64,000 bases of DNA from Pontibacter roseus DSM 17521 (lineage in GTDB: Bacteria; Bacteroidota; Bacteroidia; Cytophagales; Hymenobacteraceae). The notes beneath the pieces were generated by a model, which saw only the letters and a program-made list of their open reading frames with translations, was not told the DNA's origin and did no database searches. Made by a program: the position numbers and the translations under genes. The stretch covers positions 1-64,000 of the forward strand of contig NZ_KB890769.1 of NCBI RefSeq assembly GCF_000373265.1, written 5' to 3'. Shown here piece by piece: positions 1 through 64,000 of this stretch (within the stretch, counting starts at the first letter, position 1; the number at the start of each line of letters is the position of its first letter).

Positions 1-17
1 TTCTATCTCACAGTCTC

Positions 18-26
18 TCAAAGAAC
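18..26 (-). promoter_or_regulatory. boxA-like antitermination site of an rRNA leader
   Basis: Read on the minus strand the bases are GTTCTTTGA, which resembles the boxA element found in the leader of bacterial rRNA operons, where it loads the Nus antitermination complex. It lies about 115 bases downstream of the nearest of the six minus-strand promoters at 141-744. Position and orientation fit a 16S gene starting left of the window. The rRNA gene itself is not visible, so this is an inference from context. Confidence 0.5.
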
Positions 27-140
27 TTTCCGGAAGACTACTTCTCCCAGTTGCGCCCTGCTCTTCTGCAGGGCCGGCCCGCAGGCCACTCACTCGTGTT
101 GTCGTTGTCTCCGAACCGGGCTGCCCTCGTTTGCGGAGTG

Positions 141-170
141 CAAAGGTAGGAAACATTTTCCTCTTTGCAA
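141..170 (-). promoter_or_regulatory. rRNA-type promoter P1 (window-edge proximal)
   Basis: On the minus strand the -7 element TACCTTTG occupies 148-141 and a TTG core of the -33 element occupies 170-168, with 19 bases between them. This is the Bacteroidota housekeeping promoter pattern. A long T tract on the plus strand (A tract on the minus strand) just upstream, near 183-190, looks like an UP element. It is the last promoter before the window edge. Confidence 0.8.
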
Positions 171-254
171 CAAAAACACTGACTTTTTTTTCTCTTTCTC
201 CCCGGCCCGTCTGGCTGGGAGGCCCCTTCGAAACCTTCGTTTCAGAGCGGGTTG

Positions 255-284
255 CAAAGGTAAGCAACCTTTTTGAACTTGCAA
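255..284 (-). promoter_or_regulatory. rRNA-type promoter P2
   Basis: The -7 element TACCTTTG is at 262-255 and TTG (part of TTTG at 285-282) at 284-282, with exactly 19 bases between. It lies 114 bp upstream of P1 in the same orientation, with an A-rich stretch upstream on the minus strand. Confidence 0.8.
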
Positions 285-367
285 ACAGCCAGGCGAAACT
301 TTTTTCTCTCTTTCCTTTTACCCTCTGCTGAGAGGTTGCTTGGAACGCCTCCTGCCGAAGCGGGCTG

Positions 368-397
368 CAAAGGTAGCAACCTTTTCCGTATCCGCAA
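368..397 (-). promoter_or_regulatory. rRNA-type promoter P3
   Basis: TACCTTTG at 375-368 and TTG at 397-395 on the minus strand, 19 bases apart, 113 bp from P2. The -33 region reads TTGCGGATA, nearly the same as in P5, and a T-rich plus-strand tract follows at about 411-422. Confidence 0.8.
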
Positions 398-486
398 CAC
401 CCAAGGGCGACTTTTTTTCTCTCTTCTTTCTCCGGTCGCCCCCTGTCAGGAAGAGGCCTTCGAACGCCTCCTGCTGAAGCGGGCTG

Positions 487-516
487 CAAAGGTAGGAAGA
501 AGTTTCGTTTCCGCAA
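487..516 (-). promoter_or_regulatory. rRNA-type promoter P4
   Basis: TACCTTTG at 494-487 and TTG at 516-514 on the minus strand, 19 bases apart, 119 bp from P3. The flanking sequence downstream of the -7 element closely matches that of P3, so the two units look like copies of one repeat. Confidence 0.8.
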
Positions 517-595
517 GCACCCGGCCAAAGTTTTTTCCCTCTTCTCGGCCGCTGTTCTGCCTCCGCCCCTCAGGCCCTTCCTGCCGAAGGGGACG

Positions 596-625
596 CAAAG
601 GTAAGCAGCTTTTCCGTATCCGCAA
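596..625 (-). promoter_or_regulatory. rRNA-type promoter P5
   Basis: TACCTTTG at 603-596 and TTG at 625-623 on the minus strand, 19 bases apart, 109 bp from P4. An A/T-rich stretch lies upstream at about 636-644. Confidence 0.8.
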
Positions 626-714
626 GCGGGGAGGGAAAAAATTTCCGCCTTCTTTCAGTCCCTTCTGTCGGCGGCCCCGCCGGCCGCCCGCCCCCCGCTC
701 TCGTGGAGGGAGTG

Positions 715-744
715 CAAAGGTAGGGAGCGTTCCCGGATTTGCAA
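715..744 (-). promoter_or_regulatory. rRNA-type promoter P6 (most distal)
   Basis: TACCTTTG at 722-715 and TTG at 744-742 on the minus strand, 19 bases apart, 119 bp from P5. No clear A/T tract lies upstream, so this distal copy may be weaker than the others. No further copy is seen beyond it. Confidence 0.75.
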
Positions 745-749
745 GCGCC

Positions 750-1200
750 CCGGGCGAACTCTCACCTTCCCCGAGGGGCGGTTCCCCTTAAGCCCCTCAG
801 CCGCTGCGGGATTCTTTCAAAAGAAAGTTTGGGGTTTCTATTAACCTACCCCTCCCCTACAGGAATTACTTACCTTTGCTCTTCAATCGAAATGCTTTTG
901 CAGCTCTTCACTGCATTTTTACTTGCGCTTACCTAATTTGTACAAGGAGACATTTATGATTATTGCCTGTGGATTTCCCCATACCCCATTAGCCTTTATA
1001 CTGCTACGCAAGAGATATAACTGCTTTAGCGCATTTAGAAGTTCCTGTTGATTAAATATTCTTCCAGATGTTTCTCCCATCTTGAGCAGGATGAAGGTCT
1101 AATTTAGAATTCTCTTTGATGATGCTATCTGATATTGTAATGGTATGATATTTCTCCTGCTATCGTCTCCCTTATGGTTTTCAGGTATAGCCTATATAAA
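750..1200. other. intergenic stretch with no convincing gene
   Basis: Between the promoter array and the DUF2480 terminator I see no conserved gene. A 31-codon frame at 956-1051 on the plus strand has a good AAGGAG upstream but no recognisable product. A lone TACCTTTG at 871-878 on the plus strand lacks a partner -33 element. Confidence 0.6.
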
Positions 1201-1236
1201 AGCAGAAGCCCCGCCTTATAGAACGGGGCTTCTGCT
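1201..1236 (-). terminator. terminator after the tsaB-DUF2480 operon
   Basis: A 13-bp perfect stem (1201-1213 with 1224-1236) and a 10-base loop lie 19 bases past the DUF2480 stop codon. On the minus strand a TTTATATA stretch follows. Confidence 0.8.
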
Positions 1237-1254
1237 TTTAGCTTTACTATTCGA

Positions 1255-1767
1255 TTAAATTGCTTTTGGTTTTTTATAGAGTGGTACGGTGCTGCAGGGC
1301 TCTCCATACATGAGGCTGCTGGTAACCGGTAATAGCTTACGCATGATTTCCACATAAGCGTAGGTCGGGACAGGTATGCTGCCGCAACCTTTCACTACTA
1401 CTTTGGCATCTCTATACTCCTCTGGGTCTATCTTGGAGATTGCCTCTTGCATGAGTGCCTGCTCCAATGCCTCCAGGTCCCCGAAAACATAGTAGTTGGC
1501 ATATGCCTGCAGCTTGGTTGCCAAAAGCATATAGGCCCAAGTCGGCACAATCGCATCAGCTGAGCAAAGTATAGCTATGTTTTTACCAGCGTATACAGAC
1601 CAGTCGTTGTCTTTTACAAAAGCCCTGAAGTCTTTTTCGCGCAGGATGAGCCCCATATAAAGGTTATCCTTTATATCATACACTACACGCTCGCCTGGGT
1701 GAAGCAGTTCTTCCAGGTTGAATGTTACCAGCGCGCTTTGTGCTACCTTATTTATTATCTCTGACAT
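1255..1767 (-). CDS. DUF2480 family protein
   Basis: A 170-residue soluble protein that I recognise as the Bacteroidota DUF2480 family, whose members have about this length and begin with the same pattern (EIINKVAQSALVTFNLEEL here). The function is unknown. It has no signal peptide and no membrane segment. A conserved-looking glycine/cysteine motif (VKGCGSIPVP) lies near residue 125, and an aromatic-rich stretch lies near 85-95. It begins 8 bases after tsaB on the same strand, so the two are almost certainly co-transcribed from the promoter at 2499-2529. The neighbour makes a tRNA modification, but nothing in this sequence ties it to that pathway. Confidence 0.85.
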   Translation of the reverse strand: MSEIINKVAQSALVTFNLEELLHPGERVVYDIKDNLYMGLILREKDFRAFVKDNDWSVYAGKNIAILCSADAIVPTWAYMLLATKLQAYANYYVFGDLEALEQALMQEAISKIDPEEYRDAKVVVKGCGSIPVPTYAYVEIMRKLLPVTSSLMYGEPCSTVPLYKKPKAI

Positions 1768-1775
1768 CGTGTTGA

Positions 1776-2474
1776 CTATTTAATAATGTTCTTACTCGCA
1801 CTTGTTATATAAACATCCTTTAGGTAGAAGGGTTCATAATAGGCCACGTCTTCAAAGGCCTGTTGCTCATACTTAGCTAGGGCAAGTTGGCCTATCGGTT
1901 TTGCCGAGAGCTGTATCCCCTCTATGAACAACGCATTCTTATTTTCACCGACCAAATTCTTGAACTTAGCTGCCCCACTCCCAAAGAAGACAATCCGATG
2001 TTCTTCCAGCTGCTTCTTGAATGTATCTTCATCCAGAATGACAGGCGCTATGGGCAGTTGCTCTTCTAGGCTAGCATTCAACAGGCAGGTATAGACTTCC
2101 ATACGCCGGGCATCGAGCATCGGGCAAAACAGATACTCTTCCGCATTTGGTACATGCTGTACTGCTTGCAAGGCCAGTCCATACAAGGTTGACACTTCCA
2201 GCAGCGGGATGTCGAGGGAGTAGCAAAGGCCTTTGGCGGTTGAGCTTCCTATCCGCAAACCGGTATAGGAACCCGGGCCGCCCGATACGGCCACTGCGCT
2301 CAGCTGCCTCAGCTCCACCCCACAATTCTCCAATAACTGGGAAATCATAACGGTGATGTGGGAGGAGTGTGATTTCTCAATTTGCAACTCTGAAGCTCCC
2401 AGCAAATCGGCTCCCTTGAACAAGGCGACGGAACAGACAGTGGAAGAGGTTTCGAGCGCGAGCAGAAAGGACAT
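1776..2474 (-). CDS. tsaB: tRNA threonylcarbamoyladenosine biosynthesis protein TsaB
   Basis: TsaB is the inactive partner of the TsaD glycoprotease-like protein. With TsaC, TsaD and TsaE it makes N6-threonylcarbamoyladenosine at position 37 of ANN-decoding tRNAs, in the cytoplasm. The 232-residue protein has the ASKHA-fold N-terminus (LALETSSTVCSVALF), the conserved HSSHITVMI segment near residue 36 and the GPGSYTGLRIG motif near 66, all typical of the family. The length is normal. It heads a two-gene operon with DUF2480. A promoter with both elements lies about 25-55 bases upstream of the ATG. Confidence 0.95.
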   Translation of the reverse strand: MSFLLALETSSTVCSVALFKGADLLGASELQIEKSHSSHITVMISQLLENCGVELRQLSAVAVSGGPGSYTGLRIGSSTAKGLCYSLDIPLLEVSTLYGLALQAVQHVPNAEEYLFCPMLDARRMEVYTCLLNASLEEQLPIAPVILDEDTFKKQLEEHRIVFFGSGAAKFKNLVGENKNALFIEGIQLSAKPIGQLALAKYEQQAFEDVAYYEPFYLKDVYITSASKNIIK

Positions 2475-2498
2475 GCGTTATTCTATATAATGTATCTA

Positions 2499-2529
2499 CA
2501 AAAGTACTGCACGAAAGGCAAGAAACAAA
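2499..2529 (-). promoter_or_regulatory. promoter of tsaB
   Basis: On the minus strand TTTG (2529-2526) and TACTTTTG (2506-2499) are 19 bases apart, a full match to the Bacteroidota consensus. The -7 box ends 25 bases before the tsaB start codon. Confidence 0.75.
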
Positions 2530-2560
2530 AAGCCAGCTTTATGCTATACCTACAAAGAAA

Positions 2561-2589
2561 GAGGGTGGCACCTTGGCAGCACCACCCTC
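2561..2589 (-). terminator. terminator after the S41 protease gene
   Basis: An 8-bp GC-rich stem (2561-2568 with 2582-2589) is followed on the minus strand by TTTCTTTG. It lies just past the protease stop and upstream of the tsaB promoter, so it separates the two operons. Confidence 0.65.
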
Positions 2590-2607
2590 TCGTCGGACTT
2601 ATGTCGT

Positions 2608-4257
2608 TTACTTCAGCTTCAGGTATGAGGCGTACTCCTGAGAGTCGGTTAGCACCCGTTTCGCCATCAGGATGTCCGGGTCATCATCAAACGAGGACTC
2701 GATGTAGCCTTTCTGCAGGTAATAGCGAGAGGCGATTTCGGCTTCCAGCATTTCCTGAATCTCGGTACGGAACCTGGTCAGGTCGTTAGCCTTGTTATGG
2801 GACACTTTCTTCCTGATGGTAGCCAGTTCTCCTTTTATATCATCCAGGTGCTTTCCTTCCTTCGCCTTCTCAGACAGTTCCTCTAACTCGCGCTCTACTT
2901 TGGTGGTATAGGATACATCCTTATCCTCCAGGTATGCTATGAACTTCTGATAATCTGCATCGGTCATTTTGAAGTCCTTGGCAGGTGCAATAGAGGGGTG
3001 CTCGGCTCTGTATTTGTTGGCGTACTCGAAGAAGTAACCTTTAGAGGCGATGGCCCTTGCGATATCAGAGAAAGTTGTGCGCTCCACCTCCACGTCCGGG
3101 CTCACCCCGCCGCCATCGTACACCACGCGGCCGGTGGCTGTTTTGAAAGCAACGCGAAGCGAATCTGGAATCTTGCCTACGCTACCGTCTTCGTTGCGGT
3201 GGGTATAGTCGATGGCCTGTATGCTGCGGCCACTTGGGATGTAGTACTTGGCTGTCGTCACTTTCAATTGGGAGTTATAGGATAGCGGACGGGTAGCCTG
3301 CACCAACCCTTTCCCGAAGGTGCGCTCTCCCACCAGCACGGCCCGGTCATAGTCCTGCATCACGCCGGCTACGATTTCAGAAGCCGAGGCACTGCGGGAA
3401 CTGGTCAGGATAACGAGCGGAATCTCCTTGTCAAGCGGTTCGTCCAAGGCCTTGTATGTCTTGTTCCACTCCTTCACTTTGCCTTTGGTGCTCACAATGT
3501 CTTTTCCTTTGTCAACAAACAGGTTGGAGATGTTCACTGCCTCGTGCAACAGACCACCCGGGTTGTCGCGCAGGTCGAAGATGATTTTCTTCGCTCCCTG
3601 CTCCTTCAGCTTCTGAACGGCAGTGCGCACCTCTTTGGATGCGTCCACGGTGAAGCCTGAAAGCTGGAAGTAACCTATTTCCTTGTCCAGCATGCCGTAA
3701 TAGGGCACGTTGTCCACCATGATGTTGGCGCGGGTCAGTTCTACAGTGCGGGGTTTGGTCTGGCCGTAGCTGCGCACCTCCAGTTTGATGGTAGAGTTCG
3801 CCTGGCCTTTGAGCAGCTTGCTTACTTCAGATGTAGTCTTGTTGGAAACATTCACGCCGTCAATCTTCACAATCTCGTCGCCTATCACCAGACCAGCCTT
3901 GTGGGCGGGCGAGTTCTCATACGGCATCTGCACCATGACTTTGCCGTTGCGGCTGCCAATGAGCGCACCTATACCGCCATACTGACCAGTGGTCATGGTA
4001 CGGAAATCCTCGATATCGTCCTCAGGAATGTAGTTCGTGTACGGGTCAAGCGACTTGAGCATCGCATCTATACCTGTGCGCACCAGTTTGGCAGGCGGCA
4101 CTTCGTCCACGTAGTAGGTGTTTACCTCTTTGAAAAGGGTGGCAAAAACATCTAGGTTTTTGGCAATCTCGAAATAGCGCTCAGATTCTGATTTAAAAGA
4201 AACCAGTGTGAGCGCAAGGCAGCCTATGACAAGGCCGGCTATAGACTTTTTGTACAT
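2608..4257 (-). CDS. S41 family carboxy-terminal processing peptidase
   Basis: A serine-lysine protease of the Prc/CtpA type, which trims or degrades periplasmic proteins from their C-termini. The 549-residue protein starts with a hydrophobic export segment (residues 5-20). A PDZ domain follows at roughly 90-165, with the GIGALIGS and GLVIGDEIVKIDG motifs. The catalytic core comes next (FDLRDNPGGLL near 228; SRSASASE with the likely nucleophile Ser291; TFGKG with Lys316, 25 residues later as expected). The C-terminal 150 residues are helical and charged. It is the last gene of rpmH-rnpA-S41, 29 bases after rnpA. No lipobox cysteine is seen, so it is probably anchored by the N-terminal helix or released to the periplasm. 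Confidence 0.93.
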   Translation of the reverse strand: MYKKSIAGLVIGCLALTLVSFKSESERYFEIAKNLDVFATLFKEVNTYYVDEVPPAKLVRTGIDAMLKSLDPYTNYIPEDDIEDFRTMTTGQYGGIGALIGSRNGKVMVQMPYENSPAHKAGLVIGDEIVKIDGVNVSNKTTSEVSKLLKGQANSTIKLEVRSYGQTKPRTVELTRANIMVDNVPYYGMLDKEIGYFQLSGFTVDASKEVRTAVQKLKEQGAKKIIFDLRDNPGGLLHEAVNISNLFVDKGKDIVSTKGKVKEWNKTYKALDEPLDKEIPLVILTSSRSASASEIVAGVMQDYDRAVLVGERTFGKGLVQATRPLSYNSQLKVTTAKYYIPSGRSIQAIDYTHRNEDGSVGKIPDSLRVAFKTATGRVVYDGGGVSPDVEVERTTFSDIARAIASKGYFFEYANKYRAEHPSIAPAKDFKMTDADYQKFIAYLEDKDVSYTTKVERELEELSEKAKEGKHLDDIKGELATIRKKVSHNKANDLTRFRTEIQEMLEAEIASRYYLQKGYIESSFDDDPDILMAKRVLTDSQEYASYLKLK

Positions 4258-4286
4258 ACTATTTCAGGTTTGAGGACGAGGTAAGA

Positions 4287-4679
4287 CTACTTAATCAAAC
4301 AACGTTCCAAACCGGAAATTAGTTTTTTTTGGATTGTATCAAAGGATTTTTTTTCCTTGCCTATATAAATGATGGCAAGGAGGCGGGGAGCCTGCTCCTG
4401 GTGTTGGGATAGAATGTGCCTGTTGAGGCGGTAAGCCTCACGCACTTGGCGCTTCAGGCGGTTGCGGTCGACGGCGCGTTTGAAGTTGCGCTTCGACACG
4501 GATATAACCAACTGCGTTTTCTCGGATAGAAGGTCTTCAGGAGAGTAATGTACAAACCTGAGGGGATACAAATTAAAAGAAGAACCCTTGCTAAACAGCA
4601 GCGAGATAAGCCGCTTACTGCACAAGCGTTCTTCTTTCGAAAATGTATAGGAATTCGGTTGCTCTGCCTGCTCAGTCAT
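4287..4679 (-). CDS. rnpA: ribonuclease P protein component
   Basis: The protein subunit of RNase P, which helps the catalytic RNA remove 5' leaders from precursor tRNAs. The 130-residue product has the usual N-terminal segment (KEERLCSKRLISLLFSKG) and the diagnostic RNR helix RNRLKRQVREAYRL at about residues 76-89. It follows rpmH, the classic bacterial arrangement, with 54 bases between the genes. Start: the ATG at 4679 gives a normal family length, with about 15 extra N-terminal residues before the conserved part; a later start is possible but less likely. Confidence 0.95.
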   Translation of the reverse strand: MTEQAEQPNSYTFSKEERLCSKRLISLLFSKGSSFNLYPLRFVHYSPEDLLSEKTQLVISVSKRNFKRAVDRNRLKRQVREAYRLNRHILSQHQEQAPRLLAIIYIGKEKKSFDTIQKKLISGLERCLIK

Positions 4680-4733
4680 GTGCTGGATCCATTCAATTGA
4701 GCGGCTCCGGGCTGGGCAAAGCGCAAGCCGAAA

Positions 4734-4892
4734 TTAAGCCTTGTGTCTTCTTTCGTCAGAAACGGAAAGTTTCTTTCTGCCTTTCGCTCTTCTGCTAGCG
4801 AGCACTCTTCTACCGTTAGCGGTTTCCATTCTAGATCTGAAACCGTGCTTATTTCTTCTTTTTCTCTGAGAAGGCTGGAATGTTCTTTTCAT
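4734..4892 (-). CDS. rpmH: 50S ribosomal protein L34
   Basis: A 52-residue, arginine/lysine-rich protein of the large ribosomal subunit. It begins [18 protein letters not shown] and carries the family hallmarks [19 protein letters not shown]. Length and sequence match bL34 of Bacteroidota. It is the first gene of the rpmH-rnpA-protease run, and a promoter with both elements lies immediately upstream at 4921-4951. Confidence 0.97.
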
Positions 4893-4920
4893 CGTCTGCC
4901 AATGGTTTTATTATGGCCTG

Positions 4921-4951
4921 CAAAATTAGGGAAGCTTTTCTAAATTAGCAA
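4921..4951 (-). promoter_or_regulatory. promoter of rpmH-rnpA
   Basis: On the minus strand TTG (4951-4949) and TAATTTTG (4928-4921) are 20 bases apart. The -7 box ends 28 bases before the rpmH start codon. Confidence 0.7.
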
Positions 4952-5068
4952 TCCATCTTCTATAATATTTGTAAAAATACACCAATTTACGCTCCGGCAG
5001 CGTCAAAATCGGCTATAACTGTTCACCTGAAGGCTCTCTTCGTATGAAGCGAGTAAAAAACTTATCCC

Positions 5069-6793
5069 ATGATTCGGCACCACATCAGCTTTTCCAACCC
5101 GCTCACGCACTTTCTGGACATTACTCTATCCATACCTGGCAAGACACAGCAGGAGCTATACCTGCAACTCCCGGCCTGGCGCCCCGGCCGCTACGAACTC
5201 CAGCACTTTGCCCAAAAGTTGCGCGGTGTTACGGCCAGCGCCAATGGCCACGCTATACCTGTCCGGAAGGTGACTAAGGACAAGTGGCTAGTGGAGGCAG
5301 GCGGAGCTGAGACAGTGGAAATCAGGTATAGCTTTTATGCCCGGCAGATGGACGGGGGCGGCTCCTGGCTGGACGAGGAGCAGCTATACCTGAACGGCAT
5401 CAACTGCCTGATGGCGGTGGAGGGACGCGAGCAGGAGCCCCAGCTACTCCAACTCCACTTGCCAGACGACTGGCAGATTGCCTGCGGACTGAAGGAGACG
5501 GAGCGCCATACCCTGCAGGCCACCAACTACGACCAACTGGTAGATAGCCCCCTCATCGCCAGCGCCACCTTGCAGCAGGAAACCTATACGGTAGCAGGTA
5601 TACCCTTCCATATCTGGATACAGGGCGACTGCCGCCCGGACTGGGAAAGGATTAAAAAGGATTTCGAGGCTTTCACCCAAGAGCAATTGGAGGTGTTCGG
5701 TGATTTCCCTGTAGCTGATTACCACTACCTGAACGAAATCCTGCCTTACCGCTTCTACCATGGCGTTGAGCATAGCAACTCTACCGTCATCACGCTGGGC
5801 CAGGGCGAACTGCTGATGACGCCGGCGCTGTACAAGGAGTTTCTGGGCGTAAGCTCACACGAGCTGTTCCATACCTGGAACGTGAAACAGATACGGCCGA
5901 AGGAAATGCTGCCCTACGACTTCACTGGTGAGAACTACTTCCGGACGGGCTATGTAGCCGAAGGCGTCACCACCTACTACGGCGACTACATGCTAGCCCG
6001 CTCCGGCGTGTTCTCGGCCACACAGTATTTCGAGGAACTGAATACCACCCTGCAACGCTACTTCGCTGATTATGGCCACCACCACCTCTCCGTAGCCGAC
6101 TCCTCTTTCGACCTGTGGCTGGATGGTTATAAACCCGGCATACCTGACCGAAAGGTGTCTATCTACATCCAAGGAGCTCTGACCGCCCTGCTGCTTGACC
6201 TGCAACTGCGGCAAGCCACTAGCAATGCAGCTAGCCTGGATACCGTGATGCGGCACCTGTGGGAAGAGTATGGGAAACGCGCCAATGGGTATAGCGAGGA
6301 AGATTATGAAAACTTGGTGCTGCGTATCGGTGGAGAGGATTTTCGGTCGTATTTCGAGCAATACATTTATGGGACTTCGCCTATAGAACAAGCCTTGGAT
6401 GAAGCGCTCCACTACATAGGCTGCACGCTGCAGGCAGAGGAGAACCCGCTGCTGTACGAGCGGCTGTTCGGCTTCAAGGTTGTTGCAGATAACCAACTCA
6501 CGAAGGTGTCGGCTATAGCACCTGACTCGCCTGCCAGTACTGTACTGAGCGTGGACGATGAATTGGTAGCCGTGAACGGACGAAAACTGGAGCAGAACCT
6601 GCAGCCGCTGCTAGCGGACCTATACCTGGGCCAAACTATGGAGCTGACTTTGTTCCGCAACAAGCAGCTGCGCCAAGTAAAACTGCAGCCTGGTCAGCAG
6701 ACTTTCTATACCAGGTATACCGTAGCCAAACGTGCGGACGCCACTACTGAAGAGAAGCAGAACTTCCAGCTTTGGCTGAAGCAGGAGTTTTAG
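5069..6793 (+). CDS. M61 family metallopeptidase (glycyl aminopeptidase-like) with PDZ domain
   Basis: A 574-residue zinc peptidase of family M61. The zinc site HELFH is at residues 264-268, inside SSHELFHTWNVKQIRP, and the third ligand is probably Glu298 in AEGVTTYYGDY. The N-terminal 160 residues form the beta-rich domain normal for the family, and a PDZ domain occupies about 470-550. No signal peptide is visible, so it may act in the cytoplasm, although many relatives are exported. The ATG at 5069 is chosen because the family starts with such a RHHISFSNPLTHF segment. It converges on the flavoprotein gene with only 4 bases between stop codons and no hairpin between them. Confidence 0.92.
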   Translation: MIRHHISFSNPLTHFLDITLSIPGKTQQELYLQLPAWRPGRYELQHFAQKLRGVTASANGHAIPVRKVTKDKWLVEAGGAETVEIRYSFYARQMDGGGSWLDEEQLYLNGINCLMAVEGREQEPQLLQLHLPDDWQIACGLKETERHTLQATNYDQLVDSPLIASATLQQETYTVAGIPFHIWIQGDCRPDWERIKKDFEAFTQEQLEVFGDFPVADYHYLNEILPYRFYHGVEHSNSTVITLGQGELLMTPALYKEFLGVSSHELFHTWNVKQIRPKEMLPYDFTGENYFRTGYVAEGVTTYYGDYMLARSGVFSATQYFEELNTTLQRYFADYGHHHLSVADSSFDLWLDGYKPGIPDRKVSIYIQGALTALLLDLQLRQATSNAASLDTVMRHLWEEYGKRANGYSEEDYENLVLRIGGEDFRSYFEQYIYGTSPIEQALDEALHYIGCTLQAEENPLLYERLFGFKVVADNQLTKVSAIAPDSPASTVLSVDDELVAVNGRKLEQNLQPLLADLYLGQTMELTLFRNKQLRQVKLQPGQQTFYTRYTVAKRADATTEEKQNFQLWLKQEF

Positions 6794-6797
6794 TAGG

Positions 6798-8033
6798 TTA
6801 GTTGAAAAGCAGCCTCAGGTAGAAGGATGGCTGCTTTAGTCGCTCCCGCAAATCCAAATCGGTGAACATGCAGGAGATGGTCTCGGCCAGCGCCTGGTTC
6901 TTGGATGCTTTGCTGGCCACCTGGTTGAACAGCCACGGGTAGTTGAGCAGGCGCTGCATGCGGCGACTTAGCTTGAGCTCTTTCCAGAGGCGGTTATACA
7001 CCGCTTTGTCATAGCCTTGGATGAAATCAGCAGAGAAGTCCTGCTGCTGCAGGCACAGCTCGGCTTGTGTGGCTGCCCAGCGGCCGCTAATCATGGCATT
7101 GCTGATGCCTTCGCCGGTGAACGGGTCGATGAGCGAAGCCGCATCGCCTACCAGCATGTAGTTGTCCCCTGAAATCACCCGCTTCCTGGAGCCCAGCGGT
7201 AGACCATATCCTTTGATGTCGCCTACTAGCTCTGCTCCAGCGAAGCGCTGCTGGAACTCGGGGTGCGTGGCGATGATGCGCAGCATCTCTTTCTTCAGAT
7301 TCACTTTTTTCTGGCTCACCGTCTCGCTCAGCATACCCACCCCCACATTGGCGTAGCCACCCGGAAGAGGGAAAATCCAGAAGTAGCCTGGCAGGAAATC
7401 TTTGAGAAAATGGAGCTCGATGAAGTTGTCTTTGTCCAGCCCCTGCACGCCTTTGTAATAGGCGCGCAATCCGGCGCAGTAGTGCTCCGGCTCCTGCTTT
7501 ATACCGGCCTGCTGCCTGGCGAAGGACGAATGCGCTCCATTGGCCGCAATCAACAGACGCGTTGTTAATTGGAGGCTTCCACTTTTGTCTGTCAGCAGGT
7601 ACCCTCCCTCTGCCTTCTCGACAGAGGCGACGTCTATACCTTCCAGCAAGGTGATTTCAGGGCGCTTCTTCGCCTCCTCCACCAGGAAATTATCGAAATC
7701 GACTCTTTTGGAGATGTAGCCGGATGGCACGTCCTGCTCCGGGTTGTAATTGTACTTGAAAGGAACGCTCAGCTTATACCCGGCCGGAGAGACGAAATGG
7801 ATGCCCCAGGAAGGCAGCTGTGACTCCTGTTGGCTTAGCACAGCGGGTAAATCCGGGCAGATGCGTTTGAGCTCGCTCACCACTTTGCCGCTGAGCGCAT
7901 CGCCGCATACCTTGTCCCTGGGGAAAACGGCTTTGTCTATCAGAACGGACGGGATGCCTTTGTTGGCTAGGTGCAGTGCTGCGGAAGCGCCTCCTGGTCC
8001 GGCGCCCAGTATACAAATGTCGTGGTGCTGCAT
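6798..8033 (-). CDS. geranylgeranyl reductase family FAD-dependent oxidoreductase
   Basis: A 411-residue flavoprotein of the geranylgeranyl-reductase / squalene-monooxygenase-like superfamily. The N-terminal dinucleotide-binding motif is GAGPGGASAA (residues 10-19), followed by DKAVFPRDKVCGDALSG. A second FAD contact, VGDAASLIDPFTGEGISNAM, lies near residue 290. Such enzymes reduce isoprenoid double bonds or act on other hydrophobic substrates; which substrate applies here cannot be told. There is no membrane segment. It stands alone, convergent with the M61 gene. In this group of bacteria relatives occur near carotenoid, menaquinone or flexirubin genes, but none of these is in view. Confidence 0.85.
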   Translation of the reverse strand: MQHHDICILGAGPGGASAALHLANKGIPSVLIDKAVFPRDKVCGDALSGKVVSELKRICPDLPAVLSQQESQLPSWGIHFVSPAGYKLSVPFKYNYNPEQDVPSGYISKRVDFDNFLVEEAKKRPEITLLEGIDVASVEKAEGGYLLTDKSGSLQLTTRLLIAANGAHSSFARQQAGIKQEPEHYCAGLRAYYKGVQGLDKDNFIELHFLKDFLPGYFWIFPLPGGYANVGVGMLSETVSQKKVNLKKEMLRIIATHPEFQQRFAGAELVGDIKGYGLPLGSRKRVISGDNYMLVGDAASLIDPFTGEGISNAMISGRWAATQAELCLQQQDFSADFIQGYDKAVYNRLWKELKLSRRMQRLLNYPWLFNQVASKASKNQALAETISCMFTDLDLRERLKQPSFYLRLLFN

Positions 8034-8122
8034 AGTGCTCTTCTAGTGAAGGGGGCTAAAAATAAGAAGCAATTTCCAGCCTGGCACCATGGCAGTCAAA
8101 AAAGCCAGCTATAAAACAAGAA

Positions 8123-8147
8123 GAGGAAGGCCTGTATGGCCTTCCTC
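8123..8147 (-). terminator. terminator after the small N/K-rich gene
   Basis: A 10-bp perfect stem (8123-8132 with 8138-8147) with loop TGTAT. On the minus strand it is followed by TCTTGTTTTA. Confidence 0.75.
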
Positions 8148-8187
8148 CCCTCTCAATTTTCATAGTCTTATTTTGGTCTCTCTAAAG

Positions 8188-8388
8188 CTACTTTTTATCG
8201 TAAGGCATGTTATTGCCGCCTTTAGCGAGGTTTCGGTTCGGGTTTTGCACTTTGGTTTCGCTGTCGTTAGTAGCGTTCCTAACAGGATTGTCTTCAATAT
8301 TACCCATCAATTTGTTTGGGTCCTCTCCTTGCGGATTGTTCTTCTTCAGTTCGTCCTGCGTCTTTTTATTTTGATTTTGTATGCTCAT
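8188..8388 (-). CDS. small hydrophilic protein, unknown function
   Basis: A 66-residue protein with very many Asn, Lys, Gln, Asp and Glu residues, almost no hydrophobic stretch and no cysteine, so it is probably disordered. I do not recognise a domain. It is likely real: AGGAG stands 8 bases before the ATG, a clean terminator follows at 8123-8147, and no gene on the other strand explains the frame. Short, soluble, disordered proteins like this often answer to stress or desiccation, but nothing here proves such a role. Confidence 0.65.
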   Translation of the reverse strand: MSIQNQNKKTQDELKKNNPQGEDPNKLMGNIEDNPVRNATNDSETKVQNPNRNLAKGGNNMPYDKK

Positions 8389-8493
8389 CGTTTGTCTCCT
8401 GTATTGGTGTATACAGTATAGGTTTACCCCTGTTAGCCATACTTTGTTGCATTTTATATCATCATGAGCCAGTGTGCAACGCCTACGAAACGC

Positions 8494-8520
8494 AAAAAGG
8501 GAGACCGAAGCCTCCCCTTT
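8494..8520 (-). terminator. terminator after the PfkB kinase gene
   Basis: An 8-bp stem with one bulged base (8496-8503 with 8512-8520), followed on the minus strand by TTTTTG. It lies 24 bases past the kinase stop codon. Confidence 0.6.
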
Positions 8521-8543
8521 CTGTGTGCTATACCTATTATAAT

Positions 8544-9467
8544 CTACTGCAATACGGTATCGAATTTCACCAGGCTCACGAACTGCTGCACGCGGTTGTC
8601 AATCTCTTGCTGGCTCAGGTTCTTGAGGCGCTCCGTACCGAATTTCTCCACACAGAACGAAGCCAGCGCTGAGCCATGGATGATGGCGCGCTTCATGCCC
8701 TCGAAGCTGATGTCGCCTGTTTTGGCTATGTAGCCGATGAAACCACCCGCGAAGGTATCGCCTGCTCCGGTTGGGTCAAACACTTCCTCCAGCGGCAGAG
8801 CCGGCGCGAAGAATACTTTCTCCTCATGGAACAACAAGGCACCGTGCTCGCCTTTTTTGATGATGAGGTATTTAGGTCCCATCGCCATGATTTTGCGAGC
8901 CGCCTTCACCAGGGAATACTCCCCGCTCAGTTGGCGTGCTTCTTCGTCGTTGATGGAAAGCACGTCTACCAGCGCGATGGTTTTCTGCAGCTCCTCCATA
9001 GCGATGTCCATCCAGAAGTTCATAGTGTCCATCACGATGAGCTTCGGGCGGTTAGTCAGACGCTCCAACACCGTGCGCTGCACCTGAGGCGCCAGGTTGC
9101 CCAGCATCAGGTATTCGCAACCTTGGTACGACTCCGGTATGATGGGGTCGAAATCGCCCAGCACGTTGAGCTCCGTCACCAGCGTCTCGCGGCTGTTCAT
9201 GTCGTTGAAGTAGCGGCCTGACCAGAAGAAGGACTTCTCGTCTTCCTTCACCTGCACGCCTTCGGTGCTGATGTTGCGCTCGTGCATCAGCTGGATGTGG
9301 TCCTGGTCGAAATCTCCGCCCACTACGGACACCACATTCACAGGCTTCACGAAATAAGAGGCTGAGAGGGAGATATAGGTCGCCGCACCGCCCACTATCT
9401 TATCTGTTTTTCCGAAGGGAGTCTCCAGCGCGTCGAACGCCATAGAACCGACTACTACTAAGCTCAT
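8544..9467 (-). CDS. PfkB family carbohydrate/nucleoside kinase
   Basis: A 307-residue cytoplasmic sugar kinase of the ribokinase/PfkB family. The N-terminal glycine pair of family signature 1 is seen in IVGGAATYISLSA (near residue 25). The C-terminal signature DPTGAGDTFAGGFIGY, with the catalytic aspartate in GAGD, is near residue 230. The substrate is not clear from sequence; Bacteroidota orthologues are annotated only as sugar kinase. It is a single gene between its own terminator and the tRNA-His terminator. Confidence 0.9.
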   Translation of the reverse strand: MSLVVVGSMAFDALETPFGKTDKIVGGAATYISLSASYFVKPVNVVSVVGGDFDQDHIQLMHERNISTEGVQVKEDEKSFFWSGRYFNDMNSRETLVTELNVLGDFDPIIPESYQGCEYLMLGNLAPQVQRTVLERLTNRPKLIVMDTMNFWMDIAMEELQKTIALVDVLSINDEEARQLSGEYSLVKAARKIMAMGPKYLIIKKGEHGALLFHEEKVFFAPALPLEEVFDPTGAGDTFAGGFIGYIAKTGDISFEGMKRAIIHGSALASFCVEKFGTERLKNLSQQEIDNRVQQFVSLVKFDTVLQ

Positions 9468-9583
9468 ATTTTTTTCAATTACGATGATGAATTACAACTC
9501 ATGAATGGGAGGCCACGTCAGCAGCTTGGCTATTGCCTCTACTGTCTGGATAAAAGGGGCCCGTATTTCAAAACAAAGTTAAA

Positions 9584-9615
9584 CAAAAAAGCCCTTGAAG
9601 GTTTGCTTCAAGGGC
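9584..9615 (-). terminator. terminator of tRNA-His
   Basis: A 10-bp perfect stem (9591-9600 with 9606-9615) with loop GTTTG. On the minus strand it is followed directly by TTTTTTG. It starts 5 bases after the mature 3' end of the tRNA. Confidence 0.85.
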
Positions 9616-9619
9616 TTCG

Positions 9620-9694
9620 GGTGGAAGATGGGTCTCGAACCCACGACCCCCAGAATCACAATCTGGTGCTCTAACCAACTGAGCTACAACCACC
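9620..9694 (-). tRNA. tRNA-His (anticodon GTG)
   Basis: A full cloverleaf with anticodon stem CCAGA/TCTGG and loop TTGTGAT, giving anticodon GTG. The D arm (AGCTCAGTTGGTTAGAGC) and the T arm (GTGGG, TTCGAGA, CCCAT) are standard. The extra 5' G (G-1, at 9694) can pair with C73 at 9620, the identity element of tRNA-His. CCA is not encoded. The acceptor stem shows two adjacent T-T oppositions at pairs 5:68 and 6:67, which is unusual. A promoter and a terminator flank the gene. Confidence 0.95.
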
Positions 9695-9712
9695 GTGTCT
9701 CGTTTGAGAATG

Positions 9713-9742
9713 CAAATATACGTGCCGTTTTCTTATTTACAA
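9713..9742 (-). promoter_or_regulatory. promoter of tRNA-His
   Basis: On the minus strand TTG (9742-9740) and TATATTTG (9720-9713) are 19 bases apart. The -7 box ends 18 bases before the mature tRNA. Confidence 0.75.
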
Positions 9743-9826
9743 TACGTGGTTCGCATTTTTTTGCATGAAATATCTTATCTCGCTGTGGCCTTTGGACTTA
9801 CAATCGCACTGGGTTAGGTATAGCGC

Positions 9827-10195
9827 CTACACGCTTAGCCTGGTGCCGCACCACGGGCAGTAGTTGATGACCACCATGGTGGCGCTGCCATTGTGCACCG
9901 GTATACCGTACAGCCCTTCGTCCCATTTGTTGATGACCACTTCCGGGTTGCCATATCGGATTTCGCCGTCCTCATCCAGGCTTTCATATACCTTGTCGGC
10001 CAGCATCAGGCAGCAGTAGTTCCCGTAGTCGAAGCCCTTGCTTTTCAACTTCTCGGCAGTGGCCCAGGTATAGCAGGCCTCGTCTTCGTGTATGGCCTCA
10101 CTGTAAGCCTCGTACTCCTCTGAAGCCAGCACTTCCTCCGGCAACTCCTTCCCGAAAAAGCGGGCATGCAGTTCTTTGAATCGCTCTAGTTCCAT
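9827..10195 (-). CDS. conserved hypothetical protein, DUF6980-like, with C-terminal CPWCG motif
   Basis: A 122-residue acidic soluble protein. A YCC pair lies near residue 60 and a CPWCGTRL knuckle ends the protein, so up to four cysteines could bind one metal ion. The pattern resembles the DUF6980 family, which is of unknown function; I hold this assignment loosely. It begins 10 bases after the stop of pyrC on the same strand and is probably translated from the same transcript. Confidence 0.65.
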   Translation of the reverse strand: MELERFKELHARFFGKELPEEVLASEEYEAYSEAIHEDEACYTWATAEKLKSKGFDYGNYCCLMLADKVYESLDEDGEIRYGNPEVVINKWDEGLYGIPVHNGSATMVVINYCPWCGTRLSV

Positions 10196-10204
10196 GGCTA
10201 TACC

Positions 10205-11539
10205 TTAGCGGTCGAACAGCAGCCTCTCCCCTTTTTTGCTCTCATCAAACGCTCCGTCGGCAAAGGCCAGGTGGCCCGAGACGAAGGTATGGGTGATGGT
10301 GCTGCCAAAGGTATGGCCCTCGAACGGCGACCAGCTGCACTTATAATAGGTGTTGTCTTTCGTCACGGTGTAAGGTTTGTCCAGATTCACTAGCACCAGG
10401 TCAGCCCAGTAGCCTTCCCGGATGTAGCCGCGCTCGCGCACATTAAACAAAATCGCCGGCGCATGCGCCATCTTCTCCACCACCTTCTCGATTGTCAGCT
10501 TGCCTTGCTTCACGAACTCCAGCATCATCTGCAGCGAGTGCTGCACCAGCGGCACCCCACTTGGCGCCTGTTTGTATTTGCCCTGCTTCTCCTCCCACAG
10601 GTGCGGCGCGTGGTCTGTCGCGATGACATCCAGTTTATCTTCCAACAATCCCTGCAGCAAGCCTTCTTTGTGGCGATGCTCCTTCACGGCTGGGTTGCAC
10701 TTGATTTGCGTACCGAATGTATCGTAGTCTTCTTTGTCGAACCAGAGGTGGTGCACGCATACCTCGGCTGTGATGCGCTTCTGCTCCAGCGGGATGTCGT
10801 TGCGGAACAGCTTCAGTTCCTCCTCGGTAGAGATGTGCAGGATGTGCAGACGCGTGTTGTGCTTCTCGGCTAGCTTCACCGCCAGGAACGACGACTTGAA
10901 ACAGGCGGCTTCATTACGTATTTCGGGATGGCACTTCACCGGTATGTCATCACCATACTTCTCTTCGTAGATGGCCATGTTGTCGCGGATGGTCTGCTCG
11001 TCCTCGCAATGCACGGCGATGGGCAGTTTTGCCCTGGAGAAAATCTGCTCCAGCGTCTCCTCGTTATCCACGAGCATGTTGCCCGTGGAGGAGCCCATGA
11101 AAATCTTGATGCCGCAGACGGTGTTGGGGTTGGTGAGCAGCACCTCAGACAGGTTGTCGTTGGTGGCGCCCATATAAAAGGAGTAGTTGGCCAGCGAGGT
11201 TTCGGCAGCAAACTTATACTTCTCCTCCAGCAGCTCCTGCGTTACGGTGTTGGGAACGGTGTTGGGCATCTCCATGAACGAGGTGACGCCTCCCGCCACG
11301 GCCGCTCTGGCCTCTGTTTCGATGTTGGCCTTATGCGTCAGGCCCGGCTCCCGGAAGTGCACCTGGTCATCGATGGCGCCGGGCAGCAGGTATAGCCCAG
11401 TGGCGTCTATGGTCTCGTCGGCTTCGGTAGCTATACCTGGACCAATCTGGGTGATGCGCCCGTTTTGAATCAGCACATCGGCTGTGGTGGTTTTTCCTTC
11501 GTTTACGAGTTGGGCGTTCTGGATGAGGATGGATTTCAT
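10205..11539 (-). CDS. pyrC: dihydroorotase
   Basis: Catalyses the ring closure of carbamoyl aspartate to dihydroorotate in pyrimidine synthesis. The 444-residue protein has the class I amidohydrolase layout: DDQVHFREPG at 57-66, HCEDEQ for a metal ligand, HILHIST, and ATDHAPH with the catalytic aspartate. The first histidine of the usual HxH is glutamine here (Gln59, His61). As I recall, this is normal for Bacteroidota enzymes of this type and not damage. The frame is open further upstream, but homologues start at the ATG at 11539 (MKSILIQNA). It is followed at 10 bases by the DUF6980-like gene. Confidence 0.93.
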   Translation of the reverse strand: MKSILIQNAQLVNEGKTTTADVLIQNGRITQIGPGIATEADETIDATGLYLLPGAIDDQVHFREPGLTHKANIETEARAAVAGGVTSFMEMPNTVPNTVTQELLEEKYKFAAETSLANYSFYMGATNDNLSEVLLTNPNTVCGIKIFMGSSTGNMLVDNEETLEQIFSRAKLPIAVHCEDEQTIRDNMAIYEEKYGDDIPVKCHPEIRNEAACFKSSFLAVKLAEKHNTRLHILHISTEEELKLFRNDIPLEQKRITAEVCVHHLWFDKEDYDTFGTQIKCNPAVKEHRHKEGLLQGLLEDKLDVIATDHAPHLWEEKQGKYKQAPSGVPLVQHSLQMMLEFVKQGKLTIEKVVEKMAHAPAILFNVRERGYIREGYWADLVLVNLDKPYTVTKDNTYYKCSWSPFEGHTFGSTITHTFVSGHLAFADGAFDESKKGERLLFDR

Positions 11540-11617
11540 AGAAAGTGTTTTCACGGCGGCTTTGATATCGGCTAATATACGGATGAAATCACGTTTTACG
11601 GCCCCGTCTGGAGTCTC

Positions 11618-11651
11618 TTTGCCTCCCAACCATAAAATTCCCGTACTTTTG
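11618..11651 (+). promoter_or_regulatory. promoter of the DEAD-box helicase gene
   Basis: TTTG (11618-11621) and TACTTTTG (11644-11651) are 22 bases apart. The -7 box ends 30 bases before the helicase ATG. Confidence 0.65.
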
Positions 11652-11681
11652 TAAATAAGTACAAAGAATATTACCAGACCC

Positions 11682-13025
11682 ATGGCAGAAGAAGCAGAGA
11701 AAGAAGTGACCACGTTCGAGGATTTTAAGCTGAACAAACAGCTGCTGAACGCCATCGCCGATGCCGGTTATGAGAAGCCCACACCCATTCAGCTGAAGGC
11801 GATTCCGGTCATCATGGGCGGCCACGATGTAATGGGTATCGCCCAGACCGGGACGGGCAAGACTGCCGCGTTTCTGCTGCCGATTCTCATGAAGGTGAAG
11901 TATGCGCAAGGCACCAACCCGCGCGCCCTCATACTGGCTCCCACCCGCGAACTGGCCATGCAGATAGAGGAGAACATCAGCCTGCTGGGCAAGTATACCG
12001 ACCTGCGCCATACCGTCATCTACGGTGGCCTCGGCCCGAAGACACAGATTGAAACCATCAACAACGGCGTTGACATACTCGTGGCCACACCCAAGCGCCT
12101 CATGGAGCTATACCTGAAAGGAGAGCTGATTCTGAAGGAGCTTAAGACGCTGGTGCTTGACGAGGCCGACAAAATGATGGACATGGGCTTTATGCCCCAA
12201 ATCCGTCAGCTGCTGGAGGTGCTGCCGCGCAAACGCCAGAATTTGCTGTTCTCGGCCACCATGCACCCTAAGGTGGTGGAGCTGTCAGAGGAGTTCCTGG
12301 AGTTCCCGACCCGCATAGAAGTGACGCCGCAAGCCACCCCCGTGGAGACGGTGAGCCAGGTGCTATACCAGGTGCCAAACCTGCGCACTAAAATCGCGAT
12401 GCTCGAGCACCTGATTAAGGATAAAGAGACATTCAACCGGGTCATCATCTTCACGCGCAGCAAGAAAAACGCAGAAGATGTAGCCAAGTTCCTGGAGCGC
12501 CGCGAGTACGGCGAGGTGCGCGCCATACACGGCAACAAAGGCCAGAACACCCGCATCAACTCCATGGAGGCCTTCAAAGGCGGCGATGTGCGCTTCCTGG
12601 TGGCGACGGATGTGGCCTCCAGAGGTATAGACGTGACCATGGTGAGCCATGTAATCAACTTCGACGTGCCGTTCGTGTACGAAGATTACGTGCACCGCAT
12701 CGGACGCACGGGCCGCGCCGAGAATGAAGGAGCCGCCATCACATTTGCCAACCCGGCTGAGATGTACCACATCCGCAAGATTGAAAAGCTCATCCGCATG
12801 CAGATTCCGGAGGAACCGATGCCGGAGGAGGTGAAGATGCACGAGACGCCTTTCGAGGAGCAGCAGGCCATCGCCCGCGACATCGACCACCAGAAGCGCA
12901 GCGCGAACCCAGACTTCAAAGGAGCATTCCACGAGAAGAAAGCCATACCTAAAAAGCGGCCTACTAAGAGCAAACGCGACCCGAAAGCCTCGTTCTGGGA
13001 AAAAACGAAAAAGAAGAAACGCTAA
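11682..13025 (+). CDS. DEAD/DEAH box RNA helicase, RhlE-like
   Basis: A 447-residue ATP-dependent RNA helicase that acts in ribosome assembly or RNA turnover. In order: the Q motif (TPIQLKAIPV near 40), Walker A AQTGTGKT, PTRELA, the DEAD box in LVLDEADKMMDMGF, SAT, and the second RecA domain with HRIGRTGRAENEG near 345. The C-terminal tail of about 50 residues is rich in Lys and Arg and probably binds RNA. It has its own promoter and an excellent terminator at 13029-13067, so it is a single-gene unit. Confidence 0.93.
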   Translation: MAEEAEKEVTTFEDFKLNKQLLNAIADAGYEKPTPIQLKAIPVIMGGHDVMGIAQTGTGKTAAFLLPILMKVKYAQGTNPRALILAPTRELAMQIEENISLLGKYTDLRHTVIYGGLGPKTQIETINNGVDILVATPKRLMELYLKGELILKELKTLVLDEADKMMDMGFMPQIRQLLEVLPRKRQNLLFSATMHPKVVELSEEFLEFPTRIEVTPQATPVETVSQVLYQVPNLRTKIAMLEHLIKDKETFNRVIIFTRSKKNAEDVAKFLERREYGEVRAIHGNKGQNTRINSMEAFKGGDVRFLVATDVASRGIDVTMVSHVINFDVPFVYEDYVHRIGRTGRAENEGAAITFANPAEMYHIRKIEKLIRMQIPEEPMPEEVKMHETPFEEQQAIARDIDHQKRSANPDFKGAFHEKKAIPKKRPTKSKRDPKASFWEKTKKKKR

Positions 13026-13028
13026 AAA

Positions 13029-13067
13029 GAAAGCGCCAGCCGAGGTTTCGGCTGGCGCTTTCTTTTT
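13029..13067 (+). terminator. terminator of the DEAD-box helicase gene
   Basis: A 15-bp perfect stem (13029-13043 with 13048-13062), loop GGTT, followed by TTTTT. It begins 3 bases past the stop codon. Confidence 0.9.
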
Positions 13068-13075
13068 ATGTTATC

Positions 13076-13134
13076 AGGTATAGCTGCAAGGTCAGGTATA
13101 GGTATAGTTGGCAAATCCAGGTATGTCTATACCT
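13076..13134. repeat. cluster of four AGGTATAG/CTATACCT words
   Basis: AGGTATAG occurs at 13076-13083, 13094-13101 and 13100-13107, and the inverse CTATACCT at 13127-13134, overlapping the stop codon of the next gene. The same octamer is scattered over the whole window; this is its densest cluster outside a terminator. Confidence 0.8.
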
Positions 13135-13585
13135 AAAAATACTGCAGGGCCACTTCCTGGAACTCGAACACCATGTAGGTCAGCAGGAAGCTCCAAAGCA
13201 CGGCACTCCAGAGCATGTGCAGGATGATGCTCCGCCTGGGCACTCCGAACACAGCCGCCACGATGGTTCCGAACACCGGCGTAAGCAGGAGTGGCGTGAG
13301 GAAGGCCACCCCAATCACGCCAAAGCTGCTCCATATCCGGACGATGCGCCGGCTCTTGCTCCCGAACACGGGTTTCTTCTTTTCGCGCCGGTAATTGGAG
13401 TACCACCGGGAGGCAGCCCGCCCAATGAAGGAGAACACGATGACGCTCGTCATCATGCCGGCCACGGTGAACAACACCGTCTCCATGTACGAGAGCTTCA
13501 AGGAAATACCCGCCATAGGCCCTCCGATGAATTTAATCATGCTGATGAAGTACACCGACATATATTTTAGAATCTCCTCAGCCAC
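13133..13585 (-). CDS. small integral membrane protein, unknown function
   Basis: A 150-residue protein with about four hydrophobic segments: near residues 12-30, 32-55, 85-112 and 118-140. A basic loop rich in Arg and Lys lies between the second and third (residues 60-82), which by the positive-inside rule faces the cytoplasm. I do not recognise a named family with certainty. The pattern LTPLLLTPVFGTIVAAVFG looks somewhat like small multidrug-export proteins. It stands downstream of upp on the same strand, 154 bases away, so co-transcription is uncertain. Confidence 0.7.
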   Translation of the reverse strand: MAEEILKYMSVYFISMIKFIGGPMAGISLKLSYMETVLFTVAGMMTSVIVFSFIGRAASRWYSNYRREKKKPVFGSKSRRIVRIWSSFGVIGVAFLTPLLLTPVFGTIVAAVFGVPRRSIILHMLWSAVLWSFLLTYMVFEFQEVALQYF

Positions 13586-13739
13586 TGGTCTATCTTGTTT
13601 ATGGGTCTGGCTTCAATTGCCACAACGTTTATACGCAGGAGCCTAAATACGGCACACCCCGTTGACACGAATATTTGAGACGTTCAGCCGCAAGCCACAG
13701 CCAGTGGCGCAGCCGGGAAACCATGTGACTAGACACGGC

Positions 13740-14402
13740 CTATACCTTGGGACCAAACGCCAGGTCGCCGGCATCGCCCAGGCCAGGCACGATGTAGAAG
13801 TTTTCGTTGAGGCGCTCGTCCATGGCCCCAAGCCAGATATGCGCTTCCGGCACCTCCTGCTGCACATGGGCCACTCCCTCCGGCGAGGCGATGGCCGCCG
13901 CGAAGTGCACCTGTATCGGCTTGCCGTGGCGCAGCATTCCTTTGTAGGACTTCACCAGCGACCGGCCTGTGGCCAGCATCGGGTCCGCGAGAATCAGGAT
14001 TTTGTCGTGGATGTCGGTGGAGGCCAGGTACTCCATGTTAATCTGCAGCTCCGTGTTCTGCTCCTCCACCCGGTAGGCGCCCACAAACGTGCTGTAGGCC
14101 TTATCAAAGTAGTTGAGCATGCCATTGTAAAGCGGCAGACCGGCCCGCAGGATAGTGGCCAGCACGGGCTGCTCCGCCAGCAGCTGTGTTTGGGTGGAGG
14201 CAAGCGGCGTGGCTATCTCCCGGGTCTCATAGGGCAGCGTCTTGGAAATCTCGTAGGCCAGCAGCTCACCCAGGCGCTCCAAGTTTCGGCGGAAGCGCAA
14301 GCTATCGTGCTGAACGGAGATATCGCGCAGCTCGGCTACAAAGTGGTTGGCGAGCGATGGCTTTTCGGTGAGGATGTGCAGGTTCTGGTTTTGCATACGC
14401 AT
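13740..14402 (-). CDS. upp: uracil phosphoribosyltransferase
   Basis: Converts uracil and PRPP to UMP in pyrimidine salvage. The product of about 220 residues has a typical type I PRT fold with the PRPP loop in ILADPMLATGRSL near residue 135. The ATRAG-type segment (ATILRAGLPL) and the C-terminal GDAGDLAFG uracil-binding region are also present. The start is uncertain: ATGs at 14435, 14402 and 14396 are all in frame; 14402 or 14396 best fits homologues, which begin shortly before NLHILTEKPS. Confidence 0.93.
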   Translation of the reverse strand: MRMQNQNLHILTEKPSLANHFVAELRDISVQHDSLRFRRNLERLGELLAYEISKTLPYETREIATPLASTQTQLLAEQPVLATILRAGLPLYNGMLNYFDKAYSTFVGAYRVEEQNTELQINMEYLASTDIHDKILILADPMLATGRSLVKSYKGMLRHGKPIQVHFAAAIASPEGVAHVQQEVPEAHIWLGAMDERLNENFYIVPGLGDAGDLAFGPKV

Positions 14403-14538
14403 CGTGGTTTGTCTGATAAAGATACGGCCTTTCATGGTCCTGGCAATTCATGCCGCCCAAAAACGTTCATCTGCAAGCGGTACTACATCGTCAATTGCCT
14501 GCAAAAACACCTATCTTTCATAACTATATGAGTACATG

Positions 14539-14570
14539 TTGAGTAGATTGCCTGCAGATTGATAACTTTG
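14539..14570 (+). promoter_or_regulatory. promoter of the Wzi-like gene
   Basis: TTG (14539-14541) and TAACTTTG (14563-14570) are 21 bases apart, ending 23 bases before the start codon. Confidence 0.6.
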
Positions 14571-14593
14571 CGCCCAAACTGAAACAGCTATTT

Positions 14594-16273
14594 ATGAGAA
14601 ACATACTCGCCGCTCTGGCGCTTGGCCTGCTGGCTATACCTACGGTTCAGGCACAGGACGTGTACGTGCCTTATGACCGCGATACCTACCACCTGATAGA
14701 CCGCTACCAGATAAAGCTTGGGACCAAGGTGCCGCAACTGCACACCAGCGTACGCCCGATTGGCAGAAGGGAAGTAGCCGAGCTAGCCGAGGCAGCCACC
14801 GGCGAGCCGCGCTCCAATGCGGACATGTTCAACATCCAGTACCTGCTCAACGACAACTGGAACTATACCACGCAGGACAACGACAACATCAGCCAGCGGC
14901 CCATCTTCAACGCCTTGTACCGCAACAAGACTGATTTGTTCCACTACGAATCAGAGGACTTTACCGTCCGCGTGAATCCGGTGCTGCACCTGGAGTTGGG
15001 CAATGACAACCAGAGCAACGGCATGCGCTACGTGAACACGCGGGGCGTGCAAGTGGAAGGCAGCATCGATGACCGCTTCGGTTTCTATACCTTCATCGGC
15101 GAGAACCAGGCCAAATTTGCCGACTATGTGGTGGACCGCATCCAGCGCGATGGCGTGGTGCCGCACGAAGGTCTCTGGAAACGGTTTAAAGGAGATGGCT
15201 ACGACTTCATCACGGCGCGCGGCTATCTGAACTACTCGCTCTCCAAGCACGTGGAAATACAGTTAGGCCACGACCGCCACTTTATCGGCGACGGCTACCG
15301 CTCACTCGTTTACTCTGACTATGCTCCCCCGGCCTTCTTTCTCAAACTGAACACCCGCGTATGGCGCCTGCACTACATGAACCTGTTCCAGGAACTGACC
15401 GCAGACTACCGTAACCGCAACGGCGGCGACCGTTTGTTACCTAAGAAGTACATGGCCCTGCACCGGCTCGGCGTAAACGTGACTGACAACTTCAACGTAG
15501 GTCTTTTCGAGCAGATTATCTTTGGGCGCGAGAAAGGCAAGTTTGAGCTGCAGTACCTGAACCCCATCATCTTCTACCGCAGCGTGGAGCACAACCTGGG
15601 CAGCCAGGACAACGCCATGCTGGGATTAGACTTCCGCTGGAACCTGTTCAACACCGCGCAGCTCTACGGCCAGCTGGTTCTCGACGAATTCGTGCTTAGC
15701 GAGGTGCGGGCGGGCAACGGCTGGTGGGCGAACAAGCAAGCCGGCCAGATTGGTGCCAAGTACATCGACGCATTCGGCCTCCCCAACCTGGACCTGCAGG
15801 GAGAGGTGAACATCATCCGCCCCTATACCTATCAGCACCGCGACGGCAGCTCCAATTACCAGCACAACCGCCAGCCGCTCGCGCACCCTACCGGGGCCAA
15901 CCTGTATGAGTTCATAGGTATCGCGCGCTACCAGCCGCTGCCACGCCTGCAGCTGGTGGGCAAGGCCATCGCCACCCGCTATGGCATAGATGAGATCACC
16001 GCAGAAGGCGACACCATCAACTGGGGCACCAACGTGAACCTGGACTACAACCTGAGGCCTGGCCCCTACGGGCACGAGATTGGGCAGGGCATCACAGCCA
16101 ATCAGTTGCACCTGGACCTGACGGCTACGTACCAGTTCAAGCACAACCTGTTCGTGGACCTGAAAGGCATCATCCGCCGCACCGACGCCGAGGTGAGTAC
16201 ATTAGATAAGAACACCGTCTATACCTCTGTGGCGCTGCGCTGGAACATTGCGCAGCGTTTGCATGAGTTTTAA
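14594..16273 (+). CDS. capsule assembly Wzi family outer-membrane protein
   Basis: A 559-residue protein with a signal peptide (residues 1-20, ending VQAQ) and a long series of amphipathic beta-strands ending in an aromatic-rich C-terminus, as expected for an outer-membrane barrel. Conserved Wzi-family stretches are visible, such as VQLGHDRHFIGDGYRSL near residue 230 (here EIQLGHDRHFIGDG) and YRNRNGGDRLLPKKYMALHRLG. E. coli Wzi is a lectin that anchors capsule; Bacteroidota members are long-chain relatives whose polysaccharide is unknown. It has its own promoter and terminator. Confidence 0.88.
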   Translation: MRNILAALALGLLAIPTVQAQDVYVPYDRDTYHLIDRYQIKLGTKVPQLHTSVRPIGRREVAELAEAATGEPRSNADMFNIQYLLNDNWNYTTQDNDNISQRPIFNALYRNKTDLFHYESEDFTVRVNPVLHLELGNDNQSNGMRYVNTRGVQVEGSIDDRFGFYTFIGENQAKFADYVVDRIQRDGVVPHEGLWKRFKGDGYDFITARGYLNYSLSKHVEIQLGHDRHFIGDGYRSLVYSDYAPPAFFLKLNTRVWRLHYMNLFQELTADYRNRNGGDRLLPKKYMALHRLGVNVTDNFNVGLFEQIIFGREKGKFELQYLNPIIFYRSVEHNLGSQDNAMLGLDFRWNLFNTAQLYGQLVLDEFVLSEVRAGNGWWANKQAGQIGAKYIDAFGLPNLDLQGEVNIIRPYTYQHRDGSSNYQHNRQPLAHPTGANLYEFIGIARYQPLPRLQLVGKAIATRYGIDEITAEGDTINWGTNVNLDYNLRPGPYGHEIGQGITANQLHLDLTATYQFKHNLFVDLKGIIRRTDAEVSTLDKNTVYTSVALRWNIAQRLHEF

Positions 16274-16278
16274 CCAGC

Positions 16279-16294
16279 AGGTATAGCTATACCT
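16279..16294. repeat. perfect 16-bp palindrome made of two AGGTATAG words
   Basis: AGGTATAG followed directly by its inverse CTATACCT, lying between the stop codon of the Wzi-like gene and its terminator hairpin. Confidence 0.8.
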
Positions 16295-16298
16295 TGAG

Positions 16299-16334
16299 CG
16301 GGGAGCCTTTACCACAAAAGGCTCCCCGTTTTCG
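16299..16334 (+). terminator. terminator of the Wzi-like gene
   Basis: A 12-bp perfect stem (16299-16310 with 16317-16328), followed by TTTTCGTTTT. Confidence 0.85.
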
Positions 16335-16372
16335 TTTTGATGGCTCGGTGCACATACCTGTTCGAAATTAGC

Positions 16373-16380
16373 TATCTTTG
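16373..16380 (+). promoter_or_regulatory. possible -7 element upstream of the ABC exporter gene
   Basis: TATCTTTG matches the -7 consensus, but no TTG or TTTG stands at a proper distance. It lies about 150 bases before the ATG. Confidence 0.35.
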
Positions 16381-16528
16381 CAGCGGCTTGGCTGACCACA
16401 GGTATAGCAGGCCTCAAACAGTATAATTACTTACTACTTAAAACCTTCTGTGTGTTGAAGAGGCCTCTCTCCTTCACCCGGACCTGCCGCTATGAGTTGC
16501 TCGCAGACCAGCGGCGGCACCTGTTCAT

Positions 16529-18367
16529 ATGAAGACTTATCTCCGGATACTGCAGTTCGCAAGACCTTACGGCCGCTTCGTGCCGCTCTATACCATCTAT
16601 ACCGTGCTGGGCATTGTCTTTGGCTTGTTCAACTTCACGCTCCTCATTCCGCTGCTCAACGTGCTCTTCGGTAAAGTAGGCACTGCTGATGCCGCCGTCA
16701 TGATTACCACGAAACCGGAGTTCAGCCTGTCCATCGATTTTCTGAAGGACTTCTTCAACTTCCATTTCGGACAGGCCATATTGGAGTATGGCCGCAAGGG
16801 AGCGCTGTTGTTTGTCTGCATCATCATTACCTGCTCCGTTTTCCTGTCCAACCTGTTCAAGTACCTGGCGCTGCGCGTAATCGGGGCGCTGCGGGCGCAT
16901 GTGGTCAAGAAAATACGCCATGCCACTTATGAGCGTGTGACCCAACTGCACTTGGGCTATTTCAGCAACGAGCGCAAAGGCGACCTGATGACGCGCATGA
17001 CGGTGGACATACAGGAGGTGGAGAACTCCGTGGTGAACACCATGACCGTGGTCATCCGGGAGCCGATTTCCATCATCGCCTTCTTCGTGGTGCTGTTCAC
17101 CATGTCCGTGAAGCTCACGCTTTTCACCCTGATTCTTCTCCCGCTATCCGGCTTGCTCATTGCAGGTATAGCCAAGCGTCTCAAGCGTGCGGCGCAGCAA
17201 GGGCAGGAGTCTCTGAGTTTCATCCTGACTATCATCGACGAGACGCTGAGCGGCATACGGGTCATCAAGGCTTTCAACGCGGAGCCGTACATCCTGGACA
17301 AGTTTCACCAGCAGAACGACCTTTACGCCCGCATTCAGCGCTCCATCGCCAACAAGCGCGACTTGGCCTCCCCTTTCTCGGAGTTCATGGGCGTGACGGT
17401 AGTAGCCTTGCTCCTATACTTTGGTGGCACCATGGTGCTGAACCAGGAGTCGGAACTGGACGCCGCGGCTTTTATCACTTACATCGTGTTGTTCTCGCAG
17501 GTGCTGGTGCCGGCCAAAGCCATGTCGGCCGCCTTTAGCAATATACAGCGCGGCCTTGTGTCGGGTGACCGCATCCTGAGCGTGATTGATACCGTGCCGG
17601 CTATCCAGAATAAGCCAGACGCGAAAGTGCTGCCAGAGTTCCGGCACGAGATAGAGTTCCGAAACGTCAGCTTCAGCTACGGCGACCATAACGTGCTGCA
17701 AAATATCAACCTGACCATCGAGAAAGGCAAGACCATTGCGCTGGTGGGTCCATCCGGAGGAGGCAAGTCTACTCTCGCCGACCTGATACCGCGCTTCTAC
17801 GACCCTACTGCGGGCGCAATCCTCATTGACGGCCACGACATCCGGGACTATACCATGGAATCAGTGCGGGACAAAATGGGCGTGGTGACGCAGGAATCCA
17901 TCCTCTTCAACGACACTATCTTCAACAACATCGCCTTTAACAAGACCGATGCCACCGAGGAGGAAGTGATAGCCGCCGCCAGAATCGCCAATGCTCACGA
18001 GTTCATCATCAAGACACCGGACGGCTACCAGACCATGATTGGTGACCGCGGCGGACGTCTGTCTGGCGGGCAGCGCCAGCGCCTGAGCATCGCGCGGGCC
18101 ATACTCCAGAACCCGCCCATCCTCATATTGGATGAGGCGACCTCGGCCCTCGACACCGAGTCGGAGAAGCTGGTGCAGGAAGCCCTGACCAACCTGATGA
18201 AGAACAGGACCTCCATTGTGATAGCTCACCGCCTGAGCACCATCCAGCATGCCGATGAGATTGTAGTTTTACAACAGGGACAGATAATTGAGCGCGGGTC
18301 GCATGAGGAGCTGCTGCAGCACAGCGGATTGTACGCAAAACTCACCCAGATGCAGCTGGTGTCCTAG
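16529..18367 (+). CDS. ABC transporter ATP-binding/permease protein, MsbA-like lipid exporter
   Basis: A 612-residue half-transporter that works as a homodimer in the inner membrane. Six membrane helices occupy residues 1-340. The nucleotide-binding domain follows, with Walker A GPSGGGKST at about 407-415, the signature LSGGQRQRLSIARAIL near 512, Walker B ILILDEATSALD and the H-loop IVIAHRLST. The layout is that of MsbA and relatives, which flip lipid A core or other lipids. Neighbours (Wzi-like barrel, heptose isomerase) support an envelope role, but the substrate is an inference. The ATG at 16529 fits the first helix. Confidence 0.9.
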   Translation: MKTYLRILQFARPYGRFVPLYTIYTVLGIVFGLFNFTLLIPLLNVLFGKVGTADAAVMITTKPEFSLSIDFLKDFFNFHFGQAILEYGRKGALLFVCIIITCSVFLSNLFKYLALRVIGALRAHVVKKIRHATYERVTQLHLGYFSNERKGDLMTRMTVDIQEVENSVVNTMTVVIREPISIIAFFVVLFTMSVKLTLFTLILLPLSGLLIAGIAKRLKRAAQQGQESLSFILTIIDETLSGIRVIKAFNAEPYILDKFHQQNDLYARIQRSIANKRDLASPFSEFMGVTVVALLLYFGGTMVLNQESELDAAAFITYIVLFSQVLVPAKAMSAAFSNIQRGLVSGDRILSVIDTVPAIQNKPDAKVLPEFRHEIEFRNVSFSYGDHNVLQNINLTIEKGKTIALVGPSGGGKSTLADLIPRFYDPTAGAILIDGHDIRDYTMESVRDKMGVVTQESILFNDTIFNNIAFNKTDATEEEVIAAARIANAHEFIIKTPDGYQTMIGDRGGRLSGGQRQRLSIARAILQNPPILILDEATSALDTESEKLVQEALTNLMKNRTSIVIAHRLSTIQHADEIVVLQQGQIIERGSHEELLQHSGLYAKLTQMQLVS

Positions 18368-18495
18368 CAGGAATAGCGTTTTAATGGTACGAGTACTTGC
18401 TTTAGCGTAAATTTTGGAGCCATCGCTTCGGGAAAGTCATACTTTTTTCATAGTTTAGCCCGACCCGTTGTTGCACCAAAACCTATGTTCAAAGC

Positions 18496-18834
18496 ATGAA
18501 AACACTTAAGACAGTCTCGGATGCAGTGGCATTCTGCTATGCCGTGTTTATAGCACTTTTGCTGACCAACCTGCTAGACCAGAATGCCATCTTCAGCATC
18601 ACCACAGAAGAACAGACACTCATCCTATATAAATCACTGGGCGCGATTGGCGCAGGGCTCATGCTGCTGAAACTCTGGATTGGCAAGCTCTACATTGCAT
18701 CGCTCCGATACGACCGCCACATGGCGCAGGTAAAGATAAATGAACTAAAAGCCGATTTGTATGAGCGCAAGCAGGCTTTCAGAAGCAACAGCTACAGAGA
18801 ATCCAGAATGGAGATGGCTGTAGCCAGTAACTAA
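18496..18834 (+). CDS. small membrane protein with C-terminal coiled-coil, unknown function
   Basis: A 112-residue protein with two hydrophobic helices (about residues 9-27 and 44-66) and a charged, probably coiled-coil tail (70-100, with MAQVKINELKADLYERKQAF). I recognise no family. It ends 9 bases before gmhA, so the two are probably translated from one mRNA. Confidence 0.7.
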   Translation: MKTLKTVSDAVAFCYAVFIALLLTNLLDQNAIFSITTEEQTLILYKSLGAIGAGLMLLKLWIGKLYIASLRYDRHMAQVKINELKADLYERKQAFRSNSYRESRMEMAVASN

Positions 18835-18843
18835 CCACAACAC

Positions 18844-19416
18844 ATGACCGACCTAATAGTAGCGGAACTGAAACAGGCGCAAGAGACGCTTGCCAACTTT
18901 ATAGCCGACCCAGCCAACATTACCTCCATTGAGAAGGCGGCCACAGCCATGGCGGATGCGGTCACTGCAGGCGGCAAAATACTGTCGTGCGGCAATGGCG
19001 GCTCCATGTGCGATGCCATGCACTTTGCTGAGGAACTCACCGGCCGCTACCGCGACAACCGTCGGGCTATACCTGCCATCTCCATTTCCGATGTCAGCCA
19101 CATGAGCTGCGTAGGCAACGACTATGGCTACGATTTCGTGTTTTCGCGCTATCTGGAGGCGCTGGGCAACCCAGGCGATGTGCTGCTGGCCATCAGCACC
19201 AGCGGCAATTCCTCCAATGTGCTCAAAGCCGCAGAGGCAGCCAAAGCCAAAGGCATGACGGTCGTTGGCCTCACCGGCAAGGACGGCGGCAAGCTGGCCC
19301 CTCTATGCGATGTAGAAATTCGCGTGCCACACATGGGCTACGCCGACCGCGTGCAGGAGATTCACATCAAGGTCATCCACATCCTCATCTTACTCATTGA
19401 GAAGCGACTGACGTAG
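18844..19416 (+). CDS. gmhA: phosphoheptose isomerase (sedoheptulose 7-phosphate isomerase)
   Basis: Converts sedoheptulose 7-phosphate to D-glycero-manno-heptose 7-phosphate, the first step to ADP- or GDP-heptose for LPS core or other surface glycans. The 190-residue protein is one SIS domain with the phosphate-binding [21 protein letters not shown] (residues 47-67) and [16 protein letters not shown] (near 118-133), and a C-terminal helix with [12 protein letters not shown]. The length is normal for GmhA. The genes for the later heptose steps are not in the window. Confidence 0.9.
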
Positions 19417-19448
19417 AAGGTATAGCCACCATACCTTTTTCGTTTGCC

Positions 19449-20081
19449 ATGCCACGCTTCGCCAGCCTTCTGCTACTACTCTTTACGCTGCACGCTTGCA
19501 ATACACTCAATAAGGAGGAGCAACCACAGGAAAGCGCAACGACTCCTGAGGTCACCCCTACTGCCCCATCCTCAGACATCCTTATTGTGCCGGGGGAGCG
19601 GGTGGGCCTGATAAAGCTAGGGATGACGCCGGAGCAGGTACACGGCATTCTGGGCAAGCCCGACGAAGGTGACGCAGCCATGGGAAAGGCGCTCTCCACT
19701 TGGCATACCGATTCAACCGCTACGAAACAGCACCAGCTGAACATCTTTTTTGTCAGGACGACCGTGGGGGAAGAGGAAACCATGAGAGCGCAGCAGATTC
19801 GCGTCACGTCACCAGACTTCGAAACGGCCGGCGGCATACGCACAGGTTCTCCGATTGACAGCATCCGAAGGGATTTTACACCGCTACACAGAACAGCCTT
19901 TTACACCAGGGAAAATCAGGAAACGGCATACCTGTTTGAGGCACCTGCCGATGGCATCAGCTTTGAGATAGTTTATCCAGACAGCATATGCGTCGCCATG
20001 ACAGTGCATGAAAAGCGTCTTTCTCCCAAAAACAGCTACCTTCCCGTCCACCCTACCCTGCGGTATTATGATGGGCAATGA
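19449..20081 (+). CDS. lipoprotein, unknown function
   Basis: A 210-residue protein with a lipoprotein signal: hydrophobic residues 6-14, then LHAC with the lipidation cysteine at residue 17. A low-complexity Glu/Pro/Thr linker follows (residues 20-43), then a globular domain (about 44-205). It contains GERVGLIKLGMTPEQVHGILGKPDE, which looks like the start of a BamE/SmpA-type fold (the G-M-T-x-x-Q-V pattern). That resemblance is a pattern match only. It starts 32 bases after gmhA and probably belongs to the same transcript. Confidence 0.75.
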   Translation: MPRFASLLLLLFTLHACNTLNKEEQPQESATTPEVTPTAPSSDILIVPGERVGLIKLGMTPEQVHGILGKPDEGDAAMGKALSTWHTDSTATKQHQLNIFFVRTTVGEEETMRAQQIRVTSPDFETAGGIRTGSPIDSIRRDFTPLHRTAFYTRENQETAYLFEAPADGISFEIVYPDSICVAMTVHEKRLSPKNSYLPVHPTLRYYDGQ

Positions 20082-20219
20082 GCCACCGCTTGTGTCTCTT
20101 TCTTGCTATACCTGAAAAAATTATACTTATGAGGCCGCTGCACCGGAATCAATTGCATGCAGCAAGTGTTCCGGCTCTAACTCAATCAAAAATCATCCTA
20201 TAGATTATAGCTCTATTGT

Positions 20220-21758
20220 ATGCTCATCAAGTCGTTTGGCAGTGCCGTGCAGGGCGTAAATGCCTATACCGTGACCGTAGAAGTAAGTGTAAGTGCCGGT
20301 GCCAAGTATTTTCTGGTAGGCCTCCCCGATAACGCCATTAAAGAAGGAGAGCAGCGGATAGAGTCGGCCCTAGCGCAGTACGGGTATAAGCTGAAGCGCC
20401 AGAAGACCATCATCAACATGGCTCCTGCCGACATACGAAAAGAAGGCTCTGCCTACGACCTCACCATTGCTATGGGTATGCTGGCCGCCTCCGGTCAAAT
20501 GGCGCCAGACAAGTTGTCGCAGTACATGATTATGGGCGAACTCTCACTCGATGGTTCGCTCCGCCCCATCAAAGGCGTGCTGCCCATTGCCATACAAGCC
20601 CGCAAGGAGGGCTTCAAAGGGTTCATTCTTCCCGCCCGTAATGCCAATGAAGCCGCCATTGTCAACAACCTGGACATCATCGGGGTGGAGAACATCAAAG
20701 AGGCCATCGATTTCCTAAACGGACAAGCCGACATACCGCCACTCCGCATAGACACCCGCGACATTTTCCAGAGCAACGTAGACCAGTATGCCGCTGACTT
20801 TTCAGACGTGCAGGGGCAGGAGAACATCAAACGCGCCCTGGAAATCGCGGCGGCCGGTGGCCATAATGTGATTATGATAGGTCCTCCGGGTGCCGGCAAG
20901 ACCATGCTGGCCAAGCGACTGCCCTCTATCCTGCCGCCCCTCTCCATGCACGAAGCGCTGGAGACAACCAAAATCCATTCGGTGGCCGGCAAGTTGGGTG
21001 AGGTATCTTCGCTCCTCTCTACCAGGCCATACCGCTCGCCGCACCACACCATTTCCGATGTGGCCTTGGTGGGAGGCGGTGGCATCCCGCAGCCCGGTGA
21101 GATATCGCTGGCCCACAACGGCGTGCTGTTCCTGGACGAACTGCCTGAATTCAAGCGTACCGCCTTGGAAGTGATGCGCCAGCCCCTGGAGGAACGGCGG
21201 GTGACCATTTCGAGAGCCAAAACCACCTTGGAATTCCCGGCCAACTTTATGCTGATTGCCAGCATGAACCCCTGCCCCTGTGGCTATTATAATCATCCGG
21301 TTAAAGAGTGTGTGTGCGGACCCGGCATTGTGCAACGCTACCTCAACAAGGTGAGTGGCCCGTTGCTAGACCGTATTGACCTACATGTGGAGGTGACGCC
21401 CGTTACGTTTGACGAGATGACCGCCACCCGCAAGTCAGAGGACAGCGGCACTATCCGCAGTCGCGTAGTGACGGCACGTGAGCTGCAGCGGGAACGTTTC
21501 AAAGACTTCGACCAGATTCATTCCAATGCTATGATGCCTTCCCAAATGGTGAAGGAGGTATGCCAGGTATCCGACTCCGGCAGGGCTTTGCTCAAGACGG
21601 CGATGGAGCGCCTGGGGCTCTCTGCCCGCGCCTACGACCGCATTCTGAAAGTAAGCAGAACGATTGCTGATTTGGCTGGAAACGAAGAAATAAAAATTGA
21701 ACATTTAGCAGAAGCTATCCAGTACCGGAGCCTGGATAGAGAGGGGTGGGCGGGCTAA
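20220..21758 (+). CDS. YifB family Mg-chelatase-like AAA+ ATPase (ComM-like)
   Basis: A 512-residue AAA+ protein. The N-terminal domain (about 1-170) has the ribosomal S5/Lon-like fold with GLPDNAIKEGEQRIESAL. The ATPase domain has Walker A GPPGAGKT at about 221-228, and the diagnostic segment CPCGYYNHPVKECVC, followed by GPLLDRIDLHVEV, lies near residues 355-390. ComM of naturally competent bacteria is a hexameric helicase that extends branch migration during transformation. YifB relatives are widespread, so this does not prove competence here. Confidence 0.92.
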   Translation: MLIKSFGSAVQGVNAYTVTVEVSVSAGAKYFLVGLPDNAIKEGEQRIESALAQYGYKLKRQKTIINMAPADIRKEGSAYDLTIAMGMLAASGQMAPDKLSQYMIMGELSLDGSLRPIKGVLPIAIQARKEGFKGFILPARNANEAAIVNNLDIIGVENIKEAIDFLNGQADIPPLRIDTRDIFQSNVDQYAADFSDVQGQENIKRALEIAAAGGHNVIMIGPPGAGKTMLAKRLPSILPPLSMHEALETTKIHSVAGKLGEVSSLLSTRPYRSPHHTISDVALVGGGGIPQPGEISLAHNGVLFLDELPEFKRTALEVMRQPLEERRVTISRAKTTLEFPANFMLIASMNPCPCGYYNHPVKECVCGPGIVQRYLNKVSGPLLDRIDLHVEVTPVTFDEMTATRKSEDSGTIRSRVVTARELQRERFKDFDQIHSNAMMPSQMVKEVCQVSDSGRALLKTAMERLGLSARAYDRILKVSRTIADLAGNEEIKIEHLAEAIQYRSLDREGWAG

Positions 21759-21799
21759 AGCATCTAACCTGCAAATTATTCATATATAGCTTATTACAT

Positions 21800-21828
21800 A
21801 AAGCGGCAGCTGTATCAGCTGCCGCTTT
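21800..21828 (+). terminator. terminator after the ComM-like gene
   Basis: A 13-bp perfect stem (21800-21812 with 21816-21828) with a 3-base loop, followed by a weak CTTGATTTC stretch. Confidence 0.75.
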
Positions 21829-22003
21829 CTTGATTTCAAGCCGCCTATTTTGCTAACAGTTTATTGCACCGTATTTCATCTGAGACAAACCTCTTTTTTA
21901 GACTTTTCTCCTGACCTTGCGTAATAGGCTACATCGGGATTAATAACACTAACAGGAAATGACCCGATTCATATTACCTAATTTAACCATCAAATTTACT
22001 ACT

Positions 22004-22591
22004 ATGAAGAAGACGATTTTATTACTTGTATTGGCGGTAACTACCATGGTTGCTGCTCATGCGCAAGGCCCGCGCATTGGTATCAGGGCTGGTGCCAACT
22101 ATTCTGGCTTCAGTGGTTCTGACGCCGATAACCTCGACAGGATATTTGGCGCACACGGTGGTTTGACTGCCAACTTCCCGATGACAACGGACAACTTTTT
22201 CTCCATCCAGCCGGAACTGCTTTTCTCTATGAAGGGTGCTGAGACAAGCGATGATGTGTTCAAGATAAAAGTAAATTACCTGGACGTGCCTGTGCTTGGC
22301 CGTGTGAATGCAGGCCCCCTGTATTTTGAGGCCGGTCCGCAGGTGTCGGTGCGTATAAGCGGCGACGTAGAGCAGAACGGAAACAACATACAGGACAACC
22401 TGGATGAATTCAAAAGAGCCAGTTTCGGGTATGCGGCTGGCGTGGGTTTGTCGGCTACCCCACTCGGTTTAAGCATTGGCGTACGCTATAATGGCGATGT
22501 TTCAAAGCTTTATGACGACAGCAGTGCACCAAATTTCAGAAACGACGTATTCATGCTAACGCTGGGCTACCTGTTCGGTGGCGCACAATAA
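22004..22591 (+). CDS. outer-membrane beta-barrel protein, PorT family (copy 1)
   Basis: A 195-residue protein with a signal peptide (MKKTILLLVLAVTTMVAAHAQ) and eight or so amphipathic strands. Family stretches are RIGIRAGANYSGF, FFSIQPELLFSMKGAE, YLDVPVLGRVNAGPLYFEAGPQ and GVRYNGD. The frame is open 15 codons further upstream, but the ATG at 22004 places the signal peptide correctly. It is the first of three related genes in a row on one strand, each with its own terminator. Members are abundant small barrels of Bacteroidota with mostly unknown cargo; PorT itself serves the type IX secretion system. Confidence 0.88.
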   Translation: MKKTILLLVLAVTTMVAAHAQGPRIGIRAGANYSGFSGSDADNLDRIFGAHGGLTANFPMTTDNFFSIQPELLFSMKGAETSDDVFKIKVNYLDVPVLGRVNAGPLYFEAGPQVSVRISGDVEQNGNNIQDNLDEFKRASFGYAAGVGLSATPLGLSIGVRYNGDVSKLYDDSSAPNFRNDVFMLTLGYLFGGAQ

Positions 22592-22624
22592 AGCATCCAT
22601 TAGTACAGAATAACTATGACATAG

Positions 22625-22652
22625 AAGACCCGGCTTCCGCCGGGTCTTTTTT
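22625..22652 (+). terminator. terminator of barrel copy 1
   Basis: A 10-bp perfect stem (22625-22634 with 22639-22648), loop TTCC, then TTTT. Confidence 0.9.
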
Positions 22653-22956
22653 GCTGTATGAACCAGTCTGCAGAGCCAGAATCTTATAAAGTGCCAGATA
22701 CACTTCCGCCTGCTATACCTAGGCACGACACAGTGAAACAATATGTGCAAAAATGACATTGGCACTTGCCGCCAGCCGCTATACCTGTGCCAGTTCTTTA
22801 CACTCAAAAAAATTTAGTGCAAAGTATAAATTTTATCTAGCTGATATTCAATATACTGTCGAGATACTGCTATGCAAGCTGTGTGAGGCAATCCAATAAA
22901 AGCATAATGCTGCACGTATATTGCTATGACGTACCATATTAACCAAACCAAAAATT
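22653..22956. other. intergenic stretch with no gene seen
   Basis: An A/T-rich leader region before barrel copy 2. It holds two CTATACCT words (22713-22720 and 22779-22786, to within a base) and no gene that I can support. Confidence 0.6.
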
Positions 22957-23619
22957 ATGAAGAAGTTACTAATGCTCGTATTCGCAGTGATGACTGCATT
23001 TGCCGCACAGGCCCAGACAGCCAGTTTCGGTGTCAGAGGCGGTGCCAACATCTCTAACCTCTCCGGCGACTTGCGCAACGAAGACCGCTTCGAGAACAAA
23101 GTGGGCTTCCATGGTGGCATCTTTGCCAACTTCGGTATAGTAGATGATTTTTTCTCTATCCAGCCGGAATTGCTCTACTCTTCCAAGGGTTTCAAGAACG
23201 AGGAATCAGAGTACACCGTCTTGAACCAAACCTACCGCAGAGAAGGCAAATCAAACTACAACTATCTGGACCTTCCGGTACTGGCTAAAATCAAGGCGGG
23301 CCCACTTTACTTCGAGGCTGGTCCGCAGGCCTCTTACCTGTTGAGCGTAAACAACGAGACCAAGACCTATATCAACGACAACCTGCAATCCACTAACCGG
23401 GACGAAAAGAGCAAAGAAGGTTTGTCTGAGTTTGAGGTAGGCTACGCAGCAGGTATAGGCTTCACTTCCCGCAACAACGCCATCAGCTTTGGTGTGCGTT
23501 ACAACGGCAGCATCAACGATTTTGTGAAGGAAGACGTGAACTTTGAAGGCGACCTGACGAACGCGCGTCACTCCCTCTTCATGGTGACCGTAGGCTTCGG
23601 CATCCCGACCAGCAGATAA
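22957..23619 (+). CDS. outer-membrane beta-barrel protein, PorT family (copy 2)
   Basis: A 220-residue paralogue of copy 1. Signal peptide MKKLLMLVFAVMTAFAAQAQ; shared blocks SFGVRGGANISNLSGD, FFSIQPELLYSSKGF, YNYLDLPVLAKIKAGPLYFEAGPQ and SFGVRYNGSINDF. The insert between strands (residues about 85-105 and 135-155) is longer and more charged than in copy 1, as expected for surface loops. It is followed by a strong terminator and so is an independent unit. Confidence 0.88.
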   Translation: MKKLLMLVFAVMTAFAAQAQTASFGVRGGANISNLSGDLRNEDRFENKVGFHGGIFANFGIVDDFFSIQPELLYSSKGFKNEESEYTVLNQTYRREGKSNYNYLDLPVLAKIKAGPLYFEAGPQASYLLSVNNETKTYINDNLQSTNRDEKSKEGLSEFEVGYAAGIGFTSRNNAISFGVRYNGSINDFVKEDVNFEGDLTNARHSLFMVTVGFGIPTSR

Positions 23620-23642
23620 TACTTGCCATACCTAGTGGTGCT

Positions 23643-23681
23643 AAAAAGCCCGCCTTGCCTTATGCGCAAGGCGGGCTTTTT
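23643..23681 (+). terminator. terminator of barrel copy 2
   Basis: A 16-bp perfect stem (23643-23658 with 23666-23681), whose 3' arm ends in TTTTT. Confidence 0.9.
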
Positions 23682-23771
23682 ACATTCTGCAATATAAGTA
23701 ACAGAGCCTCATAATCAACCAATTAGCAGGATAGAGAGTACAAGAAATACAGGCCACCTACTGTTCCCACT

Positions 23772-24440
23772 ATGAAAAAAGCACTCATCTTAAGTTTCCT
23801 GTTGGTTATGCCTTTATTAGCTGCACAGGCGCAGTACTACAGGTATGGCGCAAAGGCAGGCGGCGGTTTCTCCACAGCCGTGGGCAAAGACGTCTCATCA
23901 GACCAAATCAACCACCTGGCAGGTATACACGCAGGCCTTGTCTTCACCTACGAATTTGTTTCCCGGCTTGGCGTGCAGGCGGAGCTTAACTACGCTCGAA
24001 AGGGGTTTGTGTACGACAACTACAGGCGGGAGAACGATGCAACGATTCCTCCTGGAACAGCACTTGCCGGTGATTCACGGTTGGACTATATCGAACTGCC
24101 GCTCTTGGTCAAGGTACAAAAAGCGGCGCTCTTTCTAGAAGCAGGCCCTTATCTGGGCTATCTTCTCAACGTGAGCAGCGACGTCAACCTAGTCGAAACT
24201 GTCCTGACGGACCCTCCTGCTGTTCTGGAACCACGCAACTTCAGCCGGGAAGCCTTCAACAGCTTTGATGTGGGTTATGCTGTGGGTGGTGGCCTCATGT
24301 TGCAAAACGGATTCTTCATGAGTATACGCAACACAGGCAGCCTTCGCCCCTTCCCTAAAGAAGACCTGAAACAGCGCAACCTTGCTTGGCAACTCTCCAT
24401 CGGTTACCTGGTGCCGGCGCGCGGTTCATCGCCTTACTAA
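23772..24440 (+). CDS. outer-membrane beta-barrel protein, PorT family (copy 3)
   Basis: A 222-residue, more distant member of the same family. Signal peptide of about 20 residues ending AAQAQ; then YRYGAKAGGGFSTAVGKD, LGVQAELNYARKGF, LDYIELPLLVKVQKAALFLEAGPYLGYLL and a C-terminal strand ending in LSIGYLVPA. It converges on the dipeptidase gene and shares a terminator with it. Confidence 0.85.
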   Translation: MKKALILSFLLVMPLLAAQAQYYRYGAKAGGGFSTAVGKDVSSDQINHLAGIHAGLVFTYEFVSRLGVQAELNYARKGFVYDNYRRENDATIPPGTALAGDSRLDYIELPLLVKVQKAALFLEAGPYLGYLLNVSSDVNLVETVLTDPPAVLEPRNFSREAFNSFDVGYAVGGGLMLQNGFFMSIRNTGSLRPFPKEDLKQRNLAWQLSIGYLVPARGSSPY

Positions 24441-24447
24441 CTATAAA

Positions 24448-24490
24448 ACAAGCAGGGCCCGCCTTTCTCGGAAAGGCGGGCCCTGCTTGT
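24448..24490. terminator. bidirectional terminator between barrel copy 3 and the dipeptidase
   Basis: A 20-bp perfect stem (24448-24467 with 24471-24490) with a 3-base loop, sitting between two convergent genes. Plus-strand run-out is TGTTAGTT; minus-strand run-out is TGTTTTAT. Confidence 0.9.
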
Positions 24491-24503
24491 TAGTTGGCTA
24501 TAC

Positions 24504-25865
24504 CTATTTGCTCATCTCCGCATAGTACTGGTAGAACATCGGGATGGTCTCTATACCTTTCATGAAGTTGAAAACTCCGAAGCTCTCGTTTGGAGAGTGT
24601 ATGGCATCTGAATCCAAACCGAAGCCCATCAGCACCGAATCTAAGCCGAGTTCTGACTTGAACATGGCCACGATAGGTATGGAACCGCCGCTGCGCACCG
24701 GCACCGGCTTCACACCGAAGGTAGTTTCGTAGGCTCTTGCGGCAGCCTGGTAGGCAACCGAGTTTGTAGGTGTCACGACAGGCTCGCCGCCATGATGCGG
24801 CTTCACCAGCACACGCACACTTTTCGGTGCAATGCTTTCAAAATGCTTCTGGAACTTCTCTGTTATTTCCGCTGAAGTCTGGTTCGGCACCAGGCGCATC
24901 GATATCTTGGCAAAGGCTTTGGAAGGGATTACCGTTTTGGCTCCCTCGCCGGTATAGCCGCCCCAGATGCCGTTCACGTCCAGCGTCGGGCGTATGGAGT
25001 TGCGCTCCATGGTTGTGTACCCTGCCTCACCGTGTACGTCTGTCAAATCCAAAGCCTGCTTGTACTTCTCTAAATCAAAAGGCGCACGCGCCATCTCAGC
25101 ACGCTCCTCCTGGCTCAGTTCCTGTACGTTGTCATAGAAGCCAGGTATGGTGATGTGGTTGTTCTCGTCATGCATGGAGGCAATCATCTGGCACAGGATG
25201 TTGATGGGGTTGGCCACCGCGCCACCATACAAGCCTGAGTGCAAGTCACGGTTTGGCCCGGTCACCTCCACCTCCAGGTAGCTCATGCCACGCAGACCCG
25301 TCGTGATGGAGGGCGTGTCGTTGCCCAGCATACCTGTGTCTGAAATGAGGATTACGTCTGCCGCCAGCTTCGTTTTGTTGCCTTTCACAAAGGTAGCCAG
25401 GTTCTCGGAGCCTACTTCTTCTTCGCCTTCAATCATGAACTTCACGTTGCATGGCAAGGCGTTGTTCTGCATCATCACCTCGAAGGCCTTCACGTGCATG
25501 TACATCTGTCCTTTGTCGTCGCAAGCACCGCGGGCGTATATCTTGCCATCTTTGATGACAGGCTCAAACGGAGGCGAATGCCACAACTCATAGGGGTCAG
25601 CAGGCTGCACGTCGTAGTGGCCATATACCAGCACGGTCGGCAGCGCCGGGTCTATTATCTTGTCTCCGTATACAATTGGGTAGCCACCCGTTTCGCAGAG
25701 TTCTACGTTGTCAGCCCCTGCCTCGGTCAGCTTCTGTGCCACGTACTCCGCCGTACGCAACACATCTTGCTTGAACTTTGGGTCAGCGCTCACCGACGGA
25801 ATGCGCAGCATATCCATCAGCTCATTTATAAATCGATCTTTGTTGTCAGAGATATATTGGTTCAT
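24504..25865 (-). CDS. M20 family dipeptidase
   Basis: A 453-residue cytoplasmic metallopeptidase of family M20 (carnosinase/DUG1-like). The first metal histidine and bridging aspartate are seen in VYGHYDVQPADP near residue 80, the catalytic glutamates in IEGEEEVGSENL near 145, and further ligands in DTGML and the C-terminal HSPNESF. The lid/dimerisation domain lies at about 200-360. The length fits the dipeptidase group. It probably releases amino acids from dipeptides. It stands alone between two terminators. Confidence 0.92.
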   Translation of the reverse strand: MNQYISDNKDRFINELMDMLRIPSVSADPKFKQDVLRTAEYVAQKLTEAGADNVELCETGGYPIVYGDKIIDPALPTVLVYGHYDVQPADPYELWHSPPFEPVIKDGKIYARGACDDKGQMYMHVKAFEVMMQNNALPCNVKFMIEGEEEVGSENLATFVKGNKTKLAADVILISDTGMLGNDTPSITTGLRGMSYLEVEVTGPNRDLHSGLYGGAVANPINILCQMIASMHDENNHITIPGFYDNVQELSQEERAEMARAPFDLEKYKQALDLTDVHGEAGYTTMERNSIRPTLDVNGIWGGYTGEGAKTVIPSKAFAKISMRLVPNQTSAEITEKFQKHFESIAPKSVRVLVKPHHGGEPVVTPTNSVAYQAAARAYETTFGVKPVPVRSGGSIPIVAMFKSELGLDSVLMGFGLDSDAIHSPNESFGVFNFMKGIETIPMFYQYYAEMSK

Positions 25866-25896
25866 GGTGTATGGTTGTGTTCAGGCTTAAAGTTAC

Positions 25897-25929
25897 AAAA
25901 AAAAGCCACCCTTGTAGGAAGGATGGCTT
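25897..25929 (-). terminator. terminator after plsY
   Basis: An 11-bp stem with one mismatch (25903-25913 with 25919-25929), followed on the minus strand by eight T. Confidence 0.75.
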
Positions 25930-25963
25930 GTAAATGGTTTCAGTGGATAGTCTCCGGCTATAC

Positions 25964-26608
25964 CTATTTCCGAAGGCCTAGCTTGATGTTGGCTTTGCTT
26001 TCCTCGCCTTGCAGCAGGCGGTTGATGTTCTTGCGGTGCGTAAGCGCCACCACGGCGAACAGCACAAACCCAAACACTATCAAAATGGGATTGTCAGGAT
26101 GAAAGCGTGGCAGCAGCAGCAGGATAGGGAAAGCCAGCGCGGCAATCATGGAACCCAGCGACACATAGCGGGACGTGAAAAGCACAATCACAAAGATGAC
26201 CATACACATCAGCGCCACTTCCAGGTGAATGGCCAGCATCATACCCAGCAGCGTAGCCACGCCTTTGCCACCCTTGAAGCGCTCGTATACCGGGAAGATG
26301 TGTCCGAGCACGGCTAGCGCCCCCATTATGAGCTTATAGATAATCAAATCATCGGCTTCCACGGCGTTGAAGATAACCAGCAGACCGGCCAACGAAGTGG
26401 CTACCCAGCCTTTGAAGATATCAATCAGCATCACGATGGTACCTGGCTTTTTGCCGAGCACCCGGAAGGTGTTGGTGGCACCAGAGTTCCCGCTACCATG
26501 CTGGCGGATGTCCATCCCATAGTAAGCTTTGCCTATCCAAACAGCCGTCGAGATAGACCCAATCAGGTAAGCAGCAAGAAAAAGTATTGCAATCAAAAGC
26601 ACGTCCAT
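25964..26608 (-). CDS. plsY: glycerol-3-phosphate acyltransferase PlsY
   Basis: Transfers the acyl group of acyl-phosphate to glycerol 3-phosphate, the first step of membrane phospholipid synthesis. The 214-residue inner-membrane protein has about five membrane helices. The three conserved motifs are GSGNSGATNTFRVLGKKPG (near residue 38), FKGGKGVAT (near 112) and the loop before the last helices. The C-terminal tail is basic. It is a single gene with its own terminator. Confidence 0.94.
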   Translation of the reverse strand: MDVLLIAILFLAAYLIGSISTAVWIGKAYYGMDIRQHGSGNSGATNTFRVLGKKPGTIVMLIDIFKGWVATSLAGLLVIFNAVEADDLIIYKLIMGALAVLGHIFPVYERFKGGKGVATLLGMMLAIHLEVALMCMVIFVIVLFTSRYVSLGSMIAALAFPILLLLPRFHPDNPILIVFGFVLFAVVALTHRKNINRLLQGEESKANIKLGLRK

Positions 26609-26774
26609 GACCTGTGTGTCATTATATGAGTTTAGCCTGTAACCGCACTTAAAAGCTTTAAGTGCGGCCCAACAGCATGTTTTCTAACCGAATCGAACCC
26701 AAATATAGGAACTTGTCAATTCAATATCCAAGATTCGGGTGCAATTCCGTATACGGCTGCATCCTTAGTTGTGG

Positions 26775-29700
26775 TTATTGCCACCCCTCTTCTTCCTCTG
26801 CAGAACCCTTTTTCTTTTTCTTTTTCTTCTTAGAACCTTCGTCCTCTTCTTCCGCCACGTTAAAGCCTCCTTGGTCAGATATGGAAGGCTCGCTTGCCAT
26901 CTTGAATCCGTTCTGTCCTTTGAGATAATCTTGACGGAACTGGTCTACGAAGCGGTTTTTGTCAATAGTCTCACCCATGTACATAGCGTACTTAAGTGAG
27001 CCGCCACGTCCGCCGCTCGCCTTGGAACGAATGGCTTTGTTCACAGCCGGGTCAGAGGCAACCATCACCAGGCCATTTTCCATGTAGCCGATGTAGAACC
27101 AGGTCCAAGGATCTGTTTGCAGGTACAGGTTCACCACCGGTTCACCGTTCAAATCCTGGCGTATCTCCATGAATCCATCCATGTTGGCGTTCACGTCCTG
27201 GTCCATGACGTTGGCCAACCCAAGCTTGCCCACGCTATACCAGGCTTTGGTCTTGTTGGACCAGCGCAGGTCTACGTTATGGAACACCAGGCTGCGCTTG
27301 AGACTGCTCGACAGTTTTGGCAGCGGAACGTAGCCACCCTGGTCTCTGTACTTGCGTGCATCACGGTTTCCAATGAGTCCGGCTAATTTGTAAACCATCT
27401 CCTCGTCGCGGCTTATACCTGTGCCGTCTCTGCTCACCGTCTCAAAAATCTTTTTAGAGATGGCTGCAATTACCTGGTTGGGTACAGACAGGTCAAAGGC
27501 CATGAGAGCGTCGATGTCATACCGGCTGCTGTCGGAGTTAGCGCTTCCGCTGCCAGCCGCCTCAATGTTGAAGTGCTTGAGCGGGGCTACCAGGTTGAGC
27601 TTGCCGTTGAAGTGGATGGTCTTGGTCGTCTCGTTGTAGCGCAGTTCATTGCCTTCATAGGAGTCCGCTACGGCACGCGCCGCATTTATCAGCCTGAATT
27701 CACTCAGGCTCTTGTCATACGAGAGGTGCCCATCCACTGTGAAGATATCCAAATCGTCTTCGTATTGCTTCTTCGACACGAAGGTGTTGTACAACTTGGA
27801 ATCTCCTCTAGACAAATGGAGTCCGGTATGGAGTCGGGTGCCATCGGCTGCCTTTGGATTGATAATGGGTATGCGCACGTTATCTGGGTTCAGCGAGTCC
27901 TTCTTGAAGGGGAACCAGTCTGAGTCTGCCTCATTGCCGGTGAAGTTGAGTTTCAGGTCGCCATCAAAATCCATGTCCGGCCGGTAGGAGTACATCTTGA
28001 CGTTGCCCCGGTACCGGATGCGTGGGAAAATGTAGAAATTCTCTCCCTCATCCACCCGTGACAGCGCATAGGTCGTCAGGATTTCCTCTTTCTTGTTCAG
28101 CGGATGCTCGCCATATGTAAACTCTGCGAACTTCAGGTTGAAAGAGTCTGACGCGGCGTTGTGATAGTCGCGTGAGGCCACACCGGTGAAGGCGTTGCGG
28201 GAGAGCACATCAATGTTGCCGGCGAACAGCTTGTGGAAATGCTTTACGGAGTCAGCCATCACGCGGGCATTGCGCAGGGTCTTGATGGTGGCATCCGCCG
28301 AAACGGCCACTCTACCGCTGTCAGGTATAACGTGCACATCCCCTACCGGAATGTAAGGCACGCCGCCCGCCAAAATGGTATTCACCTTCAGGTCGTACTC
28401 CCCGCTCTCGGCGCTGAAACGCAAGCCCGCCTGCTGCGGGTGCTGGGAGTAGAAGTAGTTCTTCCCGCCTTTGTCGTCCGCTGTCAGGCTTACCTTCTGT
28501 TTCTTCATATCCCATTTGGCGCTGCTCATGGAGGTTTTGTACTGCGCCTTCGGGAACTCGATGCTGGCCGCTCCTACCTGTTCACTGCCAAACTCCACCA
28601 TGTCCTTGTTCATGTCGTAGTTGATGGCCACATCCTGTGCCAGCATAGCGGGCCTGCCTTGCACGTCGGACTTCACTATCATCTGAGCGTGGCTGCCTGA
28701 GAAGCTGCGGCCCTTGAACAGCAACATATCTGAAACCACATTGGCTACATCGTTGTCGAGTTCCCCGCTGCCGTAAAGGCCGCCCGGTGCCAGCTTGGCC
28801 GTGCCCACGAACTTGTACTGCTCTTTGTATACCAGCATCGGGTCTTTGTCAACGAGCACATGCATGGTATCCTGCTTGGCCATCCAGTTCATCTGGTATT
28901 TCCCCAGAACAGCCTCCGGATAGTCGGCGTTGCCCCCGCCAGGTTGAATCTTTGCGCTTGTGCCTTTCTCCGTCACCACCCTGTCCAGGTAGTAGGTATA
29001 CTCAGGCGCCTCAAACGTAGAGGTCAGATATTTCAATGTGCCCCGGCTTTGTATACCTGCCGAGCTCATCATGATAGTATCGTGGGCGACGCCCTTTCCA
29101 CCAAAGGCAGGCAGCCCGTTAGGCCCCGGCACATGATAGAAACCAAGGGTCTGGTCGGGCATCATGGTCAGTTTGGTCTTGATGGGCGGGAAAATGCCGC
29201 CGGAATGGAATGTCCCTGTAAAGCCCATGCTTCCTTTACCGGCACTCAAGCTGTCCAGCTTATAGGAAGGTATATCAAAGTATACAGTACTGTCGTAGGC
29301 GCCAGCCAACACATCCGGACGGCTGAAAGCTACCTGACCACCCATAGGAGAGTCAAACTTTGGATACTCCGGGTAATACTCCCGTCCAGATTTGTTGTTG
29401 GGTTTGTTGATATACAGCTTGCCCGACATCTTGCCGGAGCGGCTTGTCATGACTTGTTCCTTTGTCTTCTTTCCTTCAGAGAAACGCTTTCTTGGTACGA
29501 AGGCTACGGTGTCCAGCTTTTGCATGTCTATCATGAACTCCTCGTAGTTGAACTTGTGCTGCGTGCCTCGGAAGGTAAGGCGGCCAGCGTGTATCTTCCC
29601 GCCAAACTCCATGTTGCGGTTATCGAGCAGGTGCACCACGTTGCTGTCTGGCACCACATACACACTAGACGAGTCGTTGTTGAAGGCTATTTTGTCCACA

Positions 29701-31553
29701 CCGCGTACGGTGAGCTTGTTGTTGCTCAGGTTGAGAGTGGCGTTTCGACCAGATGGCACCACTGACTTGATAACGATGTGGTCGTAGTCGTTGGCTTTGC
29801 GCGAAGACCCCACATAGTGCCAGGCCTTTTGTTTAAGTGAGATAAAGTTTGTCTGCCCATCATACTCCAGGAAGCCTTCTCTTGAAAGGTTCTGCGCCGC
29901 CTCCATCACAGCTGATTCTTTCAACTTGGCCGACTTGGCCACATCCGCCGCATAAAACTGGCTGCTCTTCACTTTGATGGCATATGCCACCAGCGCCTGC
30001 AGCGGGTGAAAGCTCGCCACTCCGACCAATTGCTGGTAGCGGATATTAGAGTAATAATGCGCTGACTCCAGTTGCACAGGTATAAGCGTCTTCGTGTTCA
30101 GGATAGAGAAGTTCACGAAAGGCGACTCTAAGCTCCAGAGCAAGCGCTCGGCTGTAATCTCGAATTTGTGGTAGCTGTCATAGAAAGGAGCCTTGCCATA
30201 AGTGCCTTTGTCACGCATGAGTACCAACTCCTTCGAAGGCTTGGTGTAACGCAACTGCATGGCCGGATGCGTCAGGGAGTCTTTTTGCTGGTTCTGATAA
30301 ATAGCTATGGAGGCCCTATTAGCGGAGATGATGGAATCGTTGAGGCTGTAGTTGTGGGCCATGGACCGGAACTTGCGCTTGCCATCCACAGAGACAACCA
30401 GCTCGGAAACGCTTCCGTCCAGCGGCTTGCTGCCTACGTTGTCGCCTACCAGTGTAAAGCCGCCGGTATAGGCGATGTTACTGCCCAGGCTTTTCACCTT
30501 CGCATCGTTGGTGAAGGAGATGAATTTAGGGTAGGCCCTCTCGCCGTTCTTGCCTGGCTTGGTGCTCCTGAACTCAAAGGCACCATCGATAGGTGCGTCC
30601 AATACGGCCGCGTAGGTGATGGTGGCATCCGGCACCCGGAAGGCAGCCGTTGTTATATCAAAGTTGTACTTCCGAAAAACAGCGGAAACAGGTTGCCCGG
30701 CTGCCTGCCACTCAAATGTGCCTCCTTCGCCTACAAACAGGTTGTTGGCCAGCATCAGCTGGCCGCTGGTTTTGCCGATGGAGGTGGAATCGTAAGGCGT
30801 CACGAAAGTCAGGGCAACATTTTCCAGTTTCAGCTTAGGTCCTGACACCTTGGGCTGGGCAGGTATGAACATCTTCTTGTAGTCTTCCTTCCGCTTCTTC
30901 TCGGCTGCCTTGGCATCTACTTTCTTAGGTGTGCTCACCACTGCTCCCCAGCCATCGTCTTCCGCTGCAGCCTCTGTTGCGGCAGGTTCGTCATCCCAGG
31001 AGATGTTATCCCATTCGCCTCCACTGGGTTCCTTGGCGGCATCTTTGGAAGCCGCCTTGCCTTCATAGGCAAAGCCCACACTGCCCCCGGTGGTGCGCAG
31101 CGTGTAGTGCTTGTTCTGGTACAGTATGCCGGATGTGAGGTAGCGGCTGCTGGTGCCTAGGAAACGGTCCAGGTTGGCGCCTTCCTCCTGCTGTATTGCT
31201 TTGTCCAGTACCTCCAACATGTTGTCGAGTTGGGCGCCGCGCATGTTGTGCTTGTTCACCCCGCCCACCAACATCATGAAGAACTGCTCGAAATGGGGGT
31301 TGGAGCGCAGTTTTTTGCGGTACATGCGCTGCGAGATGTCCACGACCTGCTGCTTTTGCTTAGCCGATAGCTTGTCGCCGGACCAGATGCCTTCCAAGTC
31401 AGCCGACAGTTGCTCGGCGCTGGCCACCCTGCCTGCAACAAGCAGGGCCTTCGCGTCCTTCACGAACTCATTGGGGTCAGTAGAGAGTTTGGTCTGGGCC
31501 TGCGCCGTGAAAATTGCCAGAAAAAAGATTAAGGGTAGAAGTTTATGCTTCAT
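26775..31553 (-). CDS. very large secreted protein of unknown function
   Basis: A 1592-residue protein. Signal peptide (residues 1-20, ending TAQAQ); a helical N-terminal region (about 25-150); an acidic, alanine-rich linker with many Asp and Glu (about 170-215); then about 1300 residues of beta-rich sequence with repeating short strands and glycines, ending in a Lys-rich tail (eight lysines in a row) and an acidic tip. I do not recognise a domain. The repeating strand pattern, for example near residues 1080-1130, suggests a beta-helix or a beta-groove like lipid-transfer proteins, but that is inference. It starts 18 bases after prmA and is probably co-transcribed with it. Similar long proteins are, as far as I recall, conserved but uncharacterised in Bacteroidota. 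Confidence 0.8.
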   Translation of the reverse strand: MKHKLLPLIFFLAIFTAQAQTKLSTDPNEFVKDAKALLVAGRVASAEQLSADLEGIWSGDKLSAKQKQQVVDISQRMYRKKLRSNPHFEQFFMMLVGGVNKHNMRGAQLDNMLEVLDKAIQQEEGANLDRFLGTSSRYLTSGILYQNKHYTLRTTGGSVGFAYEGKAASKDAAKEPSGGEWDNISWDDEPAATEAAAEDDGWGAVVSTPKKVDAKAAEKKRKEDYKKMFIPAQPKVSGPKLKLENVALTFVTPYDSTSIGKTSGQLMLANNLFVGEGGTFEWQAAGQPVSAVFRKYNFDITTAAFRVPDATITYAAVLDAPIDGAFEFRSTKPGKNGERAYPKFISFTNDAKVKSLGSNIAYTGGFTLVGDNVGSKPLDGSVSELVVSVDGKRKFRSMAHNYSLNDSIISANRASIAIYQNQQKDSLTHPAMQLRYTKPSKELVLMRDKGTYGKAPFYDSYHKFEITAERLLWSLESPFVNFSILNTKTLIPVQLESAHYYSNIRYQQLVGVASFHPLQALVAYAIKVKSSQFYAADVAKSAKLKESAVMEAAQNLSREGFLEYDGQTNFISLKQKAWHYVGSSRKANDYDHIVIKSVVPSGRNATLNLSNNKLTVRGVDKIAFNNDSSSVYVVPDSNVVHLLDNRNMEFGGKIHAGRLTFRGTQHKFNYEEFMIDMQKLDTVAFVPRKRFSEGKKTKEQVMTSRSGKMSGKLYINKPNNKSGREYYPEYPKFDSPMGGQVAFSRPDVLAGAYDSTVYFDIPSYKLDSLSAGKGSMGFTGTFHSGGIFPPIKTKLTMMPDQTLGFYHVPGPNGLPAFGGKGVAHDTIMMSSAGIQSRGTLKYLTSTFEAPEYTYYLDRVVTEKGTSAKIQPGGGNADYPEAVLGKYQMNWMAKQDTMHVLVDKDPMLVYKEQYKFVGTAKLAPGGLYGSGELDNDVANVVSDMLLFKGRSFSGSHAQMIVKSDVQGRPAMLAQDVAINYDMNKDMVEFGSEQVGAASIEFPKAQYKTSMSSAKWDMKKQKVSLTADDKGGKNYFYSQHPQQAGLRFSAESGEYDLKVNTILAGGVPYIPVGDVHVIPDSGRVAVSADATIKTLRNARVMADSVKHFHKLFAGNIDVLSRNAFTGVASRDYHNAASDSFNLKFAEFTYGEHPLNKKEEILTTYALSRVDEGENFYIFPRIRYRGNVKMYSYRPDMDFDGDLKLNFTGNEADSDWFPFKKDSLNPDNVRIPIINPKAADGTRLHTGLHLSRGDSKLYNTFVSKKQYEDDLDIFTVDGHLSYDKSLSEFRLINAARAVADSYEGNELRYNETTKTIHFNGKLNLVAPLKHFNIEAAGSGSANSDSSRYDIDALMAFDLSVPNQVIAAISKKIFETVSRDGTGISRDEEMVYKLAGLIGNRDARKYRDQGGYVPLPKLSSSLKRSLVFHNVDLRWSNKTKAWYSVGKLGLANVMDQDVNANMDGFMEIRQDLNGEPVVNLYLQTDPWTWFYIGYMENGLVMVASDPAVNKAIRSKASGGRGGSLKYAMYMGETIDKNRFVDQFRQDYLKGQNGFKMASEPSISDQGGFNVAEEEDEGSKKKKKKKKGSAEEEEGWQ

Positions 31554-31571
31554 AGGTTGAAGTGAGGTTAA

Positions 31572-32402
31572 TTAGCTCTTTTTGAAAATGGCAGACACCC
31601 AGTTGTTCTTAACCCGGTGTGACACATAGGCCAGCCCTAAACCGGCTGCTCGCTCCTGCAGCACAGGAAGGTCTTCGGTATAGAAGCCGCTTAGCAGCAA
31701 AGTGCCGCCGCCTTGCAGCACCTCCACGTAGGCAGGCATGTCTTCCAATAGCACGTTCCGGTTGATGTTCGCCAAAATGATATCGTAGGGACTGTCTCCT
31801 GCAATGGTCTCGGCACCTCCCAGGCGCACGTCTATTTCCGGATATCCGTTCAGTTGGGCGTTCTCGCGGGCATTCTCCACGGTCCAGTCCTCAATCTCCA
31901 CGGCCACAATCTCCTTTGCGCCCAATTCTCCGGCCATGATGGCCAGTATACCTGTGCCGCAGCCCATGTCCAGCACGCGCTTGTCCTGGTGGTCCAGCGT
32001 GAGCTGGTTCTCAATCATGAGCGTGGTGGTTTCGTGGTGGCCCGTGCCGAACGACATCTTCGGGTTGATGACGATGTCATACCTGGCAGCAGCCGGTTTC
32101 TCGTGGAAAGAGGCCCGCACCGATACCTGTCCGGCGATGAACAGGGGCTCGAAATTCCGTTCCCACTCCTCGTTCCAGTTCTGCTGCGCAATCTTCTGGG
32201 CCTGGTATTCCACCTGCGCGAGGTCAGCATAGCGGGCCAGCATCTCGTCAAGCGCCTCCTGCTCGTATTTCGCCTCATCAATGTAAGCATTAAAACCTTC
32301 GGCTGTATCTTCAAAGGTGTCAAATCCGAGCTCCGCCATTTCGGCAATCAGGATGTCGGCAAAATCAGGGTTTACTTTAAGCGATATTTCTATGAAATCC
32401 AT
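31572..32402 (-). CDS. prmA: ribosomal protein L11 methyltransferase
   Basis: Methylates amino groups of ribosomal protein L11 with S-adenosylmethionine. The 276-residue protein has the N-terminal L11-recognition domain (about 1-100) and a Rossmann-fold methyltransferase domain with PKMSFGTGHHETT near residue 125 and DMGCGTGILAIMAGELGAKE near 147-166. The post-I loop is followed by DIILANINRNVL, with the NPF-like motif as LANI. The length is normal. It lies between the DUF6150 gene (9 bases upstream) and the 1592-residue protein gene (18 bases downstream). Confidence 0.93.
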   Translation of the reverse strand: MDFIEISLKVNPDFADILIAEMAELGFDTFEDTAEGFNAYIDEAKYEQEALDEMLARYADLAQVEYQAQKIAQQNWNEEWERNFEPLFIAGQVSVRASFHEKPAAARYDIVINPKMSFGTGHHETTTLMIENQLTLDHQDKRVLDMGCGTGILAIMAGELGAKEIVAVEIEDWTVENARENAQLNGYPEIDVRLGGAETIAGDSPYDIILANINRNVLLEDMPAYVEVLQGGGTLLLSGFYTEDLPVLQERAAGLGLAYVSHRVKNNWVSAIFKKS

Positions 32403-32411
32403 GAGAGTGGG

Positions 32412-32777
32412 TTAAGGACGGCAGGCGGCGTAAGAGCGCACAGAAGTAAAATGAACAGTGAAATCAGCGAAATTGCGGTTGTCGGTCACGTATAGGATGT
32501 GGTCTGCAAAGGCTTTCTTGTCGGTGATGTACCAGATGGCCGTTCCGTCGGCGAACAGTTTGTTGTTCTCGCGGTATACCACCATGGTGGCGAAGGCTTC
32601 GTCATCTCCCAGAAACACGGTGTGTGAGGCGGTGTTCCTGTACTTGGGGTCGCGCTCCAGGTATACCGAGCCGTAAATCCGGCAGATATCCTGGGACACA
32701 GCGGCTGGCTGGGCAGGCGGCGCTGGCACCGCTATAGTTGGCAAGAGGGCCAACCATAAGGTCAACAGTAGAATCAT
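32412..32777 (-). CDS. DUF6150 family secreted protein with short internal repeats
   Basis: A 121-residue protein with an N-terminal hydrophobic segment (residues 2-17) that can act as an export signal. The rest is built from about four units of 16-18 residues, each with a phenylalanine-alanine-aspartate (or close) step followed by a strand: DEAFATMVVY, KLFADGTAIWY, KAFADHILYV, RNFADFTVHF. This layout matches DUF6150 proteins, which have no known function. It is the first gene of a run with prmA and the 1592-residue protein. A TATATTTG -7-like element lies at 32793-32800 without a good -33 partner. Confidence 0.75.
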   Translation of the reverse strand: MILLLTLWLALLPTIAVPAPPAQPAAVSQDICRIYGSVYLERDPKYRNTASHTVFLGDDEAFATMVVYRENNKLFADGTAIWYITDKKAFADHILYVTDNRNFADFTVHFTSVRSYAACRP

Positions 32778-32814
32778 ACGCTATAATTTAGCCAAATATA
32801 ACTATATCTTCAAC

Positions 32815-32853
32815 AAAAAAGGCTGCTGACATCAGGTGTCAGCAGCCTTTTTT
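32815..32853 (-). terminator. terminator after tpiA (usable in both directions)
   Basis: An 11-bp perfect stem (32821-32831 with 32837-32847) flanked by A6 on the left and T6 on the right, so it can stop transcription from either side. tpiA ends 17 bases away on the minus strand. Confidence 0.85.
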
Positions 32854-32869
32854 ATCCGCTTATGCTTTG

Positions 32870-33631
32870 TTAGAAGGATTTGATAATGTCGGTGAAGTCC
32901 CGTGATTTGAGGGAGGCACCGCCAATCAGGCCGCCGTCCACGTCTTCCTGTGAGAACAACTCCCTGGCGTTGCCGGGGTTACAGCTGCCGCCGTACAGGA
33001 TGCTGGTGTTGAAAGCCGCCTCGGCATCGAACATGCGCGACAGTTGCTCGCGGATGTAGGCGTGCATTTCCTGCGCCTGCTGGCTGCTGGCCGTGCGGCC
33101 CGTTCCGATGGCCCAGATGGGCTCATAGGCCACCACCACCTGGTCAAACTCCTCGTTGCTGAGGTAGGAAAGGCTGTCGTGCAGCTGCTTGCCCACGTAG
33201 TCGAAGTGGCGGTCAGCGTCGCGCTCCTCCAGCGGCTCGCCGCAGCAGAAGATGGGCGTCATACCTTGTGCGATGGCTGCCTTGAGTTTCTTGTAGAGTG
33301 TCTGCGCGTCCTCGTGGTGGTACATGCGGCGCTCGCTGTGGCCGATGATGATGTACTCCACTCCCACGGACTTCAGCATGGCAGCCGACACCTCGCCGGT
33401 AAAGGCGCCGCTCTCATGCTCGCTCACGTTCTGGGCAGCCAGGAACATGCGGTCGTTGCCTTGTGTGAGTTTGCCAACGCTCTGCAGGTATGGAAACGGA
33501 GGGGCCACAATGACGGTCACGTCACCGTTCACTTCGTCCTTCACCATGTTATCGATTTCCGATACCAGCGAAAGCGCCTCCTCATAGGTTTTGTTCATTT
33601 TCCAGTTGCCAGCGACGATTCGTTTTCTCAT
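32870..33631 (-). CDS. tpiA: triosephosphate isomerase
   Basis: Interconverts dihydroxyacetone phosphate and glyceraldehyde 3-phosphate in glycolysis. The 253-residue TIM-barrel has NWKMNKT with the catalytic lysine (Lys12), IIGHSERR with the catalytic histidine near residue 100, AYEPIWAIGTGRTAS with the catalytic glutamate near 169, and the phosphate-binding YGGSCNPGNA and GGLIGGASL. All catalytic residues are present and the length is standard. Confidence 0.97.
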   Translation of the reverse strand: MRKRIVAGNWKMNKTYEEALSLVSEIDNMVKDEVNGDVTVIVAPPFPYLQSVGKLTQGNDRMFLAAQNVSEHESGAFTGEVSAAMLKSVGVEYIIIGHSERRMYHHEDAQTLYKKLKAAIAQGMTPIFCCGEPLEERDADRHFDYVGKQLHDSLSYLSNEEFDQVVVAYEPIWAIGTGRTASSQQAQEMHAYIREQLSRMFDAEAAFNTSILYGGSCNPGNARELFSQEDVDGGLIGGASLKSRDFTDIIKSF

Positions 33632-33740
33632 GTTTTATGTTTGTTGATGATGGTTATACTTGATTTGACAGTCTGTGCTGCTTTACGGCAAGTTAGCAAA
33701 TAATGGTATACCTCTCCCCTACCTGCCTAAAAACAGCGAC

Positions 33741-33796
33741 ACAGGTATAGCAAAAGCCGCAGACACTCATGCATCTGCGGCTTTTGCTATACCTGT
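33741..33796 (-). terminator. terminator of uvrA, with AGGTATAG words in its stem
   Basis: A 23-bp perfect stem (33741-33763 with 33774-33796) with a 10-base loop. Each arm carries one copy of the window-wide octamer (33743-33750 and 33787-33794), and a third copy at 33798-33805 touches the uvrA stop codon. Confidence 0.85.
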
Positions 33797-33804
33797 GCTA
33801 TACC

Positions 33805-36609
33805 TTACAACCTGTCCTTCAGGAACCGGGCAGTGTGGTTGTCTTCCAGTTTCGCCATCTCCTCGGGCGTGCCCTCGAACAGCAGGTGGCCTCCGTTTGT
33901 ACCTCCTTCCGGGCCCAAGTCGATAATCCAGTCGGCGCACTTGACGATGTCCATGTTGTGCTCAATGATGACGACTGTGTTGCCGTTCTCGATGAGCGCG
34001 TTGATGGACGTGAGCAGTTTACTGATGTCGTGGAAGTGCAGACCGGTGCTAGGCTCGTCAAAGATGAAGAGAATGTTCTCCTGGTGCGGCTGCACGCCTT
34101 TGGTCAGGAACGAAGCCAGCTTCACGCGCTGCGCCTCGCCACCTGACAAGGTGTTGCTCGATTGCCCCAGACGAATATATCCCAGTCCTACATCGTTCAG
34201 CGGCCGCAGCTTCTCAATGATTTTCGGCTGGTCCGCAAAGAAGTCGATGCTATCGGCGATGGTCATATCCAGCACCTCGGCTATGCTCTTCTCCTTGAAC
34301 TTGATGTCGAGCACGTCCTGCTTGAAGCGGTGGCCGTGGCAGCTCTCGCAGGTCAGGTAAATATCAGCCATAAACTGCATCTCAATCTTCACCTGTCCTT
34401 CGCCCTGGCATACCTCGCAGCGGCCTCCCTCAATGTTGAAGGAGAAGTGCGACGGCTTGAACCCACGCGACTTCGCCAGCGGCTGGTCTGCATATAGGGA
34501 GCGAATGGCGTCATAAGCTTTCACGTACGTTACCGGGTTGGAGCGCGACGATTTCCCTATTGGGTTCTGGTCCACGAACTCCACGTGCTGAATCTTGTTG
34601 TAGTCACCGGCCAGCTTGTCGAACTTACCAGTAGCCTCTGAGGTGGAGCCATGCAGCTTTTGCATGGCCGGCGCCAGAATCTTCTTGATGAGCGTCGATT
34701 TGCCCGAACCGCTCACGCCTGTCACCACCGTCATCACGCCTAGCGGCAGCTTCACCGACAGGTTCTTGAGGTTGTTCTCCCGCGCGCCCTGTATTTCAAT
34801 AGTATTGCGCCACTTGCGACGCTGCGCCGGCACGGACACTTCCATCTTGCCGCTTAGGTATTTGCCGGTATAGGTATGGGAGGTCTTGGTCATCTCCTCA
34901 AAAGTGCCTTGGAACATCAGGTTACCGCCACCTGAGCCGGCCTCCGGTCCGATGTCGATAAGTTGGTCTGCCGCGCGCATCATCTCCTCTTCGTGCTCCA
35001 CCACAATCACGGTGTTGCCCAACGCCTGCAGTGAGCGCAGCACGCCAATCAGTTGTTCGGAGTCCTTGGGATGCAAACCGATGCTCGGTTCATCCAGGAT
35101 GTACATAGAACCCACCAAAGCGCTGCCCAGCGAAGTAGCCAAGTTGATGCGCTGGCTCTCCCCGCCAGAAAGGGTGTTGGAGAGGCGGTTGAGCGTCAGG
35201 TAACCCAAACCTACACGTTCCAGGTAGCCCAGGCGGTTCGCAACCTCAGTTACCAGGCGGTCCGCCACGTTCTGGTCATGCTCCGACAACTCCAGATTGC
35301 GGAAGAAGGGCAGTACCTGCGTAATCGGCATCAGCACCAGGTCTGTGATGCTCTTGCCGTTGACTTTGACATAGCTGGCGTCTTTGCGCAGGCGGGAGCC
35401 TTTGCAATCGGGGCAGGTGGTACGGCCGCGGTAGCGCGACAGCATCACGCGGTATTGTATCTTGTGCGTCTGAGACTGCAGGTGCCGAAAGAAATCGTTC
35501 AACCCCTCAAAGTACTTGTTGCCGGTCCAGAGCAGTTCCTGCTCTTTTTCAGACAGTTCATTGAATGGACGATGGATTGGAAAATCGAAGCGGATGCCGT
35601 TTTTGATGAGCGGTTGCAGCCACTCGTTCATCTTGTCGGAGCGCCACGGGGCAACAGCGCCTTCGTATACCGTCAGGCTCTTGTCAGGTATAACCAGGTC
35701 GGGGTCTATACCTAGCACGGTACCAAAACCCTCACAGGTCTGGCAAGCGCCATAGGGGTTGTTGAAGCTGAAGAAGTTGACGGAGGGCTCCTCAAACACC
35801 ATCCCGTCCAGTTCGAAGCGGTCCGAGAACACACGCTCCTCCTCGCCATACAGCACGCGGCACTCGCCATGGCCTTCAAAAAAGGCCGTCTGCACCGAGT
35901 CCGCAATCCGGAACTTCAAATCCTCATCTGACAGGTATATCACGGCACGGTCTACGAGTATGTATACCTCCTTGCCCAGCTTCGGCTTCTTCTCTTCCAA
36001 CAGCTCTTCAATGAAGTATACCTGTCCGTCGGCGTAGATGCGTGAATAGCCTTTCTGCAAGAGCAGGTCCAGCTCCTTTGCCAACGTGCGCTCTTTGTGC
36101 TGCTGCAGTGGCGCCAGTATCATCACACGGGCCTCGTCCTCCAACGAGAAGATGAAGTCCACTACATCAGCCACGCTGTCCTTCTGCACCACCTCCCCCG
36201 AAATCGGCGAATAGGTCTTGCCGATGCGGGCGAATAGCAGTTTCAGGTAGTCGTATATCTCGGTGCTGGTGCCCACCGTGGAGCGGTTGTTCTTGATGCT
36301 GACCTTCTGCTCGATGGCGATGGCTGGGCTGATGCCTTTGATGTAGTCCACATCGGGCTTGTCCATGCGGCCCAGGAACTGGCGCGCGTAAGAGCTCAGA
36401 CTCTCCACGTACATGCGCTGCCCTTCGGCATACAGGGTGTCAAAGGCCAGGGAAGATTTGCCGGAGCCCGACAGGCCGGTGACCACTATGAATTTGTTGC
36501 GTGGCAGGGCCACACTCAGGTTTTTCAGGTTGTGCACCCGCGCCCCTTTGATGATGATGTTCTGCCGGGGGTCGAGGGCGTCTATGTTTTGCTCTGCTTG
36601 ATTTGCCAT
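33805..36609 (-). CDS. uvrA: excinuclease ABC subunit UvrA
   Basis: The damage-recognition ATPase of nucleotide excision repair; it loads UvrB at bulky lesions. The 934-residue protein has two ABC modules: the first Walker A GLSGSGKSSL is at about 45-54, with LSGGESQRINLA near 485. The second Walker A is GVSGSGKSTLIKK near 640, with LSGGEAQRVKLASFL near 830. Zinc-binding cysteine pairs are seen in GACQTCEGFG, CPDCKGSRL, CEVCQGEGQ and CESCHGHRF. The open frame extends 16 codons upstream, but the ATG at 36609 (MANQAEQNID) fits homologues. There is no uvrB nearby. Confidence 0.96.
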   Translation of the reverse strand: MANQAEQNIDALDPRQNIIIKGARVHNLKNLSVALPRNKFIVVTGLSGSGKSSLAFDTLYAEGQRMYVESLSSYARQFLGRMDKPDVDYIKGISPAIAIEQKVSIKNNRSTVGTSTEIYDYLKLLFARIGKTYSPISGEVVQKDSVADVVDFIFSLEDEARVMILAPLQQHKERTLAKELDLLLQKGYSRIYADGQVYFIEELLEEKKPKLGKEVYILVDRAVIYLSDEDLKFRIADSVQTAFFEGHGECRVLYGEEERVFSDRFELDGMVFEEPSVNFFSFNNPYGACQTCEGFGTVLGIDPDLVIPDKSLTVYEGAVAPWRSDKMNEWLQPLIKNGIRFDFPIHRPFNELSEKEQELLWTGNKYFEGLNDFFRHLQSQTHKIQYRVMLSRYRGRTTCPDCKGSRLRKDASYVKVNGKSITDLVLMPITQVLPFFRNLELSEHDQNVADRLVTEVANRLGYLERVGLGYLTLNRLSNTLSGGESQRINLATSLGSALVGSMYILDEPSIGLHPKDSEQLIGVLRSLQALGNTVIVVEHEEEMMRAADQLIDIGPEAGSGGGNLMFQGTFEEMTKTSHTYTGKYLSGKMEVSVPAQRRKWRNTIEIQGARENNLKNLSVKLPLGVMTVVTGVSGSGKSTLIKKILAPAMQKLHGSTSEATGKFDKLAGDYNKIQHVEFVDQNPIGKSSRSNPVTYVKAYDAIRSLYADQPLAKSRGFKPSHFSFNIEGGRCEVCQGEGQVKIEMQFMADIYLTCESCHGHRFKQDVLDIKFKEKSIAEVLDMTIADSIDFFADQPKIIEKLRPLNDVGLGYIRLGQSSNTLSGGEAQRVKLASFLTKGVQPHQENILFIFDEPSTGLHFHDISKLLTSINALIENGNTVVIIEHNMDIVKCADWIIDLGPEGGTNGGHLLFEGTPEEMAKLEDNHTARFLKDRL

Positions 36610-36659
36610 ACAGACAGTGGTTCTGGCAGCAGCGGTAAACCCCACAGCCAGCGCCATTT

Positions 36660-37139
36660 TATCTCTTTAGATGAAAGTGTAAAGTTACAAATACCTGACC
36701 GCTTTCAGAAGGTTTTGTTGCACCTGCTTTTACACCTCTCAGCGCAAGGAGCAGCAACCTCCGGAAGGAATGAGGGCATCATTTGAAACACCCGCCACTG
36801 CAAAAAGGTTTATGCATCCTACCTTTAATCTCCGCCTCTCCTCACGCTGCGCCACGATTAAATGAACGGGAAGTTTATTGCGTATAAAAACTCTGTTAAG
36901 TTCAACAGACTGAAGCATATATCGTATACCTATATAACTGCTGTGCAATATTAAGCAGTCCCACTGGGATGTTTGATAGAGTGAAAGCATCAAGTGCCAA
37001 ATTACCAGCATAGCAGCCTGTAACACCTTAGCCCTTCTACCGCCTTATCGCCCGCACCCTACCCTAAGGCAAGTTTACATTTTCAAATCGCTGGCATACA
37101 GGTCTTGTATACCCAGAAAAAACTTAATGCCCTAATCCT
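36660..37139. other. intergenic stretch with no gene seen
   Basis: About 480 bases between the divergent uvrA and T9SS-cargo genes. Both promoters must lie here. A TAACTTTA on the minus strand at 36687-36680 is a weak -7 candidate for uvrA. I see no conserved small gene, repeat or RNA. Confidence 0.5.
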
Positions 37140-38162
37140 ATGGAAAAGCATATACATTTATTTCGCGCCATACTCTGTACCGTTTTACTGATAGGGTTTG
37201 CCCAAGCGGCTTCGGCTCAGACAGACGATACTCCCTGTTTCTACACAGACGATGAAAATCCGGAGGAACGTTGTATTGCCATCGGATACGCCAGCGTGAC
37301 GCCCTACGTCAACCAGCCAGGAGACCCGCCGGGCCAGCAGCTTCTGAATGTAAGGGTAGTCTTTCAAGCATGTGACGACGTGACTGAAATCAGCATTTCG
37401 CGCCCGGGAGGCTCTCCCATTGTAATAGCTGGCGATGACATAACCGGCGAAGTCCAGGACATCGAATTCCAGATTAACGCGAGGGCATTTCAAAACAACA
37501 ACGACCTCAGGCTCACCATCGAATTTACCACAGGCGACCCCACCACCGTAGAAATAGTGTATACAGGAGATGAAGAGTGCGAAAACATCCTGGAGGAAAT
37601 CTTTCCTTTGCCAGTGGAACTGGTCAGTTTCAGTGTGGCGGCCTCTCCCAAGGGAATCAGCCTGAGCTGGCGCACGGCCAGCGAACTGGAGAACAAACAC
37701 TTTGAGGTGGAGCGAAGCACGGATGGCCATACCTTCACTCAGATAGGCATTGTGCCAGGCCATGGCACTACCTCCATACCCAAAGACTATACCTTCGAGG
37801 ACAAGAGGCCAGCAGACGGAACCAGTTATTACCGTTTGAAGCAGGTGGACTTCGATGGCCAATACGAGTACTCCTATATAGTAGCCGCTGAGAACGCACC
37901 TCAGGAAAACCAGCGACTTGTGGTGGCACCCAACCCCTGCCTCAAGGGCGACTGCGAGATTAGCCTGGGCCGTGGTGGCATAAAAACCGAGACGCTCCTA
38001 GAGTTGAAAGACATGACTGGTCGCGCCATCTTCTCCAAAACGCTATACCCAGGAGATGACGCCACCCTACGGCTGGAGGAGTTAAAGAAGCTCAAGGGCC
38101 TATACCTGCTCACGGCCACAACCAAAGACACCATCCTTCAGCAGCGCCTCTTGGTGGAGTAA
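37140..38162 (+). CDS. secreted protein with type IX secretion C-terminal sorting domain
   Basis: A 340-residue exported protein. Signal peptide (about residues 1-27, ending ASAQ); an N-terminal domain of about 125 residues with no recognised fold; then the segment LPVELVSFSVAASPKGISLSWRTASE. This opening, with the following fibronectin-like repeat (ENKHFEVERSTDGHTF ... YYRLKQVDFDGQYEYS), is very common just before T9SS sorting domains. The last 80 residues are a type A sorting domain (VAPNP ... LKGLYLLTATTKD ... QRLLVE), by which PorU-type machinery attaches cargo to the surface or releases it. Function beyond secretion is unknown. Four cysteines in the N-terminal domain may form disulphides. 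Confidence 0.9.
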   Translation: MEKHIHLFRAILCTVLLIGFAQAASAQTDDTPCFYTDDENPEERCIAIGYASVTPYVNQPGDPPGQQLLNVRVVFQACDDVTEISISRPGGSPIVIAGDDITGEVQDIEFQINARAFQNNNDLRLTIEFTTGDPTTVEIVYTGDEECENILEEIFPLPVELVSFSVAASPKGISLSWRTASELENKHFEVERSTDGHTFTQIGIVPGHGTTSIPKDYTFEDKRPADGTSYYRLKQVDFDGQYEYSYIVAAENAPQENQRLVVAPNPCLKGDCEISLGRGGIKTETLLELKDMTGRAIFSKTLYPGDDATLRLEELKKLKGLYLLTATTKDTILQQRLLVE

Positions 38163-38292
38163 CAAAGTTGCTGAACGGTTGGCGCTGCAACCACAACCAA
38201 AAGACCGGTCCTTTATGGATATTTCTGAACCTGCAACGGGTGCGAACGCGTATGCAGTGTTTACAACCGTTCAAACTTAAAGACCAACACGT

Positions 38293-38415
38293 ATGGGAAA
38301 AGGAGATAAAAAATCGAAGAAGGGCAAGATTGTGAAAGGCACTTACGGCAACAGCCGCCGCCGCAAAGCCAACAAACAAAAAGGCGCTTCCGAAAAGAAA
38401 GAGGCCACAGCCTAG
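38293..38415 (+). CDS. 30S ribosomal protein bTHX
   Basis: A 40-residue, very basic protein: MGKGDKKSKKGKIVKGTYGN, then SRRRKANKQ. It matches the THX family, a short peptide that fits into a pocket at the top of the 30S head, first seen in Thermus and common in Bacteroidota. Members start with MGKGDxKTxKGKI. No strong ribosome-binding site is visible, as is usual in this phylum. It converges on the MFS gene. Confidence 0.88.
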   Translation: MGKGDKKSKKGKIVKGTYGNSRRRKANKQKGASEKKEATA

Positions 38416-38432
38416 TAGCATCACCCTATCAG

Positions 38433-38483
38433 AACGACAGCAGGCCCATGTTCCCGAGAAAGGAACATGGGCCTGCTGTCGTT
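38433..38483. terminator. long hairpin between the bTHX and MFS genes
   Basis: A 22-bp perfect stem (38433-38454 with 38462-38483) with a 7-base loop. It covers the first bases of the MFS stop codon. Neither side has a real T tract (GTTATACC on plus, CTGATAGG on minus), so it may end transcription poorly or protect 3' ends instead. Confidence 0.7.
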
Positions 38484-39750
38484 ATACCACCTCCATCTCC
38501 GGAGTCAAATCCAGTTTGCGCAGCTTATCTGCCTTCAAGGCTGTTATACCTACCACTAGCAGGGTAATGGCGCCACCCAGCACGACAGATGGCACAGCCC
38601 CCATCACCTTCGCCATTGCCCCCGCCCGGAAAGCGCCAATCTCATTGGACGAACCGATGAAGATGCTGTTCACCGACGACACGCGCCCCTTCATGTACTC
38701 CGGCGTCAGCGTATGGATTAAGGTAGACCGGATAATCACACTGATGCTATCGAATGCCCCGCTCAATGTCAGCAACACCAGCGAAAGCCAGAAGCTGGTG
38801 CTCAGGCCAAAGAAAACGAGGCTCAACCCGAAACCCGCCACACACCAGAGCATGATTTTGCCGGCTTTCACGGTGATAGGATGGTAAGCCATCCAAATGG
38901 CCATAGCCACGGAGCCAACCGCAGGCGCAGCCCGCAAAAAGCCGAGCCCCTGCGGGCCTATGAGCAGGATGTCTGAGGCGAATACCGGCAGCAGCGCCAC
39001 CGCCCCGCCAAACAGCACCGCGAACATGTCCAACGAAATGGCGTTCAGAATAACCTGATTCCCGAAAACGAACTTGATTCCAGAGCGCAGGCTTTCCTTC
39101 AGGTTCTGCGGATTGACGTTCTCTGGAAGCGGTCTGCTGCCAATCAGCGCGAAAGCCGTGAAAGACAACAACACCAGCAGGGCATCCAGGGCATAGGCAG
39201 CCGTAATGCTGTAGAACCCATATACCAACCCGCCCAGGGCGGGCCCCACCAGTGACGCCGCCTGCCAGGTCGTGCTGCTCCAGGTGATGGCATTGGCGTA
39301 CAGCTGCTTGTCGGCTACCAGTTGGGGCATGAAAGAGAACACTGCCGGCCCCATGAAGCCACGGGCTATACCGCTGATGAAGATGACCGCATAAATCGGT
39401 ACCACCCCGTACAGCAACAGCACCTGGCTCACATCCAGCGTAAAGTATAGCAGCGCCAGCGAACACAGCAGCAGCACCGCCACCACCGCCACGATGATGC
39501 GCTTGCGCGGCACCGTATCTGCCACATAGCCGGCATACAACGACACGAAAATGGAAGGTATAGCCTCCGCCAACCCTATCAAGCCAAGCGAAAAAACGTC
39601 TTTGGTGATATCGTAGATTTGCCAACCCACGATTACGGCCTGTATTTGCATAGCCAGCGTAATGCAGAGCCGGGCCGAAACGTACAGCCTGAAGTCGCGC
39701 AACCGCAAAACGGCATAAGGGTCATGTTTCCTTGTCGGTTTACTGCCCAT
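38482..39750 (-). CDS. MFS transporter, EntS/MFS_3-like exporter
   Basis: A 422-residue inner-membrane protein with about twelve membrane helices. Family features include AMQIQAVIVGWQIYDIT near residue 35 and GLAEAIPSIFVSLYAGYVADTVPRKR, the loop 2-3 motif with Asp-Arg-like residues, near 75. The long hydrophobic series then reaches SSNEIGAFRAGAMAKVMGAVPSVVLGG near 375. This is the MFS_3 branch that holds enterobactin exporter EntS and macrolide exporters. The substrate is unknown and no siderophore genes are nearby. TAGCTTTG at 39794-39787 on the minus strand is a possible -7 element. Confidence 0.85.
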   Translation of the reverse strand: MGSKPTRKHDPYAVLRLRDFRLYVSARLCITLAMQIQAVIVGWQIYDITKDVFSLGLIGLAEAIPSIFVSLYAGYVADTVPRKRIIVAVVAVLLLCSLALLYFTLDVSQVLLLYGVVPIYAVIFISGIARGFMGPAVFSFMPQLVADKQLYANAITWSSTTWQAASLVGPALGGLVYGFYSITAAYALDALLVLLSFTAFALIGSRPLPENVNPQNLKESLRSGIKFVFGNQVILNAISLDMFAVLFGGAVALLPVFASDILLIGPQGLGFLRAAPAVGSVAMAIWMAYHPITVKAGKIMLWCVAGFGLSLVFFGLSTSFWLSLVLLTLSGAFDSISVIIRSTLIHTLTPEYMKGRVSSVNSIFIGSSNEIGAFRAGAMAKVMGAVPSVVLGGAITLLVVGITALKADKLRKLDLTPEMEVV

Positions 39751-39799
39751 ACCTCTTTCTCCTCCTCAAAAAAATGAACATAACCGCAAAGCTACGCGA

Positions 39800-40202
39800 A
39801 AGCTCGAAAAGCTAGAGTTTGCTAACTCATATTTAATCTGATGATTACCTGTGCTCCCATCCGGGCGGTGTAGCTGAAACGCAAAAACAGGTATGCCCAC
39901 AAGAATAGGCACCGACCCAACGGAGACAGACCTGCCATATCGACTCACAGTTTATAGACAAGGTCATAACCCACTGCCTTCCTTTACTATATAAAATTTT
40001 TCAGAATTTTAACCCTTATATTGCAACACTCCTTTACCGATAGAAGTATAAATTTTTATAGAGCGGACACCTTATTTCCCAGCCGCCCATTCCGCGTCTA
40101 TGCAAAGCTGCAAGTAGCATACTGCCTCAGTCATGTACCTGCTACTGGTACAGCCCACAATTTTTTGTTTCGTAAACCTCCCTTTACTAGGGTAAAATCT
40201 CT
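39800..40202. other. intergenic stretch with no gene seen
   Basis: About 400 bases of A/T-rich sequence between divergent genes. I find no conserved coding frame or RNA. The only structured element is the palindrome listed at 40203-40221. Confidence 0.5.
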
Positions 40203-40221
40203 TCCTGATTCAGAATCAGGA
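40203..40221. promoter_or_regulatory. 19-bp perfect odd palindrome, possible operator
   Basis: TCCTGATTC, one central A, then GAATCAGGA. It stands 53 bases before the start of the next gene, about where an operator or early leader hairpin would be. No T tract follows, which argues against a terminator. Confidence 0.45.
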
Positions 40222-40273
40222 GGCAGGGAGCGTTCGCTTTATAGGATTTAAAACTTTAATAAAAGACAGAAAC

Positions 40274-40600
40274 ATGGAACAACTGGACATCCGCACATTA
40301 TTGGAGAACATCGAGAAGAAGGTGTACCAGCAGGAAATCACATCCAGCTCAGACGTTACCCAACTCATTAATACCGAAATCGCAAAGGCCATCAACCTCA
40401 ACAGCAAGGCAGCTGAAAACGCGCTTCAAAATGTATCGTGCACAACCATTGAGTGCTACCTGCAGCACCTGAAGGCCGTAGAGGCGAAGCTGCAGAAACC
40501 CTGCGACATCACAGCCCAGTGCAAGCCTGTGGAGGAGCGCGAAATCAATCGCAGGTTGCTGCTCATCCTGAACCGTCTCAAGCGGTATAACCGGCAGTAA
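40274..40600 (+). CDS. hypothetical protein with two cysteine pairs
   Basis: A 108-residue soluble, mostly helical protein with no signal peptide. Cysteines at about residues 56, 61, 77 and 83 form a C-x4-C and a C-x5-C pair, which could bind a metal or form disulphides. The C-terminus is basic (RRLLLILNRLKRYNRQ). I recognise no family. It is a single gene with its own terminator and a palindrome upstream, which supports it being real and regulated. Confidence 0.65.
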   Translation: MEQLDIRTLLENIEKKVYQQEITSSSDVTQLINTEIAKAINLNSKAAENALQNVSCTTIECYLQHLKAVEAKLQKPCDITAQCKPVEEREINRRLLLILNRLKRYNRQ

Positions 40601-40627
40601 CACCTTCGCGTAAATCATTAATAACGC

Positions 40628-40667
40628 ATCCTTCGTCAGGTACTCAATCCTCGCGAAGGATTTTTTT
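40628..40667 (+). terminator. terminator of the cysteine-pair protein gene
   Basis: An 8-bp stem (40628-40635 with 40654-40661) followed by seven T (40661-40667). Confidence 0.7.
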
Positions 40668-40939
40668 ATGCGCTATACCTGCTATACCTGTTTCTTGCCT
40701 GTTGCGGCACACCTACAAGCGCCTTGCTCACAATCGATTTATCCTGCCAATGCGTGCTTTATCTGCGCACCAAGTGAGGGTGACTAATGTCATTTTTCTG
40801 CCAGGGCATACCTTGTATTTTTGTTTTTCCATAGGTTCCGGCACTTGGGTGGGCCTCAGCCAGATGACATACTCTGCCTGACAGCCGTCTTAGCAAATAC
40901 GCGTCAACCGATGGGCCAAACATAATAGCAGGTTTTAGG

Positions 40940-41329
40940 ATGAAGACAGATATCAAGGATGAGCAGGACATAAAGCTGTTGGTTGACACCTTTTATGTCA
41001 GCGTGAGGGAAGACGATTTGTTGGAGCCCATCTTCGATGGGTTTGCACAGGTGAACTGGGAGCACCATCTGCCCATTATGTATAGTTTCTGGAGCTCAGT
41101 GCTTTTCGGCACCATGGCCTACAAAGGCCAGCCCTTCCCGAAGCACATGCGCCTTCCCGTGGACAGGCAACACTTTGCCCGCTGGGTCGAGTTGTTCACC
41201 CAGACAGTAGATAGCCTTTTTGAAGGCGAAAAGGCGCAGGAGATAAAGCAGAAAGCCACTAGTATAGCACAGGTCTTTCAGATGAAGATGGGCCTGATAG
41301 GCATTATTGGCAAAGAATATTCTGCTTAG
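40940..41329 (+). CDS. group III truncated haemoglobin
   Basis: A 129-residue haem protein of the TrHb3 (class P) group. The probable proximal histidine is His69 in PKHMRLPVD, followed by the diagnostic HFARWVELF (residues 78-86), and the distal side is seen in the aromatic segment MYSFWSSVLFGTMAY. Such globins are thought to handle nitric oxide or oxygen chemistry at low oxygen; the exact role here is unknown. A single gene with a strong terminator. Confidence 0.9.
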   Translation: MKTDIKDEQDIKLLVDTFYVSVREDDLLEPIFDGFAQVNWEHHLPIMYSFWSSVLFGTMAYKGQPFPKHMRLPVDRQHFARWVELFTQTVDSLFEGEKAQEIKQKATSIAQVFQMKMGLIGIIGKEYSA

Positions 41330-41356
41330 GCCACAGCAGAATCTTATTCTAGCTAG

Positions 41357-41400
41357 AAAGGGCAGGGGGAGCGGACGATAACCGCTCCCCCTGCCCTTTT
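41357..41400 (+). terminator. terminator of the truncated haemoglobin gene
   Basis: An 18-bp perfect stem (41357-41374 with 41382-41399), loop ACGATAA, ending in TTTT. Confidence 0.88.
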
Positions 41401-41404
41401 ATCA

Positions 41405-41690
41405 TGGTAGCAGCAATAGGTATACCATTAGGCAGAAAGGGGGCTCTATATTCTGATTTATAAGTTCTTATATATGTTGAAAATAAAATTTAACTCAAAG
41501 CATATACACTTATATTATATTGCCGTATATTAGGTATCAGTAATTTATTCTGAAAATATAGCTCCTGTAATATTTTTTTTTAAGGAGAGGCGGCTGTTCT
41601 TGCACAGTCAGGATGCTTTATCTATATTTGATTTACACTTCATAAAAATCTTAGTTCTTAAAGCTAAACGCAACAATATGATATAAAGCT
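41405..41690. other. A/T-rich leader before the ECF sigma gene, no gene seen
   Basis: Nearly 300 bases clearly richer in A and T than the genes around it, with many TATA-like words and a run of nine T near 41572-41580. No coding frame. It probably holds the sigma factor promoter, which I cannot place with confidence. Confidence 0.5.
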
Positions 41691-41709
41691 CTACGTTAAC
41701 TTAATGTAG
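41691..41709 (+). promoter_or_regulatory. inverted repeat just before the sigma factor start codon
   Basis: CTACGTTAA, C, TTAATGTAG: 9-bp arms with one G-T opposition, ending 7 bases before the ATG at 41717. It could fold in the mRNA over the ribosome-landing region or be a protein-binding site. Confidence 0.4.
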
Positions 41710-41716
41710 CTTTACG

Positions 41717-42319
41717 ATGAATACAACTACCCAGCTGAGCGACTCCGCATTGGTGACGCTCTACATCGCAGGTAACGAAAATGCGTTTGAACAGCTAGTA
41801 AACAGACACAAGAACAAGGTATTCACTACAATCTTACTGATTGTCAAAGACACGTATACAGCCGAAGACCTTCTGCAGGATACCTTTATAAAGGCTATCC
41901 ATACCATGAAGGGCGGGCGGTATAACGAAGAAGGCAAGTTCTCTTCCTGGATATGCCGTATTGCCCATAACCTGGCAATCGACTTTTTCCGTAAAGAGAA
42001 AAGAAGCCCGATGATTACGCTGGAAGACGGCAGCAATGTGTTCAATGCTTTATCTTTTGCAGAAGATTCTGCCGAGTCGCTGCAAATCAAAGAGGATACA
42101 CATGCACGTCTGCGTGAGCTCATCCAAACGCTGCCCCAGGCGCAGCGGGAAGTCCTCATGATGCGGCACTACGCCGACATGAGTTTCCAGGAGATTGCCG
42201 AAGCAACCGGTGTAAGCATCAATACAGCTCTGGGTCGTATGCGCTACGCATTAATCAACCTAAGAAAAAAGATGCTAAACGGCACAATTGCTTATGATAA
42301 AAACCTCTACTCAGAATGA
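41717..42319 (+). CDS. ECF-type RNA polymerase sigma factor
   Basis: A 200-residue sigma-70 family protein of the extracytoplasmic-function group. Region 2 covers about residues 12-90 (YTAEDLLQDTFIKAIHTM, FSSWICRIAHNLAIDFFRKEKR) and recognises the -10 element. Region 4 covers about 130-190 (LPQAQREVLMMRHYADMSFQEIAEATGVSINTALGRM) with the helix-turn-helix for the -35 element. No sigma-1.1 or extra domain is present. The next gene overlaps its 3' end by 26 bases in another frame, so the pair is translationally coupled. Confidence 0.92.
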   Translation: MNTTTQLSDSALVTLYIAGNENAFEQLVNRHKNKVFTTILLIVKDTYTAEDLLQDTFIKAIHTMKGGRYNEEGKFSSWICRIAHNLAIDFFRKEKRSPMITLEDGSNVFNALSFAEDSAESLQIKEDTHARLRELIQTLPQAQREVLMMRHYADMSFQEIAEATGVSINTALGRMRYALINLRKKMLNGTIAYDKNLYSE

Positions 42320-42524
42320 GCTTATCCAGTATGTATACAATGAGTTGGCAGATGATGCCCGCGAGCAACTGGAAACAGCGTTGACGCACGACGACGAGCT
42401 AGCCGACAACTGCTCTGACCTCCTGCTCCTCCAGCGTTTGCTTGACGGCGCGGCCAAAAGCCCCAGCCAGCGGACCATCAACAACATTTTAAATTACTCA
42501 AAAAGCTTAAGTTTGCAGTCGTAA
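42294..42524 (+). CDS. small acidic protein coupled to the ECF sigma factor
   Basis: A 76-residue soluble, helical and acidic protein (MIKTSTQNELIQYVYNELAD at the start). There is no membrane helix and no zinc-binding HxxxCxxC motif, so it is not a classical anti-sigma factor of the ZAS type. Its place, overlapping the sigma gene by 26 bases, suggests a partner of the sigma factor. The ATG at 42294 is preferred over an upstream TTG at 42288. The stop codon lies inside the stem-loop of the following terminator. Confidence 0.7.
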   Translation: MIKTSTQNELIQYVYNELADDAREQLETALTHDDELADNCSDLLLLQRLLDGAAKSPSQRTINNILNYSKSLSLQS

Positions 42525-42542
42525 AGACTGCAGACTTTTTTT
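42510..42542 (+). terminator. terminator after the sigma-factor pair, running into the nth start codon
   Basis: An 11-bp stem with one G-T pair (42510-42520 with 42526-42536), loop GTAAA, followed by seven T (42536-42542). The ATG of nth is the next base. The stop codon of the small gene is in the loop. Confidence 0.85.
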
Positions 42543-43226
42543 ATGCGCAAACGAGAACGCTACAGGCACCTCATAGACTATTTCACCCAGAATTTTCCGG
42601 AGCCTGAGACGGAGTTGGCCTATACCAGCCCCTATGAGCTTATATTGGCCGTGGTGCTGAGTGCCCAATGCACCGATAAGCGGGTGAACATGGTGACGCC
42701 TGCCCTGTTTGAAGCGTTCCCCACACCGGAGCACCTGGCTGCGTCTTCCTCAGATGACATCCTACCCTACATCAAAAGCATCTCATACCCTAATAACAAA
42801 GCCAAGCACCTGGCAGGACTGGGCAGGATGCTGGTGGAGCAGTTCAACTCTGAGGTGCCCAGCACCGTGGAGGAGCTGGTGAAGCTGCCTGGGGTGGGCC
42901 GCAAGACTGCTAACGTCATCGTATCGGTCATCTGGAACCAGCCAGCCATGGCCGTGGACACGCACGTGTTCCGGGTAAGCAAGCGACTCGGGTTGGTCTC
43001 CAAAGCGGCCAAAACTCCTCTGGATGTGGAACGGGAACTGGTGGCAAACCTGCCGCAGGAGCTTATTGCCAAAGCGCACCATTGGCTCATCCTGCACGGG
43101 CGCTACATCTGCGTGGCCCGCCGCCCCAAGTGCGAGGAATGCCCCCTCACCCACTTCTGCCAATTCTTCCAGAAGAACTTCCCCAACATCCCGGATGACC
43201 CAGAAAACAAGGTAGGTGGCGTATAG
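42543..43226 (+). CDS. nth: endonuclease III
   Basis: A DNA glycosylase and AP lyase that removes oxidised pyrimidines. The 227-residue protein has LSAQCTDKRVN near residue 38 and the helix-hairpin-helix LPGVGRKTANVI with the catalytic lysine near 120. The catalytic aspartate follows in VDTHVFRVSKRLGL near 140. A 4Fe-4S site C-x6-C-x2-C-x5-C (CVARRPKCEECPLTHFC) lies near 194-210. Homologues start at this ATG, although a T tract and no ribosome-binding site lie directly before it. Confidence 0.94.
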   Translation: MRKRERYRHLIDYFTQNFPEPETELAYTSPYELILAVVLSAQCTDKRVNMVTPALFEAFPTPEHLAASSSDDILPYIKSISYPNNKAKHLAGLGRMLVEQFNSEVPSTVEELVKLPGVGRKTANVIVSVIWNQPAMAVDTHVFRVSKRLGLVSKAAKTPLDVERELVANLPQELIAKAHHWLILHGRYICVARRPKCEECPLTHFCQFFQKNFPNIPDDPENKVGGV

Positions 43227-43250
43227 TATTAGATATGACTTATAGGTACA

Positions 43251-43281
43251 GAAAAAGGCAAGCCAGAAGCTTGCCTTTTTC
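43251..43281. terminator. bidirectional terminator between nth and the DUF4890 gene
   Basis: A 13-bp perfect stem (43251-43263 with 43269-43281). The A5 and T5 ends of the arms can serve as run-outs in either direction. Confidence 0.85.
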
Positions 43282-43313
43282 CATATCAAAAACTGTAGGT
43301 ATTACATGACTGA

Positions 43314-43793
43314 TTAGCTTCTCTGCTTCTGGTTCTCTCCGCTTCTTTGGCCTTCGAAGCCAGTTTTACGTTCTCTATGCTTGGCACGCTTTTCTGCACG
43401 AATGACTTCATACTTGGCATACTGCTCCGCCGAGAGCATACCTTTCAGTTCAGCATGATATTTTTCACGGCTCGCTTTCATGGCCGCGCGCTTCTGTGCT
43501 TTGTCCTCTGTGCCTTTCAAGCCTTCGCGCTGGGCTTTCATCTCCTGCACATGGCGTAGGTTCAGTGCCTGTAGCTGGTTTTTCTGAGAGGCAGTCAGCT
43601 CCAATTTTTTGGCAAGCCTTTCGGTTCTCATCTGAGCCATTTCCTCGGGGCTTTTCTTGGCTTTATCGGCTCTCATGCCACGTTGCTCCATACGGGCCTT
43701 CTTCTCCTGCTGACTTTTTTGAGGTATGGTCTGGGCGTAAGAGCTTCCAACAACCAGCATACCTAATGAGAGTACTGCAATCAACTTTTTCAT
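43314..43793 (-). CDS. secreted DUF4890 (Spy/CpxP-like) protein
   Basis: A 159-residue exported protein: signal peptide of about 20 residues ending SSYAQ, then a highly charged helical body rich in Lys, Glu, Arg and Gln. Two related segments carry the LTxxQ-type pattern: KLELTASQKNQLQALNLRH near 65 and GMLSAEQYAKYEVIRAEK near 118, as in Spy/CpxP periplasmic chaperones and the Bacteroidota DUF4890 family. A role as a periplasmic, chaperone-like or metal-stress protein is possible. The tail is rich in basic residues and glutamine. Confidence 0.82.
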   Translation of the reverse strand: MKKLIAVLSLGMLVVGSSYAQTIPQKSQQEKKARMEQRGMRADKAKKSPEEMAQMRTERLAKKLELTASQKNQLQALNLRHVQEMKAQREGLKGTEDKAQKRAAMKASREKYHAELKGMLSAEQYAKYEVIRAEKRAKHRERKTGFEGQRSGENQKQRS

Positions 43794-44069
43794 TTATTCT
43801 ATTTTAGTACTGTGTCCAGTTTGTTTGGGAGCGAAGCGTAAGATTGATGCTATGCTTCACTGAACTAACTCTTCCAAAGGTTGTGCCAGAAATGATAAGG
43901 AGGCAAATTCCAGGTATAGCATCAGGTATATACTGCCTATGAGCAGGGACCTAAAGCCAAACCGCTGCCTGAGGGATGTTGACCACAGACTGCATTTGCA
44001 GCTATACTTAATTTATATCTATATTGTAATGTTATACTATACTACATATACCCTTATACCTTTCCGCCC

Positions 44070-44597
44070 ATGCTTAAACCCTTCCGATTACTAGTAACCG
44101 CAGTGCTTTTTGCCTGCACCATTGTTTGCGTCCAAGCCCAAACTAAATTTTCGGAGCGCAGAGGAGGCCATTCCTATACCATGCAGATTCCGGAATACAT
44201 GGTGAAGACTTATGAATTGAACGATGATGCCTCGCTGCAGTACTTCAGCAAAAACAAAGAAGCTTATACCATTGTATTGGAAGACTCAAAAGAGCAACTG
44301 GAGCAGTTAGGCCTGAAATTCACCAGTGCAGAGGACTTCCTTTCTAATTTTACCAACGACTATAGAAAAGAAGCCAAGAAACGGAAGCTCGGCAAGGTGA
44401 ACACTACACAAGCGAACGGCAACCAGGTGGCGCAGGCAGAATTAACCTGGAAAGACGAAGATGGAGAATTCTTCATGTTGGTTTCGGCTGTGGAGACGAA
44501 AACCCATTTCTACAAAGTCTTGTGCTGGACCATTGCTGCCAATGAGAAGGCACTGAAAGAAGATTTCAGCCAATTGGCCAAAAGCCTGCAAGATTAG
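44070..44597 (+). CDS. secreted protein of unknown function
   Basis: A 175-residue protein with a signal peptide (residues 1-23, ending CVQAQ). The mature part of about 150 residues alternates short strands and helices (SYTMQIPEYMVKTYELND, AYTIVLEDSKEQLEQLGLKF, TKTHFYKVLCWTIAANEKAL). I recognise no family; the layout (a stability domain of the PsbP/Mog1 sort is imaginable) is not enough to name one. A bidirectional terminator follows directly. Confidence 0.7.
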   Translation: MLKPFRLLVTAVLFACTIVCVQAQTKFSERRGGHSYTMQIPEYMVKTYELNDDASLQYFSKNKEAYTIVLEDSKEQLEQLGLKFTSAEDFLSNFTNDYRKEAKKRKLGKVNTTQANGNQVAQAELTWKDEDGEFFMLVSAVETKTHFYKVLCWTIAANEKALKEDFSQLAKSLQD

Positions 44598-44605
44598 CAT
44601 TGTCC

Positions 44606-44649
44606 AAAACAAACGAGGGTAGGCTTGATAGCCTACCCTCGTTTGTTTT
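44606..44649. terminator. bidirectional terminator overlapping the end of the glycosyltransferase gene
   Basis: A 19-bp perfect stem (44606-44624 with 44631-44649), loop TTGATA. The right arm contains the last five codons and the stop codon of the minus-strand glycosyltransferase gene. AAAA and TTTT end the arms. Confidence 0.85.
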
Positions 44650-45844
44650 CCCCCGCTACCCTCAGCAGAATCTCCTCCATCTGACGGGCGAGGACTTGCC
44701 TGTCAAACTGCTCTCTTGCCACATCCTCTCCTCTGGCGCCTGCCTGCCTCAGCTCTTCCGGCATAGACAGCAGGCGCTTAATGGTCTCTGCCAAGCCCTG
44801 GGACTGGCCAGCGGGTGTGTACCACCCACACCCATGCTTCTCTACGAACGCCTTTGTCCAACCAGGGTTGGTGACCACTACAGGCGTGCCACAGGCCAGG
44901 CTATCGTAGAGTTTGGCAGGAGAGTTAGTGGCCAATACCGGAAGGTCATTGAACGTAATCAGGGACAGGTCTGCCAGCTTGAACCATTTGAATACCTCTG
45001 GCCTTGGCTGAGGCGGCAGCAGGTATAGGTTAGGGAGACGCAAAGCTAGCTGATGTAGTTCCTGCTCATAATAGCCGCCGCCGGTCAGCACAATCGCAAT
45101 GTCTGTTCGGCTTGCCAATTGTTCCGCAGCCAGCATCAGGGTAGGTATGTCGTTGGCCCGACCATAGGTGCCGGCATACAACACGACCTGCTTGCCCTGC
45201 AGGTTGTACCGCTGACGCAAAGCCGTTACTTCCGCCGGTGTTGGCGCGTCGGCTAGTTCCAAATCCGTGCCGTTGAGTATAGTCGTGACTTTCTCCTGCG
45301 CTATACCTTTACCAACGATATAGCGCTCCATGTCCGGAGACAGCGGGATGATGTGGTTGGCACTCTGGTACAGGCTTTTCTCGAGGCGGTACAGGCGGCG
45401 CTGCAGCCACTCCCGCTTCACAGCGCCCATCTCGATGGGGAAGCTCGGCCACAGGTCCTGCACCTCAAACACCCACGGCACGCCCCGCAGCTTTGCCACG
45501 CGGGCCGCCATCCAGGGAGTAGACAAAGGCGTTGAAACACCCCAGATGACATCTGGCTTAGGTATAGCCAGACCTTTGGTGAGGCTGTATGCCGCAAACC
45601 CTCCGTAAGACACAAGTCGGCGCCGCACGCCCATCTTATTGCTATAAGGCACCACCTGTTCGTACAAATCAACCCCTTCTGGAACCCAGCTGTAGTTATT
45701 CGTGATGCGAAGCTCTTTCCAGGCGCTACTGGTCACCAAACTCACCTTGTGCCGCTTCGCCAGATACTCCAAAAAGGTATAGTGCCTGCAGGTAGAGGGG
45801 CAATCCGGGTTGTGGTGATGCTGATTGAAAATGGCGATGTGCAT
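44633..45844 (-). CDS. glycosyltransferase family 4 protein
   Basis: A 403-residue GT-B-fold glycosyltransferase. The N-terminal half begins HIAIFNQHHHNPDCPSTCRHYTFLEYLAKR, with the acceptor-side domain. The C-terminal half has the nucleotide-sugar site: VLYAGTYGRANDIPTLMLAAE near residue 220, then SPAKLYDSLACGTPVVVTNPG near 308-328, with the glutamate position of the E-x7-E motif changed to K/D. Sugar and acceptor are unknown. It lies 36 bases downstream of gldB on the same strand, so the two may be co-transcribed. Confidence 0.88.
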   Translation of the reverse strand: MHIAIFNQHHHNPDCPSTCRHYTFLEYLAKRHKVSLVTSSAWKELRITNNYSWVPEGVDLYEQVVPYSNKMGVRRRLVSYGGFAAYSLTKGLAIPKPDVIWGVSTPLSTPWMAARVAKLRGVPWVFEVQDLWPSFPIEMGAVKREWLQRRLYRLEKSLYQSANHIIPLSPDMERYIVGKGIAQEKVTTILNGTDLELADAPTPAEVTALRQRYNLQGKQVVLYAGTYGRANDIPTLMLAAEQLASRTDIAIVLTGGGYYEQELHQLALRLPNLYLLPPQPRPEVFKWFKLADLSLITFNDLPVLATNSPAKLYDSLACGTPVVVTNPGWTKAFVEKHGCGWYTPAGQSQGLAETIKRLLSMPEELRQAGARGEDVAREQFDRQVLARQMEEILLRVAGENKRG

Positions 45845-45880
45845 GTAGCGCAGGTATAGAGAGGCCAGCAGGTAAGAAAC

Positions 45881-46873
45881 TTACCGCTTCTCTGGCTTGT
45901 ACTTTGATTCGTTGAATATTTTCTGATAATCCGGGTCTGCCATCAACTCCGGCAAGGTCACCTTCGGGTGGCGCTCCATATACTTACGAACAATCTGCCA
46001 GCCAACCCAAGTCCCCAATCTTCCCGGCGAAGCAGGGTCAATCTCGGGAGTGTTGGGACGCTCTCCTATATATTTGTTCACTACAAAAGGACTCTTCTCG
46101 AACAGCAGGCTCTGCTCCACAAAGTGTCCCCATATGCGGCCTTCATTATGATTTACATCGGCTAGCTGCTGCCCGCTAAAACCAATGATGGTAGAATCAG
46201 GGGTACAAGGCATCATAGCCTTCACGAAGTAATAAGCTTTGCCTGTATTAATCATCTCGGCCAGCAGGCTTCTGTCTGTGAAGTTGGTTTTGTTGAACCG
46301 GTCGGACAGCAGCAGCATGGCGGCTGGAATCATGTTAGGCCGTTCATAGCGCTTCAGGATGTAATCGTAGGTATCAGGGCGGAAGCTGGCATTCTTGCCG
46401 ATGAAGAAGTCCAGGCCCAACACCATTAGGCTGTCGGACACCAGCAGGTCTTGGTTCAGACCAGAGACGAACGTCTTCACCTGGGGCTCCTGGAACTCAG
46501 GGTAATGATATTTGATGGATTTGAAGGCTGTTTCCAGTTGCTGTTTCTCCTGCTCCATGTTCCCAAAGGTCTGCTCTGCCTCTTCTGCCAGCTTCTTAAG
46601 TTCTGGGTTTGTCGCCAGGCCATACAGGTTGTTGATAAGTACAGAATCGGCAGGATATCCTTTGCGTTGCAGGAAGCGGTCGGCAAACATCGGGTTCTGT
46701 TGCAGGAAAGTGGCTATGTCCTCTTTGGTAGAAGCCGCAAAGAAAGGTTTTTCCAGACGTTCTATTTCCACCGTCACCGGTATGCGCGCAATCTCCTCTG
46801 GTAATTCGCAGCCTTTCTTCTTGCAGCTAAAAAGCAACACGATGGTTGCGAGTAAGAATAATCTGTAATACAT
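45881..46873 (-). CDS. gldB: gliding motility lipoprotein GldB
   Basis: A 330-residue lipoprotein needed for gliding in Flavobacterium, where gldB mutants do not move. Lipoprotein signal: hydrophobic residues 4-15, then LFSC with the lipidated cysteine near residue 17, followed by KKKGC. Family stretches are PVTVEIERLEKPFF, DFFIGKNASFRPDTYDYILKRYERPNMIPAAML, and the C-terminal GRLGTWVGWQIVRKYMERHP. It is presumably at the periplasmic face of an envelope membrane. Its distance of 6 kb from gldE-gldD shows the gld genes are scattered, as is usual. Confidence 0.92.
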   Translation of the reverse strand: MYYRLFLLATIVLLFSCKKKGCELPEEIARIPVTVEIERLEKPFFAASTKEDIATFLQQNPMFADRFLQRKGYPADSVLINNLYGLATNPELKKLAEEAEQTFGNMEQEKQQLETAFKSIKYHYPEFQEPQVKTFVSGLNQDLLVSDSLMVLGLDFFIGKNASFRPDTYDYILKRYERPNMIPAAMLLLSDRFNKTNFTDRSLLAEMINTGKAYYFVKAMMPCTPDSTIIGFSGQQLADVNHNEGRIWGHFVEQSLLFEKSPFVVNKYIGERPNTPEIDPASPGRLGTWVGWQIVRKYMERHPKVTLPELMADPDYQKIFNESKYKPEKR

Positions 46874-46942
46874 TGCCGTATATTTAACACAAAAATACAG
46901 GGATCTGCCATAACAGTATAACTTTACTTCTTCAATTTACTT

Positions 46943-47620
46943 ATGCAACTTAAGAAACTTACCCTGCTGGTGCTATTTCTCTGCATCGCTTCCTCTGCCA
47001 TGGCTCAACTCGAGATTGGCGTACAATTCTCCCCAACCATCTCGGGCAATAGGTTCATCGCAGAAGACAGGTATGATTTTAAAAAGTCCAACAGCACGCT
47101 GCGCCTGGGTGTAGGCGTGATAGGCGACTACTTCTTCTCCAACAACTATGCTTTTAGCTCAGGATTAATGTACCGTAGCAAAGGCGCCAAAATAAGCTAC
47201 AAAGTCACAGGTCAGGATGCAGGCGGCAACCCCGTGGAAGGCACTGTTGAGGACGAACTGGCTGTGCAGTATCTGGAGATTCCTCTTACCCTAAAGCTCT
47301 TCACGAATGAAGTGGCGCCTGATGTGATTATTTACTTCCAGGTGGGTGGAGCACTTGGTACGAAAGTCGCTGCTCAGGTGAACAATGAGAAGATTCTTAA
47401 CGGGGAAAGGACGGCGAAACGGTTTAACATTTTTGAGACGAGCGCTGTGTTGGGTACCGGCGCAGAAATGCAAATGGGCCAAAGCACCAAGCTTTTCGGG
47501 GGTGTCACCTACCATCGTGGTTTGAGCAACATCGACAAGCACTACAGAAACGTGCTCAACGATAAAAACATCGCCGTGAAGAACAACGGTGTTTCCATTG
47601 ATGTAGGCGTCAAGTTCTAG
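46943..47620 (+). CDS. outer-membrane beta-barrel protein, PorT family (copy 4)
   Basis: A 225-residue protein with a signal peptide (residues 1-22, ending SAMAQ) and the same general barrel pattern as the three genes at 22.0-24.4 kb: LEIGVQFSPTISGNRF, YAFSSGLMYRSKGAKISY, VQYLEIPLTLKLFTN, a final strand ending in GVSIDVGVKF. It is closer to the PorT-type (DUF outer-membrane) group than to the tandem copies in its length and strand spacing. Divergent from gldB; a strong terminator follows. Confidence 0.85.
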   Translation: MQLKKLTLLVLFLCIASSAMAQLEIGVQFSPTISGNRFIAEDRYDFKKSNSTLRLGVGVIGDYFFSNNYAFSSGLMYRSKGAKISYKVTGQDAGGNPVEGTVEDELAVQYLEIPLTLKLFTNEVAPDVIIYFQVGGALGTKVAAQVNNEKILNGERTAKRFNIFETSAVLGTGAEMQMGQSTKLFGGVTYHRGLSNIDKHYRNVLNDKNIAVKNNGVSIDVGVKF

Positions 47621-47632
47621 GCCTACCAGCCA

Positions 47633-47676
47633 AAACAAAAAAGCCGCCCCGGTATACCGGGGCGGCTTTTTTGTTT
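47633..47676. terminator. bidirectional terminator between barrel copy 4 and rne
   Basis: A 20-bp perfect stem (47633-47652 with 47657-47676) around loop TATA. The centre reads GGTATACC, related to the window-wide word. A6 and T6 lie within the arms. Confidence 0.9.
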
Positions 47677-47689
47677 GCATGCTATCTGA

Positions 47690-49291
47690 CTAAGCTTCAT
47701 CTTCTTTATCCTGCATCCCATTGGCCTCGGCCATGGCGGTACGCAGTTCGATTTCTTCGCCCCGATCGTCCATCACCTTGAAGTCAGTGATGCCTAGCGA
47801 AGTGTCTTTTACAAATTTCACCCACTTGAAGTAGTGGAAGAACCACTTCATCTGTTTAGAGAAAAGACCTGAGGTATAGTAGGTGTACAGGAAGGGGTGC
47901 ACATACAAGGTCAGGCTCTTGTGGTTGTGGCTCGTCAGCAGGTCGTCTACCGCTACGTCAATTTCATCTGTAATCAGAATGCTAGCTGTAATCTTACCGG
48001 TGCCGTTACAGGTCGGGCATACTTCGCCGGTCACGATATTCTGTTCAGGCCGCACACGCTGTCGCGTGATTTGCATCAGGCCAAATTTAGAGATAGGCAG
48101 AACTGTTGACTTCGATCGGTCGCTCTTCAGCTCCTCTTTTACTACCTCGTATACTTTCTGGCGGTTTTCTGGCGACTTCATATCAATGAAGTCTATTACA
48201 ATGATACCACCTATATCCCGGAGGCGCAACTGTCGGGCTACCTCTCTGGCAGCCATCATGTTGACATTTAGCGCGGTGGCCTCCTGATCGGTTTCGGTAT
48301 TGGATTTATTCCCACTATTAACATCGATGACGTGCAGTGCTTCGGTGTGCTCGATCACCAGGTATCCGCCTCCTGGTATGGTCACTGTTTTGCCGAAAGC
48401 AGCCTTTAGCTGTCGCTCAATGTTGAAGTGTTCGAAGGTTTTGGTTTTACCGGTGTAATGCTTCAGAATCCTAAGTTTATCTGGAGCTATACTGCCGATG
48501 TACGTTTTGATTTCATCATACAGGGACTCGTCGTCCACTACTATGTTGTCAAAACTTTCGTTCATTAAATCTCTCAAGATGGAAGAAGAACGGCCCAGCT
48601 CCCCAATAATCTTGTCATTGGGTTTTGCCAGCTTTAGCGACTTGAAGCCCTCTTCCCAGTTATCGACCATGTTGCGCAGGTCTCTGTCGAGCTCTGCCAC
48701 CTCACGTCCCTCAGCCACCGTACGTATAATCACGCCGAAGTTCTCCGGCTTGATGGACGTAATCAGACGCTTCAGGCGTGTGCGCTCCTCCTTGCTTACG
48801 ATTTTCTTGGATACGCTCACCGTGTTTGAAAACGGCACGAGCACCAGGTATCGCCCGGCTAGCGATATCTCGCAGGAAAGACGGGGCCCTTTTGTCGAAA
48901 TAGGTTCTTTCACAATCTGGACCAACAGCTGCTGTCCTTTTTTGAGGACGTCCGCTATCTTGCCCAGTTTGTCTATTTCAGGCTCAAATTTTAACTGGTT
49001 TAGCTTCGGGGAAGCATTCTTCTGTGTCTGTGCTGTCTTTACGAACTTGTTCAGCGTCCGGACATTGGCTCCTAAATCATGGTAGTGCAGAAAAGCATCC
49101 TTGTGGTATCCAATGTCAATAAAAGCAGCGTTAAGGCCAGGCATCACCTTTTTTACAGTGCCCAGGAAAATATCACCCACGATGTAATTCGTGTCTTTTT
49201 TCTCGTGGTGAAACTCTACCAGTCTCTTGTCCTGTAAAAGGGCGATGCGTTCTCCATCTTGAGTAGAATTGATTATAAGCTCGTTACTCAA
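47690..49291 (-). CDS. ribonuclease E/G family protein
   Basis: A 533-residue endoribonuclease that cuts single-stranded, A/U-rich RNA and takes part in rRNA processing and mRNA decay. N-terminal S1 RNA-binding domain (about 35-130, IVGDIFLGTVKKVMPGLNAAFIDIGYHKDAFLH); the catalytic region has VIDVNSGN near residue 322 and IVIDFIDMKSPENR near 362, which supply the metal-binding aspartates; CPTCNGTGK near 430 is the zinc-link. The long C-terminal scaffold of E. coli RNase E is absent, so it is RNase G-like in length. A hairpin lies in the leader just upstream. Confidence 0.93.
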   Translation of the reverse strand: MSNELIINSTQDGERIALLQDKRLVEFHHEKKDTNYIVGDIFLGTVKKVMPGLNAAFIDIGYHKDAFLHYHDLGANVRTLNKFVKTAQTQKNASPKLNQLKFEPEIDKLGKIADVLKKGQQLLVQIVKEPISTKGPRLSCEISLAGRYLVLVPFSNTVSVSKKIVSKEERTRLKRLITSIKPENFGVIIRTVAEGREVAELDRDLRNMVDNWEEGFKSLKLAKPNDKIIGELGRSSSILRDLMNESFDNIVVDDESLYDEIKTYIGSIAPDKLRILKHYTGKTKTFEHFNIERQLKAAFGKTVTIPGGGYLVIEHTEALHVIDVNSGNKSNTETDQEATALNVNMMAAREVARQLRLRDIGGIIVIDFIDMKSPENRQKVYEVVKEELKSDRSKSTVLPISKFGLMQITRQRVRPEQNIVTGEVCPTCNGTGKITASILITDEIDVAVDDLLTSHNHKSLTLYVHPFLYTYYTSGLFSKQMKWFFHYFKWVKFVKDTSLGITDFKVMDDRGEEIELRTAMAEANGMQDKEDEA

Positions 49292-49326
49292 TTTCTCTCA
49301 AAGATTAGTTGGATGTATAGACCAAA

Positions 49327-49353
49327 GCCCACAATTGCAGAAGCAATGTGGGC
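49327..49353 (-). promoter_or_regulatory. hairpin in the leader between the mS38-like gene and rne
   Basis: GCCCACA..TTGC and GCAATGTGGGC pair with one bulged base around loop AGAA. It is about 35 bases upstream of the rne start. There is no T tract, so it is more likely an RNA structure for processing or control than a terminator. Confidence 0.45.
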
Positions 49354-49373
49354 CTCAATTGACGCAGAAGAAA

Positions 49374-49463
49374 TTACTTCTTCTTATGTCTGTTCTTTCT
49401 TAGACGCTTCTTTCTCTTGTGTGTAGCGATTTTATGTCTTTTTCTTTTCTTTCCGCAAGGCAT
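49374..49463 (-). CDS. mS38/bS22-like (AURKAIP1/COX24 domain) ribosomal peptide
   Basis: A 29-residue peptide, MPCGKKRKRHKIATHKRKKR then LRKNRHKKK, more than half Lys and Arg. It matches the AURKAIP1/COX24 domain, whose mitochondrial member mS38 and mycobacterial member bS22 bind the small ribosomal subunit near the decoding centre. In Bacteroidota it is usually annotated by that domain name only. It stands between the TPR gene and rne on the same strand. Confidence 0.85.
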   Translation of the reverse strand: MPCGKKRKRHKIATHKRKKRLRKNRHKKK

Positions 49464-49499
49464 AGTCTTGAAGTTTTTATTAAATGAATATTTTTTGAA

Positions 49500-50375
49500 T
49501 TACAGTTTTGCCAGGTATTCATCAACCGAGGTGTTCAGGGCAGGGTCGCTGCTCATGGTTTTCACCTTGTTGAAAATCCTTTTCGCTTCTTCTTTTTTGC
49601 CAACTTCTGCCAGAGAAACCCCTAGGTAGAATGTTCCCTCCACGTGTTCCGGGTTCACATCCACCAGTTCCTGAAAACGCTCTACGGCTTTGTCCCACTG
49701 ACCAGACTGCACTGACAGGATTCCCAGGTTGAACAGGGCCTTCTGGTTCTTTGGGTCTGCCGAAATCACCTCACGCAGCAGTGTTATACCTTGCATGGGG
49801 TTCTCGCTTGCGATGTAGGTCATCGCCACGTTGGTTTTGGCATCCAAATCCGTTGGGTTGTTCTTGAGTACCTGCTCGTACATCTTGCGCGCCTTGCCTC
49901 CCAGTTCGCTGGCCCGCTGCTGCGTTGCCGCATACGTGAAGGCTTCGAAGTACTGGTCACCTGCTTTTCTATAGCTCTTCTCGCCTGGACGGGCGGTGGC
50001 AGCTATTTCGTAGTAGTAACCGGCACTGTCAAACTTACTGGCATTGGCATAAGCGGCGGCCAGTTCGTTAGCCAGCAAAGCCTTCGCCTGCGCGTCAGTG
50101 GCTTTGTTGTAACGTCCACGCACGGTGGCCAGCTCTAACATCTGCTCAGGCGTAGCCGTGGCATGCACACCGTCTGCCGATGCATCTGTTGTTGCAGCAG
50201 GAGCGGCGCCATGGTCATGGCCGTCGTCTTCGGAGTGACCAGCCGGCAGAGCGGTGGTTTCCCCGTTGGCAAGCGTATCTTGGTCTTCTTTGGTCACCAC
50301 CACTTTAGGCAAAAAGAACATGGCAGCCGCCAAAGCGACAGCCGCAACAAGTATCAGTATTTGATTCCGTGACAT
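49500..50375 (-). CDS. TPR repeat protein with N-terminal membrane anchor
   Basis: A 291-residue protein with one hydrophobic helix (residues 6-24, VAAVALAAAMFFLPKVVV) that anchors it. A linker rich in Asp, His, Gly and Ala (about 30-70, including DDGHDHGAAP) follows, then four or five tetratricopeptide repeats from about 75 to the end (for example NPTDLDAKTNVAMTYIASEN, DPKNQKALFNLGILSVQSGQ, NPEHVEGTFYLGVSLAEVGK). TPR domains bind proteins; the partner is unknown. It lies between the HU/IHF gene and the mS38-like gene in the same direction. Confidence 0.85.
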   Translation of the reverse strand: MSRNQILILVAAVALAAAMFFLPKVVVTKEDQDTLANGETTALPAGHSEDDGHDHGAAPAATTDASADGVHATATPEQMLELATVRGRYNKATDAQAKALLANELAAAYANASKFDSAGYYYEIAATARPGEKSYRKAGDQYFEAFTYAATQQRASELGGKARKMYEQVLKNNPTDLDAKTNVAMTYIASENPMQGITLLREVISADPKNQKALFNLGILSVQSGQWDKAVERFQELVDVNPEHVEGTFYLGVSLAEVGKKEEAKRIFNKVKTMSSDPALNTSVDEYLAKL

Positions 50376-50442
50376 TCTTTTTACGTAAGCTTTTGTATGT
50401 GACTAAGTTAGATAATCAAAGAGCGACAAAGATACAAAAGAA

Positions 50443-50748
50443 TTAAGAATGAGCCAGTTCTTTGATTTTTTTGCTGTTCTTAATCTTCTGGATGAACGTT
50501 TTAGATGGCTTGAAGCTTGGGATGAAGTGCTCATCAATGATGATGGAGGTATTCTTCGAAATATTGCGAGCCACTTTCTTAGCGCGCTTCTTATTCACAA
50601 AGCTACCAAAACCTCTCACATAGATGTTGTTACCGTCAGCCATGGAGTCCTTTACCACTTTGAAAAAAGCCTCGATGGTAGATTGAACATCAGCCTTGTC
50701 AATCCCTGTTTTATCAGCAATCTCTGATATTACTTCTGCTTTAGTCAC
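50443..50748 (-). CDS. HU/IHF family DNA-binding protein
   Basis: A 101-residue nucleoid protein that bends DNA as a dimer. MTKAEVISEIADKTGIDKADVQ is the N-terminal helical part. GNNIYVRGFGSFVNKKRAKKVARN covers the core and the start of the beta arm, and FIPSFKPSKTFIQKIK the C-terminal end. The arm is more IHF-like than HU-like. A TACCTTTG at 50844-50837 on the minus strand is a likely -7 element for it. Confidence 0.93.
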   Translation of the reverse strand: MTKAEVISEIADKTGIDKADVQSTIEAFFKVVKDSMADGNNIYVRGFGSFVNKKRAKKVARNISKNTSIIIDEHFIPSFKPSKTFIQKIKNSKKIKELAHS

Positions 50749-50836
50749 TTTCTTAGATTTTATAAATTAGATAATAAGTTAACTTTCTCTGCTAGTAACA
50801 GTTGGCTCGCAGGCCATTACCGTATTTTTCGGGGCA

Positions 50837-50844
50837 CAAAGGTA
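50837..50844 (-). promoter_or_regulatory. likely -7 element of the HU/IHF gene
   Basis: TACCTTTG on the minus strand, about 89 bases upstream of the start codon. No TTG stands at 19-22 bases; one stands at 14 bases (50861-50859), which is too close. Confidence 0.4.
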
Positions 50845-50849
50845 TACCT

Positions 50850-51050
50850 ACTTTTCGACAAGTAAAAGCTTTAGCACTAAATTATTACAGATATAAAGCC
50901 CCATTGCGCCGCTTCCGCTTCCACTGTTTTGCCAACCTGCCGACAGCAATACCCGTGCCAGCCTGCCACCTCCGTAACGCCCGCTATCAGCTTATATTTT
51001 AAGCACATAGCATTATTCTGATTTTTCCTTCTTCCCGCATTCCGCAACAA
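50850..51050. other. divergent intergenic region between HU/IHF and mutY, no gene seen
   Basis: The roughly 350 bases between the two start codons hold the two promoters and nothing else that I can support. Confidence 0.5.
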
Positions 51051-51055
51051 AGCCG

Positions 51056-51063
51056 TACCTTTG
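51056..51063 (+). promoter_or_regulatory. likely -7 element of mutY
   Basis: TACCTTTG, 38 bases before the mutY ATG. The -33 region is imperfect (TTC at 51032-51034). Confidence 0.45.
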
Positions 51064-51101
51064 CTGTTCCCATTTCTCCATCTCAGCCAGGAACGCATAC
51101 C

Positions 51102-52193
51102 ATGGAAAACCTGCCTTCTTCCTTTTTCGCACAGACTATTATGGACTGGTACCAGCGGCACAAGCGGGCGCTCCCCTGGCGTGAGACCACCGACCCATAC
51201 CTGATTTGGCTTTCGGAAGTGATACTGCAGCAGACCCGAGTCAAACAAGGCTTGCCTTACTACGAGCGATTCGCCGACACCTACCCTACTGTGCAGCAAT
51301 TAGCCGCCGCTCCCGAGGATGAGGTGCTGCGCCTCTGGCAGGGCTTGGGTTACTACTCCCGGGCCCGCAACATGCACCACACCGCGAAGCAGATTGTGCA
51401 CGAATATGGTGGGGTATTTCCAGATAGGTATGAGGAGCTGCTGAAGTTGCGTGGCATTGGCAGCTATACGGCCGCCGCCATCGCCTCTTTTGCCTTCCGG
51501 GAGCAGGTGGCGGTGCTAGATGGGAACGTATTCCGGGTATTGGCTCGCGTCTTTGGTATCTCTGAGGACATCGCCGCTCCTGCTTCCCGTAAGGTCTTTC
51601 AGGAACTAGCCAACCAGCTTATACCTGCCGATGCCCCGGATACCTTTAATCAGGCCATTATGGAGTTTGGCGCCATCCAGTGCACGCCCCTCATGCCGGA
51701 TTGTCTGTTCTGCCCGCTGCAGCAGTCCTGTTTTGCTTTCACGCACGGGCTGGTTCAGGAGCTTCCGGTCAAATCAAAGGCCAAAGCCGCCCGCCCACGC
51801 TTCTTTCATTACATAGTGTTTGAACTGGAGGGGCAGTATTACTTGCGGAAACGCCTGAGCGGCGACATCTGGGAAGGATTGTATGACTTCTACCTGTTTG
51901 AGAGCGATTCTAAAATGCTGGATTCGGCCAGTTTGCTGCAGGAGCTACAGGGGGCAAGTATAGATGTGCAGGAACAGCAGGTACAGCTATCTAGAAAGGA
52001 CTATAAGCACATCCTCAGCCACCAGAAAATCACGGCCAGATTCTACCTGATTCGGTTGCAAACACGTTTAAGGGAGGAGGTGTTGCAAGAGACAAGACTG
52101 GCCCTTTTTGATACCGTAAAAATAGATGCACTTCCGAAGCCAGTTCTTATCAGCAGCTATTTGAAAGATGAGAATATTTTACTAAATTTATAG
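51102..52193 (+). CDS. mutY: A/G-specific adenine glycosylase
   Basis: Removes adenine mispaired with 8-oxoguanine. The 363-residue protein has LPWRETTDPYLIWLSEVILQQTRV near residue 26, whose glutamate (SEVILQQ) is catalytic. The helix-hairpin-helix LRGIGSYTAAAI is near 117, VLDGNVFRVLARVFG has the aspartate near 138, and the 4Fe-4S cluster C-x6-C-x2-C-x5-C (CTPLMPDCLFCPLQQSC) is near 197-213. The C-terminal MutT-like domain that reads 8-oxoguanine covers about 228-355. It leads the mutY-ssb-gldE-gldD run. Confidence 0.95.
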   Translation: MENLPSSFFAQTIMDWYQRHKRALPWRETTDPYLIWLSEVILQQTRVKQGLPYYERFADTYPTVQQLAAAPEDEVLRLWQGLGYYSRARNMHHTAKQIVHEYGGVFPDRYEELLKLRGIGSYTAAAIASFAFREQVAVLDGNVFRVLARVFGISEDIAAPASRKVFQELANQLIPADAPDTFNQAIMEFGAIQCTPLMPDCLFCPLQQSCFAFTHGLVQELPVKSKAKAARPRFFHYIVFELEGQYYLRKRLSGDIWEGLYDFYLFESDSKMLDSASLLQELQGASIDVQEQQVQLSRKDYKHILSHQKITARFYLIRLQTRLREEVLQETRLALFDTVKIDALPKPVLISSYLKDENILLNL

Positions 52194-52303
52194 ACTGAAA
52201 CTTATTTAACTGCAAAAGCATTTTAGGTTTCAGTACGCCATATTTGCCTCCGGCTAGGTTGTCGGAGTAGCCCAATTCAACTTACTATTTAACAAAAAAA
52301 GAC

Positions 52304-52780
52304 ATGGCAAGTGTAAACAAAGTAATCCTTATCGGAAACCTGGGCAAAGACCCAGAAGTACGTCACCTGGAAGGTGGTGTAGCCGTAGCGCGGTTCCCTA
52401 TCGCCACTTCCGAAACCTTCAAGGACAAGAATGGCGAGCGCCAGGAGCGCACCGAATGGCACAACATCGTGCTGTGGCGCGGCTTGGCTGAGGTAGCTGA
52501 GAAGTTCCTCAAGAAAGGCCAGTCTGTTTTCATTGAAGGCAAAATCCGCACCAGCAGCTACCAGGACAAGGAAGGCAACCAGCGTTACAGCACCGAGATA
52601 GTGGCTGATAACATGACGATGCTGAGTGGCCGAGAAGGTGGCGGTGGCAACAGCAGCTCAGGAGGAGGCTTCCAAGCCAGTGCTTCTACGCAGTCCTCTG
52701 GCCAGGCAAGTGCCGCCACAGCAGGCAAGGGCAATGCCTCTGCCTTCCAGAACGATGAGCCAGACGACTTACCGTTCTAA
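52304..52780 (+). CDS. ssb: single-stranded DNA-binding protein
   Basis: Coats single-stranded DNA in replication and repair. The 158-residue protein has the OB-fold (about 1-110: [54 protein letters not shown]). A flexible Gly/Ser/Gln/Ala linker (about 112-148) follows, and the conserved acidic tip ends DDLPF, which docks partner proteins. Length and tip are typical. Confidence 0.95.
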
Positions 52781-52806
52781 ATCTTGTTTAACTTAAAAAG
52801 TTAATT

Positions 52807-54177
52807 TTGGACAGTATCGATTCCGGAGACCCCTTGAGTTATAGCTTGCTGCAATTATTACAAAGTGCATCAGCCTTACTCAAAATTGAATATATAGCGG
52901 CAACCGCTGCCTGCTTTATCTTACTGCTGCTCTCTGCCCTCACCTCGGGGGCAGAGGCGGCTTTCTTCTCGCTCACAGACCAGGACCTGGAGAAGAGCAG
53001 AAGAAGCACCCACAAGTCGCAGCAATTGGTATACCACCTGCTGCAGAGCCCACGTCAATTGCTGGCCTCCCTCCTGATAATCAACAACGCCCTTAACGTC
53101 AGCATCATCACGCTCAGCGCTTACATCGCTTGGAAGATTTTTGGCACTACGTCTATGGCGGCGCCTGTTATGGTAGTCAGCCTGCTGCTGGTCACCTTTC
53201 TCATTGTCTTTTTTGGAGGAGTGCTGCCGAAGGTATACGCCCGCAAGTATGGCTATACTATAGCGCAGCGCATGGCTCCCATATTGGAGAGTCTGCGCCC
53301 CATGCTGAGCCCGGTAGCTTGGCTGCTGACCAGAATCAGCAGTTTCATAGACCGGCGTTACCGGACCCGCTCCTACAGCAAGAGCTTGGAAGAGTTGCAC
53401 CACAGCTTGGACGTGGCCCTATCGAACGAGGAAACCTCACCTGAGGAGCGGAAGATTCTGCGGGGTATCGTGAACTTCGGCTCTATCACCGTGAAACAGA
53501 TTATGCGCCCCCGTATGGATATCGTCGCCTTCCCCAGAGGCGCCACGCTGCCGGAGTTGCTGCCACAAATTACCCAATGGGGTTATTCCCGCGTGCCTGT
53601 CTACAGACATAGTACCGACCAAATTGATGGTATACTGTATGTAAAAGACCTGCTGCCACACCTTGGGAAAGGCGCTGATTTTAACTGGCAGCGCCTCATC
53701 CGGCTGCCTTTCTTCGTGCCCGAGACGAAGCACATCTCTGACTTGCTACAGGATTTCAAAGAAAAGCACGTGCACATGGCCATCGTGGTGAACGAGTATG
53801 GCACCACCACCGGACTGCTGACGATGGAGGATGTGGTGGAAGAGGTAGTTGGCGAGATTAACGACGAATATGACGATGAGGAGGAAATCATTTACTCCCA
53901 ACTCGATGAAAATACCTTTATATTTGACGGCAAAACATCTTTGCATGACTTTTGCAAGATAACCGAGATTCCGTTTGATGCCTTTAACGGGGTAAAGAAT
54001 GAGCACGAAACGGTTGCTGGATTGATGCTGGCCTTGTTTGGCCGGATACCTACTGTGGGTGAGGATACCACGTACGGCCGCTACCATTTTACGATTGAGT
54101 CGGCGGACACGAAGCGCATAAAACGAGTGAAGATTAATGTCACAAGCAAAAAAGAGAACTACCATAAAGTCAGTTAG
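52807..54177 (+). CDS. gldE: gliding motility-associated protein GldE
   Basis: A 456-residue protein of the CorC/HlyC family with about four membrane helices in the first 190 residues ([58 protein letters not shown]). Two CBS domains follow at about 215-335 ([44 protein letters not shown]) and a CorC-type C-terminal domain. In Flavobacterium gldE supports GldD. The start is TTG at 52807: no ATG occurs before residue 100, and TTG gives the expected N-terminus. It begins 26 bases after ssb. Confidence 0.9.
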
Positions 54178-54757
54178 ACTTCAGCTTCTGCTGTGGGCAG
54201 GTATGGCTGCGGCCATCGTTGGCTGCGGCGCCGAATACACCCCAAAGCCGAAAGGATACAACCGCATCGACCTACCACAGGCAGCTTACCAGCAGCTTCA
54301 GGAGGCGCATCCTTATACCTTTGAATATTCGCGGCACGCCAAAATCCGTCCAGATTCGTCGATGATTGCGCAGCCGCACTGGATAAACATCATCTATCCG
54401 AGCTTGGGAGCCAATGTGCAGCTGACCTACAAGGCCATCAATAACGACCCAAAAGCCTTTGATAACCTGGTGGAAGATGCGCGCAAGCTCACTGCCAAAC
54501 ACCAGGTGAAGGCCTATGGTATAGAGGAGTCCGAGATTAAAACGCCACAAGGCGACGTGGCCTCTGTGTTCGAGCTGACCGGTGAAGTGCCCAGCCAATT
54601 CCAGTTCTATGTGACGGATACTACCACACACTTCTTCCGCGGCGCCCTCTACTTTAGAACAGCTACACAGAATGATTCGCTGGCCCCGGTGATAGAGTAT
54701 GTTAAGAAGGATATCATCCACCTGCTGAACACGCTGGAGTTTAAGGATAGAAAGTAA
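54137..54757 (+). CDS. gldD: gliding motility lipoprotein GldD
   Basis: A 206-residue lipoprotein required for gliding and T9SS function in Flavobacterium. The export signal is long (residues 14-29) and ends VGC with the lipidated cysteine at residue 30. The mature start [15 protein letters not shown] is the family hallmark, and [14 protein letters not shown] and [11 protein letters not shown] follow. It overlaps the 3' end of gldE by 41 bases in another frame, so the two are translationally coupled. Confidence 0.93.
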
Positions 54758-54859
54758 TTGCGGATAATTGATATTGATTGCTAGAAGATTTTTGCAGCGG
54801 ACGCAGATTCTACAAGCGTATGGCAATGTCAAAGTATCCTCCTTTGCCTGTAAATTCTG

Positions 54860-55267
54860 ATGATTTTACACTTCTTTCATTTACCCTATTACCTGCTTTC
54901 TAACTATTATCGAAATGATGTAGTTAATCCACACTATGGTGCATTATCAGCTTTAACTATTGTACTGTCTGCTCAAGAACTTTTCCTATATACAATCATA
55001 CGCGCAATTAAAGACCCTTACGCCTATGGTGCCGGATTTTCCAATTCTGACTTACCATTAATAATGATAGCTAACTTCGTCATTATCTACCTTATTTATA
55101 TAAAGGGCGACAAGCCGATGAAGGTATACCACCATTATAAGGACAAGCCTTGGGCAAATACAAAGGCAGCTAGAACTGCAGGATGGTTGTATGTTTTGTT
55201 ATCAATTTTATCTCCTTTCCTATTTGTAATAGCTAAAAACGCGGCCATAGGCCGGCACCTTGTTTAA
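54860..55267 (+). CDS. small membrane protein, unknown function
   Basis: A 135-residue protein with three hydrophobic segments (about residues 26-48, 64-82 and 107-126) and a short charged loop KGDKPMKVYHHYKDKPWANT between the last two. No family is recognised. Its base composition is distinctly richer in A and T than the neighbouring genes (gldD, recG), which may point to recent arrival or relaxed constraint. Confidence 0.65.
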   Translation: MILHFFHLPYYLLSNYYRNDVVNPHYGALSALTIVLSAQELFLYTIIRAIKDPYAYGAGFSNSDLPLIMIANFVIIYLIYIKGDKPMKVYHHYKDKPWANTKAARTAGWLYVLLSILSPFLFVIAKNAAIGRHLV

Positions 55268-55321
55268 GTATACCTCGCCGGCATTAAGGTTTTTACCAAT
55301 AAAGCAGCACACACAAACCAG

Positions 55322-55357
55322 AAAGCCCCGGCAGCACTTATACCTGTCGGGGCTTTT
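55322..55357 (+). terminator. terminator after the small membrane protein gene
   Basis: A 13-bp stem with one G-T pair (55322-55334 with 55344-55356), followed by TTTTG. Confidence 0.75.
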
Positions 55358-55360
55358 GCT

Positions 55361-55368
55361 TATTTTTG
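55361..55368 (+). promoter_or_regulatory. possible -7 element of recG
   Basis: TATTTTTG, directly after the terminator and 33 bases before the recG start. The -33 position has only TTA, so support is modest. Confidence 0.4.
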
Positions 55369-55400
55369 TAATGTATACCTGCTAATTTCACCCAGAACCA

Positions 55401-57497
55401 TTGAGCAACTTCTTCCATACCAAGATTGAATTCCTGAAAGGCGTGGGTCCGCAGCGTGCCGAGCTGCTGCAGAAGGAGCTCAACATCTATACCTACGGCG
55501 ACCTGATTCAGCACTACCCTTTCCGCTACCTCGACCGGACACAGTTCTACAAAATAGCAGAATTGGACGAGAGCATGCCGTATGTGCAGGTGCAGGGGCG
55601 TGTGAAGGGCAAAGAGGTGCTGGGCGAAGGCCGGAAGCAGCGCCTGGCCGCTACTTTAGTGGATGAAGACGGCAGTGAGATGGACCTGGTCTGGTTCAAG
55701 GGCGTTAAATGGATGCAGAAGTCCCTCAAGAACCACACCGACTACATCGTGTTCGGCAAGCCGACGGCGTTCAACGGGAAGTTCAGCATGGCGCACCCGG
55801 AGCTGGAGGAGCTGGCCGAGGAGAAGCAGACAACTGCCTTCCTGCAGCCGGTGTACCATACCACCGAAAAACTCAAAGCCCACCGCATCGAGAGCAAAGT
55901 GATTGCCCGCATGATGGAGTTGCTGCTCAAAGTGGCTGTACCGAACATCCAGGAAACGCTGTCGCCGGAGCTTATCGACCACTACCGCCTCATGAGCAAG
56001 CGAGATGCACTCATCAACATCCACTTTCCGCAATCGGTTGAGAAGTACAACGCGGCCAAGTTCCGTCTTAAGTTCGAAGAGCTATTTTACATACAGCTGC
56101 GGCTGCTGCGCCAGAAGACCGTTCGACGCGCCGATTTGGCGGGGCAGGTGTTCAAGCAGGTGCCTACTGTAACCGAGTTCTACAAAAACCACATGACCTT
56201 CGACCTGACCAATGCGCAGAAGCGGGTCATCAAGGAGATACACAAAGATTTGACGGCCGGCAAGCAGATGAACCGCCTACTGCAGGGCGATGTGGGCTCG
56301 GGAAAGACCATCGTAGCCTTCATCACCATGCTTATCGCCGCAGACAACGGGGCGCAGTCGGTGCTGATGGCCCCAACTGAAATATTGGCGGACCAGCACT
56401 ATACTGGCCTCAAGGAATTCGCAGACCGGCTCGGCATCAACATAGGCAAGCTCACCGGCTCTACCAAAACCAAAGACCGGAAAGTGTTGCACGAGCAGCT
56501 GCGTTCCGGCGAGATGAAGATGATTGTGGGCACGCATGCCTTGCTGGAGGATGTGGTGCAGTTCCATAACTTGGGTCTTTGTATCGTGGACGAGCAGCAC
56601 CGGTTCGGCGTGGAACAGCGCTCTAAGCTGTGGCGCAAGAACCCATGCATCATCCCGCACGTGCTCGTGATGACGGCCACGCCTATCCCCCGTACTCTGG
56701 CCATGACGCTCTATGGCGACCTGGACGTGTCGGTGATAGACGAGATGCCAGCAGGACGAAAGGAGATTGTGACGGTGCACCGCTTCGACAGCCACCGCCT
56801 GCGCGTGTTCCAGTTCGTGCGCGACCAAATCAAGCTGGGCCGCCAGGTATACATCGTGTATCCGCTCATCGAGGAATCGGAAGGGATGGACTACAAGGAC
56901 CTGATGGACGGCTATGAGAGCATACGGCGCGCTTTCCCGGAGTACCAGGTCAGTATGGTGCACGGCAAGCTGAAAGCGCAGGACAAAGATTATGAGATGC
57001 AGCGTTTCGTGCGCAATGAAACGCAGCTAATGGTGGCCACCACCGTGATTGAAGTAGGTGTGAACGTGCCGAATGCCTCCGTGATGATTATCGAGAGTGC
57101 CGAGCGCTTCGGGCTGTCGCAGCTGCACCAGTTGCGCGGGCGCGTAGGCCGTGGGGCGGAACAGAGCTACTGTATACTCATGACCGGATATAAACTAAGC
57201 AAAGACAGCAAGACGCGGCTGGAGACCATGGTGCGCACCAACAACGGCTTCGAGATAGCCGACATTGACCTAAAACTGCGCGGTCCGGGCGATTTGATGG
57301 GCACGCAGCAAAGTGGTGTGTTGGATTTGCTCATCGCGGACTTGGCCAAGGATGCGCCTATTTTGCAGGAGGCACGAGCCGCGGCGCAGCGGATACTGCA
57401 GGAAGATGAACAACTGGAGCAGCCGCAGAACCAGAACATTCTCCGCCACATCAAGTCACTCAGCGTAAACACCATCAACTGGAGCCGCATCAGCTAA
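55401..57497 (+). CDS. recG: ATP-dependent DNA helicase RecG
   Basis: Reverses stalled replication forks and moves branched DNA. The 698-residue protein has the wedge domain (about 1-235, KIEFLKGVGPQRAELLQKEL at the start). The helicase core carries Walker A GDVGSGKT at 296-303, the DEQH box in CIVDEQHRFGVEQR, TATPIPRTLAM, and motif VI QLRGRVGRG near 580. The start codon is TTG at 55401, since homologues begin MSNFFxTKIEFLKGVGP. The length is normal. Confidence 0.95.
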   Translation: MSNFFHTKIEFLKGVGPQRAELLQKELNIYTYGDLIQHYPFRYLDRTQFYKIAELDESMPYVQVQGRVKGKEVLGEGRKQRLAATLVDEDGSEMDLVWFKGVKWMQKSLKNHTDYIVFGKPTAFNGKFSMAHPELEELAEEKQTTAFLQPVYHTTEKLKAHRIESKVIARMMELLLKVAVPNIQETLSPELIDHYRLMSKRDALINIHFPQSVEKYNAAKFRLKFEELFYIQLRLLRQKTVRRADLAGQVFKQVPTVTEFYKNHMTFDLTNAQKRVIKEIHKDLTAGKQMNRLLQGDVGSGKTIVAFITMLIAADNGAQSVLMAPTEILADQHYTGLKEFADRLGINIGKLTGSTKTKDRKVLHEQLRSGEMKMIVGTHALLEDVVQFHNLGLCIVDEQHRFGVEQRSKLWRKNPCIIPHVLVMTATPIPRTLAMTLYGDLDVSVIDEMPAGRKEIVTVHRFDSHRLRVFQFVRDQIKLGRQVYIVYPLIEESEGMDYKDLMDGYESIRRAFPEYQVSMVHGKLKAQDKDYEMQRFVRNETQLMVATTVIEVGVNVPNASVMIIESAERFGLSQLHQLRGRVGRGAEQSYCILMTGYKLSKDSKTRLETMVRTNNGFEIADIDLKLRGPGDLMGTQQSGVLDLLIADLAKDAPILQEARAAAQRILQEDEQLEQPQNQNILRHIKSLSVNTINWSRIS

Positions 57498-57659
57498 ATC
57501 TTCCCTGTTTCTGCTCCTCCCATACCTAACTGCCTGAGGTTCCACGCGAAACAATGTGCAATTATTTCAGAGGCTGTGCTTGCAAAGTAGGGCAGCTTGC
57601 CTGAACTTTATAAGCTTCTATACCTATAAAGCGTTACTTTTTAAAACAATCCTATACCT

Positions 57660-59117
57660 GTGAGAACATCATACCTGCTTCCCCTCCTGCTGCTTTCCCT
57701 GCTGTGTGGCCTATCACCTGCCCACGCACAAAGAAAAGCGGCCATACCTTTCAACTATATTCCGGACGCAACCGAGGACCAGTACAACCAGAGCATCCGC
57801 AACAAGACACTGCCGCTGGGTCCCGACGGCTTCGTGATTCTCAGCAAGAGCAAGCCCAACGAGTATGCCATAGAGCGCTATAACGCTTCTTTGAAGAAGG
57901 CCTGGACGGCTACCGTACCTCTTACCGGCACCGAAACCGTAGAAGCCTTTTTACACAATGATGAAGCCGCCATCCTGGTAACGCACCGCGATAACGGCAA
58001 TGGCAAACAGGAAATCCATGCCCACCGCGTGGACCTGAGAAATGGCCAGAAAGCTGAGCCCGTTCTTCTGCTGGATGCGCCTGCCAAAGACCGTAAAGCA
58101 GGTATAGCCACCTCGCCGGACGGCACCAAACTGCTGGCCTACCGGTATAGCACCGACGCTAACAAGGCGTTGCGCAGCATCAGCGGCAACCTATACGACG
58201 GCAAACTCCAGAAGGTAAAGGACACCAACTACAATCTGAGCGACCTGCGCGGCATTTTGTCAGCGGAAGTTATCCTGAACAATGCTGGCGACCAGTTCAT
58301 CAGCCTGATATCGGAGAACATGAACCGCCTGACAGTGCGGCAGTACACCATCCAATCCAAGGATGCGAAGGTGATGTCGGTGCTCGTGGGGGGCGTGTTC
58401 GATGGCAAGAAGGTATACATCGTGGATAGCAAGTATGGGCTACAGCCCAACGGCAACCTCTACGGCGCCGTGCTGACTGCAGATGAGAAGACCGGGGAAT
58501 ACTACAGTCTGAAGGCAGTGAAGTTCAATTTCGAGAAAGAGGACATGGTGTTTGCCGAAGAGTTCAAGTTCACGCCAGAGTACCTGGCTAGCGTAAACAA
58601 CCTTGATAAAAGCGGAGCTCCCAAAGCGAAGCGTTTAGAAGACATCTACCTCTCCGACTTGATTTTGACACCGGACGGCAAACTGATTGTGCTGGCAGAG
58701 AAAAAGTACATGGAAGGCGGCGAGAATTCGCCTTACTACGCCAACGAGATTCACCTTTTCGCCTACGACGAGTACATGGGCACCGCCTGGAGTTCCGTGC
58801 TGATGAAGCACCAAAAAGCCCCGGCTGACGAGGCCTTCACAGGCATATCGTACAAGTACAACATGGCCGGCAACTCGCTGCACCTGCTCACGCTCGAAGA
58901 CCTGAATGGCAAATACGACCTATACCTGCGCCGCATCGACACCAGCAACGGCAAAGCCGAGGCACCCAAGGCAGCCGGCCTTAAAGTAGCCGACAACGAG
59001 GACATCGCCTACGTGAAGGATTTCACCGCCTGGCTCACCGACAAAGACCTGGTGGCTGTGGTAAGGCCATCCAAGAAAGCAAACAGCCTGCAGTTGCGCC
59101 GGCTCCAGATAAAGTAG
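57660..59117 (+). CDS. secreted protein of unknown function, propeller-like
   Basis: A 485-residue protein with a signal peptide (residues 1-24, ending AHAQ). The rest is beta-rich, with repeating strand pairs and Asp/Gly turns (GPDGFVILSKSKPNEYAIERY, TSPDGTKLLAYRYS, LTPDGKLIVLAEKKY) that suggest a beta-propeller or similar repeat fold. No family is recognised. The start codon is GTG at 57660; a start a few codons later is unlikely because it would cut the signal peptide. Confidence 0.7.
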   Translation: MRTSYLLPLLLLSLLCGLSPAHAQRKAAIPFNYIPDATEDQYNQSIRNKTLPLGPDGFVILSKSKPNEYAIERYNASLKKAWTATVPLTGTETVEAFLHNDEAAILVTHRDNGNGKQEIHAHRVDLRNGQKAEPVLLLDAPAKDRKAGIATSPDGTKLLAYRYSTDANKALRSISGNLYDGKLQKVKDTNYNLSDLRGILSAEVILNNAGDQFISLISENMNRLTVRQYTIQSKDAKVMSVLVGGVFDGKKVYIVDSKYGLQPNGNLYGAVLTADEKTGEYYSLKAVKFNFEKEDMVFAEEFKFTPEYLASVNNLDKSGAPKAKRLEDIYLSDLILTPDGKLIVLAEKKYMEGGENSPYYANEIHLFAYDEYMGTAWSSVLMKHQKAPADEAFTGISYKYNMAGNSLHLLTLEDLNGKYDLYLRRIDTSNGKAEAPKAAGLKVADNEDIAYVKDFTAWLTDKDLVAVVRPSKKANSLQLRRLQIK

Positions 59118-59119
59118 AA

Positions 59120-59848
59120 TCAGAAAAGCTTGATGCTTTGCAAAAGGCGCGGCCTGCTTTGGGCGGCGCCTTTCTGTTTTTTGAGCTTGCGGGTGAAGGA
59201 GCTGAGCTGTACCATCATGTGCACAAACCCTACGTAGTGCACGATTTCCACATACATGTAAAACTCCCGCAGCGAGCCCTCCAGCACGCCCAACTTGTCT
59301 ACTTTGTAAGTATTCATGGCTGACCAGGGCATCCAACGCACCAGTTTGCGGCGGTTTATCATGTAGCGGTTTATCGCCACCTCGAGTTGGTACCGTTCCA
59401 CAGGCTGCGACATCACCTCCTCCAGGTCTTTTCTATACAGCAGCCGCTCTCCAGATAACAGGATGTCGCTCCGGTACCATTTCACGAACCAGGGAGAGTT
59501 AATCCGGCGCAGTATGAGCATGTCTACGCCATGGTGGCAGAAGGCCTCTATCGCCTCATCCAACTCCTCCTTCTGCAGTTCCTGCAGGTCAGCGTCCATG
59601 AGCAGAATCAATTCGTGCTGCGCGTCTTTCAGTCCGTGTTGTATGGCGGCGGCTTTGCCTTGGTTCTGCTCCAGGCGAACCACCTCCACCTCCGGCCAGT
59701 GGTGTCTCACAAAGTCTGCGGCTCCATCCGTAGAGCCGTCGTCCACGCATACCACCTGGTTTATGCTTCCTACCTGCGTCACGACCTCCAACACCTGCGC
59801 AATCCGCTCCCGCTCATTATAGAAAGGAATAAGACACGTCACCTTCAT
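59120..59848 (-). CDS. glycosyltransferase family 2 protein
   Basis: A 242-residue GT-A-fold glycosyltransferase: KVTCLIPFYNERERIAQVLE at the start, VCVDDGSTDGAADFV near residue 34 with the nucleotide-binding aspartate, and LILLMDADLQELQ near 80 with the DxD metal motif. No membrane helices are seen, unlike DPM-type synthases. The donor and acceptor are unknown. It converges on the gene at 57660-59117 with 2 bases between stop codons and no hairpin. Confidence 0.88.
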   Translation of the reverse strand: MKVTCLIPFYNERERIAQVLEVVTQVGSINQVVCVDDGSTDGAADFVRHHWPEVEVVRLEQNQGKAAAIQHGLKDAQHELILLMDADLQELQKEELDEAIEAFCHHGVDMLILRRINSPWFVKWYRSDILLSGERLLYRKDLEEVMSQPVERYQLEVAINRYMINRRKLVRWMPWSAMNTYKVDKLGVLEGSLREFYMYVEIVHYVGFVHMMVQLSSFTRKLKKQKGAAQSRPRLLQSIKLF

Positions 59849-59960
59849 ATATAGAATTCCTGGTTAGCCAATTTTTGAGTCATTTAATGTACGGATAAAA
59901 CCGAATTTCAGCCGCTAACTTATTTCCTCTTCTCCTCACTTGCAAATTTTCTTGCACCGT

Positions 59961-59994
59961 CAAAAAAAGGCTGCCCCCTGAAGGAGCAGCCTTT
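59961..59994 (-). terminator. terminator of the beta-oxidation operon
   Basis: A 9-bp perfect stem (59966-59974 with 59986-59994), followed on the minus strand by seven T. It lies 25 bases past the acyl-CoA dehydrogenase stop codon. Confidence 0.85.
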
Positions 59995-60018
59995 CCAAAA
60001 CTATAGATTTGTCAGAAT

Positions 60019-61809
60019 CTAGTATACAAACTCATTTGCCTCAATCATAGCGGCGGCTATGCGGCGGCGTGCCTCTTTGGTATTGTAGAGGTCTTTCTTG
60101 GTGAAGCGCTTCAGGCCCATGAACAGCAGACGCTGCTCATCTCCTTCCACCATAGAGGCAATGGCATCCTTGCCGGCCAGGAAGGCAGTGTCCACGGCAT
60201 CGTTCACGGTCACGCGCACAATGTCAATTTGGTTTGCCACGGCCTCTTCGCCTTTCATACCCACCAGTTTCTCCACGCGCAGCAGCGTTGATTCAGCCAC
60301 GTAGGTCTTGATGGCCATGTCAGCGATGTTCATCAGAATTTCCTGCTCTTTGGCCAGTGAGTTCATGTACTTCTGCACAGCCGTACCAGCCACCATTAAG
60401 ATAGCTTTCTTCAGGTTTCGGATTGCCCTATGCTCTGCAGCGAACAGGCCTTCTTCCTCCGAACCGAAATCAGGTATAGCCATCAGCTCGTTTTGCACGT
60501 TCTGTGCAGGTCCCATCAAGTCCAACTCGCCATTCATGGCCTTCTTCAGAATCATGTCCACGGTGAGCATGCGGTTGATTTCGTTGGTGCCCTCGAAGAT
60601 GCGGTTGATGCGGGAGTCACGGTAAGCGCGGTCCATTGGATAGTCAGCCGAGAAGCCGTAGCCACCGTAAATCTGTACGCCTTCGTCCACCACGTAATCC
60701 AGCACTTCAGAGCCCTCCACTTTCAAGATAGCACACTCTACGGCAAACTCGCGGGCGGCACCCAGCATGGCTTCGTTCTCACCTTTGCCGGCCGCCAGCA
60801 ACTCCTGCTCTTTGCGGTAGATGTCCATACCACAACGGTATAGCGCCGACTCCACTGCGTAGATGCGAATAGCCTGCTCTGCCAGTTTATGGCGTATAGC
60901 ACCGAACTTGGCGATTGGGAGTTTGAACTGCTGCCGCTCGTTGGCATACTTCACCGACAGGTCTGCCACTTTCTTAGCGGCACCCAGCGTAGCCGCACAA
61001 AGCTTGATTCGGCCGATGTTCAGAATGTTGAAGGCAATCAGGTGGCCTTTGCCAATCTCTCCCAGCACATTCTCTTTCGGCACTTCACAGTCAGACAGGA
61101 ACACCTGGCGTGTAGACGAGCCTTTGATACCCATCTTATGCTCTTCGTTACCAAGGCTCAGGCCTGGATAGCCTCGCTCTACGATGAAGCCTGTGAACTT
61201 GTCGCCATCCACTTGCGCGAACACAATGAACACATCGGCAAAGCCGGCGTTCGTAATCCACATTTTCTGTCCGTTCAGGATGTAGTGCGTACCGGCTTCG
61301 TTCAATACGGCTTTGGTTTTGGCAGCCAAGGCATCGGAGCCAGAGCCAGGCTCGGTAAGGCAGTAAGCTGCCGCCCACTCGCCAGAGGTCAGCTTCGGTA
61401 GGTATTTCTCTTTCTGCTCGTCCGTACCAAAGTACAGAATCGGCAGCATACCTATACCTGTGTGCGCCGCGAAAGCCACTGGGAACGAGTGCCCGCCTCC
61501 TACTGACTCGGTCACCAGCAGCGACGTGTTGAAGTCCATGTTCAGACCGCCGTACTGCTCCGGCATCGATACAGCGAACAGTCCCAGTTCACCGGCTTTC
61601 TTCATCAGGCCTTCCATCAGGCCCTCCTCGTGGTTGTCGAGGCGGTCGAGGAGTGGGTTCACTTCTTCACGCACAAAGTCCAGGCAGGTCTGCGCCATCA
61701 TGCGCTGCTCCTCGCTGAACTCGGCAGGTATAAACACGTCCTGCGGACTGGTTTCCTTTATCAGGAACTCTCCACCTTTGATGCTAGCGGTCTTATTTTG
61801 AGTTTCCAT
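60019..61809 (-). CDS. acyl-CoA dehydrogenase
   Basis: Oxidises acyl-CoA to trans-2-enoyl-CoA with FAD, the first step of beta-oxidation. The 596-residue protein has the N-terminal helical domain, YCLTEPGSGSDALAAKT near residue 151 (signature 1), ILNGQKMWITNAG near 180 and QFKLPIAKFGAIRHKLAEQAI near 290. YGGYGFSADYPMDRAYRDSRINRIFEGTNEINR near 382-414 carries the flavin and catalytic region. An extra C-terminal domain of about 170 residues makes it longer than short-chain enzymes and resembles very-long-chain types. It is the third gene of the run fadB-type, thiolase, dehydrogenase. Confidence 0.94.
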   Translation of the reverse strand: METQNKTASIKGGEFLIKETSPQDVFIPAEFSEEQRMMAQTCLDFVREEVNPLLDRLDNHEEGLMEGLMKKAGELGLFAVSMPEQYGGLNMDFNTSLLVTESVGGGHSFPVAFAAHTGIGMLPILYFGTDEQKEKYLPKLTSGEWAAAYCLTEPGSGSDALAAKTKAVLNEAGTHYILNGQKMWITNAGFADVFIVFAQVDGDKFTGFIVERGYPGLSLGNEEHKMGIKGSSTRQVFLSDCEVPKENVLGEIGKGHLIAFNILNIGRIKLCAATLGAAKKVADLSVKYANERQQFKLPIAKFGAIRHKLAEQAIRIYAVESALYRCGMDIYRKEQELLAAGKGENEAMLGAAREFAVECAILKVEGSEVLDYVVDEGVQIYGGYGFSADYPMDRAYRDSRINRIFEGTNEINRMLTVDMILKKAMNGELDLMGPAQNVQNELMAIPDFGSEEEGLFAAEHRAIRNLKKAILMVAGTAVQKYMNSLAKEQEILMNIADMAIKTYVAESTLLRVEKLVGMKGEEAVANQIDIVRVTVNDAVDTAFLAGKDAIASMVEGDEQRLLFMGLKRFTKKDLYNTKEARRRIAAAMIEANEFVY

Positions 61810-61848
61810 TCGATTTATGTTTTTAGATGTTTTAGATACTTTGGGATG

Positions 61849-63027
61849 TTACTTCAGCAGTTCATAGATACCGGCTACGCCTTGGCCGCCACCCACACAG
61901 GCCGTGACCATACCGTATTTCTTGCCAAGGCGGCGCAGCTCGTGGAACTGCTGCACGCTCAGTTTGGCGCCGGAGCAGCCGAGCGGGTGGCCCAGAGCGA
62001 TGGCACCGCCGCTGATGTTGAGCTTGTCCGGGTCAAAATCGAGGTGGCGCATCACGGCAATGGACTGGGCCGCGAAGGCCTCGTTCATCTCAATCAGGTC
62101 AATGTCGTTGAGCGTCAGACCCGCCATTTTCAAGGCTTTTGGCACCGCTGCGATAGGTCCCATACCCATGATGCGCGGATCTACGCCGCCGGTTCCGTAG
62201 CTTACCAAGCGGGCGATTGGCTCCAGGTTCAGCTCCTTCACCATGCGCTCGCTCATCACAATCACAAAGGCGGCTCCGTCTGAGGTCTGGGAGGAGTTAC
62301 CGGCCGTCACGGTTCCTCCGGCCGCAAACACCGGCTTCAGTCGGGCCAATGCTTCCATAGAGGTATCGGCGCGTGGGCCTTCGTCGGTGTCTACCACATA
62401 GGTGCGGGTCTTTTTCTTGCCGTTCTCGTCGATGAAGGTCTCCTCCACCGTGATGGGCACGATTTGCTCTTTGAAGTAACCGTTCTTGATGGCGTTGATG
62501 GCCTTTTGATGTGAGTTATAAGCGAACTCGTCCTGGTCTTCACGTGAAACATTGTAATCCTTGGCTACGGCCTCCGCCGTTAGGCCCATGCTCAGGTACC
62601 AATCTGGGTTTTTCTTCGCGATGTTGTAATTCGGGACCGTCTTCCAGCCCACCGTCGGCACCAGCGACATGGACTCGGTACCGCCCGCTACGATGCAGTC
62701 GGCCATACCTGCCGCTATCCGGTTGCAGGCAATGGCGATGGTTTCCACGCCGGAGCCGCAGTAGCGGTTCACGGTCATACCGGACACAGACATGGGCAGC
62801 GACAGCAGGGCAATCATACGGCCTATCTGCAAGCCCTGCTCCGCCTCCGGCACGGCGTTGCCTACAATGAGGTCATCCACGCGCTCCGGGTCAAGGGCAG
62901 GCACAGAGGCCAGCAGGTGCTTGATGACATCGGCGGCCAGGTCATCAGGTCTGGTGAACCGGAAGCCGCCACGGTTGGCCTTGCCTACTGCGCTACGAAA
63001 TCCGGCTACTATATATGCATTGTTCAT
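61849..63027 (-). CDS. acetyl-CoA C-acyltransferase (thiolase)
   Basis: Cleaves 3-ketoacyl-CoA to acetyl-CoA and a shortened acyl-CoA. The 392-residue protein has the active cysteine Cys90 in MTVNRYCGSGVETIA, IEMNEAFAAQ near 332 with the catalytic histidine position family-typical, GGAIALGHPLGCSGAK near 357 with the catalytic histidine, and CVGGGQGVAGI at the end. All catalytic groups appear present. It lies 30 bases after the FadB-type gene and 39 bases before the dehydrogenase gene. Confidence 0.95.
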   Translation of the reverse strand: MNNAYIVAGFRSAVGKANRGGFRFTRPDDLAADVIKHLLASVPALDPERVDDLIVGNAVPEAEQGLQIGRMIALLSLPMSVSGMTVNRYCGSGVETIAIACNRIAAGMADCIVAGGTESMSLVPTVGWKTVPNYNIAKKNPDWYLSMGLTAEAVAKDYNVSREDQDEFAYNSHQKAINAIKNGYFKEQIVPITVEETFIDENGKKKTRTYVVDTDEGPRADTSMEALARLKPVFAAGGTVTAGNSSQTSDGAAFVIVMSERMVKELNLEPIARLVSYGTGGVDPRIMGMGPIAAVPKALKMAGLTLNDIDLIEMNEAFAAQSIAVMRHLDFDPDKLNISGGAIALGHPLGCSGAKLSVQQFHELRRLGKKYGMVTACVGGGQGVAGIYELLK

Positions 63028-63057
63028 GTTGATGCTCTTTTATAGTTTGTACTAAAC

Positions 63058-64000
63058 TTAGTTTCTCAGCGGCTTACCCGTAGTCAGGATGCTCTGGATA
63101 CGCTCCAGGGTCTTGCGTTCGCCTGTCAGGGACAGGAAGGCTTCGCGCTCGAGGTCCAACAGGTACTGCTCGCTCACATCGGTAGGGACAGACAAATCGC
63201 CGCCACACATCACGTAGGCCAACTTCTCCGATATCTTGCGGTCGTGCTCCGAGATGTAGCCGCCTGTCACCATGGCGCTGGCTCCTGTCAGGAACATACC
63301 CAACGCACCTTTGCCTTGTACTTTGATGTTGGTCTTCCTGGCCGGCTGCGTATACCCTGCCTCGGCCAGACGTATGGCCTGCGCCTTGGCATCGGCAATG
63401 AGCCGGTTGCTGTTGAGCGTGATGCCGTCGCTGGAACGTATGTAGCCTAAGTCTATGGCCTCTTTGGCGGAGGTGGATACCTTGGCCATACCTATGTTGA
63501 GGTAGATGTTCTTGAGCGTATTGAGCTCAATGTCCCCTTCTTCGTACATCGCGGCAGCGCGCAGCGTCATCTCCTTGGTGCCGCCGCCGCCAGGTATAAG
63601 GCCTACGCCAAACTCTACCAAACCCATGTAGGTCTCAGCGGACGCCTGTACATGGTCGCAGTGCAGGTTGAGTTCGCAGCCACCGCCCAGCGTCAGGCCG
63701 TACGGAGCGCCCACCACAGGTATAGCCGAGTAGCGCATGCGCATCATGGTGTCTTGGAACTGCTTGATCATGAAGTTGATTTCATCGTACTCCTGCTCTA
63801 TGGCATACATGTAGATGAGCCCCACGTTGGCACCGGCAGAGAAATTAGCCCCCTGGCTACCGACCACCATACCTCTGAATTCTTTCTCGGCTATCTCAAT
63901 GCCTTTGTTCAGACCTAGGGCCACATCGCCCCCGATGGTGTTCATCTTGGTGTGGAACTCCACGTTCAGGATGCCGTCGCCTAAGTCGATGAGGCTGACA
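63058..64000 (-). CDS. 3-hydroxyacyl-CoA dehydrogenase / enoyl-CoA hydratase, 3' part only
   Basis: The C-terminal 313 residues of a FadB/FadJ-like enzyme, cut by the right edge of the window; the frame stays open to position 64000 with VSLIDLGDGILNVEFHTKMNT, so the methionine-like GTG at 63963 is not the start. This part holds the enoyl-CoA hydratase (crotonase) domain: GANFSAGANVGLIY near the start, PVVGAPYGLTLGGGCELNLHCD and FGVGLIPGGGGTKEMTLRA for the oxyanion hole and catalytic region. The order (dehydrogenase domain first, hydratase domain last) is that of long Bacteroidota versions of about 800 residues. First gene seen of the beta-oxidation operon. Confidence 0.93.
   Translation of the reverse strand, partial: VSLIDLGDGILNVEFHTKMNTIGGDVALGLNKGIEIAEKEFRGMVVGSQGANFSAGANVGLIYMYAIEQEYDEINFMIKQFQDTMMRMRYSAIPVVGAPYGLTLGGGCELNLHCDHVQASAETYMGLVEFGVGLIPGGGGTKEMTLRAAAMYEEGDIELNTLKNIYLNIGMAKVSTSAKEAIDLGYIRSSDGITLNSNRLIADAKAQAIRLAEAGYTQPARKTNIKVQGKGALGMFLTGASAMVTGGYISEHDRKISEKLAYVMCGGDLSVPTDVSEQYLLDLEREAFLSLTGERKTLERIQSILTTGKPLRN

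Follow-up and report, generated by a model that had tools for sequence, protein, structure and literature searches.

An iterated octamer with lineage dialects in a Pontibacter-like genus, probably a signal of the DNA-uptake type

Results

An octamer is iterated across the window and the genome

The window, by which we mean the whole 64-kb stretch of DNA analysed here, carries an intact comM/YifB gene and, scattered across it, many copies of one short word (Table 1). The top-ranked octamer of the window is AGGTATAG/CTATACCT, with 64 copies against 1.8 expected from base composition. These exact counts bear out an earlier sequence-only reading, which had put the number at about 60, with 33 in the first 20 kb (the exact number there as well), and about 2 by chance. 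The longer form CAGGTATAGC is counted 24 times. Word density is nonetheless uneven, as shown by a long word-free segment. At the scale of the genome to which the window belongs (G000, 4.58 Mb), AGGTATAG occurs 2304 + 2196 = 4500 times, strongly over-represented on both strands, while the same word written backwards, used as a control, occurs only 57 + 51 = 108 times. This corresponds to a density of 0.98 per kb, or roughly one word per thousand bases.

Table 1. Features of the 64-kb window
Feature	Position	Strand	Remark
Iterated word AGGTATAG, 64 copies	1183..63725	both (26 +, 38 -)	octamer count
AGGTATAG, first bases	1183 2087 5324 9816 10066 11388 12623 13076 13094 13100 16279 16400 17164 19418 23451 33743 39556 43912 45021 45560 45775 45852 47872 58100 60472 63718	+	
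AGGTATAG, first bases	2544 4068 5156 5253 5384 6620 7634 8528 10198 11431 12108 13127 13740 14634 15085 15823 16219 16287 19067 20106 22713 22779 24498 24551 25958 33787 33798 35706 37787 38100 40673 40682 45301 55487 57618 57652 58920 61452	-	
Conserved example site	11431..11438	-	AGGTATAG in 6/6 aligned same-dialect genomes
Four-word cluster	13076..13134	three + (two overlapping, 6 bases apart), one -	directly downstream of DEAD-box helicase gene
comM/YifB (Mg-chelatase-like AAA+ protein)	20220..21758	+	intact in G000
Word-free 7.8 kb	25966..33742		includes 1592-aa ORF without Pfam match (E <= 1e-5) and prmA

The most prosaic account of such a word is that codon pairs, composition or repeats produce it incidentally, and many copies do contain the rare codons ATA and CTA. 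When 419 kb of the G000 genome were compared with Markov models, a check that the sequence-only reading had proposed, the word was in excess 50-, 23-, 10- and 4.5-fold over models of order 1, 2, 3 and 4, respectively, the excess shrinking at high orders because such models absorb the word itself. Within the 338 predicted coding sequences (CDS) of the same 419 kb, 258 copies were found, against 13.3 +/- 3.2 after synonymous codon shuffling and 23 in the highest of 60 shuffles. This 19-fold excess agrees with the earlier view that protein needs do not account for the word; within CDS generally, the excess over such shuffles is 15-19-fold. Composition, low-order Markov models and codon usage are thus ruled out as the cause by the excess tests and the backwards control word. 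Since the by-product account is also contradicted by dialect swaps found at the same sites, there is next to no chance that it is right.

The word belongs to a set of dialects in one genus

We compared 50 genomes of the Pontibacter-like genus and found that three related words split 39 of them. Dialect A, AGGTATAG, is used by 12 genomes; dialect B, AAGTATAA, is the main word in 22, and dialect C, AACTATAG, in five. The remaining 11 genomes are low in all three, and two further dialects are hinted at within the genus. The words have TAT(A/G) in common in their 3' half and vary in their 5' half. When placed on a comM gene tree, A users form one clade and C users another, and B users are scattered.

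Comparison with related genera had also been suggested earlier. In 154 genomes of five other genera of the family, AGGTATAG reaches at most 212 copies and AAGTATAA at most 662, with 364 for the control. The latter word is there at most ~2.4-fold over control (in genus g23), compared with ~13- to 88-fold among the 22 users of dialect B. Further out, in 22 genomes from other families of the order, the count of AGGTATAG is near that of the control word. Among 80 Bacteroidota loci (3.5-21.6 kb), the words rank among the five top 8-mers in a single one, which proved to come from a member of the genus (G026, at zero comM distance).

Words persist within a dialect and are in part exchanged in place across dialects

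Conservation was followed at orthologous places, all of them in the comM region, in 21 genomes. Within a dialect, the word is retained at 64% of 938 sites for A, 60% of 693 for B and 60% of 255 for C, against a background 8-mer identity of 22%, 21% and 25%, respectively (about 20-25% overall). The check on orthologous sites that had been proposed from the sequence thus shows a word that is kept. Between dialects, a different pattern is seen. When A sites are aligned in B genomes (546 cases), the B word is present in 11.7% and the A word in 2.6%; by comparison, the B word appears in none of the 938 A-to-A cases and in 2 of 130 in word-poor genomes. B and C words rarely replace one another (2.3-2.5%). 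At 30 G000 sites, a B swap was seen at seven and a C swap at five, each in at least one genome. The site at 11431..11438 is a good example: four of six aligned dialect B genomes have AAGTATAA in this place (one of seven being unaligned), and all four dialect C genomes have AACTATAA or AACTATAG. Orthologous sites hold on to the word within a dialect, and some of them switch word in place from one dialect to another.

The word is scarce in mobile DNA

As for mobile DNA, we sampled the islands inserted in comM in four genomes and two stretches of G000. Across 55.1 kb, the comM islands hold 13 B words, still a 2.3-fold excess over the 5.6 that composition predicts, compared with 26 in 34.9 kb of flanking DNA (0.7 expected). 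The first 20 kb of G000 contig C10, which encode a relaxase, TraG, TraM and a coupling protein, hold no word, and a 20-kb MmeI/integrase stretch holds two. The word is thus scarce in the mobile DNA of this sample.

Word density is lower in B genomes with a broken comM

comM is a transformation gene in other bacteria. It is broken in six of the 50 genomes. Among B genomes, density spans 449-824 words per Mb in the five whose comM is broken, the lowest or near-lowest values, and 818-1472 in the other 17 (one-sided Mann-Whitney test, p = 8e-5, kinship being ignored). Stops in comEC and dprA occur in only two of the 50 genomes, G008 and G021, in both of which comM is broken as well. In G021, where a helix-hairpin-helix (HhH) protein of ~315 aa is also fragmentary, mutated copies are more frequent, the core one-mismatch excess being 0.83 per perfect copy, compared with 0.29-0.39 in intact B samples. 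G008, with comEC, dprA and comM all broken, nevertheless has 1096 words per Mb.

Loss of these genes does not explain word poverty. All 11 word-poor genomes have matches to comEC, dprA and comM that are free of stops, and HhH matches are found in 50 of 50 genomes, with the ~315-aa protein fragmentary in G021 only. Nor is there clear word decay in the four genomes whose comM is split by an island: their one-mismatch ratio of 1.04 was inflated by the AT-rich islands and falls to 0.50 pooled once these are removed (0.17-1.11 in 20-kb stretches), with 0.29-0.39 pooled in intact genomes (0.04-0.52 in nine single stretches).

A type IV pilus and a minor-pilin receptor form the uptake machinery of known systems based on DNA uptake sequences (DUS) or uptake signal sequences (USS), and are separate from the signal itself. 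We found no type IV pilus motor in the 50 genomes: all have partial matches to PF00437, of 18.8-25.9 bits and above the cut-off in three, which we read as probably belonging to unrelated P-loop proteins. Two candidates for a receptor were set aside. DUF5689, the family of a Riemerella surface protein, is patchy (22 of 50 genomes) and missing from G000. The comEC neighbourhood, inspected in three genomes, is a short conserved stretch of mostly housekeeping-type genes, with one 414-aa open reading frame without Pfam match.

Placement of the words and its bearing on other explanations

Intergenic word density is 3.3-5 times coding density (about 3-5 times overall), and gaps between divergent genes, which are of the promoter type, have the lowest density in all three dialects. 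Median distances to the stop on the upstream side are shorter than those to the start on the downstream side: 34 versus 93 bases for A, 83.5 versus 113 for B and 121.5 versus 144.5 for C. This bears on the idea that a nucleoid or regulatory protein, whose specificity would change fast, binds at the words. Intergenic enrichment, a common TATA-type core and conserved positions would fit such binding, but the paucity in divergent promoter gaps, the proximity to stops in A, B and C, and the 15-19-fold coding excess over synonymous shuffles would not, and we regard the idea as quite improbable.

Inverted-pair terminators are common for DUS, and the word had earlier been described as located in terminators. 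This did not hold up as a tendency: among 383 A-word sites, pairs within 45 bases comprise only 7 inverted '+-' and 3 '-+', and no clear excess of such close inverted pairs was seen for A or B words. Direct close pairs of the A word (23) are in excess.

Neither the A nor the B word is palindromic, and dialect C often builds a palindrome, AACTATAGTT, through overlapping pairs (44 cases). This palindrome is a point for an origin like that of cyanobacterial HIP1, in which the words would be made and kept by a DNA methyltransferase together with a bias in methyl-directed repair, each dialect having a different methyltransferase. HIP1 and alternate HIPs also vary by lineage with cognate methyltransferases, according to the accessible part of PMC4390886. 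Such an origin is nevertheless unlikely given the lack of palindromy in A and B, the avoidance of promoter-type gaps and a density that tracks the state of comM.

Finally, a local strand bias is seen in B words, where it reverses, and to some extent in A words; it counts against the uptake reading discussed below. In A, the bias correlates with gene direction (rho -0.62, p = 0.002), but no significant correlation is seen in B or C, and GC skew shows no significant association across stretches in any dialect. Together with high copy number and scarcity in mobile DNA, this bias could be taken to point to orientation signals of the Chi or KOPS kind, serving recombination or the segregation of chromosomes. 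However, in the one-contig genome of a dialect C user (G030), strand bias is absent from the nine 20-kb stretches examined (p = 0.58), and in G012 its direction flips from one stretch to another of a single contig. Moreover, neither a fast change of dialect in one genus nor a link with comM is expected of such signals, and we consider this explanation very unlikely.

Discussion

Judging by its behaviour, the word may serve these bacteria as a tag for recognizing DNA of their own kind. We consider it probable that AGGTATAG is the local dialect of DNA-uptake-type signals maintained by natural transformation in the Pontibacter-like genus. The DNA-uptake idea had been put forward from the window alone, and it stands in part: the dialects, the in-place swaps, the word-poor mobile DNA and the lower density with a broken comM speak for it, whereas G008 and the 11 genomes poor in words are at odds with it. 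From these patterns we infer uptake, a receptor, an entry route and a drive. In open-licence papers, we found neither an uptake experiment for this genus nor an account of such a word in this group.

With somewhat less assurance, although we still lean towards it, we propose that these Bacteroidota have a pilus-free, sequence-specific uptake in which a putative surface receptor reads a TATA-centred word, and that its specificity changed several times in the genus, many sites being rewritten in place each time. The receptor would bind double-stranded DNA bearing the word at the cell surface. DNA would then enter by the pilus-free Bacteroidota route, with the HhH protein, ComEC, DprA, RecA and ComM, and recombine. 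Because word-bearing DNA would be preferentially taken up, words would build up and, once mutated, be regained (molecular drive), chiefly at places under weak sequence selection. A change in receptor preference would lead to old sites being rewritten in place to the new dialect, and where transformation is lost, words would decay.

To our knowledge, uptake signals of proven function occur mainly in Neisseriaceae and Pasteurellaceae, both of which use type IV pili, and DNA recognition tags of this sort are known so far from few other bacterial groups. The available portion of PMC1939737 names the same two families for uptake signals. If our reading is correct, there would be a further independent origin of uptake signals, in a phylum with a different and poorly known DNA-uptake route. 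It would also offer a handle on the outer-membrane DNA receptor of Bacteroidota, which should be the gene whose variation tracks dialect. With three main dialects and several apparent losses, the genus is a test bed for how words spread, switch and decay.

The DUS of Neisseriaceae come in eight dialects with a CTG core common to all (PMC3630211, accessible sections). Shared with our words are copy numbers in the thousands per genome, dialects in line with phylogeny, a core with a variable remainder and permissive intergenic sites. In Neisseriaceae, however, uptake is established, as is ComP as the pilin receptor, whereas the present words, in Bacteroidota, are known from sequence; moreover, our genomes yielded no type IV pilus motor, and the A and B words form no excess of inverted-pair terminators. 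In Pasteurellaceae, the USS has two lineage-specific dialects, AAGTGCGGT and ACAAGCGGT, in the text available from PMC1626085. These too are lineage dialects, the pair differing at neighbouring positions with the remainder in common, but uptake bias has been measured for them, and the three main and two hinted dialects described here are a matter of genomic evidence. Cyanobacterial HIP1 is similar in being short, very dense and swapped for other words in some lineages, where alternate HIPs with cognate methyltransferases replace it (PMC4390886, same part), and differs in that HIP words are methyltransferase-linked palindromes, unlike A and B. As for the route of entry, the accessible part of a study of pilus-free transformation in Riemerella anatipestifer (PMC8459023) makes no mention of an uptake word, and DUF5689 is patchy in our genus. 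The same part reports that ComEC, DprA and an HhH protein are essential for this transformation and that mutants in a YifB-family ATPase are reduced in it; the same gene families are present in the Pontibacter-like genus, the HhH protein being a putative ortholog by domain and length.

Abundance and shape of the octamer in Pontibacter roseus

The window contains 64 copies of AGGTATAG (the A word) or its complement, and the 33 copies that the sequence-only reading had counted in the first 20 kb were matched exactly by our recount. In the full assembly of 4.58 Mb and 12 contigs, the word occurs about once per kb, 2304 times forward and 2196 times in reverse, compared with 57 and 51 for a control word, the same octamer written backwards. 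When 419 kb of the genome were compared with Markov models, the word exceeded expectation 50-fold at first order and 4.5-fold at fourth order. Within the 338 genes predicted there, which are longest-ORF calls made by script rather than curated annotations, 258 copies are found versus 13.3 +/- 3.2 after synonymous codon shuffling. The same procedure gives a 15-fold and a 17-fold excess in samples of genomes using the words AAGTATAA (B) and AACTATAG (C), respectively.

The consensus of the P. roseus motif is about (C/A)AGGTAT(A/G)(G/C)C. Positions 1, 7, and 8 tolerate change, and copies that are one letter off at positions 2-6 are near chance (192 vs. 180.8 expected). Such core variants reach roughly two to three times chance in sampled genomes of B and of C (157 vs. 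55 in G012; 212 vs. 106 in G030). The window also carries the gliding genes gldB and gldD, which lie away from a 1592-aa ORF (see table).

Coordinates and loci of the features discussed
Feature	Location	Strand	Observation
1592-aa ORF	window 26775-31553	-	no Pfam match at E <= 1e-5; no word inside
Conjugative-element genes, P. roseus	C10:1-20000 (L135)		0 words; relaxase, TraG, TraM, and coupling-protein genes, adjoined by a P-type ATPase and an HlyD-type protein
comM islands (G001, G011, G019, G031)	near comM residues 214-225 or 349-358 (L254-L258)		insertions of ~6-17 kb
A words in comM islands of B genomes	L255, L256, L257		7 vs. 2.1 expected; flanks 0
Damaged competence genes, G021	one contig (L101, L295-L297)		comM, comEC, and dprA broken; HhH protein fragmentary
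Words of G036 (word-poor)	L114, L152-L154		GGTATAAA, 31 in 80 kb vs. 1.6 expected; GGTATGG too
Words of G215 (word-poor)	L278-L282		TATATAAA/ATATATGG-type, 52 and 41 in 100 kb vs. 2.0 and 2.5 expected
Palindrome of dialect C, G030	L108, L138-L144, L220		AACTATAGTT, 10 bases, often formed by the word; 44 overlapping +/- pairs in 180 kb
Local strand preference, A and B words	L146, L149; comM regions L212-L228		e.g., 2:23 and 31:5 in 20-kb stretches

Three dialects within one genus

We call the genus Pontibacter-like because the closest named counterpart to the window's comM, at 86%, belongs to an uncultured Pontibacter (L003, one and the same record as G026, with zero comM distance). Across the 50 genomes of this genus, AGGTATAG occurs in 2823-5222 copies in 12 and in at most 833 in the other 38. 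As seen in 20-kb stretches of 32 relatives, it is low in many genomes because other words are used there. AAGTATAA is dominant in 22 genomes (2246-7030 copies) and AACTATAG in five (6288-8208 copies), while two words are present in thousands in each of G032, G026, and G211. Eleven genomes are poor in all three words (G002, G006, G023, G024, G025, G027, G033, G036, G210, G214, and G215). No comparable word excess was found in 154 genomes from the family's other five genera. The three words have TAT(A/G) in common in their 3' half and differ in their 5' half (AGG, AAG, and AAC). Two of the poor genomes, G036 and G215, show TATA-centred excesses that are milder and of lower density than the main dialects. 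These might be further dialects, but since TA runs contribute (in G215, TATATATA ranks first among 8-mers once stretches of N are disregarded), we regard them as no more than hints.

We placed the dialects on a tree of comM, which covers 49 genus genomes (G008 being left out), locus L003, and two outgroups, and which rests on one gene with several weak nodes. The 11 A users included (of 12) form one clade with a support of 1.00. A second clade, also with a support of 1.00, unites the AACTATAG users with G032 and G026, and the AAGTATAA users are dispersed through the remainder. Of the poor genomes, some are basal (G025, G027, and G214) and others scattered.

One word replaces another at orthologous sites

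The window region was aligned with 20 syntenic comM regions, giving 21 genomes (7 A, 7 B, 4 C, and 3 poor, one of the latter through a region of only 9.7 kb). With genome pairs non-independent and many sites in unalignable gaps (e.g., 908 unaligned A-to-B cases), the word is kept in 60-64% of aligned cases between genomes of the same dialect, versus 20-25% identity for ordinary 8-mers. Between A and B genomes, the old word survives less often than an ordinary 8-mer, persisting at 2.6% of A sites in B genomes and 8.6% of B sites in A genomes against a background of 13.6% for both. The other dialect's word is found in place: the B word occupies 11.7% of 546 A sites in B genomes, and the A word 11.0% of 583 B sites in A genomes. 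Elsewhere, the B word occupies none of 938 A sites compared between A genomes, 2 of 130 A sites in poor genomes, and 2.2% of 278 in C genomes. Where C genomes are aligned to A sites, the C word is present in 6.5% and the A word in 8.6% of cases; conversely, the A word is present at 6.2% of 290 C sites in A genomes. B and C exchange less (2.3-2.5%). The B word is retained at 28% of B sites in C genomes and, against a background of 9%, at 14% of 148 such sites in poor genomes. Of 30 sites followed in the window, 7 are replaced by the B word and 5 by the C word in one genome or more. The main rival to an uptake-type signal is an origin of the HIP1 type, because alternate HIPs of cyanobacteria also switch between lineages (PMC4390886).

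Placement, strand, and mobile DNA

Words are denser between genes than within them: per kb, A has 2.34 vs. 0.71, B 4.56 vs. 0.92, and C 4.01 vs. 1.09. Divergent, promoter-bearing gaps have the lowest intergenic density in all three dialects (1.47, 2.95, and 2.77 per kb), below tandem and convergent gaps, which argues against the word being a promoter element. The intergenic pattern agrees with a build-up of words in DNA that can change freely. Out of line with an uptake-type signal, A and B words favour one strand along certain 20-kb stretches, with a common orientation at comM in genomes of both dialects; we could not account for this bias by GC skew. Local bias of this kind is absent in dialect C, perhaps because some C sites are palindromes.

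Mobile DNA is sparse in words. In P. roseus, the first 20 kb of contig C10, with the conjugative-element genes, contain none, and two lie in another 20 kb that encode an MmeI-type system together with an integrase and a primase-type protein. Contig C12, which encodes Ig-like-domain proteins, is word-poor too, with one word in 14.9 kb; no clear mobile gene was seen among four C12 proteins scanned. In this genus, the comM gene is an insertion hotspot. Both islands scanned there carry a phage-type integrase gene, one with a Type ISP restriction-modification gene too. In the four B genomes concerned, 55.1 kb of island DNA contain 13 B words, where the AT-rich composition predicts 5.6, and 34.9 kb of flanks contain 26, where 0.7 are predicted. 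The A words in these islands may be relics of earlier hosts that used the A dialect. These insertions are like those known in Acinetobacter, where strains with inactivated comM show reduced or no transformation (PMC11472951).

Word density and the state of competence genes

Riemerella anatipestifer, another member of the Bacteroidota, lacks pilus homologues. For transformation it relies on eight essential genes, including those for ComEC, DprA, ComF, RecA, and a helix-hairpin-helix (HhH) protein, and transformation is poor in its YifB/ComM mutants (PMC8459023). In our 50 genus genomes, comEC, dprA, and an HhH protein of ~315 aa were found throughout, whereas a profile search found no pilus-type ATPase, its matches being only partial (18.8-25.9 bits). 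comM is split by the islands in four genomes, broken in G008, and interrupted by a stop in G021; stops in comEC and dprA occur in G008 and G021 only. Since all four genes are damaged in G021, this genome has lost much of the pathway. Pure sequencing error, to which the roughly 100-contig G008 is most exposed, is a less likely source of these stops because the other matches from the pilus-ATPase search are stop-free in both genomes and sampled gene lengths are ordinary (one G008 stretch).

In the B dialect (22 genomes), a broken comM goes with lower word density: 449, 461, 693, 710, and 824 words per Mb in the five genomes concerned, compared with 818-1472 in the remaining 17 (one-sided Mann-Whitney p = 7.6e-5, with genome sizes rounded, no correction for phylogeny, and the comparison conceived after the counts were seen). 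Sisters in the comM tree differ in the same direction (G021 461 vs. G216 1009; G019 449 vs. G035 834), with a small gap for G031 and G018 (824 vs. 859). Mutated copies are also more frequent in G021, where the ratio of excess core one-mismatches to excess perfect copies is 0.83, compared with 0.39 in G012 and 0.29 in 15 other intact-B stretches. For the four split-comM genomes, the ratio is 0.50 with islands removed, and word decay there is unsupported because single stretches scatter (0.17-1.11). G008, with 1096 words per Mb despite broken comM, comEC, and dprA, does not fit a tie to transformation.

Three poor genomes have few perfect copies and a modest surplus of mismatch copies (G002, 119 vs. 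90; G033, 117 vs. 93; G024, 71 vs. 53), as if their words had decayed further; in basal G025, neither is seen (26 vs. 26). The poor genomes are a misfit too, because all 11 have stop-free comEC, dprA, and comM matches, so that loss of these genes does not explain their word poverty. Our guess would be a lost or changed receptor.

Relation to known uptake signals

There is a fair likelihood that the iterated word would work like an uptake signal. As a candidate member of that class, it differs from the DUS of Neisseriaceae (PMC3630211) and the USS of Pasteurellaceae (PMC1626085) in phylum and in that no pilus motor was found. It resembles them in copy number, in the existence of dialects, and in their shared core.
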